Below are positions 1 through 64,000 of a DNA stretch of 64,000 bases, one piece after another (position 1 is the stretch's first letter; every line of letters starts with the position of its first letter). This DNA is from Candidatus Sulfopaludibacter sp. SbA3 (GTDB taxonomy: Bacteria > Acidobacteriota > Terriglobia > Bryobacterales > Bryobacteraceae), in assembly GCA_945890485.1 (NCBI GenBank), contig CAMDCN010000002.1:1-64000 (forward strand). Direction: 5' to 3'. A model generated the notes under the pieces. It was not told the origin of the DNA and did no database searches. It saw nothing but the letters and a program-made list of their open reading frames with translations. Both the position numbers and the translations under genes were made by a program.

Positions 1-76
1 TTTTGCGCCCATTGGCCCACGCCTCTAGGGTCGTTCGCTGTTCAGCGGAGAGTTCGATCGGCGGAGCCACGCGCAT
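1..76 (-). CDS. IS630-type transposase, N-terminal 25 residues (cut by window edge)
   Basis: Reading leftward from an ATG at 74-76 gives an open frame to the window edge that begins MRVAPPIELSAEQRTTLEAW. The 'IELSAEQRTTLEAWANGRK' stretch resembles the start of IS630-family transposases, whose N-terminus is a helix-turn-helix that binds the element ends. Only about 25 codons are visible, so catalytic DDE residues cannot be checked. The gene lies in the left, integrated part of the window and its upstream end must fall between here and the stop of the next gene at 117. The family call rests on remembered similarity of a short segment. Confidence 0.6.
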   Translation of the reverse strand, partial: MRVAPPIELSAEQRTTLEAWANGRK

Positions 77-116
77 AAAGATCCAGCACCTCAATTGTAG
101 AGGCGTCAGAATCTCG

Positions 117-521
117 TTACAGGTTACGATTAGCGAAGCACTGCACTAGGTACTTGTCTGCGTGATAGATTGACATCATCAAGCTTTCTCTTGGTTTTGG
201 ATACGGCTTTCCTCTGAGGGATTCCGGCAACTCGTGAGGAACCGCCATCAGCCTTAGAGTTGCTGAAAGCCCAGAGGGTGTACCGTGCCCGGATATTCGA
301 ACTGTGCCTTCGTGCAAATCTACGATTAACTGGTCTCTTATAGGAATAGGATCAGGTGATGGCTCCAAGGTACTCGCTTTCCCCCACCCGATAACCTTGA
401 GTCTGAATCCCTCTTCTTGGGCGATGGTGGAGAAGCGCTCAAACAACTCCCGATGCATTTCCTGCGCCAGCGACGGATTACTGCTGCACGCTTCAACGAA
501 CCTGCTTCGACTGTATCGCAT
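117..521 (-). CDS. Hypothetical protein, 134 aa, island-borne
   Basis: I do not recognise a family. The 134-residue product is soluble, with no signal peptide or membrane segment, and a mixed alpha/beta look; a central stretch (about residues 50-95) alternates hydrophobic residues like a beta sheet. The ATG at 521 is preceded by GGAG about 11 nt upstream. Its stop is only 40 bp from the start codon of the IS630-like transposase, so the C-terminus may have been changed by insertion of that element. Base composition and codon choice are visibly less GC-biased than in the genes to the right, which fits foreign origin. Confidence 0.55.
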   Translation of the reverse strand: MRYSRSRFVEACSSNPSLAQEMHRELFERFSTIAQEEGFRLKVIGWGKASTLEPSPDPIPIRDQLIVDLHEGTVRISGHGTPSGLSATLRLMAVPHELPESLRGKPYPKPRESLMMSIYHADKYLVQCFANRNL

Positions 522-554
522 GCGTCGGGTACTCCAGGATGTAGCTCCTGAAAG

Positions 555-620
555 TATGCCAGCGATTCGTTAAGGAATCGCTAATAGCGCACTAGCACTC
601 AAAGGAATGGAGTGTGCTGT
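555..620. repeat. Two adjacent inverted repeats between island genes
   Basis: A perfect hairpin lies at 561-582: AGCGATTC, a 6-nt loop, then GAATCGCT. Beside it, at 592-618, CTAGCACTC is followed by a 9-nt spacer and GAGTGTGCT, an imperfect palindrome. Neither is followed by a T-run, so they are not standard intrinsic terminators. They lie between the stop of the gene ending at 634 and the start of the gene at 521, so they may be an operator or an mRNA structure. Confidence 0.5.
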
Positions 621-633
621 CTAAGCTATGGAT

Positions 634-1752
634 TTACTTGTGAGAAAGAGCGGCAGCTATACCGCGATGGCCGCCGCGAAGCGAGGCGCGCGACAGTATG
701 TCTCCAAGCTCAGGGCTAATTACACAGCCTGGTTCGAGTTGCGTGACTTGACTTCGCACTGCTCCTGCGAACACCGTTTCAACCAGAGAAGGTAAAGGAT
801 TATGAGGCAAGCACCGCATTGTGTAGAACGGTATGTAATGCCCCATTGAATCTGCATTCAGCTCCTCGTAGTCTACGTCCGGAATCGTCTCGATCCATCG
901 TGAGGGATGTACCGGCACAGGACCCACGATGAGACAACGATGGTCCCCGAGCGGAATCAGGCGCCATTGGTTCTCGGACAAGACCTCAACTTTGTGAGGA
1001 TTCATCCACTCTGCCAGCCGGTCGTTCGCTCCTTCGAAGTAAACTCCAGAGAATCTCGGTCCGGCCGCTCCGCGGACGTTTGACATGTTGGAGATTGCGA
1101 TGCAGAACACACGCGCGAGGATGTCCGCGCTCTCCGCTTCGCTGCTTCGCCGTCGCACGAGCATGCCGCGAAGGGCATTTTCGACTTCAATAATAAAGCA
1201 ACTCCCGTAGCTCACCCCAAACAGGGTTATTAGACTGAGCCGTTCGTAGAGGCCGGGCAAATTGTGGGGATAATACTTATCTAACAGCGGCGCGAAAAGC
1301 AATTCAGCGAACCGCCGAGCATCGCTAGAGACAAAGTCCGCAGACTCGTAGTGTCCGTACATGCTGTCGAAGTTGTCATTGATGCTCGTATAGGAAACAT
1401 CGATGATGTCCACACTGTCGCAGAACCCGCCGGTCTCGCGTCCGGCATAGTTGGCGTCTTCTGGATTTGCTGAGATGGTCCCGAGAAGTTTTCGGAGAAT
1501 GAAGTAGCCTAGGACGAGTTTGCCTTCGAGTGGGCCACAGAATAGGGTTCTGATCTCGCTCTTGCTCACGTGAATGTAGGTCGTTGCAAAATCGAAGAAT
1601 TCGGACACGTACGCACTTTCGTTGCCGATGACTGCGGCGGGATCGTCCACATTCAATCCCCCTCCGCATTTGATGATGGTCGGTTTTGAGTCATTCAGGT
1701 CCAACCCCTCCATTTGCAAGAGCCCTGTCGCCGTCCATTTCCAAATCGTCAT
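634..1752 (-). CDS. Hypothetical protein, 372 aa, island-borne
   Basis: No family is recognised. The frame is open back to 1959, but I place the start at the ATG at 1752 because GGGAG (1759-1763) sits 6 nt upstream of it; upstream of that the translation is low-complexity and basic. The protein begins MTIWKWTATG and has no signal peptide or clear membrane span. It has many aromatic and acidic residues, and its middle part (about residues 60-260) looks helical, like a large cargo or sensor domain. It may share a transcript with the 134-aa gene downstream. It belongs to the integrated element, so a role in element biology or defence is possible but not shown. Confidence 0.6.
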   Translation of the reverse strand: MTIWKWTATGLLQMEGLDLNDSKPTIIKCGGGLNVDDPAAVIGNESAYVSEFFDFATTYIHVSKSEIRTLFCGPLEGKLVLGYFILRKLLGTISANPEDANYAGRETGGFCDSVDIIDVSYTSINDNFDSMYGHYESADFVSSDARRFAELLFAPLLDKYYPHNLPGLYERLSLITLFGVSYGSCFIIEVENALRGMLVRRRSSEAESADILARVFCIAISNMSNVRGAAGPRFSGVYFEGANDRLAEWMNPHKVEVLSENQWRLIPLGDHRCLIVGPVPVHPSRWIETIPDVDYEELNADSMGHYIPFYTMRCLPHNPLPSLVETVFAGAVRSQVTQLEPGCVISPELGDILSRASLRGGHRGIAAALSHK

Positions 1753-1998
1753 TACCGTCTCCCTTCGTGTCGTGGTAGCTGCTAGGAATCGCTGGCCTCG
1801 TCCCTTCGATCTTCCGAAGCCGTTCTGGGACGTATGGCTCCCTCTCCGAGTCGCCAAGACGAATCTAGCCAGTGTAGCTGGTTGTTTGCGTATGACTTGT
1901 GCGGGAGCGTGCGAATTGATGAGCATAAACGCCCAGATGCTGTTTTCTAAGGATCGCATCCAAGGTAAGCTCCTAGCTGCGACACCGTCGCTGCCAAC

Positions 1999-2232
1999 AT
2001 GCCCTTTTCATTCTTTAACGCTCCCCAAGCCAAGTCCGCCTTTGAGCGGCACTACAGGATCGGTGAACTAGCAAGACTCTGGGGGATAGGCCGGGAGACG
2101 GTCCGCAAGCTCGTAAAGGACGAACCTGGGGTACTAAAGATCAGGAACGGTAGCAGGAAAACTCACACGACCTACAGCGTCCCCGAATCGGCTGCGGAAC
2201 GCATCCACACTCGCTTATTGAACCCGACGTGA
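1999..2232 (+). CDS. Excisionase/MerR-like helix-turn-helix protein
   Basis: A 77-residue protein whose core, about residues 19-48 (RIGELARLWGIGRETVRKLV), reads as a winged helix-turn-helix of the excisionase/MerR type: a first helix ending in the LARLWGI turn, then a basic recognition helix. The C-terminal half ends in a short basic helix. Such small proteins act as recombination directionality factors or local regulators in integrative elements, which suits the integrase 0.6 kb away. It points away from the 372-aa gene; the 246 bp between them hold no gene. No clear ribosome binding site is seen, so the start is uncertain. Confidence 0.55.
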   Translation: MPFSFFNAPQAKSAFERHYRIGELARLWGIGRETVRKLVKDEPGVLKIRNGSRKTHTTYSVPESAAERIHTRLLNPT

Positions 2233-2311
2233 CCAGAGACTGGGTTAGGGTGCGGGCTGGCTGGCTCGATACTTGGGAATTAAACGATGCCACAGGAAAA
2301 GGAGGTCAGCG

Positions 2312-2548
2312 GTGACCTGGTTTCATCAAGCAACGATGTTCGCGATCGAAATGTACATCCTAGTCAACCTGATTGTTGTACTTAGTCATCTCACGTGGCT
2401 GAAATTGCCAGCTGAGGTTCGGGATTACCTGAGGCGCGCATTCGAGGCTCGTGAAAAGCCCAAGGACGCCCAAACGTCGGGCTCGCCGGATGTACGCTAC
2501 ACAAAGGCTGCACCCCCACGAGAGCCCCTCACTAGATTGCGAGGTTGA
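2312..2548 (+). CDS. Small single-span membrane protein, 78 aa
   Basis: The frame is open from 2273, but the start is best placed at the GTG at 2312 because AAGGAGG (2299-2305) lies 6 nt upstream, one of the best Shine-Dalgarno matches in the window. The product has one probable membrane segment at about residues 9-30, followed by a charged helix (LPAEVRDYLRRAFEAREKP) and a polar proline-rich tail. No family is recognised. The stop overlaps the next open frame. Small membrane proteins of this kind are common in mobile elements; function is unknown. Confidence 0.5.
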   Translation: MTWFHQATMFAIEMYILVNLIVVLSHLTWLKLPAEVRDYLRRAFEAREKPKDAQTSGSPDVRYTKAAPPREPLTRLRG

Positions 2549-2856
2549 TGAAGTTGCTCCTTGCCGCTTTTAGCGGCTCGCGCAAACGCCAACCCGCCAT
2601 GCCATTGGATCTGCACATGAAGACATACAAGCGCGTCATGGCTACGGTTGTCGATACTGAGCTATTACTAGGTTTTCGAGCGCTTTCCGGCAGGCTGAGT
2701 CTGCTGCTAGGCAATGATGACTTTATTCGCCCCGAACATGTGGCCGACTATGTTGCCGCGTCCGCAGAAACAGTAATCCTGCAAAACGCCGGGCACTTCC
2801 CTTTTGCAGAAGACCCGGCGTCTTTTCGCGCGGCGATGAAAGCACTGCTCAGCTAG
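2548..2856 (+). pseudogene. Stump of an alpha/beta hydrolase (C-terminal part)
   Basis: The last 55 residues look like the C-terminus of an alpha/beta-hydrolase: a strand plus turn, SLLLGNDDFIRPEHVADYV, which would carry the acid residue, then ILQNAGHFPFAEDPASF, which carries the catalytic His of the usual GAGHFP motif. The first 40 residues have no hydrolase character, and the nucleophile elbow and oxyanion region are missing, so this is a truncated remnant rather than a working enzyme. Its TAG overlaps the integrase stop in a shared CTAG. It was probably truncated by element insertion or rearrangement; the missing part is not in the window. Confidence 0.6.
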
Positions 2857-4073
2857 CCCCCGGAGACCGATACTCTGCCCTCAAAGGCACCTCTCAAGAT
2901 ATTGGTCAGCCGTGCTTGGCGCTCTGGCACCCATCGCGAATAATGCTGCCTTACCGTGTCCTCGTCATCGCCCAGCAGGTCGGCGACATCGGCAACCGGC
3001 ACGCCGCGTTCCAGCAGGATACGCGCAAAGGTATGGCGGAAACGGTGAGGCGTCGGGGTCTCTTCAAATTGCCCGGCAAGGTCGAATACCTTGTTCAGCT
3101 TGCGCCGCCAAGTATCCGTTACCGTTTCGAGCCGAGTCGATTCCCCGACCAGGAATGGCATATGGCCGAAACGCGCGGCGCGCGCCTCAAGCCGTGCTCG
3201 GAGCCAGTCGGGGATATAGGCGAACACGTCGCCGCCGTTCTTCTTTGCCCGCAGAAAAATGTCGTTCCCCCGCAGCCGCTTCACATCGAACAATGCAACA
3301 TCGGAAATCCGCAGCCCCGTGTAGGCGAGCACCCAGATAAAGTCCTTCGCGTCCTCACCTGTCCATACCCCTGCCCGGTCTCCGCTTTTCCAGGTCACTT
3401 CGCCGAGCACATCGCAGGCTTTCACAATCCGCTCCAGCTCGTCGTCAGTGAACGGAACTTTATTGGCGACGCGATTCGCTCCAAGCGGCGGCTTCAGGTC
3501 TGCCGTCACGGGGTTCTCCTGGAGCCATTTCCGATGCATGCAGAAGCGGAAGAACGCCCGCAGCGTCCCGAGCCATTTTCCCTTGGCGCGGGCTCCGAGC
3601 TTCATCGTGCCATAGAACACGTCGATGTCCGCCGCCGAGAACTGATCGAGCATCACATAGCCCTGGGTCTCTGCAAAGGCGGTGAGTTGCCGGACAAACG
3701 TTCGATATTTGCGCAGCGTCGCCGGTGCAATCTGCGCCCCCTCTCGGTTGGCTAAGAATGCCGCCGTCGCCGTCGAAATCGCGACGCGGTCGCTCCGGAA
3801 CTCTGCCGGGGCCGAAGGAACTGGAGCCACGGCAACCGTGCTCCACGACTGAGCGGCCTCCCAGGCGGACGCGACGACCTTGGCTTCATCCCAGGAAGAC
3901 TTCCCGGTCTGTTTCCTATTGAATTTGCCGCCGAGGGTACCGGAGACGTGAATGAGGCAGGCGCATTTTTTTCCCCAACCGCGCCGCCCCTCTTCGAACT
4001 CGCCGCTGCGCGAATCCTCCAAGTGCTTCCCTTCGCATTCCTTGCGATGCCGCCTGTAGAGTGTGAGCGCCAT
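2853..4073 (-). CDS. Tyrosine recombinase/integrase
   Basis: A 406-residue site-specific recombinase. The N-terminus has a cysteine/histidine cluster (ECEGKHLE, KKCACLIHV), perhaps a small metal-binding or arm-binding region. A core-binding SAM-like domain follows (about 100-200), then the catalytic domain. Box I is seen in LAYTGLRISDVALF (catalytic Arg), box II in HRFRHTFARILL (His-x-x-Arg-His), and the nucleophile Tyr in VRQHYSRWVP. The gene sits 80 bp from the 3' end of tRNA-Ser, the classic place for an integrase that uses a tRNA gene as its attachment site, so the element extends left beyond the window. GAGGG lies 7 nt before the ATG. Confidence 0.92.
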   Translation of the reverse strand: MALTLYRRHRKECEGKHLEDSRSGEFEEGRRGWGKKCACLIHVSGTLGGKFNRKQTGKSSWDEAKVVASAWEAAQSWSTVAVAPVPSAPAEFRSDRVAISTATAAFLANREGAQIAPATLRKYRTFVRQLTAFAETQGYVMLDQFSAADIDVFYGTMKLGARAKGKWLGTLRAFFRFCMHRKWLQENPVTADLKPPLGANRVANKVPFTDDELERIVKACDVLGEVTWKSGDRAGVWTGEDAKDFIWVLAYTGLRISDVALFDVKRLRGNDIFLRAKKNGGDVFAYIPDWLRARLEARAARFGHMPFLVGESTRLETVTDTWRRKLNKVFDLAGQFEETPTPHRFRHTFARILLERGVPVADVADLLGDDEDTVRQHYSRWVPERQARLTNILRGAFEGRVSVSGG

Positions 4074-4153
4074 ATAATGCCCTCATTCTACTCCGCCCAG
4101 CACGCCATTGCACGCCAGCTTCGCTCGAATCGTATAAGTTATTGATTCTATTA

Positions 4154-4175
4154 TGGCGGTGAGGGTGGGATTCGA
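4154..4175. other. Inferred attachment-site region (3' end of tRNA-Ser)
   Basis: The integrase begins 80 bp beyond the tRNA 3' terminus and the sequence to the left differs in composition. The T-arm and acceptor end of the tRNA are therefore the likely attL/attR core, as in other tRNA-targeting elements. The second copy would lie left of the window, so the exact core cannot be defined here. Confidence 0.3.
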
Positions 4176-4243
4176 ACCCACGGTACCCTTTCGGGTACGT
4201 CGGTTTTCGAGACCGATCGATTCAACCACTCTCGCACCTCACC
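4154..4243 (-). tRNA. tRNA-Ser(CGA)
   Basis: The minus strand folds as a class II tRNA. The acceptor stem GGTGAGG pairs with CCTCACC, the anticodon stem TCGGT/ACCGA encloses loop CTCGAAA (anticodon CGA), a long variable arm GTACCC-GAAA-GGGTAC is present, and the T-arm is GTGGG TTCGAAT CCCAC. The discriminator base is G and CCA is encoded (4154-4156). The long variable arm and the CGA anticodon identify it as serine, reading UCG codons. It lies 38 bp from dnaJ on one side and the integrase on the other. Confidence 0.95.
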
Positions 4244-4281
4244 GCGAGGCACTTCTTCAGTCTACCAAACCGCGGTCGACT

Positions 4282-5415
4282 CTACATGAAGTAGTCTTTG
4301 ACTTTGTCGAACAGACCGCGCTCCTGCGGTTCGGTGTCCGTCGGCAGGATCTCTCGCAACTGTTCAAATAGCTTCCGCTGCTCGCGCGAGAGCTTGCCGG
4401 GGACCTTCACCTGCACGTTCACAATAACATCGCCGCGGCCGCCAGAGTTCAAATACGGCACACCCTTGTTCCGAATCCGGATCTGCTCTCCGTTCTGCGC
4501 ACCCTCAGGGATCTTCACGCGCTCCAGGCCGTCAAACGTCAACACATCGAGCTCCGTGCCCAGCGCGGCCTGCGCTACGTTCACCGAAACCGTGCAGTGC
4601 AGGTCGTTTTCACGCCGCTCGAAGACAGAATGCTCTTTGATTTGCAGCACTACGAACAAGTCGCCGGCGGGGCCGCCGTTGGAACCGGATTGGCCCTCAT
4701 TGGCGAGGCGCAGGCGGGTTCCGTTATCGACACCAGCGGGAATAGTCACGCGCAGCTTGCGGTCCACGCGCTGGAAGCCCTCTCCCGCGCATTTCGCGCA
4801 CGCCTTGCGGATCAACTGGCCGCGGCCGCTACACGTGCGGCAGGTCTGCCGGATGGTCAGGAAGCCCTGTTGGAGCAGCACCTCGCCGCGTCCTTTGCAC
4901 GTCGCGCATTGGGTCAAGCCGTCGTTGGCGTCGGCGCCGGTCCCTTTGCAGAGTCCGCACTGTTCCGCACGGGGCACCTGAATCTCGGCGCTCATGCCGC
5001 GGATGGCGTCTTCGAGCGTGATCTCGAGATCGTAGCGGAGGTGTTCGCCCTGTCGCGCCCTCGTCCGCCCGCCACCGCCGCCACGACGGCCGCCGCCGAA
5101 CAGGTCGCCGAAGCCGAAGAAATCGCCGAGAATGTCGCTAAAGTCGCCGAAGGTCTCGGGGTCGAAGCCCGCTTGCCCACCGGACGCACCGGCGACGCCC
5201 TGGTGGCCGAACCGATCGTAGGCCGCGCGCTTCTGCGCGTCGGCCAGGACGCCGTACGCTTCGGCCGCCTCTTTGAACTTTTCTTCGGCGGCTTTATCGC
5301 CGGGGTTCCGGTCGGGATGATGCTGCAGGGCGAGCTTTCGGTACGCCGCTTTGAGCGCAGCTTCGTCCGCGCCCTTGCTCAGCCCAAGGACCTCGTAATA
5401 GTCGCGCTTACTCAC
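4282..5415 (-). CDS. dnaJ: Chaperone DnaJ
   Basis: A full-length type I J-protein (377 aa), co-chaperone that stimulates DnaK ATPase and delivers unfolded clients. The J-domain (1-70) has the HPD motif in LQHHPDRNPG. A Gly/Phe-rich linker follows (about 75-120), then four zinc-binding repeats CGLCKGTG, CATCKGRG, CRTCSGRG and CAKCAGEG, then the C-terminal substrate-binding domains. The GTG start overlaps the grpE stop by 4 nt (GTGA), indicating translational coupling. It is last in hrcA-grpE-dnaJ; dnaK is not in the window. Confidence 0.97.
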   Translation of the reverse strand: MSKRDYYEVLGLSKGADEAALKAAYRKLALQHHPDRNPGDKAAEEKFKEAAEAYGVLADAQKRAAYDRFGHQGVAGASGGQAGFDPETFGDFSDILGDFFGFGDLFGGGRRGGGGGRTRARQGEHLRYDLEITLEDAIRGMSAEIQVPRAEQCGLCKGTGADANDGLTQCATCKGRGEVLLQQGFLTIRQTCRTCSGRGQLIRKACAKCAGEGFQRVDRKLRVTIPAGVDNGTRLRLANEGQSGSNGGPAGDLFVVLQIKEHSVFERRENDLHCTVSVNVAQAALGTELDVLTFDGLERVKIPEGAQNGEQIRIRNKGVPYLNSGGRGDVIVNVQVKVPGKLSREQRKLFEQLREILPTDTEPQERGLFDKVKDYFM

Positions 5416-5915
5416 CGGACTGCTACCTTCACCATCGCCGGCCGCAGATTCCGGCCCTTGAAGTTATAACCGCGCTGGAAGACGCCGAGCACGGTCTGGT
5501 CCTCCGCCTCTTCCGTGGTCACCATCTCGATGGCGTGGTGGAGGTGCGGATCGAATTTCTCGCCGACCGCCTCAAGCGGCTCCAAACCGAGCTTCTTCAA
5601 CGTATCTTGGGTGCGCTGATAGATCAGCTCCATGCCGCGCACGTACTCGGCATCCACGCAGGGCACCGTGAGGGCGCGCTCAAAGTCATCCAACACCGGC
5701 AGGATGGCGCGGACGGCCTCCATGGCCGCGTATTCGCTGGACTCCATCCGTTCTTTTTCTGTCCGTCGGCGAAAGTTTTCAAAATCGGCGCGCTGGCGCA
5801 GCAGCAGATTCTGTAGTTCGCTTTTTTCCGCAATCAAGGCGTCCCGCTCAGCGAGCAGGTTCGGGGCGGACTGCTCCGCCGTAGGCTCGCTCGACGCGGC
5901 CTCTTTGTTTTCCAT
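5412..5915 (-). CDS. grpE: Nucleotide exchange factor GrpE
   Basis: GrpE releases ADP from DnaK. The product has a long N-terminal coiled coil (about 20-60, LLAERDALIAEKSELQNLLL), the conserved LRQRADFENFRRRTEKER segment, the LPVLDDFERAL signature and the C-terminal beta-domain ending in RNLRPAMVKVAV. The frame stays open to 6017, but that would overlap hrcA; the ATG at 5915 gives a normal ~167-aa GrpE, and a GTG at 5927 (after GGAA) is an alternative. It lies 52 bp after hrcA and overlaps dnaJ. Confidence 0.95.
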   Translation of the reverse strand: MENKEAASSEPTAEQSAPNLLAERDALIAEKSELQNLLLRQRADFENFRRRTEKERMESSEYAAMEAVRAILPVLDDFERALTVPCVDAEYVRGMELIYQRTQDTLKKLGLEPLEAVGEKFDPHLHHAIEMVTTEEAEDQTVLGVFQRGYNFKGRNLRPAMVKVAVR

Positions 5916-5967
5916 ATCCAGGCTCACATTTCCAGTGTATCGCCCCTCCTGCCCGTTTTGACAGGGG

Positions 5968-7002
5968 CTATTCGGAAAGCGATTCGACAGTGGCGCCGAC
6001 TTGCGACACGGCGGCAATGACTTGGGCGTAGTTCATCCGCATCGGGCCCAGCACCGCAAACTTTGTCGCGAGACCAGTGGGGAGGGTTACGGTGAGGCCG
6101 ATGAGACTTAATTCATCCATGCTGGAGTGCACGTCGCCCAGGCCCACCTGCACGCCGACTTCGCCGGGTTCGGCTTCGAGAAAACGGTCGAGGAGCGCAA
6201 GCAGACGCTGCTTTTCTTCGAGCGTGCGGAAGAGATCGCGGAGCTTCTCCTTGTCGAGCGAGAGATCGATCAGAAAGAGATTCGAGGTGCCGTCGAGATG
6301 CACTTCCGGGGTCAGCCCGACTTCGAGAAGCCCTTTTTGGTAGAGCATTTCGAGCCGTTGGAGCATGGCGTCGTACATGGCGCGCTCGTGCGCGAGGCGC
6401 TCGCGGAGTTCGAGCTGAATCCGGGAGAGCGTCCACCCCTTGAAGTTTTCGTTGAAGTAGTTACGGACGAGATTTAGCTCGTCCTGGGTGACGGACTGGT
6501 CGAGGGCGACGACGCGGTTGCTGACGCGGTGGTCGCGCGTTTCGACGACCATCAGAACACGTCGGTCGGCGAGGAGAAGGAGTTCGATCTGGGCCAGGGT
6601 CTGCGAGTTGGTGGGGATCGACGCGGCGATGCCCACGTTGTGGGTCATCTCGGTGAGCAGGTGGCTCGACATTTCGAGGCGGCCTTCCATGCTGTCCGCG
6701 CGCCGCAGTTCGCTGCGCATGCGCTGCACTTCGCCAAGCGAAAGGCGTTTGGTGGCGAGGGTCTGCACGTAGCTTCGGAACGCTTTTACGGTGGGGATAC
6801 GCCCGGCCGAGGTGTGCGGCTGGGCCAAGTATCCCTCGTCGTAGAGGTCGGCCATCACGTTGCGGATGGTGGCCGGACTCAAATGCCCACCGGCTTTGGC
6901 GATCGTGCGCGAGGCGACGGGCTCTCCGGTCTCGATGTAAGCCTCTACAATCGAGTGAAGGATGGAACGGGCCCGCTCTGCATATTGCGACCGATTCACC
7001 AT
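5968..7002 (-). CDS. hrcA: Heat-inducible transcription repressor HrcA
   Basis: HrcA represses class I heat-shock genes by binding CIRCE operators. The N-terminal winged helix is seen in MVNRSQYAERARSILHSIVE and ETGEPVASRTI, with SPATIRNVMADLYDEGYL as the recognition part. A GAF-like domain and C-terminal HrcA domain follow, including HTSAGRIPT. I prefer the ATG at 7002 over the TTG at 7014 because family members start just before this helix. A promoter-like TTGCAC-N17-TACAAT lies upstream (7017-7045). No CIRCE palindrome is visible in front of the gene, so autoregulation is unclear. Confidence 0.93.
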   Translation of the reverse strand: MVNRSQYAERARSILHSIVEAYIETGEPVASRTIAKAGGHLSPATIRNVMADLYDEGYLAQPHTSAGRIPTVKAFRSYVQTLATKRLSLGEVQRMRSELRRADSMEGRLEMSSHLLTEMTHNVGIAASIPTNSQTLAQIELLLLADRRVLMVVETRDHRVSNRVVALDQSVTQDELNLVRNYFNENFKGWTLSRIQLELRERLAHERAMYDAMLQRLEMLYQKGLLEVGLTPEVHLDGTSNLFLIDLSLDKEKLRDLFRTLEEKQRLLALLDRFLEAEPGEVGVQVGLGDVHSSMDELSLIGLTVTLPTGLATKFAVLGPMRMNYAQVIAAVSQVGATVESLSE

Positions 7003-7016
7003 AGCGCTTTGCAACG

Positions 7017-7045
7017 ATTGTAGGGGACGCGAAACCTTAGTGCAA
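7017..7045 (-). promoter_or_regulatory. Putative promoter of hrcA-grpE-dnaJ
   Basis: On the minus strand, TTGCAC (7045-7040) and TACAAT (7022-7017) are separated by exactly 17 bp. Transcription would start about 7 nt before the hrcA ATG at 7002, giving a very short leader. The element lies just after the S41 peptidase stop. Confidence 0.5.
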
Positions 7046-7049
7046 CACC

Positions 7050-8870
7050 CTACTCCTGCGCGCCTCCCGTGATGAGGTTCACAATCGCCTGCGAGAAGCC
7101 CTCCACGTAGCCGGCGCCGCGGTTCATCAGATTGTCACGGGTCATGTAATCGGCTGGGAAATCGGGATGAACGCCAATGTTCTCGATGTACGAGGAGGTT
7201 GGATAGCCCGGCGCGGTGTAGGAACGCGCGCGGGTCAGAAGGGAAATCGTGGTCCGCGCGCTGCCTTCAGAATAAAAGCCAGCCAGGCTCTCGGTAACGG
7301 AGCCACCTGCGCCCGCGGTGCGATAGCCGTAGAGTTTGGCGATGCCATTATCCTGCGCCATGGCGGCGAAGATGTCTCCGGCCGAGGTGGAGAACTCGTC
7401 GACGAGGAGCAGAACGGGCTTGTCGTATCCGATCGGCTCAAAGAAGCGGTCCTGCGCCGGGCTGGCTTCGAGCGAGGCCGCACAAAACGACAGGGGCCCA
7501 GTGCGTCCGCGGTTTTCGGTGAAGGCGGTCAAGACGTCGCGGTAGGCGCCCTGAAGCATGTTGACCTCCCACGGCTCCAGGCCGTCCTCGGTAGTGAGCT
7601 GGGCGGTCTCGTAGAAGGACTGCACCCACTCGAGCGTCGGCCGGAGCTCGTTTCCGAAGGTGAAATAGGGCTTCGTTGTGAGGTAGCTCATCAGTTCGGC
7701 GCCGTAGCAGCCGTAGCCGCCGGGGTTGCGCATGACGTCGACGACCAAGCCGTCGGTGTTGGCTTTCAGATAAGCGATTTCGGTGGCCCATTGCCGGAGC
7801 GGAACCGAGAGCAGGCTGAAATCGACAGGCTGGAAATCGGAGATACGGATATAGCCGATCCGCTTGCCGGCGCTTTCATAGGTTCCCGAGTAGAAGTAGT
7901 CCGCCCGGTTTCGCCCCAACCGCTGGACGAAGTTCTCCGGCAGGCGAAACACGGGGGCGCGGCCGCCAAAGCCGGTGAGATGCCGCAGTGCTCCAGGCAC
8001 TACGTTGTTTTCGAGCCGGGCGCGCAAGCGGCGGGCCTTGTTCATGATCAGTGGCTGGCGTTCCGTTTCTTCAAACTCCGGTCGCAGCCGATTGTCCGGC
8101 GCGTCGGCAATGACAGGCACGTTGGGAACCGGGCCCAGTTTCGTTACCGGATAGCCGGTTTTGTCCCAGTGGATGGTGTGCGTGGCTTCCGAGCCGTCGG
8201 CTCGCCGGATGAGCAAAGTGGCCGATTCGCCCAGACGCGGGGCGAGCGGCAACGTCGATTGCGGCCGGTAGACGAGAAGATCCGCGGCGTAACGCATGGT
8301 CGACCGCTCATTGCCGAACTTGACCGTGCGCGATAGCTCGCGCACGACGTCCATTACCGGGCGGCCGTCGAAGAGCACCACCTCGTCGCCGACTTCGAAC
8401 GGGAAGCGGGAGGCGGGCAGATAGAACCGGTCGATCTGTTCGATCAGGACGCGGCCATCGTAGATATCGGTGTACAAGTGCAGGTCGGCGACGAAGTTCG
8501 ACCGCGAGGCGTAGGAGGAGTGGATGTCGTTGAGCCCGGCGACGTACTCGCCGAGAATTTGCAGGTAGTCCAGATCATCGGTACTTTTGCGAATGCGGTC
8601 CACCCACGGGGCGACTTTATAGAGGTCGAAGCCTTGGGTGTCGCGCTTCCATTCGTAGGGCGCATACTGCTTGGCGTAGAGCGAGACGAGCGTTTGGAAG
8701 TCGGCGAGTTTCTGTTCGACGGTGAGTTGGGCCGCGGCGGGCCACGTCAGAAGCGCCATCATGGCTGTGGCACGTCCCAAAGCCGTCAGGCGTTGGTACA
8801 ATGAGCGTTTGCCTGAAGGAATGATCTGATGGTTCAAGCTCTCTTGCGCGGATATAGTGTGCTCTTTCAC
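7050..8870 (-). CDS. S41-family (C-terminal-processing-like) peptidase, exported
   Basis: A 606-residue serine protease of the S41/tail-specific type. The catalytic Ser lies in FSTSAGDIFAA (Ser at about residue 496), preceded by the strand PVLLLVDE; the IGYIRISDF and LVVDVMRNPGG segments are also typical of the fold. Near residues 25-48 is a signal peptide (ALGRATAMMALLTWPAAAQ), so it acts in the periplasm or outside. The start is uncertain. The GTG at 8870 has AAAGGA upstream but overlaps the divergent gene at 8829 by 42 bp; a TTG at 8801 would avoid this and still give a normal signal peptide. Substrate unknown. Confidence 0.85.
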   Translation of the reverse strand: MKEHTISAQESLNHQIIPSGKRSLYQRLTALGRATAMMALLTWPAAAQLTVEQKLADFQTLVSLYAKQYAPYEWKRDTQGFDLYKVAPWVDRIRKSTDDLDYLQILGEYVAGLNDIHSSYASRSNFVADLHLYTDIYDGRVLIEQIDRFYLPASRFPFEVGDEVVLFDGRPVMDVVRELSRTVKFGNERSTMRYAADLLVYRPQSTLPLAPRLGESATLLIRRADGSEATHTIHWDKTGYPVTKLGPVPNVPVIADAPDNRLRPEFEETERQPLIMNKARRLRARLENNVVPGALRHLTGFGGRAPVFRLPENFVQRLGRNRADYFYSGTYESAGKRIGYIRISDFQPVDFSLLSVPLRQWATEIAYLKANTDGLVVDVMRNPGGYGCYGAELMSYLTTKPYFTFGNELRPTLEWVQSFYETAQLTTEDGLEPWEVNMLQGAYRDVLTAFTENRGRTGPLSFCAASLEASPAQDRFFEPIGYDKPVLLLVDEFSTSAGDIFAAMAQDNGIAKLYGYRTAGAGGSVTESLAGFYSEGSARTTISLLTRARSYTAPGYPTSSYIENIGVHPDFPADYMTRDNLMNRGAGYVEGFSQAIVNLITGGAQE

Positions 8871-9224
8871 GGGGTCCTTTGCCTGTTTTGTTTTGCGATG
8901 GCTTTCGTGGGCTGGCTCGTCGGCAGTACGCAGATGACGATTGACGTGCTCCCCTGGAGCGGGCAGGAGCTACAGATGTGGCTATTTGGATTATCGGCTA
9001 TTGGTCTGATAGCAACAGTGCTAGCCGCAATCGGCAAAGTAAAATTCTTATTTCTGCCGTGGACGCTGGCGGTGGTGGGCTTGGTGGCGCGCGGATTGTG
9101 GTCCACCCGCTACTACGATGGCCCGGAAGACCTGCAGGCCTCGCTCTTCTTTCTGCTGGGGGCCGTGGCGACGGTATTGGGGGCGATCAGCTTCCTGCGT
9201 CAGCCTTCCGTTAAGCGGCGGTGA
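8829..9224 (+). CDS. Small multi-span membrane protein
   Basis: A 131-residue protein with four likely membrane helices (about residues 10-32, 48-68, 70-88, 103-123) and a basic C-terminus (RQPSVKRR). No family is recognised. AAGGA lies upstream of the ATG and a TACAAT hexamer at 8797-8802 could be its promoter, giving a leader of about 20 nt. Its stop overlaps the next gene's GTG by 4 nt (GTGA), so the two are probably cotranslated. Confidence 0.75.
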   Translation: MVQALLRGYSVLFHGVLCLFCFAMAFVGWLVGSTQMTIDVLPWSGQELQMWLFGLSAIGLIATVLAAIGKVKFLFLPWTLAVVGLVARGLWSTRYYDGPEDLQASLFFLLGAVATVLGAISFLRQPSVKRR

Positions 9225-9970
9225 TCGCGGTCGGGATCGACCTGACGGGCAGTGAGGCGAAGCCGAGCGGCTGGGCTTGCCTGCGCGGGCGGGAAGCGGA
9301 TTTGCGCCTGCTGCGGACGGATGCGGAGTTGGTGTCGGCGACGTTGGCGGCGGGGGCGGCGGTGGTTTCGCTTGATTCGCCGCTGGGATTGCCGCGGGAG
9401 CCGGGGTCGATTATCCGGGATGCGGAGCGGGAGATGATGGCGCTGCGGATTGGGGTTTATCCGTGTTTGCTGCCGTCGATGGTGCGGCTGACGCATCGGG
9501 GGATGGCGTTGAAGCGGACGTTTGAGGCCGAGGGCTTGCCGGTGATTGAGGGGTTTCCGGGTTCGGCGCAGGATGCGTTGGGGATTCCGCGGAAGAAGAC
9601 GGATTTGGCTGGGCTGCGGCAAGGGCTGGTTGACTTGGGGATGGTGCTTCCGGAGCGGACAGTGAAGCATGACGAGTTGGACGCGTTGACGGCGGCGCTG
9701 GTGGGGCAGTTCTGGCTGCGGGGCGAGTTCCATGCGTTTGGGAACGAGGAGGAGGGCGTGATTGTGGCGCCGTGCCGGTTCCGGGGGACGGTGCGGCTGG
9801 AGCCGTATTCGCGGATGGTGGAGAACTACCTGGCGTTCCGATGGGGGCTGCGGGTGGGAGAGGCCGGGCCGGTGGTCGTACCGCCGCGGGCGAAGACGAA
9901 CAAGGCGCTGTTTGCGGCGATTGATGGGTTAGCGGCGGCGGCCGGGTTCGAGCGGGACGTTGGCGTATAG
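9221..9970 (+). CDS. DUF429 family protein (RNase H-like fold)
   Basis: The opening VGIDLTGSEAKPSGWACL and the later VVSLDSPLGLP segment match the DUF429 family, predicted RNase H-fold nucleases with acidic residues at the ends of early strands; here the Asp of GIDL and the Asp of SLDSPLG. The segment KHDELDALTAALVG (about 146-160) supplies further acidic residues. No biochemical role is established for the family. The protein is 249 aa with an extra C-terminal region. It is translationally coupled to the membrane protein upstream and converges on the Uma2 gene with a 42-bp overlap. Confidence 0.8.
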   Translation: MIAVGIDLTGSEAKPSGWACLRGREADLRLLRTDAELVSATLAAGAAVVSLDSPLGLPREPGSIIRDAEREMMALRIGVYPCLLPSMVRLTHRGMALKRTFEAEGLPVIEGFPGSAQDALGIPRKKTDLAGLRQGLVDLGMVLPERTVKHDELDALTAALVGQFWLRGEFHAFGNEEEGVIVAPCRFRGTVRLEPYSRMVENYLAFRWGLRVGEAGPVVVPPRAKTNKALFAAIDGLAAAAGFERDVGV

Positions 9971-10492
9971 GTCGGCGACGGGGAGGCTGATGGCGAGGCT
10001 GGTCAGCTCGATGATGTCGGCTAGAGTGGTGAACTCGGAGAGGAGCCACTCGTTCTGGCCGCTTCGACGACAGCGTTCGACGCGGACGCGGTCCTGCGCG
10101 ATGAGGAGGTACTCCTGGAGAGACTCGCTCCGGCGATAGTGGGCCGCTTTGTCGCCGCGGTCGTAGGCTTCGGTGGATGGGGAGAGGACCTCGGCGAGGA
10201 AGACGGGGTTGGCCAAGGCGAGGGAGTTGGCGCCTGCGAGATGGGGCGTGCCGCAATAGACGGCCGCGTCGGGGTAGGTTTCGAGGCCGGTGGCGAGAAT
10301 GACGACCTTTTGATCGGAGCCGACGATCTCGCAGCCCTTTGGCTCGATCAAGTTGCCAATCCTGCGAGTGAGTTTGGACGCAATCAGGTTGTGGGGGAGG
10401 CTGTTCTGGCTCATCGCGCAGACTTCGCCGTTCTGGTATTCGTAGCGCTTGCCGGTTTGCTCTTCGAGTTCGATGTACTCCGCCGGGGTCAT
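9929..10492 (-). CDS. Uma2-family putative endonuclease (DUF820)
   Basis: The pattern MTPAEYIELEEQTGKRYEYQNGEV, then YPDAAVYCG and FLAEVLSPSTEAYDRGDKAAHYR, then LQEYLLIAQDR matches Uma2/DUF820 proteins, a PD-(D/E)XK-type fold. The Asp of YPDA and Glu of AEVLS are the usual metal-binding positions, with Lys in DKAAHY nearby. The family is abundant in cyanobacteria and Acidobacteria and its function is unknown. The ATG overlaps the S10 peptidase stop by 4 nt (ATGA), so it is cotranscribed with that gene. Confidence 0.88.
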   Translation of the reverse strand: MTPAEYIELEEQTGKRYEYQNGEVCAMSQNSLPHNLIASKLTRRIGNLIEPKGCEIVGSDQKVVILATGLETYPDAAVYCGTPHLAGANSLALANPVFLAEVLSPSTEAYDRGDKAAHYRRSESLQEYLLIAQDRVRVERCRRSGQNEWLLSEFTTLADIIELTSLAISLPVADLYANVPLEPGRRR

Positions 10493-11955
10493 GGCTTGGT
10501 CACCAGCGCTTCCACGTCCTTGCTCAACTGCTCCAGGGCGCCCTTGACGCTATAGAACATGTGCCCGGCTTCGTACATCCGCGTGGTGATGTTCTTGCGG
10601 TACGCGGCCGGCAGGCCCATGTGGCTGAAGGTGTACTCCGTCGCGAAGTAGGGCGTCGCCAGGTCGTAGTAGCCGGAGCCGATGTAGACCTTCATGTAGG
10701 GATTCTTGGCGAATGCCTCGCGGAGGGAGTCGGCGGTTTCGACGTACTTGTTTTGGCCGCCGGGGCCATAGTCCCAGGGCCCGATGCCGCCGCCGAGGAT
10801 GTAATAGTGCAGGTCGGATTCGTAGCCGAGTTCGCGGCGGGCGTAGTCGTTGAAGGCGGCGGTGTAGGGCGCGCGGATGGCGGTCATGGCGGGGTCGAAG
10901 CCGGGCTGGTCTTCGCCGTCGTTGCCCTCGGTCGCGGTGAGCCGGCCATCGAGGCGGCCGACTACTTTACCTTCGGTTCGGCGCAGTTCCTTGATGAACT
11001 GCATGATCTTGGGCCGCAGGTTGTTCCGTTCGAGATATTCCTTGCTGAGGCCGGTTAAGCGGCTGAGCTTGTCGAGGGTGGTCTGGCGTTCGGTGGGCGT
11101 TAGCCGGTCGCCCTTCATCAGCGCGACGGCGTATTCGTTGAGCGCGAATTTTTCGGCTTCGGCGGTCGCCTCTTTGAGGCCGGCCTGTTGCAGGGCGGAA
11201 GGCAACTTCTTGTGGTACCAGGCGATGGCGGTATACGTCGGCAGGAAGAGGGGATAGGGCAGGTCGTTGCCGCGGTCAAAGCGGGCGGTTTGATACTGGA
11301 GGATGGAAGAGACGAGGACGATGCCGTTGCAGGCCATGCCGCGGTCGACGAGCCATCCGGCGAGGCCGGCGGCGCGGAAGGTGCCGTAGCTTTCGCCGGT
11401 CAAGTAGAGCGGCGAACTCCAGCGGTTGTACTTGCCGAGGTAGAGCCGGATGAACTCGCCGACGCTGGCGATGTCGCCCTGGACACCCCAGAATTTCTTG
11501 CCGAGCTCGGGCTTGGCGGCGCGGGAGTAGCCGGTGCCGACGGGATCGACGAAGACCATGTCGGTGAACGGCAGGAAGGTGTGCGGGTTGTCCTTCACCT
11601 GGTAGGGCGGGGGCGGATAGGAGCCGTCGTCGAGCATCGGAATATAGCGCGGGCCGAGGACGCCGAGGTGGAGCCAGACGGAGGCGGAACCGGGGCCGCC
11701 GTTGAAGGCCACCATCAGGGGGCGCTTAGTTCCGGTGGCTGGGGTGTCGAGGGTGTAGGCGACGAAGAAGAGGAAGGCCTCCGGCTCGCCCGCCTCGTTC
11801 AACAGCGGCAGACGGCCGGTGGTGGTGGTGTACTGCAGCGTCTTGCCGCTGATGGTGATGGAGCTTTTCTTCTGAATCGGGGCCGGTTCGGCGGGCGGTT
11901 TGGCCGCCTGTCCCCATAACATCACTGGCAGCAAGAGCGAGCAGGCGAGACGCAT
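10489..11955 (-). CDS. Serine carboxypeptidase, S10 family, exported
   Basis: A 488-residue S10 peptidase that removes C-terminal residues from peptides. A signal peptide covers about residues 1-17 (SLLLPVMLWGQ). The oxyanion motif is FNGGPGSASVW (about 84-94), the nucleophile elbow LTGESYGTF (Ser about 189), and the His lies in YEAGHMF (about 465); the Asp is probably in YYDLATPYF. The start follows a TACACT hexamer with 6-nt spacing and no Shine-Dalgarno, suggesting a leaderless message although the MFS gene ends only 4 bp upstream. Confidence 0.93.
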   Translation of the reverse strand: MRLACSLLLPVMLWGQAAKPPAEPAPIQKKSSITISGKTLQYTTTTGRLPLLNEAGEPEAFLFFVAYTLDTPATGTKRPLMVAFNGGPGSASVWLHLGVLGPRYIPMLDDGSYPPPPYQVKDNPHTFLPFTDMVFVDPVGTGYSRAAKPELGKKFWGVQGDIASVGEFIRLYLGKYNRWSSPLYLTGESYGTFRAAGLAGWLVDRGMACNGIVLVSSILQYQTARFDRGNDLPYPLFLPTYTAIAWYHKKLPSALQQAGLKEATAEAEKFALNEYAVALMKGDRLTPTERQTTLDKLSRLTGLSKEYLERNNLRPKIMQFIKELRRTEGKVVGRLDGRLTATEGNDGEDQPGFDPAMTAIRAPYTAAFNDYARRELGYESDLHYYILGGGIGPWDYGPGGQNKYVETADSLREAFAKNPYMKVYIGSGYYDLATPYFATEYTFSHMGLPAAYRKNITTRMYEAGHMFYSVKGALEQLSKDVEALVTKP

Positions 11956-11959
11956 ATCG

Positions 11960-13210
11960 CTAGTGTAAGCGGATGCGCTTGTTCGGGTTGATAAAGACCC
12001 AACAGAGCGCCGCGCACACCAGCATGACTCCCGTGATGTTTAAAGGGGTATTCCAATCTCCGGTTTCGCGGATGAGCCTCGCCAGGACGATGGGGCTGAG
12101 GAAGCCGCCGACCTGGCCCGCGGTGTTCATCACGGCGCCGACGACACCGGCGTGGGGGCCGGCGATATCCATGCAAGTGCCCCAGGCCGCGCCGAGGCAG
12201 AAGGCTCCCCAGCCGGCGCCGAGGGCGAGATAGAGCGCAGCGGTGGTGGGGTCCGCGGCGGCGGCGCCCATCAGGGTGAACAGGCCCGCGAAGATGAAGC
12301 CGCTGCCGCCAGCGATCGTCCGGCCCAGGCGCAGACCGAAGCGTTTCGTGATCGAGTCCGTGGCGAGGCCGCCGGTGAGGTCCGCGACCATGCAGGCGAC
12401 CATGGGGGCGCCAGCGAACAGGCCGAGGTCGGTGGCCTTGAAGCCGCGGATGCGTTCGAGGTAGGTCGGCATCCAGGTGAGGTAGAAGTAGAACGCATAG
12501 CTCTGGATGAAGTACATGACGCAGAGCAGCATGACGTTGCGGTCCTTGATGATGTTGAGCCAGGGCACATCGCCATGGCCGGCCTGCTCTTCGCGGCCTT
12601 CGAGGATGAGGGCGAGTTCAGCGGCGTTGACCTCGGGGTGCTCGGAGGGTTCACTGCGGAACCAGCGGTACCAGAGGATGGCCCAAACGAACCCAACGGA
12701 GCCCAGCACGAGGAAGACGGTGCGCCATTCCATGAACGTCAGCATCCAGGCGATGAGCAAGGGCGAGTAGGCGCCGCCGCCGTGCGCGCCCATGAAAAAG
12801 ATACCCTGGGCCCGGCCGCGTTCGGTCTTCGGGAACCAGCGCGAGAAGGTTTTGGCGGAGTTGGGCCAGGCGCCGGCCTCGCCGATGCCAAATAAAAACC
12901 GAATGATAAGTAAACTTCCGAAGCTCCAGGCGGCGGCGGTGAGCATGGTGAAGGCGCTCCACCAGGTGACGATGCGCATCAAAACGCTGCGGGTTCCGAC
13001 CTTGTCGCCCCACCATCCGGTAGGGATTTCGAACAGGCCGTAGGCGAGCGTAAATGCGCTAAACACAAAGCCCATCTGCTGATCGGTGAGTCCCAGATCG
13101 CGGGAGACCTGCTTCGAGGTGATGGAGATCGCGATGCGGTCCATGTAGGTAATGGCGGCGAGCGCCACCCCGAAGGCGAGAACTTTGTAACGGGTCCGGC
13201 TGGGAGTCAT
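11960..13210 (-). CDS. MFS transporter, anion:cation symporter (ACS) type
   Basis: A 416-residue, 12-helix inner-membrane carrier. Features of the ACS subgroup (hexuronate, glucarate and similar organic acid uptake) include YMDRIAISI in helix 1, the loop motif GWWGDKVGTRSVL after helix 2, and FLFGIGEAGAWPNSAKTFSRWFP in helix 4-5. The second half keeps the helix 8-9 loop GGLATDSITKRFG. The substrate is probably a sugar acid or similar carboxylate. It lies 46 bp from the divergent gene at 13257, so the two may share control. Confidence 0.9.
   Translation of the reverse strand: MTPSRTRYKVLAFGVALAAITYMDRIAISITSKQVSRDLGLTDQQMGFVFSAFTLAYGLFEIPTGWWGDKVGTRSVLMRIVTWWSAFTMLTAAAWSFGSLLIIRFLFGIGEAGAWPNSAKTFSRWFPKTERGRAQGIFFMGAHGGGAYSPLLIAWMLTFMEWRTVFLVLGSVGFVWAILWYRWFRSEPSEHPEVNAAELALILEGREEQAGHGDVPWLNIIKDRNVMLLCVMYFIQSYAFYFYLTWMPTYLERIRGFKATDLGLFAGAPMVACMVADLTGGLATDSITKRFGLRLGRTIAGGSGFIFAGLFTLMGAAAADPTTAALYLALGAGWGAFCLGAAWGTCMDIAGPHAGVVGAVMNTAGQVGGFLSPIVLARLIRETGDWNTPLNITGVMLVCAALCWVFINPNKRIRLH
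11962..11967 (-). promoter_or_regulatory. Putative -10 element (TACACT), leaderless start of S10 peptidase gene
   Basis: TACACT is followed by 6 nt (AGCGAT) and the ATG at 11955. It overlaps the stop codon of the MFS gene, so it could be chance coding sequence, but the spacing matches three other starts in the window. Confidence 0.4.
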
Positions 13211-13256
13211 GGTCTAAAGGTTGTATCACGGGTACGCTAAAATCGCAGATAAGCGA

Positions 13257-14054
13257 ATGTTGAAAATTTCGAAACGGTCCGCCACCCTCCTGGCGATGTT
13301 CTGTCTGGGTGTCGCCGGACTTCAGGCTCAAGCGCAAACGCCGGCCCCTTCTTCCACCAATACCCAGGCTTCTGAAAAGCGCATCAATTACGTGCGCCGG
13401 CTCAGCCTTGGTGTGGGGCTCTCCGTGATTGCACTCGATACGATCAACAACGGCACGCTTTCCCGAAGCACCACCACACCCCCTCCAGCAACTACCGGCA
13501 ACTACGGCACAACGGCCATTCGGAAGCGCGTCGGCTACACCGGGATGTTGCAGATTCTCGTCACGAACCGCTTCGCGGTCACGGCGGGTATTGTGATGCG
13601 GCGGGTTGCCTTTACGCGCGACGGCGAGGTGCTCAGCGGCACGGATAACCCTACGACGGCGATTGACGATCGTCGCTATTCAACGATCTTCGAAGATACG
13701 CGGGCTCGCTTCTACGATATTCCGCTGACCGTTCGGTACTTCGGCAAGGATCGGACGCGGGCCGGCGGCCGGTGGTTTTTGGAGGGCGGTATCGTGCAGC
13801 GGAATGTTTCGAATCTGAAGTCGTCCGTCATCACCACTCTCGGCGACGATGAGCCGAACTGCTGTACGCCCACGACGGCGAAGAGTGGCGTGCGGGGCGT
13901 GATTGCTGGATTCGGCGGCCAGTTGATTGACCCGTTCGGCATCCGCGTGATGCCGAGTGTCCGGTTCACCCGCTGGATGGGAGAGACGTTTAACTCGTTC
14001 TCGACGGTCAGCAAGAAGAATCAGATTGAGGCGATGATTACCATCGGCTTCTAA
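13257..14054 (+). CDS. Outer-membrane beta-barrel-like protein
   Basis: The start at 13257 gives a signal peptide (residues 1-28, LLAMFCLGVAGLQAQAQ). The mature part alternates hydrophobic and polar residues in strand-length runs (LSLGVGLSVIAL, MLQILVTNRFAVTAGIVMRR, FYDIPLTVRYF) and ends in EAMITIGF with a C-terminal Phe, the usual signal for outer-membrane barrel insertion. The pattern resembles OmpA-type or PorT-like barrels, but I cannot name a family. A TAAAAT hexamer lies 13 nt before the ATG. Its TAA overlaps the next ATG by one base. Confidence 0.7.
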   Translation: MLKISKRSATLLAMFCLGVAGLQAQAQTPAPSSTNTQASEKRINYVRRLSLGVGLSVIALDTINNGTLSRSTTTPPPATTGNYGTTAIRKRVGYTGMLQILVTNRFAVTAGIVMRRVAFTRDGEVLSGTDNPTTAIDDRRYSTIFEDTRARFYDIPLTVRYFGKDRTRAGGRWFLEGGIVQRNVSNLKSSVITTLGDDEPNCCTPTTAKSGVRGVIAGFGGQLIDPFGIRVMPSVRFTRWMGETFNSFSTVSKKNQIEAMITIGF

Positions 14055-14440
14055 TGCGTCCTGTCCGCGCCGGCCTCGTGTACTTTCTCCTGGTATTCGG
14101 GGCCGGGTTTGTTTTGGGGGTTCTGCGGACGCTATTTATTGTTCCGAGGGTGGGCGCTCCGGCGGCGGAGTTGTTGGAGACGCCTCTGATGCTGGTGGCG
14201 ATTTGGCTGGCTGCCCGATGGCTCGTGCCTCGGCTTGCGCCAGGTGCGGCGCTACCGGCCGGGATGTTGGCGCTGGGCCTTACGTTGTTGGCGGAGATCG
14301 CCGTCGGCGTATTTCTGCGGCAGATGACGATTGCGGAGATCATTCTGCATCGGGAACTGGTTCCCGCCGTGGCTTACTACGGTTCGCTTCTTGTTTTCGG
14401 GTTCTTACCGGCGAAACTCGAGCACGACCGCCGAGCCTAA
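14054..14440 (+). CDS. Small membrane protein, 128 aa
   Basis: About four membrane helices (residues 5-27, 42-56, 66-88, 100-121) with short loops; no family recognised. The start codon overlaps the previous stop (TAATG), so the two genes are cotranslated and the protein may be a partner of the barrel-like protein, though nothing in the sequence proves this. The 3' end overlaps the convergent membrane-protein gene by 36 bp. Confidence 0.7.
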   Translation: MRPVRAGLVYFLLVFGAGFVLGVLRTLFIVPRVGAPAAELLETPLMLVAIWLAARWLVPRLAPGAALPAGMLALGLTLLAEIAVGVFLRQMTIAEIILHRELVPAVAYYGSLLVFGFLPAKLEHDRRA

Positions 14441-14962
14441 AGCCGCCAGCGAGAGAAGCATCCAGACCACTGTGGCAAGGCCGACGCGGCGGTCCTGCTT
14501 TGGCGGCAATCCTTCGACGCGCCCCATCTCGCGGACGCCGAGGATTCCCATCATCGAGGCGGTTTCCTCCGCCGCCTGCATTTCGGTTTCGAATTGGGCC
14601 GGATTGCGAAGCCAGCGGCCATCCCGATGGACGATGCCGGTTTCCCAGTGCGACACGTTGCCGGACTTGGGGCCTTGATAGTTCCATCGCCAGTAGCCGC
14701 CTGCAATTGCTTCTCGCGGGATCCATTCGCTGCCGACTCCGGTGGGTATCGGGCCCCGCCGTAGCTCGACCCCGTCCGAGCGGACCGTCATGCGGGTCCG
14801 GTTGCAGAGCGCAACGAGACCCAGATAGGTCAGGAGCGTGAAGGGACCGACGGCCGGACGCAACGTGGGGCCGCCGAACCAGAGCAAACATTGGGCGGCC
14901 ACGCCGAGAGCGAAGAGGACCAATCCGGTCCACAGCGGAATCCAGCGCCGGGTCCTGACCAT
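14405..14962 (-). CDS. Membrane protein, 185 aa, last gene of the amidase operon
   Basis: Two N-terminal helices (about 10-30 and 38-53), a soluble middle (RMTVRSDGVELRRGPIP...EWIPREAIAGGYWRW) and one C-terminal helix (about 160-180). The middle part looks like a bacterial PH-like domain (DUF304/DUF3093 kind), but I am not sure. It starts 3 bp after the amidohydrolase stop, so it belongs to that transcript; a role in the pathway is not evident. Confidence 0.7.
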   Translation of the reverse strand: MVRTRRWIPLWTGLVLFALGVAAQCLLWFGGPTLRPAVGPFTLLTYLGLVALCNRTRMTVRSDGVELRRGPIPTGVGSEWIPREAIAGGYWRWNYQGPKSGNVSHWETGIVHRDGRWLRNPAQFETEMQAAEETASMMGILGVREMGRVEGLPPKQDRRVGLATVVWMLLSLAALGSAVVLEFRR

Positions 14963-14965
14963 CGG

Positions 14966-15868
14966 CTAGGCCCAATGGGGGAAGAAGGCTTTCCAGTTCT
15001 CGTACAGGATCATGTCCTGCACCTCATCCGGAATCTTTGGCAAGCCGGTTCCGGCCACCACCTGATTGACGTTGCGAAGCCCGGCGACGATGTTCGCCAT
15101 AGTGCCGGAAGGGAAGTCCGAGCCCGGCAGAATCTTGTGCTCGACACCGTACTCCATCGCGGTCACCATCGCCTGCCAGTAGCGCCATGGGCGATAGTGG
15201 ACCGCGCTGATGTCGGCGTACATATTGGGGCATTTGCGGATGAGCACGATGAGATCGGTCTCCCACGGATGGCCGAGATGAGCGACGATCATCTTCAGGT
15301 CGGGGAAGTCCATGGCCAAGTCTTCGAGCTGCAGCGGCAGGCCCCACTTGAGTTTGGCGGCGGAGGGGAAGGTGGTGCCCTGGTGCCACATGATGGGGAG
15401 GCCGTGGTGCTGCACGCGCTTGAAGAATGGCCAGTGTTGACGATCCTGCGGGTCGAAGTGCTGGTAGACGGGGCCTAGCTTCAGGCCTTTGAGCTTTAGC
15501 GTGTTCACGCAGTAGTCGAGATGCTCGATGCAGTCGGGACGGGTGGGGTCGACGCTGGCCCAGCCTTCCATTTTCTCGGGATGTTTGGCTACGTAGTCGG
15601 CGATGATCTCGTTCGGAATATCCAGGCCGCAGGCTTTGGCTTGCAGGCCAAAGACGACGACATGCGCCATGTCCTCGGAGGCTTTCCAGTGGCTCTCGGG
15701 CGTCGAATCATAGACGTGCTTATCGAGGTTCGCCGAGTAGGCCAGACCGCCGCTGCGCTTGAGCTTCACAAGCTTTGAGGCCAGGGCCTCCTCGGCATAC
15801 TGCTCGCTGATATGGTCCGGATACCACATCAAGTGCGTGTGGCAGTCGATTATCTTTCGTTCGCTCAT
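14966..15868 (-). CDS. Amidohydrolase-2 family TIM-barrel hydrolase
   Basis: A 300-residue metal-dependent hydrolase or decarboxylase. The metal ligands are IDCHTHLMW (HxH, residues 10 and 12), His in IMWHQGTTFP, His in IVAHLGHPWE and Asp in LPGSDFPSG. The frame is open to 16327, but GGAGG (15876-15880) 7 nt before the ATG at 15868 fixes the start, which overlaps the previous stop by 4 nt (ATGA). Family members open lactones or decarboxylate aromatic acids. Here it follows an enolase-superfamily enzyme and an amidase, suggesting the last visible step of one catabolic route. Confidence 0.88.
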   Translation of the reverse strand: MSERKIIDCHTHLMWYPDHISEQYAEEALASKLVKLKRSGGLAYSANLDKHVYDSTPESHWKASEDMAHVVVFGLQAKACGLDIPNEIIADYVAKHPEKMEGWASVDPTRPDCIEHLDYCVNTLKLKGLKLGPVYQHFDPQDRQHWPFFKRVQHHGLPIMWHQGTTFPSAAKLKWGLPLQLEDLAMDFPDLKMIVAHLGHPWETDLIVLIRKCPNMYADISAVHYRPWRYWQAMVTAMEYGVEHKILPGSDFPSGTMANIVAGLRNVNQVVAGTGLPKIPDEVQDMILYENWKAFFPHWA

Positions 15869-16986
15869 TCCTTCACCTCCATCGCTTGTACCGCGTCCCA
15901 ATCCAGTTCGACGCCCAGTCCCGCGCCCTCTGGCGGCGTCAGCCAACCGTCCGCAATCATACCGGGCCCGGTGATGATGTCGCGGGCGTAGCGGAGCGGC
16001 CCGAAGGTTTCGATGGGATAAGGCAGATCCGGCAAGGCCGCGGCCAAGTGGGCGCACGCCGCGGTGGCGATCCCCATTTCGGCCTGGCTGCCGAGAATGC
16101 AGGGCACGCCAACGGCCGTCGCCAGGGCAAAGATTTCGGCGGCGGCGCGGAGGCCGCCGGCCTCGCTGACGTAGACGTTCCAAATGTCGGCGGCTTCGCC
16201 TTGCGCGAGTTCGTAGGCGTCTCGCAGGGTTTGGCAGCTTTCGTCGGCCATCACGGGCAGGCCGGTTTGGAGCCGGAGCGCGCGCATGCCTTCGAGATTG
16301 CGGCGGCCCAGGGGCTGTTCGAACCAAGCCACCGGCGCGGCATCGGCCAGCGTTCGCATTGCGCGGACGGCTTCGGGGACGGTGCGCCAGGCCATGTTTG
16401 CGTCCAGACGTAGCGGGACGTCGACGGCGCGGGCGACGGCTTCGACGGCCGCGAGGTCGGCGGACAGCTCTCGGCCCACTTTTAGCTTGATCGCCTGGAA
16501 GCCCGCGGCGCGGCCGGCCGTAGCGTCGGCGGCCATCTCTTCGGGGGACTTCTGATAGATGCCCCAGGCGAGGGCGGCCTTCTCGCGCCGCTTGCCGCCC
16601 AGCAGCGCCCAGGCAGGTACGCCGAAGTGTCGGCCGGTGGCGTCGAGCAAGGCCATTTCGAAGGCGGCGCGGAGGTAAGGCGCGCTGAGTTCGCCGCCGA
16701 GGACGCGGTCAATTTCGGCGAGAACGGTGGGGGCCGCCAGGGCATCGAGGCCGATGATGGCGGGGGCGATCAGCTTTCTCGCGGCATGGCAGAGCGAATG
16801 GCCGATGCGGGGGAATGTGATGGATATCTCGCCGAGGCCCTCGACGCCGTCTTCGGTCAACAGGCGCACGATGCCGAACTCGGAGGCGGTCACCGGGTCG
16901 GCTATGTTCAGGCCGGACCGCACCGCTTCCTTGCGGGGGGCGCGGATGGCGAAGACCTCGACTTGCCGGATGCGCGACCCGGTCAC
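15865..16986 (-). CDS. MR/MLE enolase-superfamily enzyme
   Basis: A 373-residue racemase/dehydratase/lactonizing-type enzyme. The general base motif is IKLKVG (KxK, residues 167-169), metal ligands are Asp195 (LRLDAN), Glu223 (WFEQP) and Glu249 (MADES), and GSQAEMGIATAACAHLA is the typical barrel end. At the sixth strand, where MLE-subgroup members have a second catalytic Lys (NIK..K.GG), this protein has NVYVSEAGG, so that Lys appears replaced. That suggests a different reaction from the standard epimerases. The GTG start overlaps the acetamidase stop (GTGA). Confidence 0.88.
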   Translation of the reverse strand: MTGSRIRQVEVFAIRAPRKEAVRSGLNIADPVTASEFGIVRLLTEDGVEGLGEISITFPRIGHSLCHAARKLIAPAIIGLDALAAPTVLAEIDRVLGGELSAPYLRAAFEMALLDATGRHFGVPAWALLGGKRREKAALAWGIYQKSPEEMAADATAGRAAGFQAIKLKVGRELSADLAAVEAVARAVDVPLRLDANMAWRTVPEAVRAMRTLADAAPVAWFEQPLGRRNLEGMRALRLQTGLPVMADESCQTLRDAYELAQGEAADIWNVYVSEAGGLRAAAEIFALATAVGVPCILGSQAEMGIATAACAHLAAALPDLPYPIETFGPLRYARDIITGPGMIADGWLTPPEGAGLGVELDWDAVQAMEVKE

Positions 16987-17861
16987 AGATACCTCTTGGC
17001 GACTTTTGCCGCTACCGCTCCGGACTGGTAGTAGCCCACCGAGATCTGGCCGGTATGCGTGAGGAGATCGTAAGCTTTCCAGCGGTCCCATCCGTATTCC
17101 TGCTCCATCCAGAGGATGAGCCAAGCGTAGGCTTGGGCGATGCCGCGTTCGAGGGGCGTGGCGGAAGAGACGCAGACGATCTCGTCGGCCGACTCGATGC
17201 GGGGGCCGGGAATGGTCCACCCTTTCTTCAGCTCCACGGTGATTTCGGTTTCGGCCGGCATCTCCAGGCCGGACGCCGATAGCTCGCCGTGGCCCATGGC
17301 GGCGTGGGCATCGCCGAGGTAGAGTAGCGCGCCGGGGACATACACGGGAAGGTACAGCGTCGCGCCTTCGGCAACCTCCAGGATGTCCATATTGCCGCCG
17401 TGCGGGCCGGCGGGGTTCGTGGTGGGCACGCCCCAATCGGGTGCTGTGCCGATGCAGCCGAGCATGGGCCGGTAGGGGATTTTCGCGTGGGCGCTCCAGT
17501 GGATGACGCCGTCAGAGATTTCGCAGACATGGGTGCCAGGCGGGCAATCGGTGCCCAGCCATTCGGCGAGCATCTTCGGATCTGACGTTCGTGTGAAGCA
17601 TTTGCCCATCGTGGGGCGGATGCTGTGAATTGTAACGGCCAACGTGTCGCCCTTTTCGGCGCCGTTCACATAGATGGGCCCGGTGGTGGGGTTCGAGTAC
17701 GGCATGGTGGCTTTGTTTCGCACATCAGCCTCCGTGCGGAGCTGGCCGGAGAAGGCATCCTGGCTCTCGACGCGGAGCCGGGCGCCGGGTTCGACGCGGA
17801 TTCGCGGTTCGTCGTGGCGATTGAACTCATAGCAAAGCCGGCCTAAGGGTAGGTGTTCCAT
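16983..17861 (-). CDS. Acetamidase/formamidase family amidohydrolase
   Basis: A 292-residue member of the FmdA/AmdA family, which hydrolyses short amides to acid plus ammonia. Conserved pieces are FSGQLRTE, ATMPYSNPTTGPIYVNGAEKGD, AGPHGGNMDILEVAEG and YLGDAHAAMGHGELSASGLE, with the metal-binding His and Asp residues in GPHGGNMD and GDAHAAMGHGE. It is the first gene of a four-gene operon with the MR/MLE enzyme and amidohydrolase, so its true substrate may be a larger amide. Its start is preceded by TATCCT and 9 nt with no Shine-Dalgarno. Confidence 0.9.
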   Translation of the reverse strand: MEHLPLGRLCYEFNRHDEPRIRVEPGARLRVESQDAFSGQLRTEADVRNKATMPYSNPTTGPIYVNGAEKGDTLAVTIHSIRPTMGKCFTRTSDPKMLAEWLGTDCPPGTHVCEISDGVIHWSAHAKIPYRPMLGCIGTAPDWGVPTTNPAGPHGGNMDILEVAEGATLYLPVYVPGALLYLGDAHAAMGHGELSASGLEMPAETEITVELKKGWTIPGPRIESADEIVCVSSATPLERGIAQAYAWLILWMEQEYGWDRWKAYDLLTHTGQISVGYYQSGAVAAKVAKRYL

Positions 17862-17870
17862 GTTTCATAC

Positions 17871-17880
17871 AGGATAGAAT
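17871..17880. promoter_or_regulatory. Overlapping divergent -10 elements in a 28-bp gap
   Basis: Only 28 bp separate the acetamidase ATG (17861, minus) from the esterase ATG (17890, plus). Plus strand: TAGAAT at 17875-17880, 9 nt before its ATG. Minus strand: TATCCT at 17876-17871, also 9 nt before its ATG. No ribosome binding site fits on either side. The arrangement suggests leaderless or nearly leaderless messages from two back-to-back promoters. Confidence 0.5.
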
Positions 17881-17889
17881 CCATTCACG

Positions 17890-18972
17890 ATGCGCACACT
17901 GCTCTTTCTACTCCCCTGGACACTTTTGGCACAAACTCCGCCGGCCCGGATCGTCTCGCCGGAGGTGCACTCGGACCGCCGGGTTACGCTTCGCTTCCGC
18001 GCGCCGAACGCCGCCAAGGTGATGCTCAACCGCGAGGGCGCACGTCCCGCCGAGATGACGAAGGGAGAGAACGGCGTCTGGTCGATCACGACGGAGCCGC
18101 TGGCGCCAGACCTTTACGGCTACTCATTCAACGCCGATGGGGTCAGCTTAATCGATCCGGGGAATCCGAGCATGAAGCCGAATCTGCTGGGTACGACCAG
18201 CATGTTCCATGTGCCGACGCCGGACGCGTCGCTGGCTTGGGAGCGGCGCAATGTGCCCCACGGAGCCGTGCATCGCCACTTCTACGATTCCGCGATCTGC
18301 CGGGAAGCGCGCGACCTCTACGTCTATACGCCACCCGGCTATGATCCCAAGGGCAAAACCAAATATCCGGTCCTGTATTTATTGCACGGCTTCAGCGACG
18401 ACGCCCGCGGTTGGACGGCCGTAGGCCAGGCGCACTTCATCCTCGATAACCTGATCGCCGAGGGGAAGGCGAAGCCGATGCTGGTCGTGATGCCGTTGGG
18501 CTATGGCGATTCCGGCGTGCTGTTCCATCGGGAGCTCCGGTTCAAGAGCTTCGATCTGTTCCGCGAATCGCTGACACAGGAAATTATCCCGTTGGTCGAG
18601 AAGGCCTATCGCGTGAACACGGACCGGAGTCATCGCGCCTTGGCTGGTTTGTCGATGGGTGGCGCGGAGACGCTGTTCATCGGGCTCAACCGGCTGGAGC
18701 CGTTCTCGCATCTGGGCGCTTTCAGCTCTGGTGGGCTGCCGCCTGATCTGGCTCAAACGTTTCCCGGCTTGGACGCGAAAGCCAATGCCAAGTTGAAGGA
18801 TTTCTGGATCGCTTGCGGCAAGGACGACAGCCTGATCGGGGCGAACAACAAGTTCGTGGATTTTCTGAAGGAGCGTGGCGTGAAGCACGAGTACGTCGTC
18901 ACCGAAGGCGCGCACACGTGGCTTGTATGGCGGCGCTATCTGACGGCGCTCGCTCCGCGTCTGTTCCGCTAG
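17890..18972 (+). CDS. Exported esterase, CE1-like, with N-terminal E-set domain
   Basis: A 360-residue secreted hydrolase. A signal peptide (1-15) precedes an Ig-like E-set/CBM48-type domain (about 18-95, VTLRFRAPNAAKVMLN...), then a feruloyl-esterase-type alpha/beta hydrolase. The oxyanion region is LYLLHGFSDD, the nucleophile motif GLSMGGAE, the acid probably Asp in ACGKDDSLI, and the His in EGAHTWLVW. Such enzymes release acyl groups from plant polysaccharides. The stop shares CTAG with the convergent DUF1080 gene. Confidence 0.9.
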   Translation: MRTLLFLLPWTLLAQTPPARIVSPEVHSDRRVTLRFRAPNAAKVMLNREGARPAEMTKGENGVWSITTEPLAPDLYGYSFNADGVSLIDPGNPSMKPNLLGTTSMFHVPTPDASLAWERRNVPHGAVHRHFYDSAICREARDLYVYTPPGYDPKGKTKYPVLYLLHGFSDDARGWTAVGQAHFILDNLIAEGKAKPMLVVMPLGYGDSGVLFHRELRFKSFDLFRESLTQEIIPLVEKAYRVNTDRSHRALAGLSMGGAETLFIGLNRLEPFSHLGAFSSGGLPPDLAQTFPGLDAKANAKLKDFWIACGKDDSLIGANNKFVDFLKERGVKHEYVVTEGAHTWLVWRRYLTALAPRLFR

Positions 18973-19775
18973 TTCTTCAATGGGCGAATTTTGATGCTGC
19001 GGAACCAGGCCGCGTCGCCGTGGTTCTGCAGCGCCACCGGGCATAGCGTGTTGGGCTGATTCGCGAGGGCTTGATAAATGGGCGACTCTTTCGTCCAGCG
19101 GTCCGCGGTTTTCGCTAGTGCGGCCGGGGCGTCCATTTCGCCTTCGGCGACTTTCACTCCGTTCAGCCAGTGTTCGAAGTGCTTTCCCTTGACGATGACC
19201 CGGGCCTGGTTAAACTCGCCGACCGGCTTCGAAGCCGCCTGCGCCGCCGGCACCATGCCGTAGAGGGCACCGGCCTGATAGTAGGCGCCGCGCTGGGCAT
19301 CGCGATGGCCACCGTTGTCGATTACCTGATACTCGAAGCCGACGATGTATTCCTGCGTCCCGGATTCGCGCGAGCCGTTACGCTTGCGCGCCGCGTCGTT
19401 GGCTAGGTCTTCAAACTTCTTGTATTCCTTGATGCGCTTCTCGTTCAACCAGAAACGGTCCTGAATCCGGTACTTCAAGCCGCTGTTGCCGCCGGGCGAC
19501 ACCTTCCATTCGAACGCTAGTTCGAAATCGCCGAACTTGGCGGCGGTGAATAGATCTTCGCGGAGCTTCGGGTGGGGCACGGACTTCAAGCAGCCGTCTT
19601 CAATGGTCCAAGAGTCGCCCGGAGGGGTTTGCTTGCGGATGTCGTTCCAGCCCTTCATCGACTTGCCGTCGAAGAGCAGCTTCCAGCCAGCAGCTTTCTC
19701 CTCGGCCGTTAACTTGTTCGGCTCGGCCGCGCTGAGCGCAGCGACAAAAAGGGCAGCAAGTGATACTATCCGCAT
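18969..19775 (-). CDS. DUF1080 (3-keto-disaccharide hydrolase domain) protein, exported
   Basis: A signal peptide (1-16) and then the DUF1080 pattern: WKLLFDGKSMKGWNDI, GCLKSVP, FGDFELAFEWKVSPGGNSGLKYR, YEYQVIDNGGH-like and NGVKVAEGE segments, a concanavalin-like beta sandwich. Family members act on carbohydrates; some hydrolyse 3-keto-glucosides. At 268 aa it is normal length. It starts 21 bp from the divergent esterase gene and its own start is preceded by TAGTGT and 7 nt, without a Shine-Dalgarno. Confidence 0.92.
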   Translation of the reverse strand: MRIVSLAALFVAALSAAEPNKLTAEEKAAGWKLLFDGKSMKGWNDIRKQTPPGDSWTIEDGCLKSVPHPKLREDLFTAAKFGDFELAFEWKVSPGGNSGLKYRIQDRFWLNEKRIKEYKKFEDLANDAARKRNGSRESGTQEYIVGFEYQVIDNGGHRDAQRGAYYQAGALYGMVPAAQAASKPVGEFNQARVIVKGKHFEHWLNGVKVAEGEMDAPAALAKTADRWTKESPIYQALANQPNTLCPVALQNHGDAAWFRSIKIRPLKN

Positions 19776-19781
19776 TGCCTA

Positions 19782-19788
19782 TACACTA
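19782..19788. promoter_or_regulatory. Palindromic shared -10 (TACACTA) between divergent genes
   Basis: The start codons at 19775 (minus) and 19797 (plus) are only 21 bp apart. TACACT (19782-19787) lies 9 nt before the plus ATG, and its other strand gives TAGTGT (19788-19783) 7 nt before the minus ATG. The two -10 elements overlap by 5 bp, so one TACACTA may serve both directions with leaderless products. Confidence 0.5.
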
Positions 19789-19796
19789 GCAAAATC

Positions 19797-20663
19797 ATGC
19801 TTCGCGCTCTTGCCCTCTTCCTTACTGCCCTTCCGCTGATCGCTCAGTATCCGCCGGTTCTTCCGGAGGCCCAAGAGGAGACTTACAAGACCGTTGGGGA
19901 GACGAAGCTGCGGCTGTGGATCTTCGGGCACGATCGTCAGCCGGCTACGCCGCGTGCAGCCATCGTTTTCTTCTTCGGCGGCGGGTGGACCGGCGGTACC
20001 CCTGGCCAGTTTCATCAACATGCCAAGCTGCTGGCCGCCAATGGCATGGTCGCGATTGTGGCGGACTACCGTGTCGCGACGCGCCATCAGGTGAAGGTTG
20101 ATTCGTGTGTTCGGGATGCCAAGTCAGCGCTGCGCTACGTCCGCGCCAATGCCAAGCGCCTTGGGATCGACCCGAATCGGATTGCGGCAGGAGGCGGTTC
20201 CGCCGGGGGCCACCTTGCTGCGGCCACGGCTTCCGTACCGGGATTTGAGGAGGCGGGCGAGGACACTGCGATCAGTTCCCGGCCCAACGCCCTGGTCCTT
20301 TTCAATCCGGTTCTTGTGCTTGGCCCGGTGCCGGGCGTCGACCTGCCCAAGGATTCCATCCGCCTGGATACACCCCGCTTCGGCGTGCCGCCCACGGAGA
20401 TTTCGCCCTATCATCACCTGCAAAAGGGCGGGCCGCCCACGATCGTTTTTCACGGGGAGGCGGATACCACCGTGCCGTTCGTATCCGCGCAGCTCTACCG
20501 GGATAAGGCCGTTTCGCTAGGCATTGCGTGCGAACTGGTTGGCTACCCCGGCCAGACGCATGGCTTCTTCAACTATGGGCGTGCAAACAACCAGTTTTAT
20601 CAGAAGACGACGGCGCGGATGCTGGAATTCCTGAAGAAACTCGGTTATTTAGCCGGCGCCTGA
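19797..20663 (+). CDS. Exported alpha/beta hydrolase (esterase/lipase type)
   Basis: A 288-residue secreted enzyme with a short signal peptide (1-16, LALFLTALPLIAQ). The oxyanion region is IVFFFGGGWTGG (HGGG-like with Phe in place of His), the nucleophile motif is GGGSAGGHLAAA, the acid is Asp in FHGEADTTVP, and the His is in YPGQTHGFFN. This matches the BD-FAE/hormone-sensitive-lipase group of acetyl or acyl esterases. Its end overlaps the convergent FAD oxidoreductase by 19 bp. Confidence 0.9.
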   Translation: MLRALALFLTALPLIAQYPPVLPEAQEETYKTVGETKLRLWIFGHDRQPATPRAAIVFFFGGGWTGGTPGQFHQHAKLLAANGMVAIVADYRVATRHQVKVDSCVRDAKSALRYVRANAKRLGIDPNRIAAGGGSAGGHLAAATASVPGFEEAGEDTAISSRPNALVLFNPVLVLGPVPGVDLPKDSIRLDTPRFGVPPTEISPYHHLQKGGPPTIVFHGEADTTVPFVSAQLYRDKAVSLGIACELVGYPGQTHGFFNYGRANNQFYQKTTARMLEFLKKLGYLAGA

Positions 20664-22294
20664 TACTGGAGCACCTGCCCGTCTTTTTCGAGGCGTCCGC
20701 GCAATTCGGCGTACGGCACGTCCTGCACCGCGACACCCTTTTCGATCGCCATCACCGCCGCCGTCGCCGCCGATTGGCCCAGAATCATGAACACGGGCTC
20801 CATGCGGATGGAGCCATAGGCGATGTGCGAACTCGATAGGCACACCGGCACCAGCAGATTATCAACTTGCCCCTTCTTCGGCACGAGCGAGCCGTAGGCG
20901 ATCTGGTAAGGGCCGTTGGTGCTGACGCCGATGTCACCTTCGTTCTGCACGTAGCCCTCGGGCGTGATGTAGCGCTGGATGTTGTGCGAGTCGATGCCGT
21001 AGGAGCCCATGCCGACGGACTCCGGCGTCGGGCGCTTCTTGGTCAGTTCGTTTTCCGTCATCACGTAGCTACCGGTCATCCGCCGGGCTTCGCGGACGTA
21101 CATCTGGTGGGGCCAGTTGCCGTTGTCTTTGAACTCGTCCTTGGATAGACCCCATTGGCTCATGGCCGCTCGGACATCGGCCGGCACGCGCGAATCGTTC
21201 GCTACGAAGTAGAGCCAACCCTGCTGGTAGCGCACGTGCTCATCGAAGATCTCCTTGCGCCGTGCGTAGGTGGCTTCGGGGTAGTCCCAGTTACGCCCGA
21301 TGTTGTCCGTGCTGAACGGGCCATGGTTGTTCGTGTCGGTCTTGGCGTTCGGGATGGCGTCGTATTTGTCGAACGTCTCCGTCCAACCGGCCTCGTAGAC
21401 CCGCGCGAGCAGTTCATACTCTTTGGGGTCGTAGCCGGCAGGCTTGGCGAAGGGTACTCGGTTTTTCTCCACCTGGGTGAGGCACATGCGAAAGCAGTAG
21501 GCTTGCACTTTCTTGTCGGCCGCGCCGTATTCGCCGGGTGCCTCCGTGCTGATGCGCGGCAGCACGCCGCTTTGGGGATCGCCCGGCACAACGTAAGGTG
21601 AGATCTTCGACTTCAGTACCCCGAAGTGATGCCGGTGATGGAGCACGCCGGTCTGGACGCCCGCCCACTTCTCTCCGTACTGCTGCATGGACTCGCGGCC
21701 GACGTGGTAACTGACGCCTGCCGCCGCCATCAGGTCGCCTTCGTAGGTCGAATCGAGGAACATTTTCGCAGAGTAGGTTTTGCCGTCGAGCATCGAGATG
21801 GAGACGATGCGGCCGCCCTCTTTTTTGACGCCCTTCTCACGGTCGAGCCAGGAGTCGCGGAAGACGGGGATCTTCATCTCCTTCACCCATTGCTCGTAGA
21901 CGCGTTCGGCTACATGGGGTTCGAAGATCCACATCGTCCGGGCTTCCTGATCGAGCGCGACAGTCCCCTGGCCTTTATTGCCGAATTCGGACTGCTTCTG
22001 CCACTTCCAGGCCGCCGGCTTGGCGTAGTGCTGCCAGACGCGATGATAGAACTCACGCGAAAGGCCACCAATGACGGCCTTGTTGCCGGAGTCCGTCCAG
22101 CCGAGTCCGCCCGCGGTGAGGCCGCCCAGGTGCTTCTCCGGGCAAACCATGGCGACGGACTTACCCATCTTCTTCGTCTGCACGGCGGCGGTGACCGCAC
22201 CCGAGGTGCATCCATAGATGACAACGTCGTAGGTGGCTGGCGCCGCAGTCCCGGCCATGGTGGCGAGAACGAAGAGAAGGAGAGACCGAAACAT
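20645..22294 (-). CDS. FAD-dependent oxidoreductase, exported
   Basis: A 549-residue protein of the FAD_oxidored group often seen in soil Acidobacteria and Planctomycetes. A signal peptide (1-18) is followed by the dinucleotide site TYDVVIYGCTSGAVTAAV and the flavin-contacting HLGGLTAGGLGWTD. The mid-region FLDSTYEGDLMAAAGVSYHVGRES and the C-terminal MEPVFMILGQSAATAAVMA are typical. A sugar or polyol substrate is likely but not shown. The start follows TACAGT by 6 nt (22301-22306), with CTGACC 16 bp further upstream. Confidence 0.88.
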   Translation of the reverse strand: MFRSLLLFVLATMAGTAAPATYDVVIYGCTSGAVTAAVQTKKMGKSVAMVCPEKHLGGLTAGGLGWTDSGNKAVIGGLSREFYHRVWQHYAKPAAWKWQKQSEFGNKGQGTVALDQEARTMWIFEPHVAERVYEQWVKEMKIPVFRDSWLDREKGVKKEGGRIVSISMLDGKTYSAKMFLDSTYEGDLMAAAGVSYHVGRESMQQYGEKWAGVQTGVLHHRHHFGVLKSKISPYVVPGDPQSGVLPRISTEAPGEYGAADKKVQAYCFRMCLTQVEKNRVPFAKPAGYDPKEYELLARVYEAGWTETFDKYDAIPNAKTDTNNHGPFSTDNIGRNWDYPEATYARRKEIFDEHVRYQQGWLYFVANDSRVPADVRAAMSQWGLSKDEFKDNGNWPHQMYVREARRMTGSYVMTENELTKKRPTPESVGMGSYGIDSHNIQRYITPEGYVQNEGDIGVSTNGPYQIAYGSLVPKKGQVDNLLVPVCLSSSHIAYGSIRMEPVFMILGQSAATAAVMAIEKGVAVQDVPYAELRGRLEKDGQVLQYQAPAK

Positions 22295-22300
22295 CTCTCT

Positions 22301-22328
22301 ACTGTACTTGCTGACGGTATTTGGTCAG
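22301..22328 (-). promoter_or_regulatory. Putative promoter of FAD oxidoreductase gene
   Basis: CTGACC (22328-22323), a 16-bp spacer, and TACAGT (22306-22301) precede the ATG at 22294 by 6 nt. The -35 element overlaps the stop codon of the upstream DUF2383 gene. A start of transcription near the ATG would make the message leaderless. Confidence 0.5.
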
Positions 22329-22774
22329 ACGGCGGCCCGGAGTCCGTCCCGCAGCGCCCGTACCTGATCGTGGGCCGCGCGAATCTGGATGGCTTGGCCT
22401 TCGACGATCGTGCGCGAAGCGCCGAGTTCAGTTCCGGCGACGGCGTCGGTGAACGCCTTCAGGGCTACGTCTTCACCACGATCACACTCTTCGAGTACGG
22501 CCAGATTATCCCGCTTGACTACCGCCGCCTTCCAGTTGATCCATCCTCGATGGACCGTGCCGCCGAGGCTGCCGGAGACTTCGGGGTGTTCACCGGTCAA
22601 TTCGACCTGATATTGCAGGGCCCGGGCGAACTGGCCCCGTTGTGCGGCAAAGTCTGTCAAAACCTGCCGCAGATCGGGCCGACTCACGTCGCCCGCCGCC
22701 GCCTCAAAACCCAACTCTCCATCTTTCAACACTTCAATCAAGCCATTCAGAACGGATACCGAATCTTTCGACAT
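22325..22774 (-). CDS. PA2169-type four-helix bundle protein (DUF2383)
   Basis: A 149-residue protein beginning MSKDSVSVLNGLIEVLKDGELGF, matching the ferritin-like DUF2383/PA2169 family: four long helices with acidic and His residues, here LTDFAAQRGQFARALQYQV and RGEDVALKAFTDAV. The family is linked to stress responses, but its biochemistry is unsettled. The frame is open to 22858, but GGAGG (22883-22887 minus 100, that is 22783-22787) 8 nt upstream of the ATG at 22774 fixes the start. It diverges from the McrB gene across 90 bp. Confidence 0.85.
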   Translation of the reverse strand: MSKDSVSVLNGLIEVLKDGELGFEAAAGDVSRPDLRQVLTDFAAQRGQFARALQYQVELTGEHPEVSGSLGGTVHRGWINWKAAVVKRDNLAVLEECDRGEDVALKAFTDAVAGTELGASRTIVEGQAIQIRAAHDQVRALRDGLRAAV

Positions 22775-22864
22775 TACAAAATCCTCCAATCCGTCTTGGC
22801 TAATTGCATACCAAGGGCCATAACCGTTTTCGAAAGTTCGATAGCCTGGTGGGCACACTTGTCT

Positions 22865-24340
22865 ATGAGTCTCGAACTACTCGTTGATCTGGTCCATCAG
22901 GGCGCAGCCAGTCCTTGGGAGGAGGCGAATCGTCTTTGGTTTGATCGGTTGTTCGGCGCCGAGTTCGGCCGCTACCCCAAGGCTGCGGAGACGCAGGTTC
23001 AGCTTCGTTCGCCTGAAATGCTCGATGACAAGGGCGTATCCTATGCGGCGATTATCCACAAGGACAACCCGCGATCCGGGCGTTATCGAGGCACGAGCTT
23101 CGTGTTGTTCCCATCCGGAGCAGGGCCTTGCCTGATTGGTCTTGTCGTGGGAACGGATGGCATCTCTCCCGACGAGGCCATCCTGGGCCGGCCTGGACAC
23201 GCCCGGAAGGCTCGGGCTATCGCTGCCTGGCTCAATGCAAAATATGGCCAAAGCGAACGGATCGCCTGGGCCAAGCAGGACCCCACGCGAACCGACGAAC
23301 CGCTTCCCGCGGACCTGTTGAAGGATTGGCCGGAACACGCCAAGGCCCTGAAGCGCTACGAAAAGGAGATGTATCTGATCTTTCGGCCCGCCGGCGACAT
23401 GGCGGCGACGCGCGCGGCCGTCACCTGCTGTCTCGATCTGCTCTTTTCCGAGCGGGGCCATGAGCCTATCGCCAAGTACCGGGAGGAAGCGAGGGGTTTC
23501 GAAGCCGCGTGGTTTGATCATCTGATGCCCGGCGTCGAGGAAAGCGCAGTGGCTGGGCTCCTCGCCAAGCGGCGCTTCGTGATCCTGCAGGGCCCGCCAG
23601 GCACGGGCAAGACGAGGCTGGCCGTGAATCTTCTCCAAGGGGCCTATGGCGGAAACGGAGAGTCCATCCAGTTTCACGCCAACACCACGTATGAGTCGTT
23701 TGTCGGGGGCCTGGCCCCGCAGCACGCCGCCGATTCTCTCGGACTTCGCTTTGCCCCGGAGCCCGGGTTCCTGATGCGCGCGGCTGCCGCGGCGCTTGCC
23801 GATCCCTCCCGTCCGTATCTGCTTCATATCGACGAGATCAATCGGGCGGATCTGGGCAAGGTTCTCGGAGAAGGCCTCTTCCTTCTGGAGGCTCAGGCGG
23901 ACCGGCAGAGGACCATCAACCTTCCCTACGACTTCGGTCCGCCGTTCCACCGTCAGTTCCACTTGCCGCCCAACCTCCACTTGCTGGGCACGATGAACTC
24001 CGCGGATCGCAGCATTGCGTTGGTGGATGCCGCGGTGCGCCGCCGTTTTGCCTTTCTATCGCTGTGGCCTCGCGCCAGCGTGGTGGCGGCAAAGGGTTGT
24101 CCGCTGATGCTCGAAGCCTTCACGCGATTGGTGTCCCTGTTTATCGAGTTTGCCGGAGACGATACCTTACCGCTCGTTCCCGGGCATTCGTATTTTCTGG
24201 AGGCCGATCCAGACCAGGCCCCAACGGTTCTTCGCACCAATCTGGCGCCGCTCCTGGACGAGTATCTCGCGCAAGGTTACGTCGGAAGTTTTGCCGAGCC
24301 CATCCGCAGCTATCTCCAATGGCTCCACGCAAAAGCATAG
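22865..24340 (+). CDS. McrB-like AAA+ GTPase of a type IV restriction system
   Basis: A 491-residue motor subunit that would translocate DNA and activate a McrC nuclease. Residues about 40-125 resemble the MrcB/DUF3578 N-terminal domain (RYRGTSFVLFP, GTDGISPDEAILGRPGHARKARAI). The AAA+ core has Walker A GPPGTGKT (243-250), Walker B LLHIDEINRADLG (319-331), the McrB signature GTMNSADRSIALVD (375-388) and arginines RRR at 392-394. The frame stays open 413 codons upstream on the antisense of another gene, so I use the ATG at 22865. It overlaps the McrC gene by 22 bp. Confidence 0.9.
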   Translation: MSLELLVDLVHQGAASPWEEANRLWFDRLFGAEFGRYPKAAETQVQLRSPEMLDDKGVSYAAIIHKDNPRSGRYRGTSFVLFPSGAGPCLIGLVVGTDGISPDEAILGRPGHARKARAIAAWLNAKYGQSERIAWAKQDPTRTDEPLPADLLKDWPEHAKALKRYEKEMYLIFRPAGDMAATRAAVTCCLDLLFSERGHEPIAKYREEARGFEAAWFDHLMPGVEESAVAGLLAKRRFVILQGPPGTGKTRLAVNLLQGAYGGNGESIQFHANTTYESFVGGLAPQHAADSLGLRFAPEPGFLMRAAAAALADPSRPYLLHIDEINRADLGKVLGEGLFLLEAQADRQRTINLPYDFGPPFHRQFHLPPNLHLLGTMNSADRSIALVDAAVRRRFAFLSLWPRASVVAAKGCPLMLEAFTRLVSLFIEFAGDDTLPLVPGHSYFLEADPDQAPTVLRTNLAPLLDEYLAQGYVGSFAEPIRSYLQWLHAKA

Positions 24341-25782
24341 GGCGCGCGCCCCTCAACGCCCCGCCCCGCGAGCGAAATCCATGTCTCGAACTCGCCGATC
24401 AGTCGTCGGCTGATATCCCCGCGGCCGCGCTGTTCGGACTGTCGCCGCGTATCGACGACGCACCCACGGTGGCGCGGCTCGCCGATCAGTTCCTTCGGTT
24501 GAACGAGCCGTTGCTTCGCCGGTTTGACGTTCGGTTGACTCCGCGCTTTGACGGCAGCCAGGTGCATCTCGGCCTGAGCACCGGCAACCAGGTTGGGGCC
24601 ATTCCGTTGCTGTCACCCACCACCGTCAAGCCGGACTATGGCTTGGTTATCCAGCCGCGATTTCCATGGGCGGGGATCGGCCCGTTGCTGGCCCGGATGG
24701 GTTGGCGCATCGCTCCCCAACCTCTGCGGCTACCGCTGCTGCGCCGTTCGGAGAGGCGGGTTCCGGCGTGGGTCCTTTCGTCGATGGTTCTGGTTCGCAT
24801 GAAGGCGCTGCTGCAGTCCATTTCGCGGCGCTTCGAAACCGCCCGCGAAGACCTCGCCGCCCCACGCGGTCAGGTCGACTGGGCCGTCTACTCCCGTTCC
24901 CGGATTCCGTTTGGCCGGCTGACTTCGGTCCCTTGTACGTTTCCTGACCTGCGGGACGACCGGAGCCTCCTCTCCGCGATCCGCTATACCGTCGAGCGGC
25001 ATGTGAACGCCCTGGAGGGCCAGCGAATGTACGGCGGCTTCGTCGGCAGTTTGATCGCCTTGGCGCAAGATCTTCTGTCGGAGCTGCGCGGCGTTTCGGC
25101 CGTGGCGCCGACTCCCGCCGTGCTCCAGGTTTGGAATCGCCGTCCGTTGAACTCGGTTCCCTTTCGGGACGGCATCCAGGCCATCGACTGGACCGTGGAG
25201 GACCGCGGGCTGGCCGGACTGAGCGAACTCGAAGGGATCCCTTGGGTGATGCCGATGGACCTCTTTTTTGAAGCCTGGGTGGAAACGCAGTTCGCGGGTC
25301 TGGCTCGTCGAACCGGCGGGGTGATCCGCATCGGACGCAAGAACGAGACGACGGCCGCCCTGCACTGGCAGCCCGGCTCGCTTGGTTCGCAGCGCAGTTT
25401 GGTTCCGGACATGATTATCGAATGGCCCGGCCTGACGGTCATCGTGGACGCCAAGTATAAGCGTCACTTTGAGGAGCTGCAGGAGACGGCGTGGCGTCAT
25501 ACCTCGACCGACCTGCAGGAGGGGCACCGGCATGATCTGCTCCAAGTGCTCGCTTACGCCAACCTCGCGCGGACCGGGCGGGTGGTGGCGTGTCTTGCTT
25601 ATCCATGCGCGCGTCCGTTGTGGGACGACCTCGATAGACGGGAGCGCGTGGTGCAAACGGCCGAGATTCCGAGCGCTTCCCGTCCACTATCCGTCTGGCT
25701 GACCGCTATGCCCATGGTGGAAGATGCCGGTGAGCTGCTTGCTCCTCTGGAGCGCCAACTAACATCGCTGCTTGCTCTCTGA
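24319..25782 (+). CDS. McrC-like nuclease subunit
   Basis: A 487-residue McrC-family protein. Motifs: the LAAPRGQVDW segment (about 179-188), the RIPFGRLTSVPCTFPDL...LLSAIRYTVERHV region (195-229), and a C-terminal PD-(D/E)XK nuclease site in LVPDMIIEWPG (Asp364) and TVIVDAKYK (Asp377, Lys379). Together with McrB it would cut modified DNA of incoming phages or plasmids. The start is the ATG at 24319 inside the end of McrB; the first 30 residues are not conserved in feel, so a later start is possible. No methyltransferase or specificity gene lies nearby. Confidence 0.88.
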   Translation: MAPRKSIGRAPLNAPPRERNPCLELADQSSADIPAAALFGLSPRIDDAPTVARLADQFLRLNEPLLRRFDVRLTPRFDGSQVHLGLSTGNQVGAIPLLSPTTVKPDYGLVIQPRFPWAGIGPLLARMGWRIAPQPLRLPLLRRSERRVPAWVLSSMVLVRMKALLQSISRRFETAREDLAAPRGQVDWAVYSRSRIPFGRLTSVPCTFPDLRDDRSLLSAIRYTVERHVNALEGQRMYGGFVGSLIALAQDLLSELRGVSAVAPTPAVLQVWNRRPLNSVPFRDGIQAIDWTVEDRGLAGLSELEGIPWVMPMDLFFEAWVETQFAGLARRTGGVIRIGRKNETTAALHWQPGSLGSQRSLVPDMIIEWPGLTVIVDAKYKRHFEELQETAWRHTSTDLQEGHRHDLLQVLAYANLARTGRVVACLAYPCARPLWDDLDRRERVVQTAEIPSASRPLSVWLTAMPMVEDAGELLAPLERQLTSLLAL

Positions 25783-25816
25783 GCCCCTTTCGCTCGGGCC
25801 ACGCCTGCGACAGAAT

Positions 25817-27319
25817 ATGGCGATGCCTCGTTCTGCCTACCTTCGCCGCCTTCAGTCCTGGTCCGCTCCCCGGCCGTCCCGCCGTCTTTTTCTGGCCGGC
25901 ACTGCCGCCAGCCTCTGGGCCGCTCCTCCCGCCACTCCTAGCGTGGATGTAGCCATCGTCGGCGCTGGACTCGCGGGGCTCACGTGTGCCGATCAGCTCC
26001 AGGCGAAGGGCCTTACCCCGACGGTTTATGAAGCCGCATCCCGACCCGGCGGCCGCTGCTGGTCCCTGTCTGGTTTTTTCCCTAGCCAGGTCGCCGAGCG
26101 CGGCGGCGAATTTATCGACACGGGTCACAAGACGATGATTGCCTACGCCCGGCGCTTTGGCTTGCCGCTGGAGGACGTCAATAAAGAACCTGGCGACATT
26201 CGCTACTACTTCCGCGGCCAAGTTTATCCAGAGACCCAAGTGGTTGCCGAGTACCGGGCCTTCGTCGACGCCATGCGTGACGACCTGCGCCAGCTTTCGG
26301 GTGAGGTGACCGCCCTGTCGAAGACACCGGCGGACGAGGCGTTTGATCGGATCTCGCTGGCTCAGTATCTCGATAGCCGCGACGCCGGGCCACTCATCAA
26401 GGCCGTCATTCGGGAGGCCTATCTGGCCGAGTATGGGCTCGAAGCGGAAGACCAGAGCTGCCTGAACTTTCTCTTCTTCATCCATGCTGACCGCCGCTCG
26501 AAGTTCACCCCCTTCGGCGTCTTCAGCGATGAACGCTACCATGTCGTGAATGGCAACGAAGGGATCGTCGCCGGCCTCGCCGCAGGCTTGCAGTCGCCGA
26601 TTCAACTCGACTGCCGGCTGCTCGCCGCCAGCCGGACCGCGGCGGGACGCATTGCGTTGACTTTCCGCCAGGGTAGCCGCACGGTCACCTACCACCACGA
26701 CGCCGCGGTGCTGACGCTGCCCTTTACGGTGCTCCGCACCGTTCACCTCGATGCCTCGCTGGCGCTTCCCACCGCCAAGCGGGCAGCGATTGAACAGCTT
26801 GGCTATGGCAACAACGCCAAGATGATGCTCGGCTTCAACTCCCGGCCGTGGGCGACGGTTCATCAATCAAACGGGGCGTCCTACTCAGACCTGACGAATC
26901 ACCAGGCGAGTTGGGAGACCAACCCGGTTAATGCAAGCGTCTCCCGTGGCGTCATTACTGATTACTCTGGCGGCGATCGGGGGGCGGGATTACGCCCTTC
27001 GCAGGTACAAGCCGAAGCGCAGAGCTTCCTTACTGATTTCGACCGGGTTTATCCCGGCGCCATGGGGGCGGCCAGCCGCAACCAACGCGGGGAGTTGCTT
27101 GTCCATCTTGAGCACTGGCCGTCCAATCCGCTTAGCCGCGGCAGCTACACCTGCTACCGGCCTGGGCAGTTCACTACCATCGCGGGGTACGAAGCGACGC
27201 CGGTGAACAACCTGTTTTTCGCCGGGGAGCATACGGATTCGTTCTATTCCTGGCAGGGCTTCATGGAAGGGGCTTGTCTTTCCGGCATCGCCGCCGCCTC
27301 CGCAATCCTGAGGAAATAG
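25817..27319 (+). CDS. Flavin amine oxidase, Tat-exported
   Basis: An approximately 500-residue FAD enzyme that oxidises amines to imines with release of H2O2 or with another acceptor. The N-terminus has a twin-arginine motif SRRLFLAGTAASL, so it is exported folded. The FAD site is VAIVGAGLAGLTCADQL with PGGRCWS following, and the C-terminal flavin loop is NNLFFAGEHTDS near YSWQGFMEGACLSG. I place the start at the ATG at 25817 rather than 25772, which would overlap the McrC gene. It is 34 bp after McrC but unrelated to restriction. Confidence 0.88.
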   Translation: MAMPRSAYLRRLQSWSAPRPSRRLFLAGTAASLWAAPPATPSVDVAIVGAGLAGLTCADQLQAKGLTPTVYEAASRPGGRCWSLSGFFPSQVAERGGEFIDTGHKTMIAYARRFGLPLEDVNKEPGDIRYYFRGQVYPETQVVAEYRAFVDAMRDDLRQLSGEVTALSKTPADEAFDRISLAQYLDSRDAGPLIKAVIREAYLAEYGLEAEDQSCLNFLFFIHADRRSKFTPFGVFSDERYHVVNGNEGIVAGLAAGLQSPIQLDCRLLAASRTAAGRIALTFRQGSRTVTYHHDAAVLTLPFTVLRTVHLDASLALPTAKRAAIEQLGYGNNAKMMLGFNSRPWATVHQSNGASYSDLTNHQASWETNPVNASVSRGVITDYSGGDRGAGLRPSQVQAEAQSFLTDFDRVYPGAMGAASRNQRGELLVHLEHWPSNPLSRGSYTCYRPGQFTTIAGYEATPVNNLFFAGEHTDSFYSWQGFMEGACLSGIAAASAILRK

Positions 27320-27323
27320 GCGG

Positions 27324-28196
27324 TTAGGGGGTCGGCTGGGCCAGCAAGCCGTAGAGTTCCGGGCGCCGGAACCGGAAGGTATATTCGAATGCTGACCGGG
27401 CGTCTTGCAGGCGCTCCGCGGTCAACTCCGACAGGAGAATCTCGTCGGCCCCCTCGGACAGAACCTCGCCGCCCGGGCCTACCATCATCGAGCCTCCGGG
27501 GAAGGCCTGCTTTACGCCAGCAAACTCGGCCACTCCGCGATAGTTGCACGCCACGCCGAAGATGCCGTTCTCCGCACAACGGGCCTGTAGCACGGGCCGG
27601 GCCCAAGCGGCCCAAGCTTCCGCCGTGCCCGGCGCCGGATCAGCCGCGAAGGGAAACAACCCGATCTCGCAACCCTGCACGGCGAGCAGCCGGGTCGATT
27701 CCGGCAACATTGCGTCGAAGCAGATGTTCACGCCGATGCGGCCCAACGGAGTCTCCACGACGGCCGGGGCCTCGCCTCCGTTATAGAACGGCATCTCAAA
27801 TAGCGGAACGTGCATTTTGCGCCAGCGGCCCCATACGCGGCCCTCTCCCACCAGCACATGGGTGTTGTGCAGCACGCCGCCGGCGTTCTCGAGGATGCCA
27901 GCCGCCACGAAGATCCCCTCCTCGTGGGAGATGCGGGCAAGTTCCGCCACGGCGGCACCGTCCAATCGTTCCGCGTGCCGCCAGGCGCCGCGGAGGGCCT
28001 CCGCCAGCCACGCGGCGTGGTCTCCGGGGGGATGATTCGGCAGAAATCCTGTCACGCTGAGTTCGGGAAACAGGACTAAGTCCGCTCCCGACGCCGCGGC
28101 CTGGCGAGCTTGCCACCGGATCTTTGCCAAGTTGGCGATCGTCTCTCCGGGGTGGCTCTCCACGGCTGCCGCGGCAGCCACGATCGATTCTTTCAT
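27324..28196 (-). CDS. Carbon-nitrogen hydrolase (nitrilase superfamily)
   Basis: A 290-residue cytoplasmic amidase or nitrilase-type enzyme. The catalytic triad is visible: Glu45 in LVLFPELSVTG, Lys127 in RWRKMHVPLFE and Cys159 in GVNICFDAMLPE. The substrate could be a C-N amide of a nitrogenous waste product or a polyamine derivative. It converges on the amine oxidase gene with a 4-bp gap, so a link in amine metabolism is possible. TAAGAT lies 6 nt before its ATG, with a palindrome TGGTCC-N5-GGACCA just upstream. Confidence 0.9.
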   Translation of the reverse strand: MKESIVAAAAAVESHPGETIANLAKIRWQARQAAASGADLVLFPELSVTGFLPNHPPGDHAAWLAEALRGAWRHAERLDGAAVAELARISHEEGIFVAAGILENAGGVLHNTHVLVGEGRVWGRWRKMHVPLFEMPFYNGGEAPAVVETPLGRIGVNICFDAMLPESTRLLAVQGCEIGLFPFAADPAPGTAEAWAAWARPVLQARCAENGIFGVACNYRGVAEFAGVKQAFPGGSMMVGPGGEVLSEGADEILLSELTAERLQDARSAFEYTFRFRRPELYGLLAQPTP

Positions 28197-28202
28197 CGTT
28201 TG

Positions 28203-28227
28203 ATCTTACGTGGTCCAGCGCGGACCA
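28203..28227 (-). promoter_or_regulatory. Putative -10 plus adjacent operator-like palindrome
   Basis: On the minus strand TAAGAT (28208-28203) is 6 nt from the nitrilase ATG. At 28211-28227 TGGTCC and GGACCA form a perfect inverted repeat with a 5-nt centre, in the space between -10 and -35 where a repressor could block polymerase. Confidence 0.45.
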
Positions 28228-28269
28228 GGTCTCGAAAACCTGACACAATAAAAACACTTCGAACAATTC

Positions 28270-29433
28270 ATGTCGGAAACTGTTGCCCCGCCGCGGGAAA
28301 CCAGAACTGAGGCTGCGCCTCGTGCCGCTCGCCTACCTGCCTTCGATGCGCTTCGAGCGAGCGCTGCGACCATCGTGTTTCTTTTTCACTACGCGGGATT
28401 TGTATCACTGCAATCGCCCGGCGACAGCCCGGCCGACACACTCGGATGGCTCGTCGCCCGGCTTGGCAGTACAGGCACCAACCTTCTGCTGCTATTGAGC
28501 GGATTCTTCATAGCGCAGAGTGTGGCTAGTGGCCGCTTCTCCTACGTCCGCTTTGTGGCTCTCCGTTTGGTGCGTATCTACATTCCCTATGTGACGGTGC
28601 TGCTGATGGCCGTCGCTTTTGCCCATTTCGCAACCGGGTTTTCCCGCAGTGAGGTGACGAATGCTTCGCTCTCCACCATCCTAAGCCAACTCCTCCTGCT
28701 GCCTGGGTTGTTTCCAGAACGGCCTATTCTCACCGTCACCTGGACGTTGAGCTATATCGTAGCGGGCTATGTCTGCTTTCCATTACTCGGCTTCGCCATC
28801 AAGCAGCGAAATGTTCCTCTCCGTGGGCGCCTCACCATCTGGGCAGCCGTTACGGGCTTCTTTTTTGCCTCTGGTCTGTTGTTTGGGGTGCCTTCCATGC
28901 GCTTCGCTTATATCCCGGCCGGTTGCCTGGTATTCGAAACGCAAACGCAGGATTCCTGGCGAACCACTTGGCCCAGAATGATGCTGAAACTCGTGGCCGG
29001 GGCTGTACTCTTCCTCTTGATACGAGTCTTATTGGAGACGGGCTATCTCGGAACTACTTGGCCGGCCTTGGCGGTGAGTGGGCTCTTTACCAGTAGCGGG
29101 CTGATTCTAGCTTCCTGCCTGATCGGTATTACCCTGCTCGCCCAACGTCGCGAGGGCTTCAGCAAGCTGATGCCAATGCTCTCCCTAGTTGGTGGATTTG
29201 GACGTACAGGGTACTCCTTTTACCTGATCCACGGTCCGGTGGTGAAGTTGTTTGCGCTCACCGTGTTCCCGTTACTGGCCGCTCGCCAGGCGTCTTCGGC
29301 GGCTTACTGGCTGGTGATGCCGGTTTGTTGGATTCTCGCCGCCACCGCCGGATTGATTCTGTATCGAACGGTCGAACGACCTTCGCGGCAGGTTCTGGTC
29401 CGTAAGGTTGGCGGTCTTGCCGACGGTAGATAG
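28270..29433 (+). CDS. Acyltransferase 3 family membrane protein (OafA/YrhL type)
   Basis: A 387-residue integral membrane protein with about ten helices. The family's N-terminal signature FDALRASAATIVFLFHYAGF contains the conserved His, and the R-containing segment RFSYVRFVALRLVRIYIPY follows. The late motif TGYSFYLIHGPVV is also typical. Such enzymes transfer acetyl or other acyl groups to sugars, lipids or peptides at the membrane. It precedes the ABC gene by 25 bp and may head the large import operon. Its upstream 73 bp are shared with the divergent nitrilase. Confidence 0.9.
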   Translation: MSETVAPPRETRTEAAPRAARLPAFDALRASAATIVFLFHYAGFVSLQSPGDSPADTLGWLVARLGSTGTNLLLLLSGFFIAQSVASGRFSYVRFVALRLVRIYIPYVTVLLMAVAFAHFATGFSRSEVTNASLSTILSQLLLLPGLFPERPILTVTWTLSYIVAGYVCFPLLGFAIKQRNVPLRGRLTIWAAVTGFFFASGLLFGVPSMRFAYIPAGCLVFETQTQDSWRTTWPRMMLKLVAGAVLFLLIRVLLETGYLGTTWPALAVSGLFTSSGLILASCLIGITLLAQRREGFSKLMPMLSLVGGFGRTGYSFYLIHGPVVKLFALTVFPLLAARQASSAAYWLVMPVCWILAATAGLILYRTVERPSRQVLVRKVGGLADGR

Positions 29434-29458
29434 CGCCAACAGCGCATCGTGCGATGTA

Positions 29459-30283
29459 ATGGGGGAAATGCAGGCACCAGTCCGACCTATCAGCACGGCA
29501 TCCGGAACCGCTCCTCCCAATACGAGTCCGGCGCTCCGCTGCGAGGCCTTGGCCGTAAGTTTCCAGCAGAACGGTGTTCGAGTTCCCATCCTGCGGGATA
29601 TCTCTTTCTCCGCTGCACCCGGCGAGTTTGTTTCCCTGCTGGGACCGAGCGGATGCGGGAAGACGACGCTACTCCGCACTCTCGCTGGCCTGGTGACACC
29701 CGAAAGCGGCGCCGTCTTCACGGCGAACGGCCCCGGCCGGATGGTCTTCCAGGAGAACGCACTTTTCCCGTGGATGACCGTCCTCGACAATGCCTGCTTC
29801 GGGCTCGAGATTGAGCAAACGCCGCGCGCTGAACGGGAGAGCCGGGCCCGGCTCCTGCTCGAACGCTATCGCCTCGGCGGCCGCGAGAAAGCCTACCCCC
29901 ATGAGCTATCGCTTGGCATGAAGCAGCGGGTCGCCGTCATTCGTGGATTTCTTAGCAATCCTGGCCTGCTTTTGATGGACGAGCCCTTCGCCGCACTCGA
30001 TTGGCAGATGCGCCTTACCCTGCAGGAGGAGCTGCTCGACCTCTGGGCGCAGGATTCCTGCACTGTTCTCTTCGTGACGCATGATGTCGACGAAGCGATT
30101 CTGTTGAGCGACCGCATCCTCGTGCTCAGTCCGCAGCCGGGCACGATTCTGGGCGAATACGCCGTGCCTTTCTCCCGGCCTCGCCCGCCGGAGCTATCGG
30201 TTCGGGACGAGTTCGTCGCGCTGAAGCGCCGGATTCTGGCCGATTTTGGAGACCGCTTGACCGGAGCCCGGAGTGCTGGCTGA
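29459..30283 (+). CDS. ABC transporter ATP-binding protein, SsuB/TauB type
   Basis: A ~274-residue ATPase of the nitrate/sulfonate/taurine importer family. Walker A is GPSGCGKTT (about 62-70), the Q-loop is in VFQENALFPWMTV, Walker B is LLLMDEPFAALD (about 170-181) and the H-loop FVTHDVDEA. The signature reads LSLGMKQR instead of LSGGM(R/K)QR. Starts at 29408, 29459 and 29468 are possible; I choose 29459 since 29408 overlaps the acyltransferase. It works with the permease and binding protein downstream, although an adenylating enzyme gene sits between them. Confidence 0.88.
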   Translation: MGEMQAPVRPISTASGTAPPNTSPALRCEALAVSFQQNGVRVPILRDISFSAAPGEFVSLLGPSGCGKTTLLRTLAGLVTPESGAVFTANGPGRMVFQENALFPWMTVLDNACFGLEIEQTPRAERESRARLLLERYRLGGREKAYPHELSLGMKQRVAVIRGFLSNPGLLLMDEPFAALDWQMRLTLQEELLDLWAQDSCTVLFVTHDVDEAILLSDRILVLSPQPGTILGEYAVPFSRPRPPELSVRDEFVALKRRILADFGDRLTGARSAG

Positions 30284-31868
30284 GGCGCGCTACTACTCGC
30301 GGATGGCAATCGGCATTGCCGAAATGCTCCGGACCCCGCCTCCCGCCGCCGCGGAGGCCATGCTCCGCGACCAGTTTCTGCACCGGGAGGAGCATTTTCT
30401 CCACCTCGCTGAGCATGTGATCTTCTCCCAGCCGGACCATCCGTACCACCGGATGTTTCGCCACGCTGGCTGCGCCTACAGTGATCTTGCGCATCAAGTG
30501 AAGACGGACGGTCTTGAAGCCACGCTCCTACAGCTTCGCCATGCGGGAGTTTATCTCTCGCACGATGAGTTCAAGGGAAAAGTGCCCGTCGTTCGCGGCG
30601 GAGAATCGTTTTCCGTTAAGCCGTCCACCTTCCAGAACCCTTTGGTCACCGGCTGGATGCAGTCTTCCTCCTCCGGCAGCCGAGGGGCTCCCGTTCGCTC
30701 GGCGCAATCCACCCTTTTCAAGCTCCATCGCGAGGCCTATTCCATGCTGCGCCTCCAGGAGTTCGGACTTGCCGCGCGGGCTCAGGTGGAGGTGAAGGCC
30801 ATTCTTCCCTCCACGTCCGGGCTCAATCCGGCGTTGCGCGCCAAGCGTCTTGGGACGCGTCTCGAACGCTGGTTCGTCCCGGGTTCCAATCCGCACTACC
30901 GGCTCGCGACGGCCGCGATGGTGACCATTGGAAACCTCCTTGGCGCCGGCGCCCCATACCCGCGCTACCTCCCGCCGAACGACTTCTCCCCGGTTGTCGA
31001 TTTCGTCGCACAGCGGCAGGCGAAGGGCCAGCTCTGCTCGCTGCGCGGCTTTGCCAGCCCGCTCTCCCGCATCGCGGCGTGCGCGCGCGAGCGGGGCGTT
31101 GCCCTGGACGGCGCCTATTTCTTCACCGGAGGCGAACCGCTCACCCCCGCCAAGCGCTCCCTGATCGAAAGCACCGGCGCGGAGGCCTACCCTTCCTACG
31201 CCACCAGCGAAGTGGGCCACATCGGCGAGGCCTGCCGCCAGATCCGCACGGGCAACTGCGTCCATGTATTTGAAGATTCCATCGCCGCGATCAGCTTCCG
31301 CCGCAAGACGCCCCTTTATGGGGTTGAGGTCGACTCGCTCCACTTCTCCACTCTGCTACCCTACGCTCCGTACGTGTTCGTCAATGTGGAAATGGACGAT
31401 GTTGGCGTCCTTTCCCGGGCCGCCTGCGACTGCGTCTATGGCCGCCTCGGCTTCACGCTTCGGGTTGCGGACATCGGCAGTTTTGGTAAGTTAACCGGCC
31501 AAGGCGTCACGCTTGTGGGCACCGATCTGGTCAGAATCCTTGAAGAGTCGCTGCCCGCCCGGCTCGGCGGGGCTCCGGGTGACTATCAGCTTGTCGAAAC
31601 CGACTCGGGCGGCCAGACCGATCTGCAGCTTTATATCAGCCCGCGCACGGGGGTGGTAGACCCGGCTCGGGCGCGGGCAGTCTTTCTTGAACTGTTGAAG
31701 TCATGCTATGGTGGCTCTCTGGCAGATCGGCTCTGGGGATACTCCGAAGGGTTTCGGGTTATCCTCGCCGAACCGCTTTCGACGGGTAGCGGGAAGGTTC
31801 ATCCGCTCCACCTGTTGGGCACCGGGACGGCCGACCGATTCAACCTGGCCAAATCGAATGTTACGTAG
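30273..31868 (+). CDS. Adenylate-forming enzyme, phenylacetate-CoA ligase-like
   Basis: A 531-residue protein with PaaK/LuxE-like features. The P-loop-like QSSSSGSRGAPVRS (about 128-141) corresponds to the TSGTTG phosphate motif, YFFTGGEPLTPAKRSLIE to the central helix, YPSYATSEVGHIGEAC to the adenine-contacting Y-x-x-TE motif, and a C-terminal domain carries RVADIGS and VTLVGTDLVRILEE. It would activate a carboxylic acid as acyl-AMP, perhaps then to CoA. The altered P-loop makes the exact reaction uncertain. The GTG start overlaps the ABC gene by 11 bp and the binding-protein gene overlaps its end, so it is embedded in a transporter operon. Confidence 0.75.
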   Translation: MLAEARYYSRMAIGIAEMLRTPPPAAAEAMLRDQFLHREEHFLHLAEHVIFSQPDHPYHRMFRHAGCAYSDLAHQVKTDGLEATLLQLRHAGVYLSHDEFKGKVPVVRGGESFSVKPSTFQNPLVTGWMQSSSSGSRGAPVRSAQSTLFKLHREAYSMLRLQEFGLAARAQVEVKAILPSTSGLNPALRAKRLGTRLERWFVPGSNPHYRLATAAMVTIGNLLGAGAPYPRYLPPNDFSPVVDFVAQRQAKGQLCSLRGFASPLSRIAACARERGVALDGAYFFTGGEPLTPAKRSLIESTGAEAYPSYATSEVGHIGEACRQIRTGNCVHVFEDSIAAISFRRKTPLYGVEVDSLHFSTLLPYAPYVFVNVEMDDVGVLSRAACDCVYGRLGFTLRVADIGSFGKLTGQGVTLVGTDLVRILEESLPARLGGAPGDYQLVETDSGGQTDLQLYISPRTGVVDPARARAVFLELLKSCYGGSLADRLWGYSEGFRVILAEPLSTGSGKVHPLHLLGTGTADRFNLAKSNVT

Positions 31869-32853
31869 AACTCTGCTAAAGACCGGCGCCCTGGCTCCCT
31901 TGCTGCTCGGATGCCGACCTGCCGCACCGACGTCCCGGCGCACTATTCGCGTTGCCGCCCAGGTGTATCTCCAAATGAGCCCGCTCTACCTCGCCGAGGA
32001 GCTTGGCTACTTCCGGGAAGAGGGGCTGGACGTCGAGATCAACGCCGTCAAGGGCTCCTCGCAGGCGATTCCGCTACTTTCGAGCGGTCAAATGGATGCT
32101 GCCTTCTACGCGCTTAGCCCGGCTGTCGTCAACGCCATCACCCAGGGCGCCCGCGTCCGCTTCGTTGCCGCGCGCCAGCTGATCAAGATGGATTGCGGGG
32201 AGTATGGCCGCATCTTTGGCGCACCCGCCGCATTCCCCCAGGGCCTGACTTCTCTTTCGCAGCTGCGCGGGAAACGCATTGCGGTCTCGAATCCGGATGG
32301 CATTACGGGCTTCTGTTGTGATGCCTATCTGGCCTCCGCCGGACTGACCCGCGCCGATGTCTCCGTCCTTCGCCTAGCCCATCCGCAGGACGCTGCCGCC
32401 ATGATCAATGGCCAGGTCGACGCCATGATCAGCCAGGGCGAAGAGTCCCGGCTGACAGGTATCGCGAATCGCATTGTTCTCGGCCCGCAACTGGCCGAGG
32501 TACTCCCCGATTTTGCCTACTCGTACATTTACTTTGGCCAGCGTCTGATCGATGGGGATGCCGGGGATGGCGTCCGTTTCCTCCGCGCGTTTTACCGGGG
32601 CGCCCGCGAGTTCGCCAAGGGTCGCACGCCCCGATTCCTCGATAACTACGCCCGCGACAACAATCTCGATGCGGCCAAAGCCCGGGCCGTCTGCCGAGCG
32701 AATACTGTTTTCAACGGGGCGATCCAACCGGCCCAACTGCAGCGCTTTATCGACTGGTGCGTGGCGAATAAACACACGGAGACGCCAGCTGCCGCCTCGA
32801 CGCTGGTCGATCCCCGTTTTCTAGCCGGGGCCGCTTTACCCTCCGATGGCTAG
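31858..32853 (+). CDS. ABC substrate-binding lipoprotein (NMT1/SsuA-like)
   Basis: A 331-residue periplasmic binding protein. The start at 31858 gives a lipoprotein signal with lipobox LLLGC (Cys19); a longer frame to 31708 would bury it. The fold pattern is of the NMT1/THI5/SsuA type: IRVAAQVYLQMSPLYLAEELGYFREEGLDVEI, LLSSGQMDAAFYAL, then LSQLRGKRIAVSNPDG. These bind sulfonates, nitrate, pyrimidine precursors or aromatic acids; the ligand here is unknown. It overlaps the upstream adenylase gene by 11 bp and the permease by 8 bp. Confidence 0.9.
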   Translation: MLRRTLLKTGALAPLLLGCRPAAPTSRRTIRVAAQVYLQMSPLYLAEELGYFREEGLDVEINAVKGSSQAIPLLSSGQMDAAFYALSPAVVNAITQGARVRFVAARQLIKMDCGEYGRIFGAPAAFPQGLTSLSQLRGKRIAVSNPDGITGFCCDAYLASAGLTRADVSVLRLAHPQDAAAMINGQVDAMISQGEESRLTGIANRIVLGPQLAEVLPDFAYSYIYFGQRLIDGDAGDGVRFLRAFYRGAREFAKGRTPRFLDNYARDNNLDAAKARAVCRANTVFNGAIQPAQLQRFIDWCVANKHTETPAAASTLVDPRFLAGAALPSDG

Positions 32854-33610
32854 CGCGATCCGCCAGGCCCACTGGGCGTATTCGATTTGGCTCCCATTCA
32901 CCTTGCTGGGAGTTTGGCAATTGGCCGCTACCGCCGGCTGGCTGGATCCGCTATTCTTCCCGCCGCCGTCAAAGCTTGCCACGGCCGCTGTCCGGCAGTT
33001 CCTGCAGGGAGACCTTGCCTTCCAGGTCTATTCCACCCTCACTCGGAGCTTTCTCGGCTTCGTTGCCGGCACCGTCGCCGGGTTGCTCTGTGGCGCCGCC
33101 ATGGGGCTTTCGGCCCGGGCCCACCGTTCGCTGGAACCACTGGTTTCCGCCCTCTACTCGACGCCGAAGATCACGCTGCTGCCCATGTTGATGTTGCTGG
33201 TGGGCGTCGGCGAAACGTCCCGCCTACTCATCATCGCGGCTGGCTGCTTCATCCTCGTAGCCATGCATACGCTCGACGGAATCGCTTCCGTTGACCCCCA
33301 CTACGTCGATATGGCGCGCAATTGCGGTGCCTCGCGGCGAGTTTTGTTCCATCGTGTCTACCTGCCCGCCTGCACGCCGCATGTCTTCACAGGCATGCGC
33401 TTGGCGGCCGGCCGGGGATTGGTCACCACGCTGTCCGTCGAAATGGTCAGCGCCGGCGAAGGACTGGGGAATGTGATTCTCCACTCCTGGCAGACGTTTT
33501 CCACCGAGCGGCTGTATCTGGCCATTATTTTGACCGCCCTTCTCGGAGCCTCCCTGCATCAATCGCTTCGCGCGCTCGAGAAGCGCCTGATCCCTTGGAG
33601 AAAGCAGTAG
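32846..33610 (+). CDS. ABC transporter permease, SsuC/TauC type
   Basis: A 254-residue inner-membrane permease of the BPD_transp_1 family with about six helices. The coupling (EAA) loop is DMARNCGASRRVLFHRVYLPACTPHVFTGMRLAAGRG, which contacts the ATPase. It completes the importer with the binding lipoprotein and the ATPase of this operon. The TonB receptor starts 2 bp after its stop, so outer and inner membrane uptake parts are on one message. Confidence 0.92.
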   Translation: MASAIRQAHWAYSIWLPFTLLGVWQLAATAGWLDPLFFPPPSKLATAAVRQFLQGDLAFQVYSTLTRSFLGFVAGTVAGLLCGAAMGLSARAHRSLEPLVSALYSTPKITLLPMLMLLVGVGETSRLLIIAAGCFILVAMHTLDGIASVDPHYVDMARNCGASRRVLFHRVYLPACTPHVFTGMRLAAGRGLVTTLSVEMVSAGEGLGNVILHSWQTFSTERLYLAIILTALLGASLHQSLRALEKRLIPWRKQ

Positions 33611-33611
33611 T

Positions 33612-36600
33612 ATGAAGTCCGCCCTGTTCGCCTGTTTCCTGCCGGCCATCTCCCTGTACGCCCAAACCTCCGGCGCCCTCTCCGGCGCTGTGTCTGACCC
33701 TTCCAACCTCGGCATCGCGGGCGCGAGTGTTCGCGTCGTCTCCCTCGCCACCGCGGAAGAGCGCCGCCTGCTTACCGGCCCGGATGGCTCCTTCCTTGTT
33801 CCAGCCCTGTCCCCTGGGGACTACCGTATCGAGGTCGCTCATCCCGGTTTTCGCACCCAGATCCGCGACGGGGTCGGCCTCACCGTGGGCCGTACCCTGC
33901 ATATCGATTTCCGGCTCTCGCTTGGCGAAACAGCGGAGACCGTTGACGTCACCGCGGAGCCGCCTCTTGTCTCCTCGCGCGCGGCCGATTGGGGCGGGTC
34001 TCTCGCCCAGCAGAAGCTGGCGGCGTTACCGCTGCGTGAACGGGATATGTTCGATCTCGCCGCGCAGCAGCCCGGCGTTACCCGCCCCACGAACACGACC
34101 GCCTCCATGTTCACCGGCTTCGGCGTCCGCCTCTCGGTCAATGGCTCCCGGCCTTGGCAGAACACCTTCCGCCTTGACGGCATCTACATCAACGACTCCT
34201 CCGGCGCGGCTCCCGCCAGCGCCTCCGGCCGGTTACTGGGCCTCGAAACCATCGCTGAAGTTCATCTGATCACCAGCCCGTTCAGCGCCGAGTATGGCCG
34301 CGCTGCGGGCGCCGTCTTCACCGCTGTCTCCAAGTCCGGCTCGAACGACCTCCACGGCAGCGCCTACGAATACTTTCGCCACAATCGGCTCGATGCCCGG
34401 AACTTTTTCGATGCGCCCTCTGAACCCATGCCGCCTCTGCGGAAGAATCAGTTCGGCGGTCTGCTGAGTGGTCCGCTTAAGCGGAACCGCCTATTCCTGC
34501 TTGGCAATTTCGAAGGGGTACGCGAATCCTTTAGCCGTACCGCCATCCCGGTGACGCTCTCCGACGACGCTCGCCGCGGCATTCTCTCCCCCGGCGCGGC
34601 GCCCGTCGCCATCTCGCCAGCGGTCCGCCCTTACCTCGACCTCTACCCGCGCGCCAATGGCCGCGTGTTCACGAACGGCACGGCGGAGCACGTCACGACA
34701 CTGCCGGTTTCCGTCCTCGAGAACTACGCCGCCACCCGTGCCGATGCCGTCTTCACGGACCGTCTTCGCTCCTCCGCCCGCTACACCTTCGACGCCGGCC
34801 AGACCGCCACCCCGGACCCCTTTCACATCTGGGACTTCCAATCGCAATCCCGGTATCACCTGATCCACACCGACACGCAATACCTGCACTCGCCGCGAAC
34901 CATCTACCAACTTCGCGCCGGTTTCAGCCGCATCTGGAACTCCGAAATCTCGGTGGTCGATCCGGAGATTCCTTCTTCGCTCTCCTTCGTCCCCGGCCAG
35001 CCGCTCGGCACCGTTCGCGTCACCGGCTTGAACGATCTCGGCGGCGGCCGCAACGGCAACGTCATGTCCCGGCCTCGCCGGTACGTGCTCAATGACTACC
35101 AGACCAATCTGGACGCCACCTTCCTGCGCGGCGCCCACTCGTTCCGCTGGGGCGCCGGCTATAGCCGCATGCAGCACAATCAACTCGCCGATGTCAGTGC
35201 CGCCGGCCTCTATCGCTTCGATTCCATCGCCGATTTCTTCGCGGCCCGCCCGCGTGCTGGTGACATGATGGCCCCCGGATCCAACAGCATCCGCGGCTTC
35301 CGCCAACATCATTTCTTCGGCTACCTGCAGGACGACTGGCGCTGGTCCGCCCGCCTTAACGTCTCTCTCGGCGTCCGCTATGAAGGCTATTCCGTACCCA
35401 CCGAAGTGAACGGAAAAATCGCCGTTCTCAAGGACGTTGTTAACGACTCCCAAACCACGGTCGGCATCCCGCTCTTCCGGAACCCCTCGCGCAAAAACTT
35501 TGCGCCCCGCGCCGCGCTCGCTTGGGACCTTAGCGGCCGCTCCACCACCGTTCTCCGTGTTGGCGGCGGCATCTTCTTCGACCTCATCGGTTCCCGCGAA
35601 CTCCTCGCCGCCGGCAACCGGATGCCGCCATTCTTCATTCGAGCCGCCCCGCTACGCCCTAACTTTCCGAACCTGCTTTCCTCGGTGATCGGCTCTGCTT
35701 CGGCGATCTCCATCGACACCCTGGACTACAACGTTCAGCAGCCCTACTCCGCACAGTTTCAATTCCGGTTGGAACATCAGTTCGGGTCCGACACTATTGT
35801 GCAAGCCGGCTACTCCGGCGCGCGCGGCATCCGTCTGATCGGGCAGATCAGCAACGTCAATACCACCCGTCCCGACATCCTCCCGGACGGACGTTTGTTC
35901 TTCTCCGCGACAAGTCCGCGCATGAACCCGGCCTTTGAGCAGATCGGCATGCGCCGCTCCCATTTCGATTCGAACTACCACTCGCTCCAACTCTTCCTTC
36001 AGCGCCGCTGGCGCCAGGGGCTCCAGTTCCAGGTGAAGTACGGTTGGGGCAAATCGCTCGACACGCATTCGACGATGGTGCAGAACGACTACCTCTCCTC
36101 GGACGGCATCCCCTCTGTCTTCAACTACCGCCAGAACTATGGCCCGTCGGACTACGACCTCCGCCACGACTTCGCGGCAAATTTCTCTTATCGCCTGCCT
36201 GGCGGCTGGGAGCTGCAAGGCCTGTTCAGCCTCCGCTCCGGGCAGCCGTTTTCGCCCCAAGTCGGATTCGATCGGGCTCGCCTACGCCCCTCCTCGAACG
36301 ACCAAGGCCAGCGCCCGGACGCAACCGGCATGCCGACTGCGCAGATCATCCAGGGCGGTGTGCAGCAGTACTTCAACCCGCTCGCCTTCACGCTGCCCGC
36401 CGCCGGCTTCCTGGGCAACACCGGCCGCAACACGCTGCCCGGCCCCGGCCTGGCGGCTCTGGATGCGGCCGTACACAAAGTGTTATGGCGCACGGAGCGC
36501 CAAGCCGTTACCCTGCGCATCGAGGCGTTCAACGTCACGAACCGTCCGAACTTCGCCACCCCCGCCAACCTGGATCTCTTCGATAGCCAGCTTCGCCGTA

Positions 36601-36677
36601 TCGATTCAGCGGGCCGCATTACCTCCACATCCACCCCGTCCCGCCAAACGCAGATTGCAGTACGCTGGACGTTCTGA
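33612..36677 (+). CDS. TonB-dependent receptor with carboxypeptidase-like regulatory domain
   Basis: A 1021-residue outer-membrane protein of the Oar-like type common in Acidobacteria. A signal peptide (1-18) precedes a carboxypeptidase regulatory-like domain (about 20-100, GALSGAVSDPSNLGIAGASVRV), a plug domain (about 115-250, LRERDMFDLAAQQPGV, RLDGIYINDSSG) and a long beta barrel ending in QIAVRWTF with C-terminal Phe. It is probably the outer gate for the ABC importer encoded just upstream, which is unusual because most such receptors in this group are solitary. Confidence 0.9.
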   Translation: MKSALFACFLPAISLYAQTSGALSGAVSDPSNLGIAGASVRVVSLATAEERRLLTGPDGSFLVPALSPGDYRIEVAHPGFRTQIRDGVGLTVGRTLHIDFRLSLGETAETVDVTAEPPLVSSRAADWGGSLAQQKLAALPLRERDMFDLAAQQPGVTRPTNTTASMFTGFGVRLSVNGSRPWQNTFRLDGIYINDSSGAAPASASGRLLGLETIAEVHLITSPFSAEYGRAAGAVFTAVSKSGSNDLHGSAYEYFRHNRLDARNFFDAPSEPMPPLRKNQFGGLLSGPLKRNRLFLLGNFEGVRESFSRTAIPVTLSDDARRGILSPGAAPVAISPAVRPYLDLYPRANGRVFTNGTAEHVTTLPVSVLENYAATRADAVFTDRLRSSARYTFDAGQTATPDPFHIWDFQSQSRYHLIHTDTQYLHSPRTIYQLRAGFSRIWNSEISVVDPEIPSSLSFVPGQPLGTVRVTGLNDLGGGRNGNVMSRPRRYVLNDYQTNLDATFLRGAHSFRWGAGYSRMQHNQLADVSAAGLYRFDSIADFFAARPRAGDMMAPGSNSIRGFRQHHFFGYLQDDWRWSARLNVSLGVRYEGYSVPTEVNGKIAVLKDVVNDSQTTVGIPLFRNPSRKNFAPRAALAWDLSGRSTTVLRVGGGIFFDLIGSRELLAAGNRMPPFFIRAAPLRPNFPNLLSSVIGSASAISIDTLDYNVQQPYSAQFQFRLEHQFGSDTIVQAGYSGARGIRLIGQISNVNTTRPDILPDGRLFFSATSPRMNPAFEQIGMRRSHFDSNYHSLQLFLQRRWRQGLQFQVKYGWGKSLDTHSTMVQNDYLSSDGIPSVFNYRQNYGPSDYDLRHDFAANFSYRLPGGWELQGLFSLRSGQPFSPQVGFDRARLRPSSNDQGQRPDATGMPTAQIIQGGVQQYFNPLAFTLPAAGFLGNTGRNTLPGPGLAALDAAVHKVLWRTERQAVTLRIEAFNVTNRPNFATPANLDLFDSQLRRIDSAGRITSTSTPSRQTQIAVRWTF

Positions 36678-36679
36678 CA

Positions 36680-37429
36680 ATGCCCTCTTCCCGCTCCTGG
36701 TATCTCGACCCCGTGGTCGCCCAGCAGAAAGGAGCCATCTTCCTGGGTTGGATTCGCTCCGCTACAACCGGCCTCACACCCCGCCGAATTCTGAAGACTG
36801 ACGTCTTCGAAGAGGCCAATGGCGAGGACCGGATCCTGACCCAACTCTTCCCGGAGGCCGCCCTTTCCGCGGGGATCGATATTCAGGAGTTCACGGTGCA
36901 TCAAGCCGCCCGCAACACGCCCGGCTTTGCCCCGCTTTGTGCCGATGCGCGCACCCTTCCCTTCGTGGACGGGGCGTTCGACGTCATAGTTTCGACCTCC
37001 ACGCTGGACCATTTCGACGAGCTGGCCGACCTGCGGCGTTCTCTGCGGGAGCTCGCTCGCGTCGTCTGTCCCGGCGGGGTGCTGCTGGTCATCCTCGACA
37101 ACCCCTACAACCCGCTCTATCACCCTCTCCGGTGGGTGACCCGCCGTGGATGGGCCCCGTTCCAACTTGGCCAGACGCTGACCCGCCGCGAACTGGCCGC
37201 AGAGCTTGAAGCGGCCGGTTTAGAGATCCGTTCCCGCGACTATCTCATCCACAATCCCCGCCTGCTCTCCACCGCCCTCTATATGGTGATCCGCCGTCTG
37301 CTCGGCCGCTACGCCGATGGGCCGATCCGCCTACTCCTCGCCTGCTTTAACGCACTCGGCCATCTGCCCACTCGCGGTCTCACAGCCTGTTTCAGCGCAG
37401 TTGCCGCCGCCAAGCCGCTCGCCCGCTGA
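36680..37429 (+). CDS. Class I SAM-dependent methyltransferase
   Basis: A 249-residue enzyme. The SAM site is only partly visible (HQAARNTPGFAPLCADARTLPFVDGAFDVIVSTSTLDHFDE), matching Methyltransf_11-type motif IV and post-I regions with the VLLVILDNPYNPL strand after. The N-terminal part (ILKTDVFEEANGEDRILTQL) likely carries a variant motif I ending in AGIDIQEF. The C-terminal third has hydrophobic helices that may touch the membrane. It is 2 bp after the TonB receptor and is the last gene of the unit, so it may methylate the imported or activated compound. Confidence 0.8.
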   Translation: MPSSRSWYLDPVVAQQKGAIFLGWIRSATTGLTPRRILKTDVFEEANGEDRILTQLFPEAALSAGIDIQEFTVHQAARNTPGFAPLCADARTLPFVDGAFDVIVSTSTLDHFDELADLRRSLRELARVVCPGGVLLVILDNPYNPLYHPLRWVTRRGWAPFQLGQTLTRRELAAELEAAGLEIRSRDYLIHNPRLLSTALYMVIRRLLGRYADGPIRLLLACFNALGHLPTRGLTACFSAVAAAKPLAR

Positions 37430-37432
37430 GGC

Positions 37433-39292
37433 TCACCTCTGTGGCAGTGTTGCCAATAGGGCCATCGTCGACCACGCTCCGCCCGCCGCCGAGATCCACT
37501 GGTGGTTGAAGTACGGATGGCCCGCATCCCGCAGCGGCTGCACGGGATGAGAACGGCTCGTCACGTACCAGGAGCCGTCCTTGCGCTGCGTTCGCAGCAG
37601 ATAGTCTACGCCCCGGCGGTAGGCTGGATCCGTCGCGGGAAGCCCGGCCAAGTGAAGAGCGTAGAGACTCTGTCCGGTGGCATAAGCGTCCGGCGCCAAT
37701 TGCGCTGTTTGGCCCCAGCCCCCGTCTTCCCGTTGCAGCGCCAGCAGGGCATTTACCGCGTCTCCTTTCCTCGCACCGCCTCCCCAGACGAGTCCCATCA
37801 GCCGCAACGCGTGTTCTTCGGTATCTCGCGGCGTCTGCTTCGCCAGCCATCGGGTCGCCCGCCCCACGCGCTCGCGAAACTCGGCTGCCCGGCCGGGCAG
37901 GGGGTACAACTGCAGTGCCCGTAGCGCGGTGGCCGTGAAGGTGATGTCGGCATACTCCTGCGGTGGACGGTAGTCCCATTCGTGAAATCTGCCGCTTGGC
38001 TCCTGGCGCGTTGTAACGTGGTGCACCATATCGTCGGTTACCGCGTTTGTATCTCGGTTCTCCGCGGCCAGGCCAATCAGCGGATACGGGTTGATGTCGG
38101 CCACTCCGGTGCCGAGCCAGAGGCTCGGACTGTGTGGCCGCATCGACTGAATCGAGTGCTCGTACTCCTGTCTTGCCGAGGCGTCGTCCACGGCAAGCCC
38201 ACGCGCCCGGGCCATGCTCACTACCATCGCGGGCAAGGAGTTGTTGTGGCAGGAGATGCACTTTCCAAACGAATGCACCGGGGCGCCAATCCGCTGTAGC
38301 AGCGGGAGACTTCGCGCGACTGCGTCGCCCACCTGATTCGCGACCAACGGCGGCGGCACCCGCAAGGCCGTTCTCGTTTCCGGGCCCCCGGCCTTTCTCA
38401 GCAGGTTTGCGACTGGCGTTTCGCCAAACCGCAACGCAAGCGAGAGCGCCGTATCCCCCGTCTCGTTCTTTGGGCTGGGGTTGGCCCCTTTCGCCAGCAA
38501 GTACTCCACTACAGCGGCCGACCCTGGCTCGTAGGACAGCGCCGCCCGCATCAGCGGCGTGTACCCTCGCTGGTCCGCTGCCTGCACGTCCGCTCCCTTC
38601 GCCACCAACAGGCGAACCATTTCCAGATCCCCAAAGGCCGCCGCATCCTGCAACGCGGAGCGGCGCGATCCGGTGGCCCCGTTGGGGTCGGCGCCGCCTT
38701 CGAGAGCCAGTCGCAGACACTCCCGGCAGTGCCCGGCCGCCGCCGAACGGGCAAGGCGCGGAGTGGTGGAAACCTTCGCTCCATGCGTCAGCAGCAACTG
38801 CATCAGCGTCAGGTCCCCGTTCAACGCCGCCCGGCCCAACGGCGTCTGGCCGCCAGCCACCCGATTCGGATCGGCCCCCTTCGCGAGCAGTAGCTTCACC
38901 ACGGCGGAACTGCCGGGCCGGTCGGCGGCGATGTGCAGCGGTGTCAGTCCGGATTTCGTCGCCGCATCAGGGGTGGCGCCGCGGCTTAGCAGCAGCCGTG
39001 TTTTGGCTTCGTCGAACGCCGCCATGTGCAGTGCGGTGATGCCCTCCTTCGTTGCCGCGTCGACGCGCGCCCCGGCGTTCAGCAGTAATTTCATTGTGGG
39101 AACCCCCGCGGTGATGACCGCATACTGCAAGGGCGGGAGCCCCTCGCTGTTCCGGGCCTCAGGATCGACTCCCGATCGGAGAGCGGCCTTGACCGCTTGC
39201 GGATTGCCGCCCCGGATGGCGGCAAAGATCTCGTCGGGCTCCATTGCCGAGCAATTCGTCACGAGTCCAACCCACAGCGCCACTGATCGCAT
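37433..39292 (-). CDS. Ankyrin-repeat protein with heme c motif and toroid (squalene-cyclase-like) domain
   Basis: A 619-residue exported or periplasmic protein with three parts. Residues about 18-300 are eight or so ankyrin repeats (TPLHIAADRPGSSAVVKLLLAKGADPN). A c-type heme motif CISCH lies at 345-349 in FGKCISCHNNSLP. Residues about 400-619 form an alpha/alpha toroid of the squalene-cyclase or prenyltransferase type, with QW-like repeats LLALQREDGGWGQ and YLLRTQRKDGSWYV. The function is unknown. TACGCT lies 6 nt before its ATG. The order of domains is unlike any family I can name. Confidence 0.85.
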   Translation of the reverse strand: MRSVALWVGLVTNCSAMEPDEIFAAIRGGNPQAVKAALRSGVDPEARNSEGLPPLQYAVITAGVPTMKLLLNAGARVDAATKEGITALHMAAFDEAKTRLLLSRGATPDAATKSGLTPLHIAADRPGSSAVVKLLLAKGADPNRVAGGQTPLGRAALNGDLTLMQLLLTHGAKVSTTPRLARSAAAGHCRECLRLALEGGADPNGATGSRRSALQDAAAFGDLEMVRLLVAKGADVQAADQRGYTPLMRAALSYEPGSAAVVEYLLAKGANPSPKNETGDTALSLALRFGETPVANLLRKAGGPETRTALRVPPPLVANQVGDAVARSLPLLQRIGAPVHSFGKCISCHNNSLPAMVVSMARARGLAVDDASARQEYEHSIQSMRPHSPSLWLGTGVADINPYPLIGLAAENRDTNAVTDDMVHHVTTRQEPSGRFHEWDYRPPQEYADITFTATALRALQLYPLPGRAAEFRERVGRATRWLAKQTPRDTEEHALRLMGLVWGGGARKGDAVNALLALQREDGGWGQTAQLAPDAYATGQSLYALHLAGLPATDPAYRRGVDYLLRTQRKDGSWYVTSRSHPVQPLRDAGHPYFNHQWISAAGGAWSTMALLATLPQR

Positions 39293-39298
39293 GGAGAC

Positions 39299-39304
39299 AG
39301 CGTA
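39299..39304 (-). promoter_or_regulatory. Putative -10 element (TACGCT), leaderless start
   Basis: TACGCT is followed by GTCTCC (6 nt) and the ATG of the ankyrin/heme gene at 39292. No Shine-Dalgarno is present. The spacing equals that at 22294 and 28196. Confidence 0.45.
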
Positions 39305-39337
39305 GCTGATTCTTTATGACAAACTAAGGGCAGAATT

Positions 39338-40678
39338 ATGCAGGTAGTCACCATTGGCAACCGGACCGATCAGCCGCCGCCAGAAGCGACCAAGGAAGGG
39401 AACTACTTCGTCTCGAACTACCCCCCTTTCTCCTTCTGGCGCCCGGAGAATGTCCAGGAGGCCGTTGCTGCTTTGCAGCGTCCGCCCGCCCCGGATACGC
39501 CGCTCGGCCTGTACGTCCACATCCCGTTCTGCCGCAAACGCTGCCACTTCTGCTATTTCAAGGTCTACACCGGCATGGACGCCGCCGCCATCGAAACCTA
39601 TCTCGATGCCGTCCGCCAGGAACTCGCCCTGTACGCCGCCCAACCCATCATCGGCGGCCGCAAGCCCCGGTTTATTTACTTTGGCGGCGGCACTCCGTCC
39701 TACCTGTCGACCCGCCAGCTCGGCGGTCTGGTCGATGAGATGAAGCGTCTCTTCCCGTGGGATGGGATTGAAGAGGTCACCTTCGAATGCGAGCCCGGAA
39801 CGCTGACGGAAGGCAAGCTCGAAATCCTGCGCGAGATCGGCGTCACCCGCCTCTCGCTGGGTATCGAGAATTTTGACGATGAGATCCTCCGCGTCAACGG
39901 CCGCGCTCACGTGTCGAAGGAGATCGACCGCGCCTACTCATTCGCCCGATCCGTAGGCTTCCCCCAGATCAACATCGACCTGATCGCCGGCATGGTTGGG
40001 GAAACCGAACAGAACTGGCAGGAGACCGTCCGCCGCGCTATCGAACTCGCTCCGGACAGCGTGACGATTTATCAGATGGAAGTCCCGTACAACACCACGA
40101 TTTCGAAAGAGATGCGGGTCCACGGCGAGAAGGTCGCCCCAGTCGCCCCCTGGAACGTGAAGCGGGCCTGGACTCAGTACGCCTTCGATCAGTTCGCCGC
40201 CGCCGGCTACACCGTCACGAGCGCCTACACCGCCGTCCGCAATCCTGCCCAGGCGTCGTTCGTTTATCGCAACCTCCTCTGGGCTGGCGCCGACATGCTC
40301 GGCTTGGGCGTCGCTTCGTTCTCGCACGCCAACGGCACGCACTACCAGAACGAGCACGACTACGACACCTACATCCGCCGTTGCAACAGCGGAGAGCTTC
40401 CTCTGTTCCGCGCCCTGACGCCCACGCCGCTCGAACGCTTCGTCCGCGAGTTCATCCTGCAGTTGAAGCTCGGCCAAGTCACCAACCAGTATTTCGTTGA
40501 CAAGTATGCCGTTAACCCCGCGCATCACTTTCCGGCCGAACTCGGGGCGCTGCAGGCCGAAGGGTTCCTCCACTTCGACGACGCCGGCGTGCGCCTGACG
40601 CCGGAAGGCCTTCTGCAAGTCGACCGTCTGCTCCATCGCTTTTTCCTGCCCGAACACCGTAACGCCCGCTATAGCTAA
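39338..40678 (+). CDS. HemN-like radical SAM enzyme
   Basis: A 446-residue radical SAM protein of the coproporphyrinogen-dehydrogenase-like family. The iron-sulfur motif is CRKRCHFC (Cys65, 69, 72) inside YVHIPFCRKRCHFCYFK. FIYFGGGTPSYLSTRQL and LGIENFDDEILRVNGRAH follow, then NIDLIAGMVGETEQNWQ. The C-terminal HemN-like domain is present. HemN relatives include methyltransferases and cyclopropanases of natural-product pathways as well as heme enzymes. It leads a plus-strand run with a halogenase-like flavoprotein 29 bp on, which argues for specialised metabolism rather than heme synthesis. Confidence 0.88.
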   Translation: MQVVTIGNRTDQPPPEATKEGNYFVSNYPPFSFWRPENVQEAVAALQRPPAPDTPLGLYVHIPFCRKRCHFCYFKVYTGMDAAAIETYLDAVRQELALYAAQPIIGGRKPRFIYFGGGTPSYLSTRQLGGLVDEMKRLFPWDGIEEVTFECEPGTLTEGKLEILREIGVTRLSLGIENFDDEILRVNGRAHVSKEIDRAYSFARSVGFPQINIDLIAGMVGETEQNWQETVRRAIELAPDSVTIYQMEVPYNTTISKEMRVHGEKVAPVAPWNVKRAWTQYAFDQFAAAGYTVTSAYTAVRNPAQASFVYRNLLWAGADMLGLGVASFSHANGTHYQNEHDYDTYIRRCNSGELPLFRALTPTPLERFVREFILQLKLGQVTNQYFVDKYAVNPAHHFPAELGALQAEGFLHFDDAGVRLTPEGLLQVDRLLHRFFLPEHRNARYS

Positions 40679-40707
40679 TGCGCCGACCGTAAAAAGGAGT
40701 TCTCGCT

Positions 40708-41985
40708 TTGAGCCAAGTACAGACCTGCGAATTCGACTCGATCATCCTCGGGGCCGGCCCCGCGGGCGCTACCGCCGCCGCCGTCCTTGCCGAAAAGGGC
40801 CGCAACGTCGTAGTCCTCGAACGCGATAAGTTCCCGCGTTATCACATCGGCGAGTCGCTGATGCCATACTGCTACTTTCCGCTGGAACGCCTTGGCCTGG
40901 TGGAAACGATCACGAACTCCCACTTCCCCAAGAAATACAGCGTGCAGTTCGTGAACACCAACGGCAAGGTTTCGCAGCCGTTCTACTTCTTTCAGCACAA
41001 CGACCATCCTTCGTCGACAACGTGGCAGGTGGTGCGGAGCGAGTTCGACAACATGATCCTCGACAAGGCCCGGCAAAACGGCGCCACGGTTCACGAGGAG
41101 ACCACGGCCCGCGAACTGATCTGGGAGAACGGCGCCGTGGTGGGTGTCCGCGCCACGACGGCTTCGGGCGAAGCGCGGGAATACCGCGCCCCGATCACCA
41201 TCGACGCCACCGGCCGCGACGCCCTAGCCGTTACACGCAACGGTTGGAAGGTGCGCGATCCCTACTTGAACAAGATTGCCATCTGGACCTACTACCGCAA
41301 CGCCGCGCGCGACCCCGGCCTGGATGAGGGCGCCACCACCGTTGCGTATCTCCCCGAACGCGGATGGTTCTGGTACATTCCTCTGCCGGACAACATCGTC
41401 AGCGTTGGCATCGTGGCCGAGAAGGATTACCTCTATCGCGACACCCGTGAAATCGGCGAAATCTTTCAGCGCGAGATTGCCGCGAATTCCTGGATTCAGG
41501 AACACCTGGCCCCCGGCGAACAGTTTGGCCGCTACTGGGTCACTGGCGAATACTCCTATCGTTCGCAGCATTGCGCGGCCGATGGGCTCATCCTCGCTGG
41601 CGACGCCTTCGCCTTCTTGGATCCGGTCTTCTCTTCCGGCGTCTTCCTCGCCCTCCGCTCGGGCGAACTCGCGGCGGAAGCCGCCGATGCCGCCCTTACC
41701 GCGCAGGACTTCACGGCGGCGCAGTTCGCGCCTTACGGCGAGCACCTCTGCTCCGGCATTGAAGCCATGCGGAAGCTGGTTTACGCTTTCTACGATCAGG
41801 AGTTCAGCTTCCGCGAATTCCTAATGGCGAACCCCACGCTCAAGGGTGATTTGACAGACTGCCTGATCGGTAATCTCTTCCGCGATTTCGATCCCCTCTT
41901 CGGCGCGCTTGCCGATTTCGCCAAGCTGCCGGCTGCGCTTCCCCATGGCGGTCCCGTCACCGCGCCGCAGCTCGTGGAGCGCTAG
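40708..41985 (+). CDS. Flavin-dependent halogenase-like monooxygenase
   Basis: A 425-residue FAD enzyme. Motifs: GAGPAG (15-20), PRYHIGES (43-50), a Lys pair KK at 75-76 where phenolic halogenases keep the catalytic Lys, WFWYIP (220-225) fitting the WxWxIP halogenase motif, and LAGDAFAFLDPVFSSGV. Together these favour a halogenase of the CmlS/phenolic type over a geranylgeranyl reductase, though the latter family is related. A TTG start at 40708 is chosen because AGGAG (40695-40699) lies 8 nt upstream. The downstream thioesterase and ligase suggest a carrier- or CoA-bound acyl substrate. Confidence 0.72.
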   Translation: MSQVQTCEFDSIILGAGPAGATAAAVLAEKGRNVVVLERDKFPRYHIGESLMPYCYFPLERLGLVETITNSHFPKKYSVQFVNTNGKVSQPFYFFQHNDHPSSTTWQVVRSEFDNMILDKARQNGATVHEETTARELIWENGAVVGVRATTASGEAREYRAPITIDATGRDALAVTRNGWKVRDPYLNKIAIWTYYRNAARDPGLDEGATTVAYLPERGWFWYIPLPDNIVSVGIVAEKDYLYRDTREIGEIFQREIAANSWIQEHLAPGEQFGRYWVTGEYSYRSQHCAADGLILAGDAFAFLDPVFSSGVFLALRSGELAAEAADAALTAQDFTAAQFAPYGEHLCSGIEAMRKLVYAFYDQEFSFREFLMANPTLKGDLTDCLIGNLFRDFDPLFGALADFAKLPAALPHGGPVTAPQLVER

Positions 41986-41990
41986 GTCGC

Positions 41991-42431
41991 GTGGCTCATA
42001 GTTTTAAAGTTCAACGCCGCGTCGAGTTCTCGGAAACCGACATGGCCGGCATCGTCCACTACAGCAATTTCTTTCGCTATATGGAGTCGGCCGAGCACGC
42101 CTTCTTCCGCTCCCTTGGCTTCTCCATTGCCTCCGGCGAACCTGGCTCCCTGGGCTGGCCCCGCGTCCACGCCGATTGCGATTTCCGCCGTCCGCTTCGC
42201 TTTGAAGATACGGTGGAGATCGAACTCCTTGTCCGCGAGAAGCGAACCCGGAGCCTGGTCTACACGTTCATCTTTCGCAAGCTCAATGCGGATCCACCGG
42301 TCGAGGTCGCCCGGGGCTCACTCGCCGTGGCTTGCGTGCGGAAGGATCCCGTCACCCGCGAGATGACCAGCGTGGCGATCCCTGACGAGATCGCGTCGCA
42401 GATCGAGGCCGCGCCCGAGGGCGCTGCATGA
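41991..42431 (+). CDS. YbgC/FadM-type acyl-CoA thioesterase (4HBT hotdog fold)
   Basis: A 146-residue single hotdog domain. The signature RVEFSETDMAGIVHYSNFFRYMESAEHAF has the catalytic Asp in ETDMAG, as in 4-hydroxybenzoyl-CoA thioesterase. It would release an acyl group from CoA or a carrier. It lies 5 bp after the halogenase-like gene, and its stop overlaps the next ATG (ATGA), so it works in the same pathway. The start is a GTG. Confidence 0.9.
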   Translation: MAHSFKVQRRVEFSETDMAGIVHYSNFFRYMESAEHAFFRSLGFSIASGEPGSLGWPRVHADCDFRRPLRFEDTVEIELLVREKRTRSLVYTFIFRKLNADPPVEVARGSLAVACVRKDPVTREMTSVAIPDEIASQIEAAPEGAA

Positions 42432-43687
42432 CCTTCGTGGAACGCGGCGCCCTGCGGGCGTATCAACTCGAGCGACTTCGCGAACTGCGTGACGCTCTGG
42501 TTCCCGCCAACGCGTTTTACTCTTCCCGCTTGCCCGGCGAAATCGCTTCGCTGGAGGCATACTCCGCCGCTGTCCCGTTCACGACCAAATCGGAACTCGT
42601 CGCCGATCAGGTGGCCCATCCGCCGTTCGGTTCCAACCACACCTGCCCCCGCTCCGCCTACACGCGCTTTTGCCAAACGTCCGGCACGACAGGCCGTCCG
42701 CTGCGCTGGCTCGATACGACGGAAAGCTGGGACTGGATGCTGGATTGCTGGGCGAGGGTGTTCACTTCAGCCGGAGTTGGCGCCGGCGATCGCGTCTTCT
42801 TCGCCTTCTCCTTCGGTCCATTCCTTGGCTTTTGGACCGCCTTCGATTCCGCGGTGCGCCTTGGTTGCCTCGCGATTCCTGGCGGCGGCATGACCAGCAC
42901 AGCCCGTTTGCGGACGCTGGTCGATAGCCAGGCGGAGGTCCTCTGCTGCACGCCCACTTACGCCATTCGCCTTGCGGAGGTCGCCCGCGAGGAAGGCGTC
43001 GATCTGGCGGCTGGCGCCGTGCGGAAGGTTATTGTCGCCGGCGAGCCTGGCGGCAGCGTATCGGGCACCCGGGCTCTTCTCGAATCGCTATGGCCCGGCG
43101 CGCGCATCATGGACCATCACGGCATGACGGAGACCGGGCCCGTGAGTTACGAGTGTCCGGTCAACCCTCGGGTCCTCCACATTATGGAGGATCAGTTCTT
43201 CGCCGAGATCGTCGATCCCTCGTCCGGCCAACCTCTTTTGGATGGCGCACCCGGCGAGCTTGTTCTCACAAACCTGGGGCGCATCGCCGCGCCGGTGCTT
43301 CGCTATCGCACCGGCGATCTGGTCCAACCCGCTCCGGCCGGCCGCTGCTCCTGCGGTAGCCTCGACCTGGCTCTGCCCGGCGGCATCCTCGCCCGCTGCG
43401 ACGATATGGTGGTCATCCGCGGCGTGAATATTTACCCGAGCGCCATCGAAGACGTGGTTCGCGCTTGCGGCGGCATCGCCGAGTACCGCGTGGAGATCGC
43501 CGCCGTACGCTCCATGGACGAACTGCGCTTGCAGATCGAACCCGCCCCGGACGCTCCGGCCGGTCTGGTCCACCGTCTCGAAACGGCGCTTCGGGACGCT
43601 TTCGGCCTGCGCATCCCGATTGAGACCGCCACGTCCGGATCGCTGCCTCGCTTCGAAATGAAGTCCAAGCGCTGGGTTCGCGTGTAG
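42428..43687 (+). CDS. Phenylacetate-CoA ligase-family adenylating enzyme
   Basis: A 419-residue AMP-forming enzyme. The P-loop is FCQTSGTTGRPL (about 79-90), the adenine motif HHGMTETGPVSYEC (about 234-247), the hinge YRTGDLVQPA and the C-terminal domain MVVIRGVNIYPSAIEDVV are all intact, so it is probably active, unlike the variant at 30273. The likely substrate is an aryl or small carboxylic acid. Translationally coupled to the thioesterase; the antiporter follows after 3 bp. Confidence 0.9.
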   Translation: MTFVERGALRAYQLERLRELRDALVPANAFYSSRLPGEIASLEAYSAAVPFTTKSELVADQVAHPPFGSNHTCPRSAYTRFCQTSGTTGRPLRWLDTTESWDWMLDCWARVFTSAGVGAGDRVFFAFSFGPFLGFWTAFDSAVRLGCLAIPGGGMTSTARLRTLVDSQAEVLCCTPTYAIRLAEVAREEGVDLAAGAVRKVIVAGEPGGSVSGTRALLESLWPGARIMDHHGMTETGPVSYECPVNPRVLHIMEDQFFAEIVDPSSGQPLLDGAPGELVLTNLGRIAAPVLRYRTGDLVQPAPAGRCSCGSLDLALPGGILARCDDMVVIRGVNIYPSAIEDVVRACGGIAEYRVEIAAVRSMDELRLQIEPAPDAPAGLVHRLETALRDAFGLRIPIETATSGSLPRFEMKSKRWVRV

Positions 43688-43690
43688 CCA

Positions 43691-44989
43691 ATGACCGCCT
43701 CGCCCGTGAGCGCTCACGTCGAAAACGTCCTACTGATCGTCCTGATTCAGCTAGCCATCATAATCGCCGCTGCCCGGCTTTCCGGCCTGCTCTTCCGCCG
43801 TATGGGGCAGCCGCAGGTGTGCGGGGAAATTGCGGCCGGGCTCCTGCTGGGCCCGTCTGTTTTCGGCCGTTTCTTTCCTGAGGTCTCCGCCCGTGTCTTC
43901 GACGCTTCCGTCAACCAGGTCTTCAGCATCATGAGCCAACTTGGCCTGATCCTGTTGATGTTCCTGATTGGGCTGGAATTCGAGTTCGGCCACCTTCGGG
44001 ACAATCGCCGCACGGCCATTTTCGTCTCGCTCGCCGGGATCCTGCTGCCGTTCTCGCTCGGCATGGGTCTCGGCTACTACCTCCATGGCAGCCTCGGCCT
44101 CACTGGTAATTGGGTTTATTTTGCTCTCTTCATGGCCACGGCAATGTCGATTACAGCCATCCCCATCCTCGGCCGGATCATGATCGAGCTCAAAATGAAC
44201 CGCTCGATGATCGGTTCCATTACGATCTCGAGCGCCGCCATCGACGACGCAGCCGGATGGATTCTGCTCGCGCTGGTGACGGCGATTTCGCAATCGAATT
44301 TCGAGCCCTGGCGATTCGCCCGCATGATCGCCGCCGTCCTTGCCTTTGGCCTGTTCATGGTCCTCGCCGTCCGCCCTTTGGCCGTCCGGTGGATCCGCCG
44401 CGCTCTCGATCGCAACGAAGGAACGCTCTCGCTGACCGCGCTCGCCGGCGTGCTCATCGCCATCATCCTCTCCGCGATCAGCACCAACCTTATCGGCATC
44501 TTCTCTATCTTCGGCGCGTTCCTCTTTGGGGCCGTCCTCCACGATCAAGCCGAATTCGTTGCGGCGGTCCGCGCCAAGATCAGCGACTTCGTCACGGTTT
44601 TCTTTTTGCCGATCTTTTTCACTTACACTGGCCTGCGAACCGACATCGGCACCATGACGGGTCTCGACCTGTGGTTGATGTGCGGCCTCGTTCTATTTGC
44701 CGCCATGGCCGGCAAACTTGGTGGCTGCTCGCTTGCCGCCCGGTGGAGCGGCCTCTCCTGGCGCGATTCGGCCAAAATCGGCGTCATGATGAATACCCGG
44801 GCCCTGATGGAACTGATCGTCGTGAACATCGGCTTCGACCTCGGCGTCATTCCCCGCAGCGTCTTTTTCATGCTCGTGTTCATGGCAATTGTCACGACCT
44901 ACATCACCGTGCCGCTGTTGCGACTGCTCGGCCCGGAATCACCGGACAGCCCCCTGGACGCTTCGCTATCTCCCGCTCGCCCGGTGTGA
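43691..44989 (+). CDS. Cation:proton antiporter (CPA2/Kef type)
   Basis: A 432-residue membrane protein with about 12-13 helices of the Na_H_Exchanger family. Signature regions are GQPQVCGEIAAGLLLGPSVFGRF, a conserved acidic helix around SSAAIDDAAGWILLA (Asp-Asp) and SGLSWRDSAKIGVMMNTRALMELIVVNIGFDLGVI. It exchanges Na+ or K+ for H+. It lies 3 bp after the CoA ligase, so it shares the transcript, though whether it exports a product or is a passenger is unclear. Confidence 0.9.
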   Translation: MTASPVSAHVENVLLIVLIQLAIIIAAARLSGLLFRRMGQPQVCGEIAAGLLLGPSVFGRFFPEVSARVFDASVNQVFSIMSQLGLILLMFLIGLEFEFGHLRDNRRTAIFVSLAGILLPFSLGMGLGYYLHGSLGLTGNWVYFALFMATAMSITAIPILGRIMIELKMNRSMIGSITISSAAIDDAAGWILLALVTAISQSNFEPWRFARMIAAVLAFGLFMVLAVRPLAVRWIRRALDRNEGTLSLTALAGVLIAIILSAISTNLIGIFSIFGAFLFGAVLHDQAEFVAAVRAKISDFVTVFFLPIFFTYTGLRTDIGTMTGLDLWLMCGLVLFAAMAGKLGGCSLAARWSGLSWRDSAKIGVMMNTRALMELIVVNIGFDLGVIPRSVFFMLVFMAIVTTYITVPLLRLLGPESPDSPLDASLSPARPV

Positions 44990-44995
44990 TAGCAT
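44990..44995 (+). promoter_or_regulatory. Putative -10 element (TAGCAT)
   Basis: TAGCAT ends 10 nt before the ATG at 45006 and no Shine-Dalgarno is seen, giving at most a few nucleotides of leader. It overlaps the antiporter stop codon. Confidence 0.35.
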
Positions 44996-45005
44996 TCCCT
45001 CAAAA

Positions 45006-46955
45006 ATGAAAGGATTTTTCCTTTTCTCGCTGCCCCTTTGTTTAGCACTGGGCGCCGACCCTGTTCAACACCGCCTGCCTATCGCCGCCGCCATCTATCC
45101 GATGGGGGCGCAGCCCGGCGCCACATTTGAAGCCGAGGTCCTCGGCGAACATCTCGACCGCGCTAAATCTGTCCTCTTCCATCATCCCGGCGCCTCCGCC
45201 GAGATCCTCTCGGTTGAGCCGACCCGCCTCCGCCTTCGCATCAACGTTGCGAAATCCGCCTCCTTCGGGCAGCATCCCTTCCACATCGTCACTCCACGCG
45301 GCGCCAGCGGCCCACTCCTCCTCCGCGTCAGCGACCAGCCTCGCGTCCTCGAAAACGAACCGAACTCCATCGCTTCGCAAGCCCAATCCGTCCCCATCCC
45401 ATCCACCGTCATGGGCCGTCTGAACGTCGACGGCGACTTCGACTTCTATAAGTTTCGCGTCGAGAAGGGTTCCCGCTGGATTTTTGATCTCCGCTCCTCC
45501 CGCAACGGCAACAGTCTCGATGCGGCGATTTTCCTCCTCAGCGCCGACGGCGCCAAAATCGACTACAACGAGGAACGCTTCATTTGGGATCCCTTCCTGA
45601 CGCACCAGTTCGCCGAAGCTGGCGAGTACATCCTGGTCGTGCAGCCTACCCACGTCCGGCTCGACCCGTCCTTCGCCTACGAATTGGACATCCGCCAGGC
45701 GCCGCATCTGGATACCGTCTCCCCGCTGGTCATTCCGCCCGGTGTCGACCAGGAAGTGACGCTGATTGGTGAGGGTCTCTATGGTGAAGCCCGGTTGGAG
45801 GGCGCCGAGGGGGCTATCCTCGCGATGGAAGGGAATTCCGCCCGCGCGCGTCTACGCGTCCCTGCATCCACCCCCAACGGCCCCATCGAACTCACGCTTC
45901 TGTCTCCCGGCGGCCGCTCCAACCCGGTCGAACTGCTCGTTGATTCCACCCCCCGGCACCCCGGTGGCGACCGGATCTCGCCCCCCACGTCCATCACCGG
46001 CGTCGCCAAGTACCGCCAGCCGGATCTCTACCGCTTTACTGCCCAGGCCGGGCAAACTCTCGTCTTTGAAGTCCGCGGGCATCGCTTCGGCTCCCCGGTC
46101 GATCTCACGATGCGCCTGCTGGATTCAGCGGGCAAGCAGGTCGTCCTCAACGACGACTTTACGTTCGCGGGCGGCAAGTTCTACCAGCGCGACCCCCGCA
46201 TCATGCACACGTTCAAAGAGGCCGGCGAATACGCCGTGGAGCTGCGCAACATCGTACAGGTGAATGGCGAGCGCGCCCCCTATCAACTCCTCGTCCGTCC
46301 GCCGCAGCCCTCCTATACACTCCAACTCTCGAACGAGCGGCCCCACGTCAATGCCGGTGGCGAAGCGAAGTGGACGATCTCCGCTCAGCGCCTGGACGGC
46401 CACAAAGAGCCCATCGCCGTCAGCCTCTCCGGCCTCCCGGACGGCATCACCGCTGAGCCAGTCACTATTGCTTCCGGGAAGAACGACGCGGCCTTCCTCC
46501 TTCGCGCCACCGGCAAGCCCGGCACGGCCGGATTCGTCAAAGTGAAGAGCGATGGCCAACACGCATGGCGCTCGGTTCGCGTCAACAGCGGCGGCGGCGA
46601 AGGCGCAGCGTTCACTCGCGTCGACCAAGCCCTCGTCACCATTAGCGAAAAGCCGAGCTTCTCCCTCGAAGCCCAGGCGACGAACGTCAACGTCCCCCGC
46701 GGCGGCTCCGCCATCATCCCGATCGCCATTCGCCGCGAGAAGGAGTTTCAGACCCCGATCGCCTTCGCCGCTGAAAACCTCCCCTCCGGCGTCACCCTCG
46801 AAGCCATCAGCGCCCCCGCCGATGCTGCTCTCGTCCAATTGAAGATCACCGCTTCGGCCGACGCGGTTTTAGGACGCGCCCCCCGCGTCGCCATCCTCGG
46901 CAATGCCGCCGGGGAATCTCACGAAGCTCCCAAAATTACCGTGCAGGTGGATTAA
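45006..46955 (+). CDS. Exported PPC-domain (pre-peptidase C-terminal) beta-rich protein
   Basis: A 649-residue secreted protein with a signal peptide (1-16). It carries at least two PPC-type beta domains (FDFYKFRVEKGSRWIFDLRSSRNG and RQPDLYRFTAQAGQTLVFEVRGHRFG) plus Ig-like segments (TLIGEGLYGEARLEG). It has no protease domain. Such proteins are regularly encoded beside DUF1549/DUF1553 and DUF1501 proteins in Planctomycetes, Verrucomicrobia and Acidobacteria. Its TAA overlaps the next ATG (TAATG). Confidence 0.85.
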   Translation: MKGFFLFSLPLCLALGADPVQHRLPIAAAIYPMGAQPGATFEAEVLGEHLDRAKSVLFHHPGASAEILSVEPTRLRLRINVAKSASFGQHPFHIVTPRGASGPLLLRVSDQPRVLENEPNSIASQAQSVPIPSTVMGRLNVDGDFDFYKFRVEKGSRWIFDLRSSRNGNSLDAAIFLLSADGAKIDYNEERFIWDPFLTHQFAEAGEYILVVQPTHVRLDPSFAYELDIRQAPHLDTVSPLVIPPGVDQEVTLIGEGLYGEARLEGAEGAILAMEGNSARARLRVPASTPNGPIELTLLSPGGRSNPVELLVDSTPRHPGGDRISPPTSITGVAKYRQPDLYRFTAQAGQTLVFEVRGHRFGSPVDLTMRLLDSAGKQVVLNDDFTFAGGKFYQRDPRIMHTFKEAGEYAVELRNIVQVNGERAPYQLLVRPPQPSYTLQLSNERPHVNAGGEAKWTISAQRLDGHKEPIAVSLSGLPDGITAEPVTIASGKNDAAFLLRATGKPGTAGFVKVKSDGQHAWRSVRVNSGGGEGAAFTRVDQALVTISEKPSFSLEAQATNVNVPRGGSAIIPIAIRREKEFQTPIAFAAENLPSGVTLEAISAPADAALVQLKITASADAVLGRAPRVAILGNAAGESHEAPKITVQVD

Positions 46956-49348
46956 TGCGTTTACTTACCGGACTCCTCGCCGTCTCCCTCTGGGCCGCCC
47001 CAGCAAAGTTGAAGATCACGCCGGAAAACCCACTCCTGTTCGGTCAAGGGTCTAAGCAACGCCTCGTCGTCACCGCGGAGTATCCCGACGGTACCGCGAA
47101 AGAGGTTACTGCCGAAGCCGCATTCACCGCCACGGGCAAAGCAGCCAGCATCGACCCCCAAGGCATGGTCACCGCTGTCTCGAATGGGGGCAGCCCCATC
47201 CGCGTCACTTGGCAGGGGCAAACCGCGACAACCACCGCTCTGGTTCAGCGCGCGGATGCGCCTATCCCCCGCAGCTTCGCCGGAGACATTCTGTCGATTC
47301 TCACGAAGTACGGCTGCAACGGCGGTTCCTGCCACGGTGCTCTCAACGGCAAGAATGGCTTCAAGCTCTCGCTGTTCGGCTTCGAATCGGAACCCGATTA
47401 CGCCATGATCGCCACGGCCCACGAAGGCCGCCGCGTGAATCGTACCGACCCTGAAAAGAGCCTGCTGCTCCTGAAGCCCACCATGGGCCCCACCCCCCAC
47501 GGCGGCGGTAAGCTGTTCTCGTCGAAATCGCCGGACTATCAGGCCCTCCTCGCCTGGCTCCGCGACGGCGCTCCCCGCGACCTGAAGCACGAACGGAAGA
47601 TGACCGCCCTCCGCGTCACCCCCGAACTGCTCACGCTCACCGGCAAGGACGCCTCTCGGAAGCTACTTGTCACCGCCCGCTTCGATGACGGCGCCGAGGC
47701 CGACGTTACCCACCTCGTGAAGTTCTCGACGAACAACGATTCCATCGCCTCCATCAACGCCGCCGGCATCGTCAAAGCAGAGCGCGGCGGGGAGACGGCC
47801 ATCGTTGTCCGTGGCCCCGGGGTGGCTGGCGTCGCTAAGGTCGCCGTGGTCATCGAACCCCGCAACGTCCCGCTTCTCCCGGTCAGCAACCTGATCGACG
47901 ATCACATTAACGCCAAGCTGAAGCGGTTGCAGATTCCGCCATCCGCCCCGGCAGACGATGCGACGTTCCTCCGTCGCGTCTACCTCGACGTCATCGGCAC
48001 GATTCCCACCTCCGCTGAAGCCCGCGCCTTCCTTTCGAGCAAGGATCCGGCGAAGCGTTCGAAGGTGGTCGACCAACTGCTCCGCCGGCCCGAATACGCC
48101 GAATACTGGGCCATGTACTGGGGCGACCATCTCGACAACACGAAGCAGCAGATCTACAACAAAGGCCCGTACGCCTTCACCGAGTATCTCCAGAAGCAGT
48201 TCCGCGGTAACGTCCCCTACGATCAGTTCGTGCGTTCGCTGCTGGTTTCGAGCGGTAGCATGTACGAGGTCCCGGCCACCAACTACTACCCCATCATGAA
48301 GAAGGAGCTCGACCTGGCCGAAAAGACGAGCCAGCTCTTCCTCGGCGTCTCGATTGGCTGCGCCCGTTGCCACAATCATCCGCTTGAACGCTGGAAGCAG
48401 AGCGATTTCGCCGGTCTCGCCGCCTTCTTCTCGCAGGTCCGCTACAAAGGCGGTGGCCCTCGTAACAACGAGCGCGCCCTGTTCGTCGATTTCCCGCGCC
48501 AGTTCCAGCATCCGGAAACCAAGAAGGTCTACCTTCCGAAGGCTCTCGACGGACCGCAGCTAGCCACCGAAGGCCTGGCCGACCGTCGCGAGCTCCTCGG
48601 CGAATGGGTCACCGCCAAAGACAACCCCTACTTCGCCCGCGCGATGGCCAACCGGATGTGGCGCATGTTCTTTGGCCGCGGCTTCGTTGAACCGGTCGAC
48701 GATTTCCGCGTCACCAACCCCCCGTCGAACGAACCGCTCCTCGACGCCCTCGCCAAGGACTTCGCCGCGCACAACTTCGATATCCACCACCTCATCAAGA
48801 CCATCACGATGTCGAGCGCCTACCAGCTTTCGTCGGTTCCGGTCCCCGGCAACAAGCAGGACACGATGGCCTACTCCCGCTACTACCCGAAACGGATCAG
48901 CGCCGAGCCGTTGCTCGATTCCATCTCGCTGGCCACTGCCGTTCCCGAGAAGTTCCGCGCAATGTACCCGGGCACCCGGGCCGCCGCACTGCCGGAGCCC
49001 GAAATCGAAAGCTACTTCCTTGAAGTCTTCGACCGCCCCTCCCGCCAGTTGGTTTGTGAACGAAAGAACGAACCCACGCTGAACCAAGCGCTGCACATGA
49101 TCGGCGGCGACACGGCCCATCGCAAGGTTACTGACACTGCTGGCTACGTGAAGCACGCGATCACGCAGTTCTCCGACGACGGCGCCCTGGTCGAAGAGTT
49201 CTACCTCCGCACGCTGACCCGCTTCCCCGACGCCGAAGAACTGGCCGCCGCACGCAACGCCATCCGCAAGGCTAAAGGCCGCCAGCAGGGCGCCGAAGAC
49301 GTCCTGTGGGCCCTTCTCAACACCAAAGAGTTTCTCTACAATCACTAA
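46955..49348 (+). CDS. DUF1549/DUF1553 protein with Ig-like domain and heme c motifs
   Basis: A 797-residue exported protein. After a signal peptide come Big2-like Ig domains (about 20-100 and 205-300), separated by a cytochrome-like motif CNGGSCHG (CX4CH). DUF1549 then starts near SNLIDDHINAKLKRLQIPP...FLRRVYLDVIGTIPTSAEA and contains a CARCHNHP heme motif (CxxCH). DUF1553 follows (RMFFGRGFVEPVDDFRVTNPPSNEPLLD). The set is often thought to serve extracellular electron or polymer metabolism, but biochemistry is lacking. It is coupled to the PPC gene. Confidence 0.92.
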   Translation: MRLLTGLLAVSLWAAPAKLKITPENPLLFGQGSKQRLVVTAEYPDGTAKEVTAEAAFTATGKAASIDPQGMVTAVSNGGSPIRVTWQGQTATTTALVQRADAPIPRSFAGDILSILTKYGCNGGSCHGALNGKNGFKLSLFGFESEPDYAMIATAHEGRRVNRTDPEKSLLLLKPTMGPTPHGGGKLFSSKSPDYQALLAWLRDGAPRDLKHERKMTALRVTPELLTLTGKDASRKLLVTARFDDGAEADVTHLVKFSTNNDSIASINAAGIVKAERGGETAIVVRGPGVAGVAKVAVVIEPRNVPLLPVSNLIDDHINAKLKRLQIPPSAPADDATFLRRVYLDVIGTIPTSAEARAFLSSKDPAKRSKVVDQLLRRPEYAEYWAMYWGDHLDNTKQQIYNKGPYAFTEYLQKQFRGNVPYDQFVRSLLVSSGSMYEVPATNYYPIMKKELDLAEKTSQLFLGVSIGCARCHNHPLERWKQSDFAGLAAFFSQVRYKGGGPRNNERALFVDFPRQFQHPETKKVYLPKALDGPQLATEGLADRRELLGEWVTAKDNPYFARAMANRMWRMFFGRGFVEPVDDFRVTNPPSNEPLLDALAKDFAAHNFDIHHLIKTITMSSAYQLSSVPVPGNKQDTMAYSRYYPKRISAEPLLDSISLATAVPEKFRAMYPGTRAAALPEPEIESYFLEVFDRPSRQLVCERKNEPTLNQALHMIGGDTAHRKVTDTAGYVKHAITQFSDDGALVEEFYLRTLTRFPDAEELAAARNAIRKAKGRQQGAEDVLWALLNTKEFLYNH

Positions 49349-49363
49349 CGCCGGAGCAATACG

Positions 49364-50653
49364 ATGAAAATTACGAACCAGACCGACATCTTTGGACGCC
49401 GCGACTTCCTCCGCATCGGCTCGCTCGGCGTCGGCGGCCTCTCCATCGCCAATGCCCTCCGCGCCGCCAAAGACGCCAAGAAGAAGGACATTAGCTGCAT
49501 CCTGCTCTGGCAAAGCGGCGGCTCGCCGCAGCTCGACACCTTCGACATGAAGCCGGACGCGCCGTCGGAGATCCGCGGCGAGTTCAAGCCCATCCCCACC
49601 AACGTCCCGGGACTGCACATCTGCGAGCATCTTCCCGAGATGGCGAAGATGATGGACAAGGTGACGGTTCTCCGCTCCGTCCGTTCGAAAGAGAACAACC
49701 ACGAACGCGCCATCAACTATCTGCTCACCGGCTACCTCCCACTGCCGACGCTGGAGTTCCCTTCGATGGGCAGCGTGATCTCGAAGCAGCTTGGGCCGAA
49801 GAATGGCCTGCCGCCCTATGTCGCAGTCCCCAACACGTTTCCTTCCTACGGAGCCGGCTACCTCGGCGGTGCCCACAATCCCTTCATCGCCGGTGACCCG
49901 AACGCGACCGGCTACCAGGTACGCGATCTCACTCTGCCGGTCGATGTCGATTGGGCCCGCGTCGAGAACCGCCGCTTCCTCGTGCAACAGATGGACTCGA
50001 AGTTCCGCAGCGTGGAGGCGAGCCCGGACTTTGCCGCCCTCGACGAGTTCTCGAAGAAGGCTTATGACCTACTGAGCTCGCCCACCGCGAAGAAGGCGTT
50101 TGATATCCAATCCGAACCAGCCGCCCTCCGGGAACGGTACGGCCGCACTCCGGTCGGCCAAGGTGCTCTGCTCGCCCGCCGGCTTGTGGAGAACGGCGTC
50201 CGCTTCGTCACCGTGGCCAAGGGTTGGCTGAACTACGACACCCACGGCGATAACTTCAATATCTGCAAGAAGGTCCTGCTGCCCGAATTTGATAAGGCCT
50301 ACGCCGCGCTGGTCACGGACCTGCATGATCGCGGCATGCTGGATTCCACACTGGTTATCGGCATGGGCGAGTTTGGCCGTACCCCGAAGATCAACGCCGA
50401 CGCCGGCCGCGACCATCACAACAAAGCGTGGTCCATTGTCCTCTCGGGAGCGGGCATGACCGGCGGCCGCATTCTTGGCGCGACGGACAAGACGGCTACG
50501 GAAGTCACGGACCTCCCGGTGGAGCCTGAGGATCTGCTGCACACCTTTTACAACATCCTCGGGGTCGATGCGAGCCACGAGTACCAGACTCCGATCGGCC
50601 GCCCGGCGAAGATCATCAACGAAGGCAAACTGATCAAGCAATTGCTGGCATAA
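49364..50653 (+). CDS. DUF1501 protein, Tat-exported
   Basis: A 429-residue sulfatase-like-fold protein of the DUF1501 family. A twin-arginine signal GRRDFLRIGSLGVGGLS is near residue 12. The body shows ISCILLWQSGGSPQLDTFDMKPD, the ERAINYLLTG segment, GEFGRTPKINADAGRDHHNKAWS and YDTHGDN, characteristic of the family. It is the third member of the PPC/DUF1549-DUF1553/DUF1501 set, with GGAG upstream of the ATG. A strong terminator follows the stop. Confidence 0.93.
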   Translation: MKITNQTDIFGRRDFLRIGSLGVGGLSIANALRAAKDAKKKDISCILLWQSGGSPQLDTFDMKPDAPSEIRGEFKPIPTNVPGLHICEHLPEMAKMMDKVTVLRSVRSKENNHERAINYLLTGYLPLPTLEFPSMGSVISKQLGPKNGLPPYVAVPNTFPSYGAGYLGGAHNPFIAGDPNATGYQVRDLTLPVDVDWARVENRRFLVQQMDSKFRSVEASPDFAALDEFSKKAYDLLSSPTAKKAFDIQSEPAALRERYGRTPVGQGALLARRLVENGVRFVTVAKGWLNYDTHGDNFNICKKVLLPEFDKAYAALVTDLHDRGMLDSTLVIGMGEFGRTPKINADAGRDHHNKAWSIVLSGAGMTGGRILGATDKTATEVTDLPVEPEDLLHTFYNILGVDASHEYQTPIGRPAKIINEGKLIKQLLA

Positions 50654-50655
50654 AC

Positions 50656-50693
50656 AAAAAAGGGGGGAGCTTCGCCGAGCGAAGCCCCCCTTT
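50656..50693. terminator. Bidirectional intrinsic terminator
   Basis: A hairpin of GGGGGG-A-GCTTCGC, loop CGA, and GCGAAGC-CCCCC (50662-50690) is flanked by AAAAAA on the left and TTTCT on the right. It lies between the DUF1501 gene and the convergent TonB receptor gene, and would end transcripts from both directions. Confidence 0.9.
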
Positions 50694-50712
50694 CTGTTTA
50701 GCCGCTCCTGTT

Positions 50713-53700
50713 TTAGAAGGTGAACCGGCCGCGCAATTGGATTACGCGCGGCGCGTTCGCCTGCACCGACAGGTCCTGCAACCCGGTCGTTGCGTTCGGA
50801 TTGCCGTCCACCGGATGGTTGAACGCATTGAAGAAGTCGGCCGAAAACTGCAGGGCCACCTTCTCCGCCAAGGCAAAGGACTTCGACACCGTGATGTCGG
50901 CGTTCCATGCGCCCGGTCCCCGGAAGAAGTTCCGGGCGTTCCAGTTCACCATGTCCGTGATCGCCGTCAACCGCGTGGTACCGTCGCGCATAGGCACCGG
51001 GACACGATTGTCGAGCAACGGACCGACCTGCCGCAGAACGCGCTGCGAACGATCCACCGGAACGAGGGCGCGCAACTCTCCCTGGTCCACGCCGGTCGCC
51101 TGCGTCACGTCGAAGTCACCGGCAAACCAGAGCCGCTGCGGCCGTCCACCGAAGTTCATCGTCAGCCGTTGATCAGCGCTAAGAGTCGGGTCGCCGAACA
51201 GGTAGCGGCCGGCGTCCACACTCAGCCAGTTTCCGCCGCGCCATTCGCCGATCGTCGTCAACTGCCAACCGCCGACCACGGTATTGGCCAGCTTCGATGC
51301 CGAACCGAAATACTTCCGGCCCTTGCCGAAAGGCAGGTCGAAAACAGCGTTATACCGTACGCGGTGAGCCGGAATCGCGCCGCTGTTGTAGTACACCAGC
51401 CGGAGCAGGTCGTTATAGTTCATGGCCGGCGAACCGATCAACTGGATCGCTTCCGGTACCTGCGCCACGGCGCCGCCGGTGGCGTTGATGGCTCCGTTGC
51501 CAGCCTCGAAGCCATTCGCATCGGAGGTCGACAGCGAGCGGGTGAACGTGTAGAAGAACTGCCCCAACAGGCCGAAAGAGTAGCGCTTCTCGTACTCCGC
51601 CTGCAGCGAGTGGGTATTGGAGAAGCCGGTGCGGTTCACGGCCGCCAGGTTCCAATCCTTGTTCACGCGCAGCAAGTCGCGGTTGCCCGGCGGGTTCTGG
51701 CCGGTGCGCGCCACGTAGTTGTATTCGCCTTCCCGTTGGCCGATCGAATACCGCTGCTCCATGTCGCGGCCCAGGTCGCCCATGTAGCTCATGCGGACGG
51801 CACTGTCCTTCCAGAACTGCTGTTCGAAGGTGATGTGATACTTCTTTGCGCGCCCGTCCTTCCAGTTCCGTCCGTCCATCAACAGACCGGACTGGGCGGC
51901 GGGAGGCAACGTGACGATTCCGTTCGTGTCGATTCGTACGTTGCCGATGAAGTGGTCCGCTCCGGGCAGCGTCCGCGTGCCGTAGGTCGACGTACCATCG
52001 CGTGTGCCCAGCGGGTTCTCGTAGCGCAGGTTGAGCGGCGGCGTGATCCGCATGGTCTGTAGAATCTGCGACAGCGGCATCGTCCAGAAGTACTCGCCGT
52101 AGCTGGCGCGCAGCACGCTGCGGGTGCCGATCTTATAGGCCATGCCGATGCGCGGCCCGAAGTTGTTGTTGTCCGGGCTCAGGAGATTCGACGGCATCCC
52201 GGCCTGATTGGCCGTAACCCACGTCAAGCCGCGGCGCGCCCACGAGTCAATCTGCGACTGGGGAATGCCCGGGATCTGTTCGAGCGTTGTGTTGCCCGGC
52301 GTCACCACCTGGAACTTCGTGGCCAGCGTAGTCGGGTCAATCTGGACGAAGCGGTTCTGCGTCTCCGAATAGGGGGACCAGCGATCCCAGCGCAGGCCCA
52401 GATCGAGCGTCAGCCGGTTCGTCACTCTCCAGGTGTCCTGAATGTAGACGCCCGTTTCCCGTTGCCGGAAATAGAAGTAGCCGCGATTGTTCTGCGCCGA
52501 TAGATACGTCGGCAGACCAAGCGCCATGGAGGCCATGCCGTTGCCGGTGAAGGGAATCGTCTGGTCCGTCGACGGGTCGAAGAGAGCCGTCCAGCTATTG
52601 CCAAACGTGTGCGATCCCTGCGCCTGCTGCAACTCGCGGACGTTGTTCTGCTCCCAGCGGAACTTGCCGCCGGCCTTCACGGTGTGCTTCCCGCGAACCC
52701 AGGTGAGATTGTCTTCGACGACATAGCCGGTCAGATGGTTGTTCTTGATGTTGTCGTTACTCCAGGCGAAGCTATCCGCACCGAGCGAAGGCCATCCCAG
52801 AGCTCCGAACGGATTGGGGAAGCCGAGGTCGTTCGCCCACGGCGTGAAGTCGGCGAGGGTGCCGTTGCTGTTGCGATTGCGCTGGAAGCCGAGGGTGAAC
52901 TCATTGAGCAGGGTGGGCGTGAAGACGTGCGTTTCCTGGAGAGAGGCGGAATGGAACTTATTGTCGTTGCGGCCGCTGCCGAACGCATTGGCCAAGCCTA
53001 CCGGCGGGCCCGCGAACCGGCCGCCGGCTTGCGACGCCTGCAGATTGGTCAACGAGTACCGGAACATCAACGTGTCTTTCTCGGAGAACCGGTGGTCGGC
53101 GCGCAGGTTGTACTTGTGTGTGTCGTTCACGTTCGGATAGACCGCGTTGAAGTTCGGCGCGACATACGGATTCACCGACGAAGTCGGCATCGCCGTCACC
53201 GCTTTCATGCGAGCGAGCAAAGGCGACACGCGCGAAGCGGGAATGATGCCATTCGGGAACGCCTGCCGCACGCCGCGCGCGTCGGTCGTCAGCGGGTCGT
53301 ACATCGTGCTGCGGCGGCCCTGGGCATCGGTGATGTTGCTGAAGTTCGCGTTCCACATATCCAGGCTGGGCACCGCCGACTGGTAGAAAGTCTCCTGACG
53401 CTGCAACAGGCCTTCGTAGCCGAAGAACCAGAACGTCTTGTTGCGGCCGTCGTAGAGCTTGGGCAAGACCACGGGTCCGCCCGCCGAGGCGCCAAACTCA
53501 TTCCGGATAAGCTTCGGCGCCGTATTGCCATCCTGGCGCTGCCGTGCTCGCAATCCACCGCCGTTGTTGCGATGTGTCGTGAACAGGCTGCCGTGCAACT
53601 CGTTCGTGCCGCCCTTGCTGATCAGGCTTACCGTCGCGGGCCGCGAATACTGGGCCTGCGAACCCGACGTCTCAATGCGGAACTCTTCAATGCTATCGAG

Positions 53701-54315
53701 ACCGGGCTGGGTGCCGCCCAGGCCGCCGCCGAAGCGGTCGACAATTGAAACACCATCGAGCAGCATCTCCACGGCGCCAACTTTCATTCCATTAACGCGG
53801 GGGGAACCCGTGCCTTCCACTCCAGGCGTCAGCGCGAAGAGGCTGCTGATGTTGCGCCCGTCGAGCGGCAATTGGCGAATTCGTTGCGCGTCCTTCACGT
53901 CGCCGACCTCGGCGCTCTCGGTCGTAATGAGCGGCGCCGCGCCGGTCACCTCGACTACCGTGTCCACCGACCCGACCTGCATCGAGGCGTCCACCACCGC
54001 CGTCTGGCCGGTCTGCAGGATCAAAGTGCCTGACCACTGCTTGAAGCCTTGTGCTTCCACTACGACCTTGTAGTTGCCGGTCGCCAGCGTCGGCACCGAA
54101 TAGATGCCTTCCGCTGAGGTGATCGTCCGGCGGACGAAGTTCGTCTCGGTCTGCGTGACAACGACACTGGCGCCGGGCACCGCCGCCCGCGTCGAGTCGA
54201 ATACCGTGCCCCGAATGGTAGCCGTCCCTTGGCCGAAGGCCGGCAGACTGAAGAGAGCAACCGCGGACACTGTGCATAGTCGTAGAAATGAACGGCAACA
54301 CATTGAAGTAAACAA
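50713..54315 (-). CDS. TonB-dependent receptor with carboxypeptidase-like regulatory domain
   Basis: A 1200-residue outer-membrane receptor. After a signal peptide (LCTVSAVALFSLPAFG) a carboxypeptidase-like domain (GTATIRGTVFDSTRAAVPGASVVV) leads to the plug (RIRQLPLDGRNISSLFALTPGVEGTG, MLLDGVSIVDRFGGGLGG) and a long barrel ending VIQLRGRFTF. I place the start at a TTG (54315) because AGGAGG (54322-54327) is 6 nt upstream; the ATG at 54303 lies too far from it. The gene diverges from the esterase across 357 bp and is apart from any transporter. Confidence 0.92.
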   Translation of the reverse strand: MFTSMCCRSFLRLCTVSAVALFSLPAFGQGTATIRGTVFDSTRAAVPGASVVVTQTETNFVRRTITSAEGIYSVPTLATGNYKVVVEAQGFKQWSGTLILQTGQTAVVDASMQVGSVDTVVEVTGAAPLITTESAEVGDVKDAQRIRQLPLDGRNISSLFALTPGVEGTGSPRVNGMKVGAVEMLLDGVSIVDRFGGGLGGTQPGLDSIEEFRIETSGSQAQYSRPATVSLISKGGTNELHGSLFTTHRNNGGGLRARQRQDGNTAPKLIRNEFGASAGGPVVLPKLYDGRNKTFWFFGYEGLLQRQETFYQSAVPSLDMWNANFSNITDAQGRRSTMYDPLTTDARGVRQAFPNGIIPASRVSPLLARMKAVTAMPTSSVNPYVAPNFNAVYPNVNDTHKYNLRADHRFSEKDTLMFRYSLTNLQASQAGGRFAGPPVGLANAFGSGRNDNKFHSASLQETHVFTPTLLNEFTLGFQRNRNSNGTLADFTPWANDLGFPNPFGALGWPSLGADSFAWSNDNIKNNHLTGYVVEDNLTWVRGKHTVKAGGKFRWEQNNVRELQQAQGSHTFGNSWTALFDPSTDQTIPFTGNGMASMALGLPTYLSAQNNRGYFYFRQRETGVYIQDTWRVTNRLTLDLGLRWDRWSPYSETQNRFVQIDPTTLATKFQVVTPGNTTLEQIPGIPQSQIDSWARRGLTWVTANQAGMPSNLLSPDNNNFGPRIGMAYKIGTRSVLRASYGEYFWTMPLSQILQTMRITPPLNLRYENPLGTRDGTSTYGTRTLPGADHFIGNVRIDTNGIVTLPPAAQSGLLMDGRNWKDGRAKKYHITFEQQFWKDSAVRMSYMGDLGRDMEQRYSIGQREGEYNYVARTGQNPPGNRDLLRVNKDWNLAAVNRTGFSNTHSLQAEYEKRYSFGLLGQFFYTFTRSLSTSDANGFEAGNGAINATGGAVAQVPEAIQLIGSPAMNYNDLLRLVYYNSGAIPAHRVRYNAVFDLPFGKGRKYFGSASKLANTVVGGWQLTTIGEWRGGNWLSVDAGRYLFGDPTLSADQRLTMNFGGRPQRLWFAGDFDVTQATGVDQGELRALVPVDRSQRVLRQVGPLLDNRVPVPMRDGTTRLTAITDMVNWNARNFFRGPGAWNADITVSKSFALAEKVALQFSADFFNAFNHPVDGNPNATTGLQDLSVQANAPRVIQLRGRFTF

Positions 54316-54672
54316 CGTGAACCTCCTGGAGTTTAGATAGACCCATTGAACGCCCGCTCTTGCGTCACGTGGCAAAGCTCTCATGGCAGGCAGAAACCGG
54401 GAACGATGCGGCTGAGTATAAGGGAGAAATTCGATGCAGGTCAAGCAGTTTCTTGTCGCTGGCAAGAAAGAAGCCACAGCGGACCTGCGACTAGCCATTG
54501 AAAAGGCTGGACTTATTTACCTTCGTCAGCAAGCAAGTCCAGTTCTAGATTCGAGTTTATTGACTGGAGAAATGAAGAATTCGAGATCCGACTTTCCCGG
54601 ACCGGCTCCCGTTCTGCGATCATGGTCTGCGGCGGCGAGGCATCGCCAATTACAGAGGGAAGGAATCGCACC
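54316..54672. other. 357-bp intergenic region between divergent genes
   Basis: It holds the AGGAGG of the TonB receptor gene (54322-54327) and AAGGA (54660-54664) of the esterase gene. A short frame at 54434-54676 with an AGGGAG upstream has no recognisable content and runs into the esterase start, so I do not call it a gene. I see no clear riboswitch or terminator; divergent promoters are expected but not obvious. Confidence 0.6.
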
Positions 54673-56673
54673 ATGAAACATTGGGTTCTGGCTGCCGCTT
54701 GGCTGACCGCTTCGACCGGCGGAGCCGCACTGGCGCAGACACAAGCCTTCGCCGATCGCACCTACGCGTCCAAGGTCTTTGGTGAGAACCGGCCCTATCG
54801 GCTCTTTCTGCCACCGGGCTATGAGGGCTCCACGGAGCGCTACCCCGTCATCTACTACTTCCACGGGCACAGCGACCGCTACACGCTGGAACACTACGAC
54901 CAAGGCAAGGACACCGTTCCCAAGATCGCCCGTTTCGTCGCCAACCACCCTGTGATTGTCGTCAGCGTGGATGGCTATGTCGCCAAGGACTACACAGGCT
55001 TCTACGGCGGCACCCCGTGGGACGTCCGCGCGGCCGGCGGCGACTTCGATTTCGGCGCTAATTTTCTCGAACTGGTCTCGCATGTTGATGGGGCATACCG
55101 AACGCTCGCGGGCCGCCGCCACCGCGCGACATCGGGCCTCAGCATGGGCGGATTCATGAGTTTGTGGCTGAGCGCGCGCTATCCGCATCTCATCGGCAGC
55201 GCTTCATCGTTCAATCCCGGTCCCGAGTTCTATACCGGAGACAAGGGCGCCCGATTGCTCTGGCGTCCCAAGGATCATGTCGCCAGCCACCAGCACACCA
55301 TGGTCCGTCTGATCCACGCGAGCGGTGACTATATCAGCCAGTATCACGAGGAAACCCGCGATGCGTTTGCGGCTTCCGGGGTTGATTTCGAGTACCGCCG
55401 CGACGAGTACCATCGCCACTGGGCCACCTCCATTGAAGAGACCTTCGCTTTCCATCGGCGGGCATTCGCGAACCCGGTGCTGGACACGGTGCCGGTGCAG
55501 TTCAGTCACGCCAGTCCGTATCGCCGCTTCGGCGCGTGGGGCTATGAGATGGAAGCACAAGGCGCCGGCCCCGGCATGGTCTACCTCGACCGCGTCACCC
55601 AGTGCGGCATGCGGGTCACCACCCGGCAATGGGCGCCCGATGGCCCTCCTGCCGAGCGGACGATCCAAGTGCGCACCCCGGCCCGCTACGCCGCCGGCCA
55701 GAACTATACCCTTCTTGATCACCAGATCGGATCCGGCAAGACCTCCCGCCGCACGGTGACAGCGGAAGCCGACGGCGCCCTCCGGTTTGCTGTCGACGGG
55801 GCCGGCCATGAGCTCAGCCTCGCCGGGCCGGGCTGCGGCGCGGAGCCCCCCAGCCTGCTGCCGCTCACCTCTCAGGATGTAGCCCGTGTTCCACCAGGCA
55901 AGCCTGTCACGCTGCCCATCCGGCTCTACAACCCCCGGAACGTTCCGCAGCGGAACCTGCAAGTTCGTATCGAAAGCGACTATCCCACGGTCGAGATTCT
56001 GCAGAAGGAGACGTCCATTCCCGTCCTCGAAGCGGGCGCAACTCTCGACCTGAGCAACCGTTTCTCGCTCCGGTTCACGGCCGGCCGCCAGGCCTACGCC
56101 CGCGCCCGTCTCCTCGTCACTGTCGTCTATGACGAGTGGCACTCCTACAAAGAGTCCATTCCCGTCTGGGTGGAGCCGGAGGAGATTGCGGCGCCCCCGG
56201 CCTATGAGATCCTGGACGGCCGCACGAAGACTTTCAACGTGTTTCGGCAGAAAGGGAACCAGGGTGGAGGCGCTGCGGTGGAACGCACGGTGACCGAAGG
56301 CAAGGGCAATGGCAACGGCATTCTGGAGCCCGGCGAAACGGCGACGATCTGGGTAAAACTGCCGCAGGGCCTCGACCCTTTTGATAAGAACAACTGGCGT
56401 CGGGTGAAAGTGCGAACCAGCTCTCCGGCCATCGAAGAGGTGGCTGATCTGCAAGAGGAAAAGCAACGCGAATGGACCGGTGCGCAGGAGCGGACGAGCT
56501 TAGTTCGCTGGCGCGCGGACGCCCCGAAAGGAACCCGCGCGCGGCTCGTCCTCGATAGCGAATCCTGGAGTTTCCACTTCACGCCCGACGTCCACTACGG
56601 CAGGGAACTGCTCTATCAAGCGTTTCAACGGCACGAGCACACCCTCCACCAACTCGAGATCTCGCTGCCATGA
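54673..56673 (+). CDS. Exported esterase (CE1-like) with C-terminal beta-rich domains
   Basis: A 666-residue secreted protein. The start at 54673 gives a signal peptide (1-21) and AAGGA 8 nt upstream. The first ~270 residues are an alpha/beta hydrolase: VIYYFHGHSDRY (oxyanion), TSGLSMGGFMSLWLS (Ser in GLSMGG) and a late His in DEYHRHWATS. The next ~400 residues look like Ig/fibronectin-type beta domains, including an extracellular-appearing GNGILEPGETATIWVKL segment. The substrate is probably a cell-wall or plant-wall ester. Its stop overlaps the next gene (ATGA). Confidence 0.85.
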   Translation: MKHWVLAAAWLTASTGGAALAQTQAFADRTYASKVFGENRPYRLFLPPGYEGSTERYPVIYYFHGHSDRYTLEHYDQGKDTVPKIARFVANHPVIVVSVDGYVAKDYTGFYGGTPWDVRAAGGDFDFGANFLELVSHVDGAYRTLAGRRHRATSGLSMGGFMSLWLSARYPHLIGSASSFNPGPEFYTGDKGARLLWRPKDHVASHQHTMVRLIHASGDYISQYHEETRDAFAASGVDFEYRRDEYHRHWATSIEETFAFHRRAFANPVLDTVPVQFSHASPYRRFGAWGYEMEAQGAGPGMVYLDRVTQCGMRVTTRQWAPDGPPAERTIQVRTPARYAAGQNYTLLDHQIGSGKTSRRTVTAEADGALRFAVDGAGHELSLAGPGCGAEPPSLLPLTSQDVARVPPGKPVTLPIRLYNPRNVPQRNLQVRIESDYPTVEILQKETSIPVLEAGATLDLSNRFSLRFTAGRQAYARARLLVTVVYDEWHSYKESIPVWVEPEEIAAPPAYEILDGRTKTFNVFRQKGNQGGGAAVERTVTEGKGNGNGILEPGETATIWVKLPQGLDPFDKNNWRRVKVRTSSPAIEEVADLQEEKQREWTGAQERTSLVRWRADAPKGTRARLVLDSESWSFHFTPDVHYGRELLYQAFQRHEHTLHQLEISLP

Positions 56674-58373
56674 AACCCTTCGCCCTACTCGCTCTGTTGG
56701 CCCTCCCGCTCGCTGCCCAGACGCCGGCCCCTTCTGGCACATTGGTCAGCAACACCCAATGGCCCCGAACCTCTGACCTTGCCACCTGGACGGCAGACGT
56801 CATGCGCATTGACGGTGTCGCCAACGCCTCCGAAACCGCGCAGGGCAAGTCGTTCTTCACATGGCTGCGACTGTTCTGCCGGATGGCGGAAGGCGGCATG
56901 ATCCAGGCCTTCGAGGGCCGTGCCGGCCAGGAGCGATTCGTCACCGACGCCCACAAGAACCTCTTCGTCTACGGCTGGGGCTATTGCGATACGTGCAGCC
57001 GCATTGCCGACGCCGCGTGGAGCGAGTACAAAAAGGACCCCACTGCCGCCGAGCGCGTTATCGTGCAGCACAAGGAAGGCGGCTATCACACGATGTACCG
57101 CCTGCGTATGGATGGCAACTACGGGGCCTTCGACCCCCGGTACGGCTACTATCTCATTGACCGGGACGCTGCGGACGCCCGCATTCTCGACTGGAAAGAG
57201 GTGGGCGACGATGCCGCGATCCTCCGCAATAAACAGTACCGCCATCGCAGCCGCCCCTTCTTCGAGATTGCCCGCAACGAATGGGGACGGGCGTTGGAGG
57301 TGGAGCCGGGCTACTTCAAAGACCAGACGGCCTGGGAAAAGGCGGGAAAGCCCAAGGAGCACGTCTTCGGTGATTCGCAGTATCAGATGGGGACCCGCTT
57401 CCATGACATGAGCTTCCGGCTCCCGCGCGGCACCGCTATCACGCGGTATTGGAACAATGCCGCCCGCAAGTTCTACCGTCCAACTTCGGAGCGCGCACGG
57501 AAAGAGTTTCCGTTTCTGCCCTCGGGGCGCTTCTATCGCGTCTCGGAAACCAGCCACGATGGCAACTGGCCGGCCTCGGACCCCAATTACCAGAAGGCCA
57601 AGCCGTACCTGGAGACGGTCCCCGCCGGGGAAGGCTATCCTGCTGAACTGGCCGGGAGCCGGACCATCGGCCAAGCTTGGGGGGAAATCGAGTACGCGCC
57701 TTCGCTGCAGGACTCTTCGCTCCAGGATGTGCTGCTGCCGGGCGCGACGCTCGTCAGCGCCAGCCAGGCGCCGTTTCTGCGGCCGACCTCTGCTTCCGCC
57801 GGCGGCGTCGCCGTGCTTGATTTCTATAGCCCCTATGTCTTAGTTGATGGTGAGCTCGACGCTGCGACAGCCGGGCAGGAGGGCGACACGACGATTGAGC
57901 TCCGCACGCTCAACGGCAAAGCCAAATCGCAGGTCGATCCAGACGAGTGGTCCGCGTGGCAGGTGCTTCCGCAGCAGGGTGGCCGCGTGCAGACGGCCCT
58001 CGGCGAAGCGCGATTCCCCGGCCAGGCGGCCAGTATTCATGGAGTCTATCGCTTCCAGCTCCGGCTCACCGTCAAGCAGGATCGGCAGGGCCGCCTCGCC
58101 GGACTCTCCGCCCTCCGCCTGAAACTTGGTTTTGAAAACGCGATCATGGCGCTGCCCCAGCTTTTCGCCGGGCGCAATGAGATGCGGTTCGAGCTTCAGG
58201 ATTCCGCCAAGCTCCGCGCCCCGGTCACGGTCAGCTATCGCTATCGGAACGCCGCGGGCATCCAGCAGCAGGAGCGGCAGATCTTACCGGCCCAGTTCCA
58301 AGGCAACGTCGCCTCGTTCTCGATGGATACCCCCGGCCTCACGAGATGTGAATCGGTCACGATTCGCTACTAG
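56670..58373 (+). CDS. Exported protein with transglutaminase-like core
   Basis: A 567-residue secreted protein (signal 1-16). Around residues 100-165 a Cys/His/Asp arrangement is seen: GWGYCDTCSRI (Cys106), EGGYHTMYRLRM (His140) and YGAFDPRYGY (Asp155), matching transglutaminase/peptidase-fold triads. The rest is beta-rich and may be a carbohydrate-like or Ig-like module. I cannot name the family with confidence. It is translationally coupled to the esterase upstream, so the two likely act on the same extracellular material. Its 3' end overlaps the next gene by 90 bp. Confidence 0.65.
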   Translation: MKPFALLALLALPLAAQTPAPSGTLVSNTQWPRTSDLATWTADVMRIDGVANASETAQGKSFFTWLRLFCRMAEGGMIQAFEGRAGQERFVTDAHKNLFVYGWGYCDTCSRIADAAWSEYKKDPTAAERVIVQHKEGGYHTMYRLRMDGNYGAFDPRYGYYLIDRDAADARILDWKEVGDDAAILRNKQYRHRSRPFFEIARNEWGRALEVEPGYFKDQTAWEKAGKPKEHVFGDSQYQMGTRFHDMSFRLPRGTAITRYWNNAARKFYRPTSERARKEFPFLPSGRFYRVSETSHDGNWPASDPNYQKAKPYLETVPAGEGYPAELAGSRTIGQAWGEIEYAPSLQDSSLQDVLLPGATLVSASQAPFLRPTSASAGGVAVLDFYSPYVLVDGELDAATAGQEGDTTIELRTLNGKAKSQVDPDEWSAWQVLPQQGGRVQTALGEARFPGQAASIHGVYRFQLRLTVKQDRQGRLAGLSALRLKLGFENAIMALPQLFAGRNEMRFELQDSAKLRAPVTVSYRYRNAAGIQQQERQILPAQFQGNVASFSMDTPGLTRCESVTIRY

Positions 58374-58823
58374 ACTCCAGCCGGCAACCCGCCAGGACTT
58401 GGCCGAGATCGCCCGGCATTCCACGCCCTCAGCCATCAGCCGCTTCGCCTGCGCCGCCGGTCCGCCGGGCAGTTTATCGAGTAGCCGGCCATCATCCCGC
58501 ACCATTCGCCAATACGGCGTCTGGCGGCCCTCGTCGCCCTCTTCGATCGCCGCTTCGGCCGCGATCCGCAGAAAAATTCCGGTCGTCAGCGGGCAGGTAT
58601 AATCAGCGCCAAACTGATCCGCCAACCGCTCTCGCAGCGTGCTCAGCGTCATCACTCGGCCTTCCGGGATCTGTTCCACGATCTCCGCGACTGCCAGCGG
58701 CGACGCAATCAACATTGCCCCGGCTGGGAACTGCGGGCTCACGGCCTTCTCCAAGTGCTTCACTTCCGGCGCCCGGGCCGAATCCCGCTTCCGCACCGCT
58801 GAAACCGCTTTCTTCGTTGCCAT
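58284..58823 (-). CDS. Alkyltransferase-like (MGMT-domain) protein lacking the active Cys
   Basis: A 179-residue protein with the DNA-binding half of O6-methylguanine-DNA methyltransferase: VEQIPEGRVMTLSTLRERLADQFGADYTCPLTTGIFLRI then TPYWRMVRDDGRLLDKLPGG. Real enzymes have PCHRV; here the motif is PYWR (103-106), so the alkyl-accepting Cys is absent. It should bind rather than repair alkylated guanine, perhaps flagging it for nucleotide excision repair, as other ATL proteins do. The last ~25 residues are a read-through tail overlapping the opposite gene. It is 3 bp downstream of an AraC regulator. Confidence 0.8.
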   Translation of the reverse strand: MATKKAVSAVRKRDSARAPEVKHLEKAVSPQFPAGAMLIASPLAVAEIVEQIPEGRVMTLSTLRERLADQFGADYTCPLTTGIFLRIAAEAAIEEGDEGRQTPYWRMVRDDGRLLDKLPGGPAAQAKRLMAEGVECRAISAKSWRVAGWSLVANRDRFTSREAGGIHRERGDVALELGR

Positions 58824-58826
58824 GGT

Positions 58827-59651
58827 TCACTCCTCCACGCGGATCCGGATCTCGGTCCGGAGCTTATCCGCCGGCGTATCGAGCGGGGAGTTCAGATACA
58901 CCTCCACGGTCGGCTCGTCCGGCAATGTCACGCTGCGCCGCGATAGCCATTGGCCCAGCAAGGCGGCATAGGTGTCGCCAATTCCTTCGTAGGTGCCCGT
59001 ATGAATCGTCTGCGCGTAGGCGCCGCCCGGAATCTCCCGCACGCGAAATCCTTCGGGCAGCGGTCCCGGTTCGCCCTCGGTTTCCAGCGCGACGCAAGCC
59101 TCGTACCGGCAGCGCGCCGGATCCGTGATCTCGGGGTCGTCGGAGCAGAGTCCGATCGGCGGCTGCTCCCGGCGCAAGGTCACCCGCTGCCGCCCGGCCC
59201 ATGCGTATAGCCGTCCCCACGCCGCTCCACATTCTGAGTAGGGCCCCACGTGCGACACCGCGAGGCAGCGCATCGGTAGGTGCGGCCGAATCCAACACTC
59301 TCTCCCCGGCGTTACGGTCTGTTCCCGCCGCCGGAACTCCGTCGGCGCCACTCCGAAATGGGCCGTAAACGCCCGCGTGAATCCCTCATGGCTCTGGTAC
59401 CCGGCCCCCAGCGCGACATCCAGCACCCCTTCCTGGCCATACTTCAACCGCATCGCCGCTTGTTCCAGCCGCAGCCGCCGCGTGTATTCCATCACGCTCT
59501 CGCCCACGATTCCCCGAAAGACGCGGTGGAAATGGTGGGGCGAGAACCCGGCGACCGCCGCCAGCGACGGACCATCGAGCTCCCCGCTCAGATTCGTGTG
59601 GATATGCTCCAGCGTGCGCAGTATGCGATCCCGCCAATCCAGTTTTTCCAT
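58827..59651 (-). CDS. AraC-family regulator with GyrI-like effector domain
   Basis: A 274-residue transcription factor of the Rob/SoxS-like, GyrI-linked type. Residues 1-110 are the AraC double helix-turn-helix (LAAVAGFSPHHFHRVFRGIVGESVMEYTRRLRLEQAA; VALGAGYQSHEGFTRAFTAHFGVAPTEFR). Residues about 120-274 are a GyrI-like small-molecule binding domain (PMRCLAVSHVGPYSECG, VREIPGGAYAQTIHTGTYEGIG). The start at 59651 follows GGAAGA. It is transcribed with the ATL protein, so it may control a response to DNA-damaging or toxic compounds. Confidence 0.92.
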   Translation of the reverse strand: MEKLDWRDRILRTLEHIHTNLSGELDGPSLAAVAGFSPHHFHRVFRGIVGESVMEYTRRLRLEQAAMRLKYGQEGVLDVALGAGYQSHEGFTRAFTAHFGVAPTEFRRREQTVTPGRECWIRPHLPMRCLAVSHVGPYSECGAAWGRLYAWAGRQRVTLRREQPPIGLCSDDPEITDPARCRYEACVALETEGEPGPLPEGFRVREIPGGAYAQTIHTGTYEGIGDTYAALLGQWLSRRSVTLPDEPTVEVYLNSPLDTPADKLRTEIRIRVEE

Positions 59652-59743
59652 ACTCTTCCAGCATCGCCACGAATACCCGGCCCTGCTTGACCGATTGTGC
59701 TCTGGCTCCGCTTTCAATATGGCAAAGTAAGAAAGGTTCCGGT

Positions 59744-60577
59744 ATGCCCTTCGCGCGCTTCGGCCTCTTCGAATTCAACTCGGAAACCGGCGAACTTCTC
59801 CGCGAAGGCCGCCCCGTCCGGCTCCAGGCCCAACCCGCCAAGCTTCTCGCGCTCCTCATCGCCGGTCGCGGTGAGCTTGTCACTCGCGAATCCCTCCGCG
59901 CCGCGCTCTGGCCTGATGGCACAACGGTCGATTTTGACCGCGGCCTCAACTTCGCGGTCGCCCAAGTGCGCACCGCCCTCAATGATTCCGCCGATTCGCC
60001 TGCCTTCATACGCACCGTCCCCAAGCGCGGCTACCAGTTCATTGCGCCCCTCCCGGAACCGGCCGTCGCAGCACCTCCTCGTGCTAGGCGGTCGATTCCC
60101 CTGCTCGGCCTGGCTGTCGCCATCGTGGTTGCCGCCCTCGGCGTTTCCGTAACCTGGCAACTCCGTGCCGCCGAAGTCAAACTCGCCATCGCCCATTTTG
60201 AGAACGAGACCGGCCGCCCTGAGCTCGATCAGTTTGCCGGCACCCTCACGGACTCGCTCGTCGCCGGCTTGACCGAACAAACCAGCGGCCACCTATCGAT
60301 CATCGGCAACGCCGCCATCCTTCGTCGCGCCCGCAAGTTCCAAGACATTGACGAGATCGCCAAGACACTGCACACTCCCTACATCATCCTTGGCCAAGTA
60401 CAGAAGGATGGCGCCGGAGTTCGGGTCCTCGCTCATCTCATCGCCATGCCCTCCAGAAAGCACCTGAAAGTCAGTCGCCGCGCCCTCGCCCCCGGCACGA
60501 CCGAGACCCAAGCCGCCGGGCAAATCATCGCCGATCTCCTCCCGATCCTCAACTCATCTCGCACAGCAAGTAACTGA
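59744..60577 (+). CDS. Membrane-bound winged-helix regulator (CadC/ToxR-like)
   Basis: A 277-residue protein. Residues 1-100 form a Trans_reg_C winged helix (RLQAQPAKLLALLIAGRGELVTRESLRAALWPD; NFAVAQVRTALNDSADSPAFIRTVPKRGYQFI). A membrane helix lies at about 115-137 (IPLLGLAVAIVVAALGVSV). The periplasmic part (about 145-277) resembles FlgO/TolB-N-like domains (KLAIAHFENETGRPELDQFAGTLTDSLVAGL). It would sense a signal outside and bind DNA inside. AAAGG lies 7 nt before the ATG at 59744. It diverges from the AraC regulator across 92 bp. Confidence 0.88.
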   Translation: MPFARFGLFEFNSETGELLREGRPVRLQAQPAKLLALLIAGRGELVTRESLRAALWPDGTTVDFDRGLNFAVAQVRTALNDSADSPAFIRTVPKRGYQFIAPLPEPAVAAPPRARRSIPLLGLAVAIVVAALGVSVTWQLRAAEVKLAIAHFENETGRPELDQFAGTLTDSLVAGLTEQTSGHLSIIGNAAILRRARKFQDIDEIAKTLHTPYIILGQVQKDGAGVRVLAHLIAMPSRKHLKVSRRALAPGTTETQAAGQIIADLLPILNSSRTASN

Positions 60578-60646
60578 TTCCGATAGACTTCCCAGCTAAC
60601 ACTTTCCTGGCTTGCCGTTGGCGCGTCTCCGTGCAATTCCTTTCCC

Positions 60647-61411
60647 ATGGCATACCCTTTGACCCGCCGTCACCTGTGGACCCTCGCCCTCCCTCTGGCC
60701 CCCGTCGCCTACGCCGCCGATCCGGTGCCCGCCGCCTACCCGGTTCAGCCTCTCGAACTGGCCCGTGAGATGGTCGGCGCCTCCCACGCCAACTTTCAGA
60801 AGGTGCAGGCGCTTGTCGGCGCCCGCCCGTCTCTGGCAACCGCTGCCGTCGATTGGGGTTTTGGCGACTGGGAGGACGCCCTCGGCGCCGCTTCCCACGT
60901 GGGGAACCGCCAGATCGCGGAGTTCCTCCTGTCTAACGGCGCTCGGCCGACTATATTCTCCGCCGCCATGCTCGGCCAGTTAGATGTCGTGAAGGCGTTC
61001 CTCACCGCCCTGCCCGGCGCACAGAAGATCACCGGGCCCCACAGCATCAGCCTTCTCGCCCACGCCAAAGCCGGAGGCAAGGCGGCCGAAGCCGTCTATC
61101 AGTACCTCGACTCGCTGGGCGATGCCGGTTCTCCTGCCCGCCCACCGCTCGCCCCCGGCGACATCGAATTGCTCACCGGCGTCTACGCGTTCGGACCCGG
61201 CCCCTCCGAACGCATTGAGATAAGTCAGCGCAATGGCCAACTTCGCTTCCTCCGCCTCGGCGCCACGGCCTGCAACCTGATTCACCTCGGCAACCGCACA
61301 TTCCACCCCGTCGGCGCCCCCGCCGTCCGCGTCCGCTTCTCTATCGTTCCCGGCCGCACCATCATTACTATTCATGACCCCGGTGTCGTCCTCACTGCGG
61401 TCAAAGCGTAA
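60647..61411 (+). CDS. Exported ankyrin-like protein, 254 aa
   Basis: A signal peptide (1-23, LTRRHLWTLALPLAPVAYAAD) and then a mostly helical region (about 55-135) whose GASHVGNRQIAEFLLSNGARPTIFSAAMLGQLDVVKAFL reads as two degenerate ankyrin repeats. The C-terminal part (about 165-254) is beta-rich and looks like the short Ig-like or DUF3471-type domain often found after serine hydrolases (ELLTGVYAFGPGPSERIEI). Function unknown. It stands alone between the regulator and the third TonB receptor. Confidence 0.7.
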   Translation: MAYPLTRRHLWTLALPLAPVAYAADPVPAAYPVQPLELAREMVGASHANFQKVQALVGARPSLATAAVDWGFGDWEDALGAASHVGNRQIAEFLLSNGARPTIFSAAMLGQLDVVKAFLTALPGAQKITGPHSISLLAHAKAGGKAAEAVYQYLDSLGDAGSPARPPLAPGDIELLTGVYAFGPGPSERIEISQRNGQLRFLRLGATACNLIHLGNRTFHPVGAPAVRVRFSIVPGRTIITIHDPGVVLTAVKA

Positions 61412-61477
61412 TGCAAGATTCATGCGAAGTTAACGCCGTCTTCAGGTCCCTCTGACATCCTTTCAGCAAGGACCAGA

Positions 61478-64000
61478 ATGATCGCCAAACCAGTCTTGAG
61501 AACCGGCCTCCTCGGAAGCCTCTTTCTCGCTTCGCTTCTCGGACAATTTGACTCCGCCGCCGTTGTTGGCGCGGTCCGCGATGAAAAAGGCGGGGCCGTC
61601 GCTGCCGCCAAAGTCACTCTCCGGAACAACGACACCGGTCTCGTTCTTTCCACCGAAACCGCGGAATCCGGTGACTACATCTTCCCGTCGGTGCGCATCG
61701 GCTCTTATAAGGTCACCGCCGAGAAGACAGGCTTCGCCGTCGCCTCGGCCGAAAACGTATCTCTTACCGTGAACGCGCGTCAGCGTGTCGATCTCGCCCT
61801 GCGCGTCGGTACCGTCAGCGAGACCGTCAACGTGGAGGCCACGACGCCTCTCCTCGAAGCCGACAGCTCCTCCAAGGGCCAAGTGATTGCCGCCCGTCAA
61901 GTTGTCGAGCTGCCGCTCCAGGGCCGCTCCTACGCCAACCTTGCTCTTCTAGCTCCCGGCGTCCGCCAGTCCCAATCCGGTAACCAAGGCTCCATCGCCT
62001 TCCGCCGGGAGGGCTCCTACAATGTCAACGGCCTCCGCTCGGTCTGGAACAACTTCCTGCTCGACGGTATCGACAACAACTTCTACGGCACCACGAATCA
62101 GGGCTTTTCGAACCAGTCCATCCAACCCTCCCCGGACTCCGTCGCCGAGTTTCGCCTCATCGTGAACGCCTACTCCGCCGAGTTCGGCCGTTCCGGCGGC
62201 GCAGTGATGAACGTGGCTTCGAAGTCTGGCACGAACAACCTGCACGGCGCTCTTTGGGAGTTCCTCCAGAACGAAAAGCTCAACGCCACCGGCTTCTTTA
62301 AGCCCACCCTCAACCAGAAGCCCATCAACAAACGCAATCAGTTTGGCGTCGCTATTGGCGGTCCGATCGTGAAAGATCGCACGTTTTTCTTCGCTGACTA
62401 CGAAGGCTCCCGCTGGTCTATTGCCCCCTTCGCCCTTACCGCTGTCCCGACGGCCACGATGCGCGCTGGTGTCCTTCCCCTCGACGTCCGCGCTCCCTTC
62501 ACCTTTCGTGACGACCAAGGCCGCACCATCGCCGCCGGAACCGTCTTCCCTGCCGGCACCGCCGTTCCCATGACCGCTTTTGCCCGCCGGGTCCTTGCCG
62601 AACTTCCCCAGTCGAACCGCGCAGGCGGCGGCGCCCTCGGCATCGCCACCAACTTCGGCAACTTCGATCAGAACCGGCTCACCGATAACAAAGGGGCCAT
62701 TAAAGTCGACCACAGCATCGCCCCCAATCTCACGTCCTTTTTCCGCTACGCCCATCGCCGCCAGAACATTCAAGCGCCTGGCCTCATCACCGGTTTCGCC
62801 GGCGGCAACAACCTCGGCAACCTCGACACCTTCAACCAGCAGGGCATCGCCGGTCTCACCTGGACCAAGTCGCCCACGGAAGTCCTCGAATACCGTTTCG
62901 CCGTCACCCGTCTCGGCATGGACCGCCTGCCTGCGCAAATCGGTGGCCCCTCCATGCGGGAACTTTTCGGCATCACCGGTCTGCCGGAAGGTCCTCGGAT
63001 CCAGGGCGGTATCACGCCGCAGGACATTCAGGGTTTCCCCCGCTTTGGCCGCCAGTCGACCAATCCTCAGGCCCAGTTTCCAACCACGCTGAACTCCCGC
63101 TTGAACCTCTCGAAGATTCGCAACCGCCACAACCTCAAGATGGGCTACGAGCTACTCTATATGGACATCGTGGTTGACGATACCAACCCGCTCTATGGCA
63201 TCGACGGCTACGGCGGCTTCTATTCACGCCTCCCCGGGCAGAACCTTGGCGCCCTTGCCGGAGCCAGCGCCAACACGGTTCACTCCCTCGCCGACTTCTA
63301 TTTCGGCGCGCGCAGTTCTTATCAATTCGCGACCCAGGTGGAGGCCGAAGTGCGCCAGCAGGCCCACTGGTTCTACCTCCAGGACGACTTCAAGGTCAAC
63401 TCCAAGCTCACCCTGAACTTGGGTCTGCGGTATGAGATGACCACCCCCGCCTACGACGCCAACAACCGCCTGGCCAACTTCGACCCCGCGCAGAACAAGC
63501 TCGTCGTTGCTACGGATGGAGGCATTGAGAACCGCACTCTTCAGCGCCAAACCTGGAACAACTTCGCCCCCCGCTTCGGCGCCGCTTATCAACTCGATTC
63601 GAAAACGGTTCTCCGCGGTGGGTATGGCTTTGGCTGGAACTATTGGAACCGCATGGCCTCGGCTGAGTACCTCAGCACGAATGCCCCGTTCGTCACCCGC
63701 TTTTCGGCCCAGAACAGCCCGGCTCAACTCGGCAACCTCTGCGTCGCGAATGCTTTTTCGAACTGCTTCCGCACCCGCGAACAGGGCTACCCCATTGACC
63801 CCGGTTCCAACGTCATCCTCCACATGGACCGCAACACGCCGTGGGGCTACGTGCAGAACTGGCACTTCACCATCCAGCGGACGCTCTTCAAGAACACCCT
63901 CCTCGACGTCGCCTACGTCGGCAACCGCGCTGATCACCTGCCTATCCTCGGTGACCTCAATCAGGCTCGGCCCATCACCCAGGCAGAACTCGGCCAGGGC
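61478..64000 (+). CDS. TonB-dependent receptor with carboxypeptidase-like domain (3' part beyond window)
   Basis: The frame is open for 841 codons to the window end. It begins with a signal peptide (LLGSLFLASLLGQ), a carboxypeptidase-like domain (AAVVGAVRDEKGGAVAAAKVTLRNND), a plug domain (VELPLQGRSYANLALLAPGVRQS; NFLLDGIDNNFYGTTNQG) and barrel strands with a GGPIVKDRTFFFADYEGS segment typical of Oar-like receptors. AAGGA (61468-61472) lies 5 nt before the ATG. The C-terminus is missing. No transporter gene is next to it in the window. Confidence 0.93.
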   Translation, partial: MIAKPVLRTGLLGSLFLASLLGQFDSAAVVGAVRDEKGGAVAAAKVTLRNNDTGLVLSTETAESGDYIFPSVRIGSYKVTAEKTGFAVASAENVSLTVNARQRVDLALRVGTVSETVNVEATTPLLEADSSSKGQVIAARQVVELPLQGRSYANLALLAPGVRQSQSGNQGSIAFRREGSYNVNGLRSVWNNFLLDGIDNNFYGTTNQGFSNQSIQPSPDSVAEFRLIVNAYSAEFGRSGGAVMNVASKSGTNNLHGALWEFLQNEKLNATGFFKPTLNQKPINKRNQFGVAIGGPIVKDRTFFFADYEGSRWSIAPFALTAVPTATMRAGVLPLDVRAPFTFRDDQGRTIAAGTVFPAGTAVPMTAFARRVLAELPQSNRAGGGALGIATNFGNFDQNRLTDNKGAIKVDHSIAPNLTSFFRYAHRRQNIQAPGLITGFAGGNNLGNLDTFNQQGIAGLTWTKSPTEVLEYRFAVTRLGMDRLPAQIGGPSMRELFGITGLPEGPRIQGGITPQDIQGFPRFGRQSTNPQAQFPTTLNSRLNLSKIRNRHNLKMGYELLYMDIVVDDTNPLYGIDGYGGFYSRLPGQNLGALAGASANTVHSLADFYFGARSSYQFATQVEAEVRQQAHWFYLQDDFKVNSKLTLNLGLRYEMTTPAYDANNRLANFDPAQNKLVVATDGGIENRTLQRQTWNNFAPRFGAAYQLDSKTVLRGGYGFGWNYWNRMASAEYLSTNAPFVTRFSAQNSPAQLGNLCVANAFSNCFRTREQGYPIDPGSNVILHMDRNTPWGYVQNWHFTIQRTLFKNTLLDVAYVGNRADHLPILGDLNQARPITQAELGQG

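Follow-up and report, generated by a model that had tools for sequence, protein, structure and literature searches.

Stop codons within candidate -10 boxes ahead of putative leaderless genes in an acidobacterial genome

A TAnnnT hexamer at a short distance from the start codon recurs at many genes of a member of the Acidobacteria, and these hexamers are very probably the -10 boxes of ordinary housekeeping-type promoters that give leaderless or near-leaderless mRNA. Leaderless genes in this phylum are not new and have been listed by Zheng et al. (2011; PMC3160421). The new element is an arrangement at tight junctions between same-strand genes, in which the upstream gene's stop codon is often part of the box. 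The window, that is, the whole stretch of 64,000 nucleotides analysed, comes from an acidobacterial genome of 7.13 Mb that probably belongs to the Bryobacteraceae; a search that recovered the 16S gene from 9 of 14 control genomes did not find it in this assembly. Gene calling covered 2.06 Mb (29% of the genome).

Gene starts were called by a script blind to upstream signals. A box was an exact TAnnnT at N6-N10 upstream of the start codon, and a Shine-Dalgarno (SD) sequence was scored as GGAG, AGGA or GAGG at -16 to -5. On the 2.06 Mb, 283 of 1657 starts carried a box compared with about 74 expected. The counts were 103 at N6, 56 at N7, 56 at N8, 48 at N9 and 22 at N10 over a baseline of 14.9 per position, with the mode at N6 and a sharp edge between N5 (18) and N6 (p = 6e-16). 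The peak at -12 to -16 for which the first-pass annotation of the window had proposed a genome-wide scan is therefore present. The chance baseline (5 x 14.87/1657 = 4.5%) agrees with the rough estimate of about 4% given in that annotation, and internal in-frame ATGs carried a box in 187 of 11,554 cases (1.6%). By the exact TAnnnT count, the leaderless-type share is about 13% of genes (excess 12.6%). An SD sequence was present in 20 of the 283 box genes (7.1%), as rarely as in the background (8.8%), compared with 379 of 1374 other genes (27.6%); 995 of the 1657 genes had neither signal. The boxes prefer G at -14 and the form TAnaMT (A at the fourth and A or C at the fifth box position), preferences that are alike in divergent and tight same-strand genes, and no -35 consensus was found ahead of them. 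This combination is consistent with a sigma70-type -10 element. Two further approaches were set aside. A count of TAnnnT-N6-ATG made over the whole genome irrespective of gene context was only weakly raised (807 vs. 683 for the reversed pattern) and was roughly level or lower in several relatives (e.g., G002, G003, G007, G008, and G016), so that gene calls were required. An EM run seeded with nGnTAnnnT retained the motif with its weight at -12 to -15, and was excluded from the evidence because the G sat in the seed and the class fractions were useless (a control region gave 49/51).

By gene context (1314 genes), the box share was 38 of 108 for divergent genes separated by under 60 nt (5.9 expected), 54 of 288 for those separated by 60 nt or more, 65 of 288 for same-strand genes separated by 0-25 nt, and 13 of 267 for overlapping same-strand genes. 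The highest share falls where the promoter must lie, between closely spaced divergent genes.

The first-pass annotation had described nine boxed starts without SD sequences in the window. All nine boxes exist at the distances described (Table 1), and none of the starts has an SD motif at -16 to -5 (seven checked by script, 22294 and 39292 by eye). Of five genes that it had contrasted with them as SD-led, 1752, 22774, 54315, and 54673 have clear SD sequences and 59744 has a weak one, as judged by eye with a script check for 1752, 54673, and 59744; the signal-blind caller did not select 22774 and 54315 as starts. The caller chose eight of the nine boxed starts in its first run and seven after retraining, placing 22294 at 22258 in both runs and moving 39292, called in the first run, to 39244 in the second. 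Among the 48 genes called in the window, nine had a box compared with about 2.2 expected (binomial p = 2.6e-4). This set lacks 22294 and 39292 and includes 5927 and 14054, the latter a false positive conserved in neither of two relatives. A gene end can produce a false box, as at 14054.

Table 1. Candidate -10 boxes and associated features in the window.
Feature	Position	Strand	Start codon and spacer	Remarks
TACACT	5934-5939	-	GTG 5927, N6	Missed in the first-pass annotation; position kept in 3/3 relatives
TACACT	11962-11967	-	ATG 11955, N6	Box in 4/4 relatives
Last T of the 11955 box	11962	-		Doubles as first base of the TAG that ends upstream gene 11960-13210
AGGATAGAAT	17871-17880	both	ATG 17861 and ATG 17890	Two boxes sharing TA; starts of the divergent pair separated by 28 nt
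TATCCT	17871-17876	-	ATG 17861, N9	Position kept in 3/4 relatives
TAGAAT	17875-17880	+	ATG 17890, N9	Position kept in 3/3 relatives
TACACTA	19782-19788	both	ATG 19775 and ATG 19797	7-mer, shared near-symmetric box of divergent pair
TAGTGT	19783-19788	-	ATG 19775, N7	
TACACT	19782-19787	+	ATG 19797, N9	
TACAGT	22301-22306	-	ATG 22294, N6	
TAAGAT	28203-28208	-	ATG 28196, N6	Position kept in the single relative compared (G009)
TACGCT	39299-39304	-	ATG 39292, N6	
TGATAGCAT	44987-44995	+	ATG 45006, N10	TGA stop of gene 43691-44989, then directly TAGCAT

The boxes are conserved by position. Box position was kept in 45 of 57 ortholog comparisons, compared with 22 of 45 for motifs lying farther ahead of the start, and box-like motifs inside genes kept their position in 22 of 67; the 57 comparisons represent 35 genes with up to four relatives each and are non-independent. 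In 33 genes compared with G009, identity was 0.85-0.97 within the box and 0.55-0.70 in the stretch 14 to 5 bases upstream of the box. At 11955 and 45006, both same-strand junctions, the preceding stop is part of the box or directly attached to it. The position of the 11955 box is unchanged in three relatives, with a one-base shift in G006, and the stop that supplies its T is in frame in all four (TAG in three, TAA in G012). The TGA in TGATAGCAT occupies the TGn place of an extended -10 element, and the whole element is kept in both G009 and G010 though its flanks diverge. In G010 the kept TGA is not the stop, because the preceding stop there, a TAG, lies 24 nt upstream of the ATG. The TACAGT-N6-ATG of 22294 is present in G009 and G010 and absent in G006 and G012 (by eye), and no ortholog of 39292 was found among the fetched relatives.

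Both divergent pairs of the window, with 21 and 28 nt between the start codons, have overlapping boxes. The N7 box of the minus-strand gene 19775 was found in 9 of the 11 loci from the same genus, with protein identity as low as 68%, and the box of the plus-strand gene 19797 in two of four relatives, being absent at the tested position in the other two. The TATCCT of 17861 (FmdA) also occurs in L042, L043, L048, and L099, some of which are contigs of the ortholog comparison; the box is absent in L044-L047 and L051, where the gene follows another by two bases. All eight divergent pairs with both boxes and a gap of 18-28 nt showed box overlap, two by five bases and six by two, an arrangement partly forced by geometry at such gaps. 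Pairs with both boxes were not clearly commoner than independence predicts (14 of 77 vs. 11.7).

In tight same-strand junctions, the stop codon stands mostly in the register that gives a box at N6, a pattern found post hoc. At a gap of 9 nt, where the stop forms the first half of the box, 16 of 24 junctions matched, and at gap 10, 8 of 16, compared with 86 of 473 control stops; at gap 4, 13 of 35 matched compared with 10 of 473. In the part of the genome added later, the values were 5 of 8 (gap 9), 3 of 5 (gap 10), and 4 of 13 (gap 4), and in same-genus relatives 1 of 2, 0 of 2, and 5 of 9, respectively. Gaps 11-13, which would place the stop as first half of a box at N8-N10, showed no excess (8 of 39), and over gaps 5-8 and 11-30 stops began a box as often as controls (47 of 244). 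The high value at gap 1 (18 of 21) is trivial because the T of the ATG completes the motif. TGATAnnnT was found in 5 of 55 cases compared with 1 of 473 controls in the discovery sequence. A gene-blind search returned TAnnnTAG-N4-ATG 24 times compared with 3-8 times at other spacer lengths, a sharp contrast in which stop codons are nonetheless indistinguishable from other boxes. That control stops begin TAnnnT so often, and that 14054 is a false match, would suit an origin of the hexamers by chance or as a side effect of start regions rich in AT and of TAA/TAG stops just upstream. Such an origin is very improbable, as stops that begin a box show an excess at gaps 9 and 10 (N6 and N7) alone, the box share peaks in divergent genes, where a same-strand stop upstream is lacking, and the N5/N6 edge, the SD avoidance of box genes and the positional conservation all speak against it. 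G016, from the same order, has few tight junctions and zero stop-embedded cases. The same caller recovered the N6 peak in Deinococcus deserti P1 (8 vs. 1.2), where tight junctions are too few for the stop-codon test, and in two Thermus plasmids (37 vs. 3.5). In the Thermus plasmids, 4 of 12 gap-9 junctions matched compared with 16 of 217 control stops (p = 0.013), and 2 of 9 at gap 4 compared with 9 of 217 (p = 0.064); T. brockianus gave zero matches at either gap. An occurrence of the pattern beyond this lineage is thereby hinted at.

Several known systems resemble these arrangements in the passages considered here. Zheng et al. have described TA-led leaderless genes with TANNNT about 12 bp before the start, in Acidobacteria in 3 of 3 genomes at an average of 13.3% (9.7-19.4), a value near the 12.6% excess in this study. 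Two marks of TA-led leaderless genes, TANNNT enrichment over background and SD absence, were found here, and the distance and the high-GC form with weak middle positions are also alike; the box-rich tight same-strand junctions differ, and the main text of that paper lacks the terms 'stop codon', 'divergent' and 'intergenic'. The first-pass annotation had drawn its parallel from actinobacteria and Deinococcus. Its leaderless reading is supported, but there is no need to borrow from actinobacteria, since the host phylum is itself among those listed. In Deinococcus-Thermus, a different phylum, a -10 region likewise adjoining the ORF drives expression via leaderless mRNA (PMC12340547, abstract); 'stop codon' and 'upstream gene' are absent from the main text. 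Warman et al. (2021; as described in PMC10268837) have reported bidirectional promoters with overlapping -10 elements on opposite strands, the start sites being separated by 7-25 bp with 18 as the commonest spacing. The overlapping boxes at gaps of 18-28 nt are similar, but in the window both products would be coding and leaderless, with only 21 and 28 nt from start codon to start codon. The recX promoter of Mycobacterium tuberculosis lies inside the 3' end of recA, and its start has been mapped to the A of the ATG that follows (PMC3062782). The present junctions resemble it in sequence, with a candidate box in the 3' end or stop of the upstream gene; recX is a single case, and use of the stop as part of the box is not stated in those passages. 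Stop codons that overlap an SD sequence, with stop and spacing adapted to the downstream initiation signal, have also been described (PMC2784483); the signal in that case is an SD in RNA, whereas the present junctions would involve a DNA element, the promoter. In the leaderless-gene literature, as represented mostly by titles and abstract openings outside subscription papers, no stop codon was found described as belonging to a -10 box, and no start-site mapping in acidobacteria was found among the literature matches listed.

Overall, position across the 2.06 Mb, -10 features, conservation and SD exclusion support leaderless genes as far as sequence can indicate them. With a -10 box 6-10 nt ahead of the start codon, transcription would start at, or 1-4 nt before, its first base, and the resulting mRNA would be leaderless or almost so and be translated by a leaderless route. 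Of the 285 matches at N6-N10, the 182 at N7-N10 could give leaders of 1-4 nt, and translational coupling is possible at tight junctions (PMC6728339, PMC12548453). Real -10 elements with variable starts, giving short leaders or a lost first ATG and initiation by other means such as re-initiation from the upstream gene, nevertheless have little probability, slightly above that of chance matches, as the N5/N6 edge sits exactly at the spacing below which transcripts would lose part of the ATG and the same box precedes divergent genes, where coupling is impossible. Under leaderless transcription from the boxes, a single site with two overlapping, near-symmetric boxes may serve both members of a divergent pair. 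Where genes of one strand are closely packed, the box would extend across the end of the preceding gene and absorb its stop into the hexamer, so that an apparently operon-distal gene is probably also transcribed into a leaderless mRNA of its own.

On balance, it seems rather likely that, in compact genomes rich in leaderless genes, promoters routinely incorporate the stop codon of the preceding gene, that genes classed as operon-distal by distance rules have their own leaderless mRNA, and that RNA polymerase, alongside the ribosome, exerts selection on stop choice and spacing (9 and 4 nt). The stop would act in three forms, TAA or TAG as the first half of the box, the T of any stop as its last base, and TGA as the TGn of an extended -10 element. 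If 5' ends confirm this, operons predicted from short gene distances would be partly wrong in such genomes, and gene-start callers should search the end of the preceding gene for a -10 box. The stop codon would gain a third task beyond termination and SD overlap, and the rule that operon-distal genes are non-leaderless would be weakened.

All nine TAnnnT boxes that the first-pass annotation had described before start codons of the window (11955, 22294, 28196, 39292, 19775 and 17861 on the minus strand; 17890, 19797 and 45006 on the plus strand) are present at the places and distances reported, and the genome-wide positional peak by which it proposed to judge them was found at N6–N10 (nucleotides between box and start codon), with its mode at N6. 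The sample comprised 2.0 Mb of the 7.13 Mb genome (35 contigs, 97% complete) and the window, the first 64 kb of contig 2. The gene caller, written for the analysis, sets starts by dicodon score and start-codon type and never uses upstream sequence; it called 676 genes in 864 kb, 1314 in 1.664 Mb and 1657 in 2.064 Mb. Among the 1657 genes, TAnnnT occurred 11, 18, 103, 56 and 56 times at N4 to N8 and 48, 22, 35 and 34 times at N9 to N12, with a baseline of 14.9 per position taken from -45..-23. An N6–N10 box precedes 283/1657 genes vs about 74 expected (excess 12.6%) and 187/11554 (1.6%) of internal in-frame ATGs. From sigma70 spacing we infer that the sharp lower edge is set by a promoter, because one base closer the transcript would begin inside the ATG.

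In the 1314-gene set, the N6–N10 box was found in 38/108 divergent genes at gaps of 0–59 nt, 7/26 overlapping ones and 54/288 at gaps of at least 60 nt; for same-strand genes the counts were 65/288 at 0–25 nt, 28/190 at 26–100 nt, 11/146 at >100 nt and 13/267 when overlapping. A Shine-Dalgarno (SD)-like motif precedes 20/283 box genes vs 379/1374 other genes (control span 8.8%) and, among tight same-strand genes, 6/83 with a box vs 86/286 without one. For 995/1657 genes, no SD-like tetramer and no exact TAnnnT box precedes the start, and the majority of starts therefore lack both signals as defined here. Two bases before the box, G occurs in 55% of 100 divergent and 62% of 66 tight same-strand boxes, and no -35 consensus was seen before either set. 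In both, the fourth box position is most often A and the fifth A or C; TAnnnT within genes (n=4397) lacks the A preferences of start-proximal boxes. With the same caller, an N6 peak was also obtained for Deinococcus deserti plasmid P1 (8 vs 1.2; 205 genes), two Thermus plasmids (37 vs 3.5; 543 genes) and, more weakly, a genome of the same order, G016 (7 vs 1.65; 272 genes).

Two of the window sites lie at same-strand junctions, where the stop codon of the upstream gene touches the box.

Same-strand junctions of the window at which stop codon and TAnnnT box meet
Start	Strand	Arrangement
11955	minus	TACACT and the upstream gene's TAG stop share one base, the final T of the box and the initial T of the stop
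45006	plus	TGA stop directly before TAGCAT, at the place of an extended -10 TGn

The 2.06 Mb contain 473 control stops, whose neighbour is convergent or whose next start is distant; of these, 86 (18%) open a TAnnnT, 10 (2%) have a T that closes one and 1 forms TGATAnnnT. At a gap of 9 nucleotides between stop and next start, which places the stop at -12, 16/24 stops open a box (Fisher p 6e-7), and at gap 10 8/16 do so (p 0.005); gaps 5–8 and 11–30 pooled give 47/244, and the 18/21 at gap 1 are trivial, since there the start codon supplies the end of the motif. With a gap of 4, where the stop's T lies at -7, 13/35 stops close a box (p 5e-11), and 14/284 do so at gaps 5–30 pooled. TGATAnnnT occurs in 5/55 at gaps 12–16 (p 6e-5, full 2.06 Mb with the discovery part included). 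The pattern was first spotted in 1.664 Mb; the 0.4 Mb added later alone gives 5/8, 3/5 and 4/13 at gaps 9, 10 and 4, and 382 kb from relatives 1/2, 0/2 and 5/9. Gaps 11–13 (N8–N10) show no excess (8/39), for which a preference for N6 is the only explanation we can offer. In the Thermus plasmids 4/12 stops at gap 9 open a box vs 16/217 control stops (0/4 from T. brockianus), and 2/9 vs 9/217 at gap 4 is not significant, so that the test there is suggestive only. Same-strand gaps of 4, 6 and 9 number 35, 32 and 24, neighbouring gaps of 3, 5, 7, 8 and 10 being rarer (18, 21, 13, 10 and 16); the gap 6 surplus has no box explanation.

TAG, which PMC3549826 puts at about 20% in bacteria and regards as universally suboptimal there, is the commonest stop here (642/1657, 39%), rises to 267/520 (51%) where the neighbour is convergent, and is second to TGA in 400 kb of G016 (109/272, 40%). 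Promoter overlap does not account for this, because TAG is most frequent in convergent genes.

Among 264 divergent pairs, 77 have gaps of 0–59, and 14 of these carry boxes on both sides vs 11.7 under independence, so that there is no clear excess of double-box pairs. In 8/8 double-box pairs with gaps of 18–28 the boxes overlap, which is partly forced at such gaps, by five bases (TAnnnTA) in 2 and by two bases (AnnnTAnnnT) in 6; both window pairs, 19775/19797 and 17861/17890, are among them. PMC10268837 describes the same near-symmetric arrangement for bidirectional promoters.

A stop-linked translation signal may be weighed against a promoter in the same-genus relatives G006, G009, G010 and G012. 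For 11955, all four carry an in-frame stop whose T is the final base of the box: TAG, at gap 5 in G006 and at gap 4 in G009 and G010, and TAA at gap 4 in G012. At contig 2 228454-232266 a TAA at gap 4 ends the box in the own genome; in G009 the stop is a TAG that abuts the ATG (gap 0), with the box TATACT still in place. G010 retains TGATAGCAT at 45006, although its preceding gene closes with TAG 24 nt before the ATG; the TGA is thus conserved there without serving as a stop. Such separation of box and stop favours the promoter.

Conservation was followed in the 382 kb from four same-genus relatives (ortholog-like matches for 205/287 genes, median identity 89%). The N6–N10 box lies at the same position in 45/57 comparisons and within two bases in 49/57, the 57 being drawn from 35 genes and not independent; control TAnnnT kept their position in 22/45 at -50..-23 (p 0.0018 vs boxes) and 22/67 in the 5'-terminal 90 nt of genes (p 3e-7). 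Identity to G009 (33 genes) is 85–97% at box positions and 55–70% at 14 to 5 bases before the box; 86 box-less genes show 67–90% across -40..-1 with no dip-and-peak. A box was found in at least one relative for 8/9 window sites, the ninth, 39292, having no ortholog in the compared relatives. The N7 box of 19775 occurs in 9/11 same-genus loci, some at just 68–70% protein identity, and is absent in L115 (match starting at residue 11) and L121. The boxes of 19797 and 22294 were not found in G006 and G012, and that of 17861 is absent in G010, where the gene comes after another gene. An apparent N9 box at 14054, in the preceding gene's end, was not conserved in 2/2 relatives and is taken as a false positive. 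The gene at 5412-5927, missed in the first pass, has a GTG start and a conserved N6 TACACT box; a tRNA-Ser (CGA) lies at 4154-4243, minus strand.

The FmdA protein (16983-17861) matched 68 loci, the five best at 91–94% identity in MAGs titled Acidobacteria (two), Acidobacteriales, Acidobacteriaceae and Bryobacteraceae, and the next in a 'Candidatus Sulfopaludibacter'. These titles give good grounds for placing the genome in the acidobacteria, probably in the Bryobacteraceae. Its box is kept in relatives where the gene is divergent; in L044-L047 and L051 the start lies two bases past a TAG or TAA ending an open frame of 286–861 codons, with neither box nor SD found.

Leaderless genes in Acidobacteria are already in print (PMC3160421, Table 2). 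One mapped case of a leaderless start that lies within the gene before it is recX (PMC3062782). In the literature searched, mainly titles and abstract beginnings, no paper was found to describe a stop codon that forms part of a box, or to set this against the published view that distal genes of operons mostly depend on an SD. The finding itself is right, and the positional, SD and conservation data support reading the TAnnnT starts as probably leaderless. The leaderless class was known before; new is a variant of it, the stop-codon geometry, with a function that we infer.
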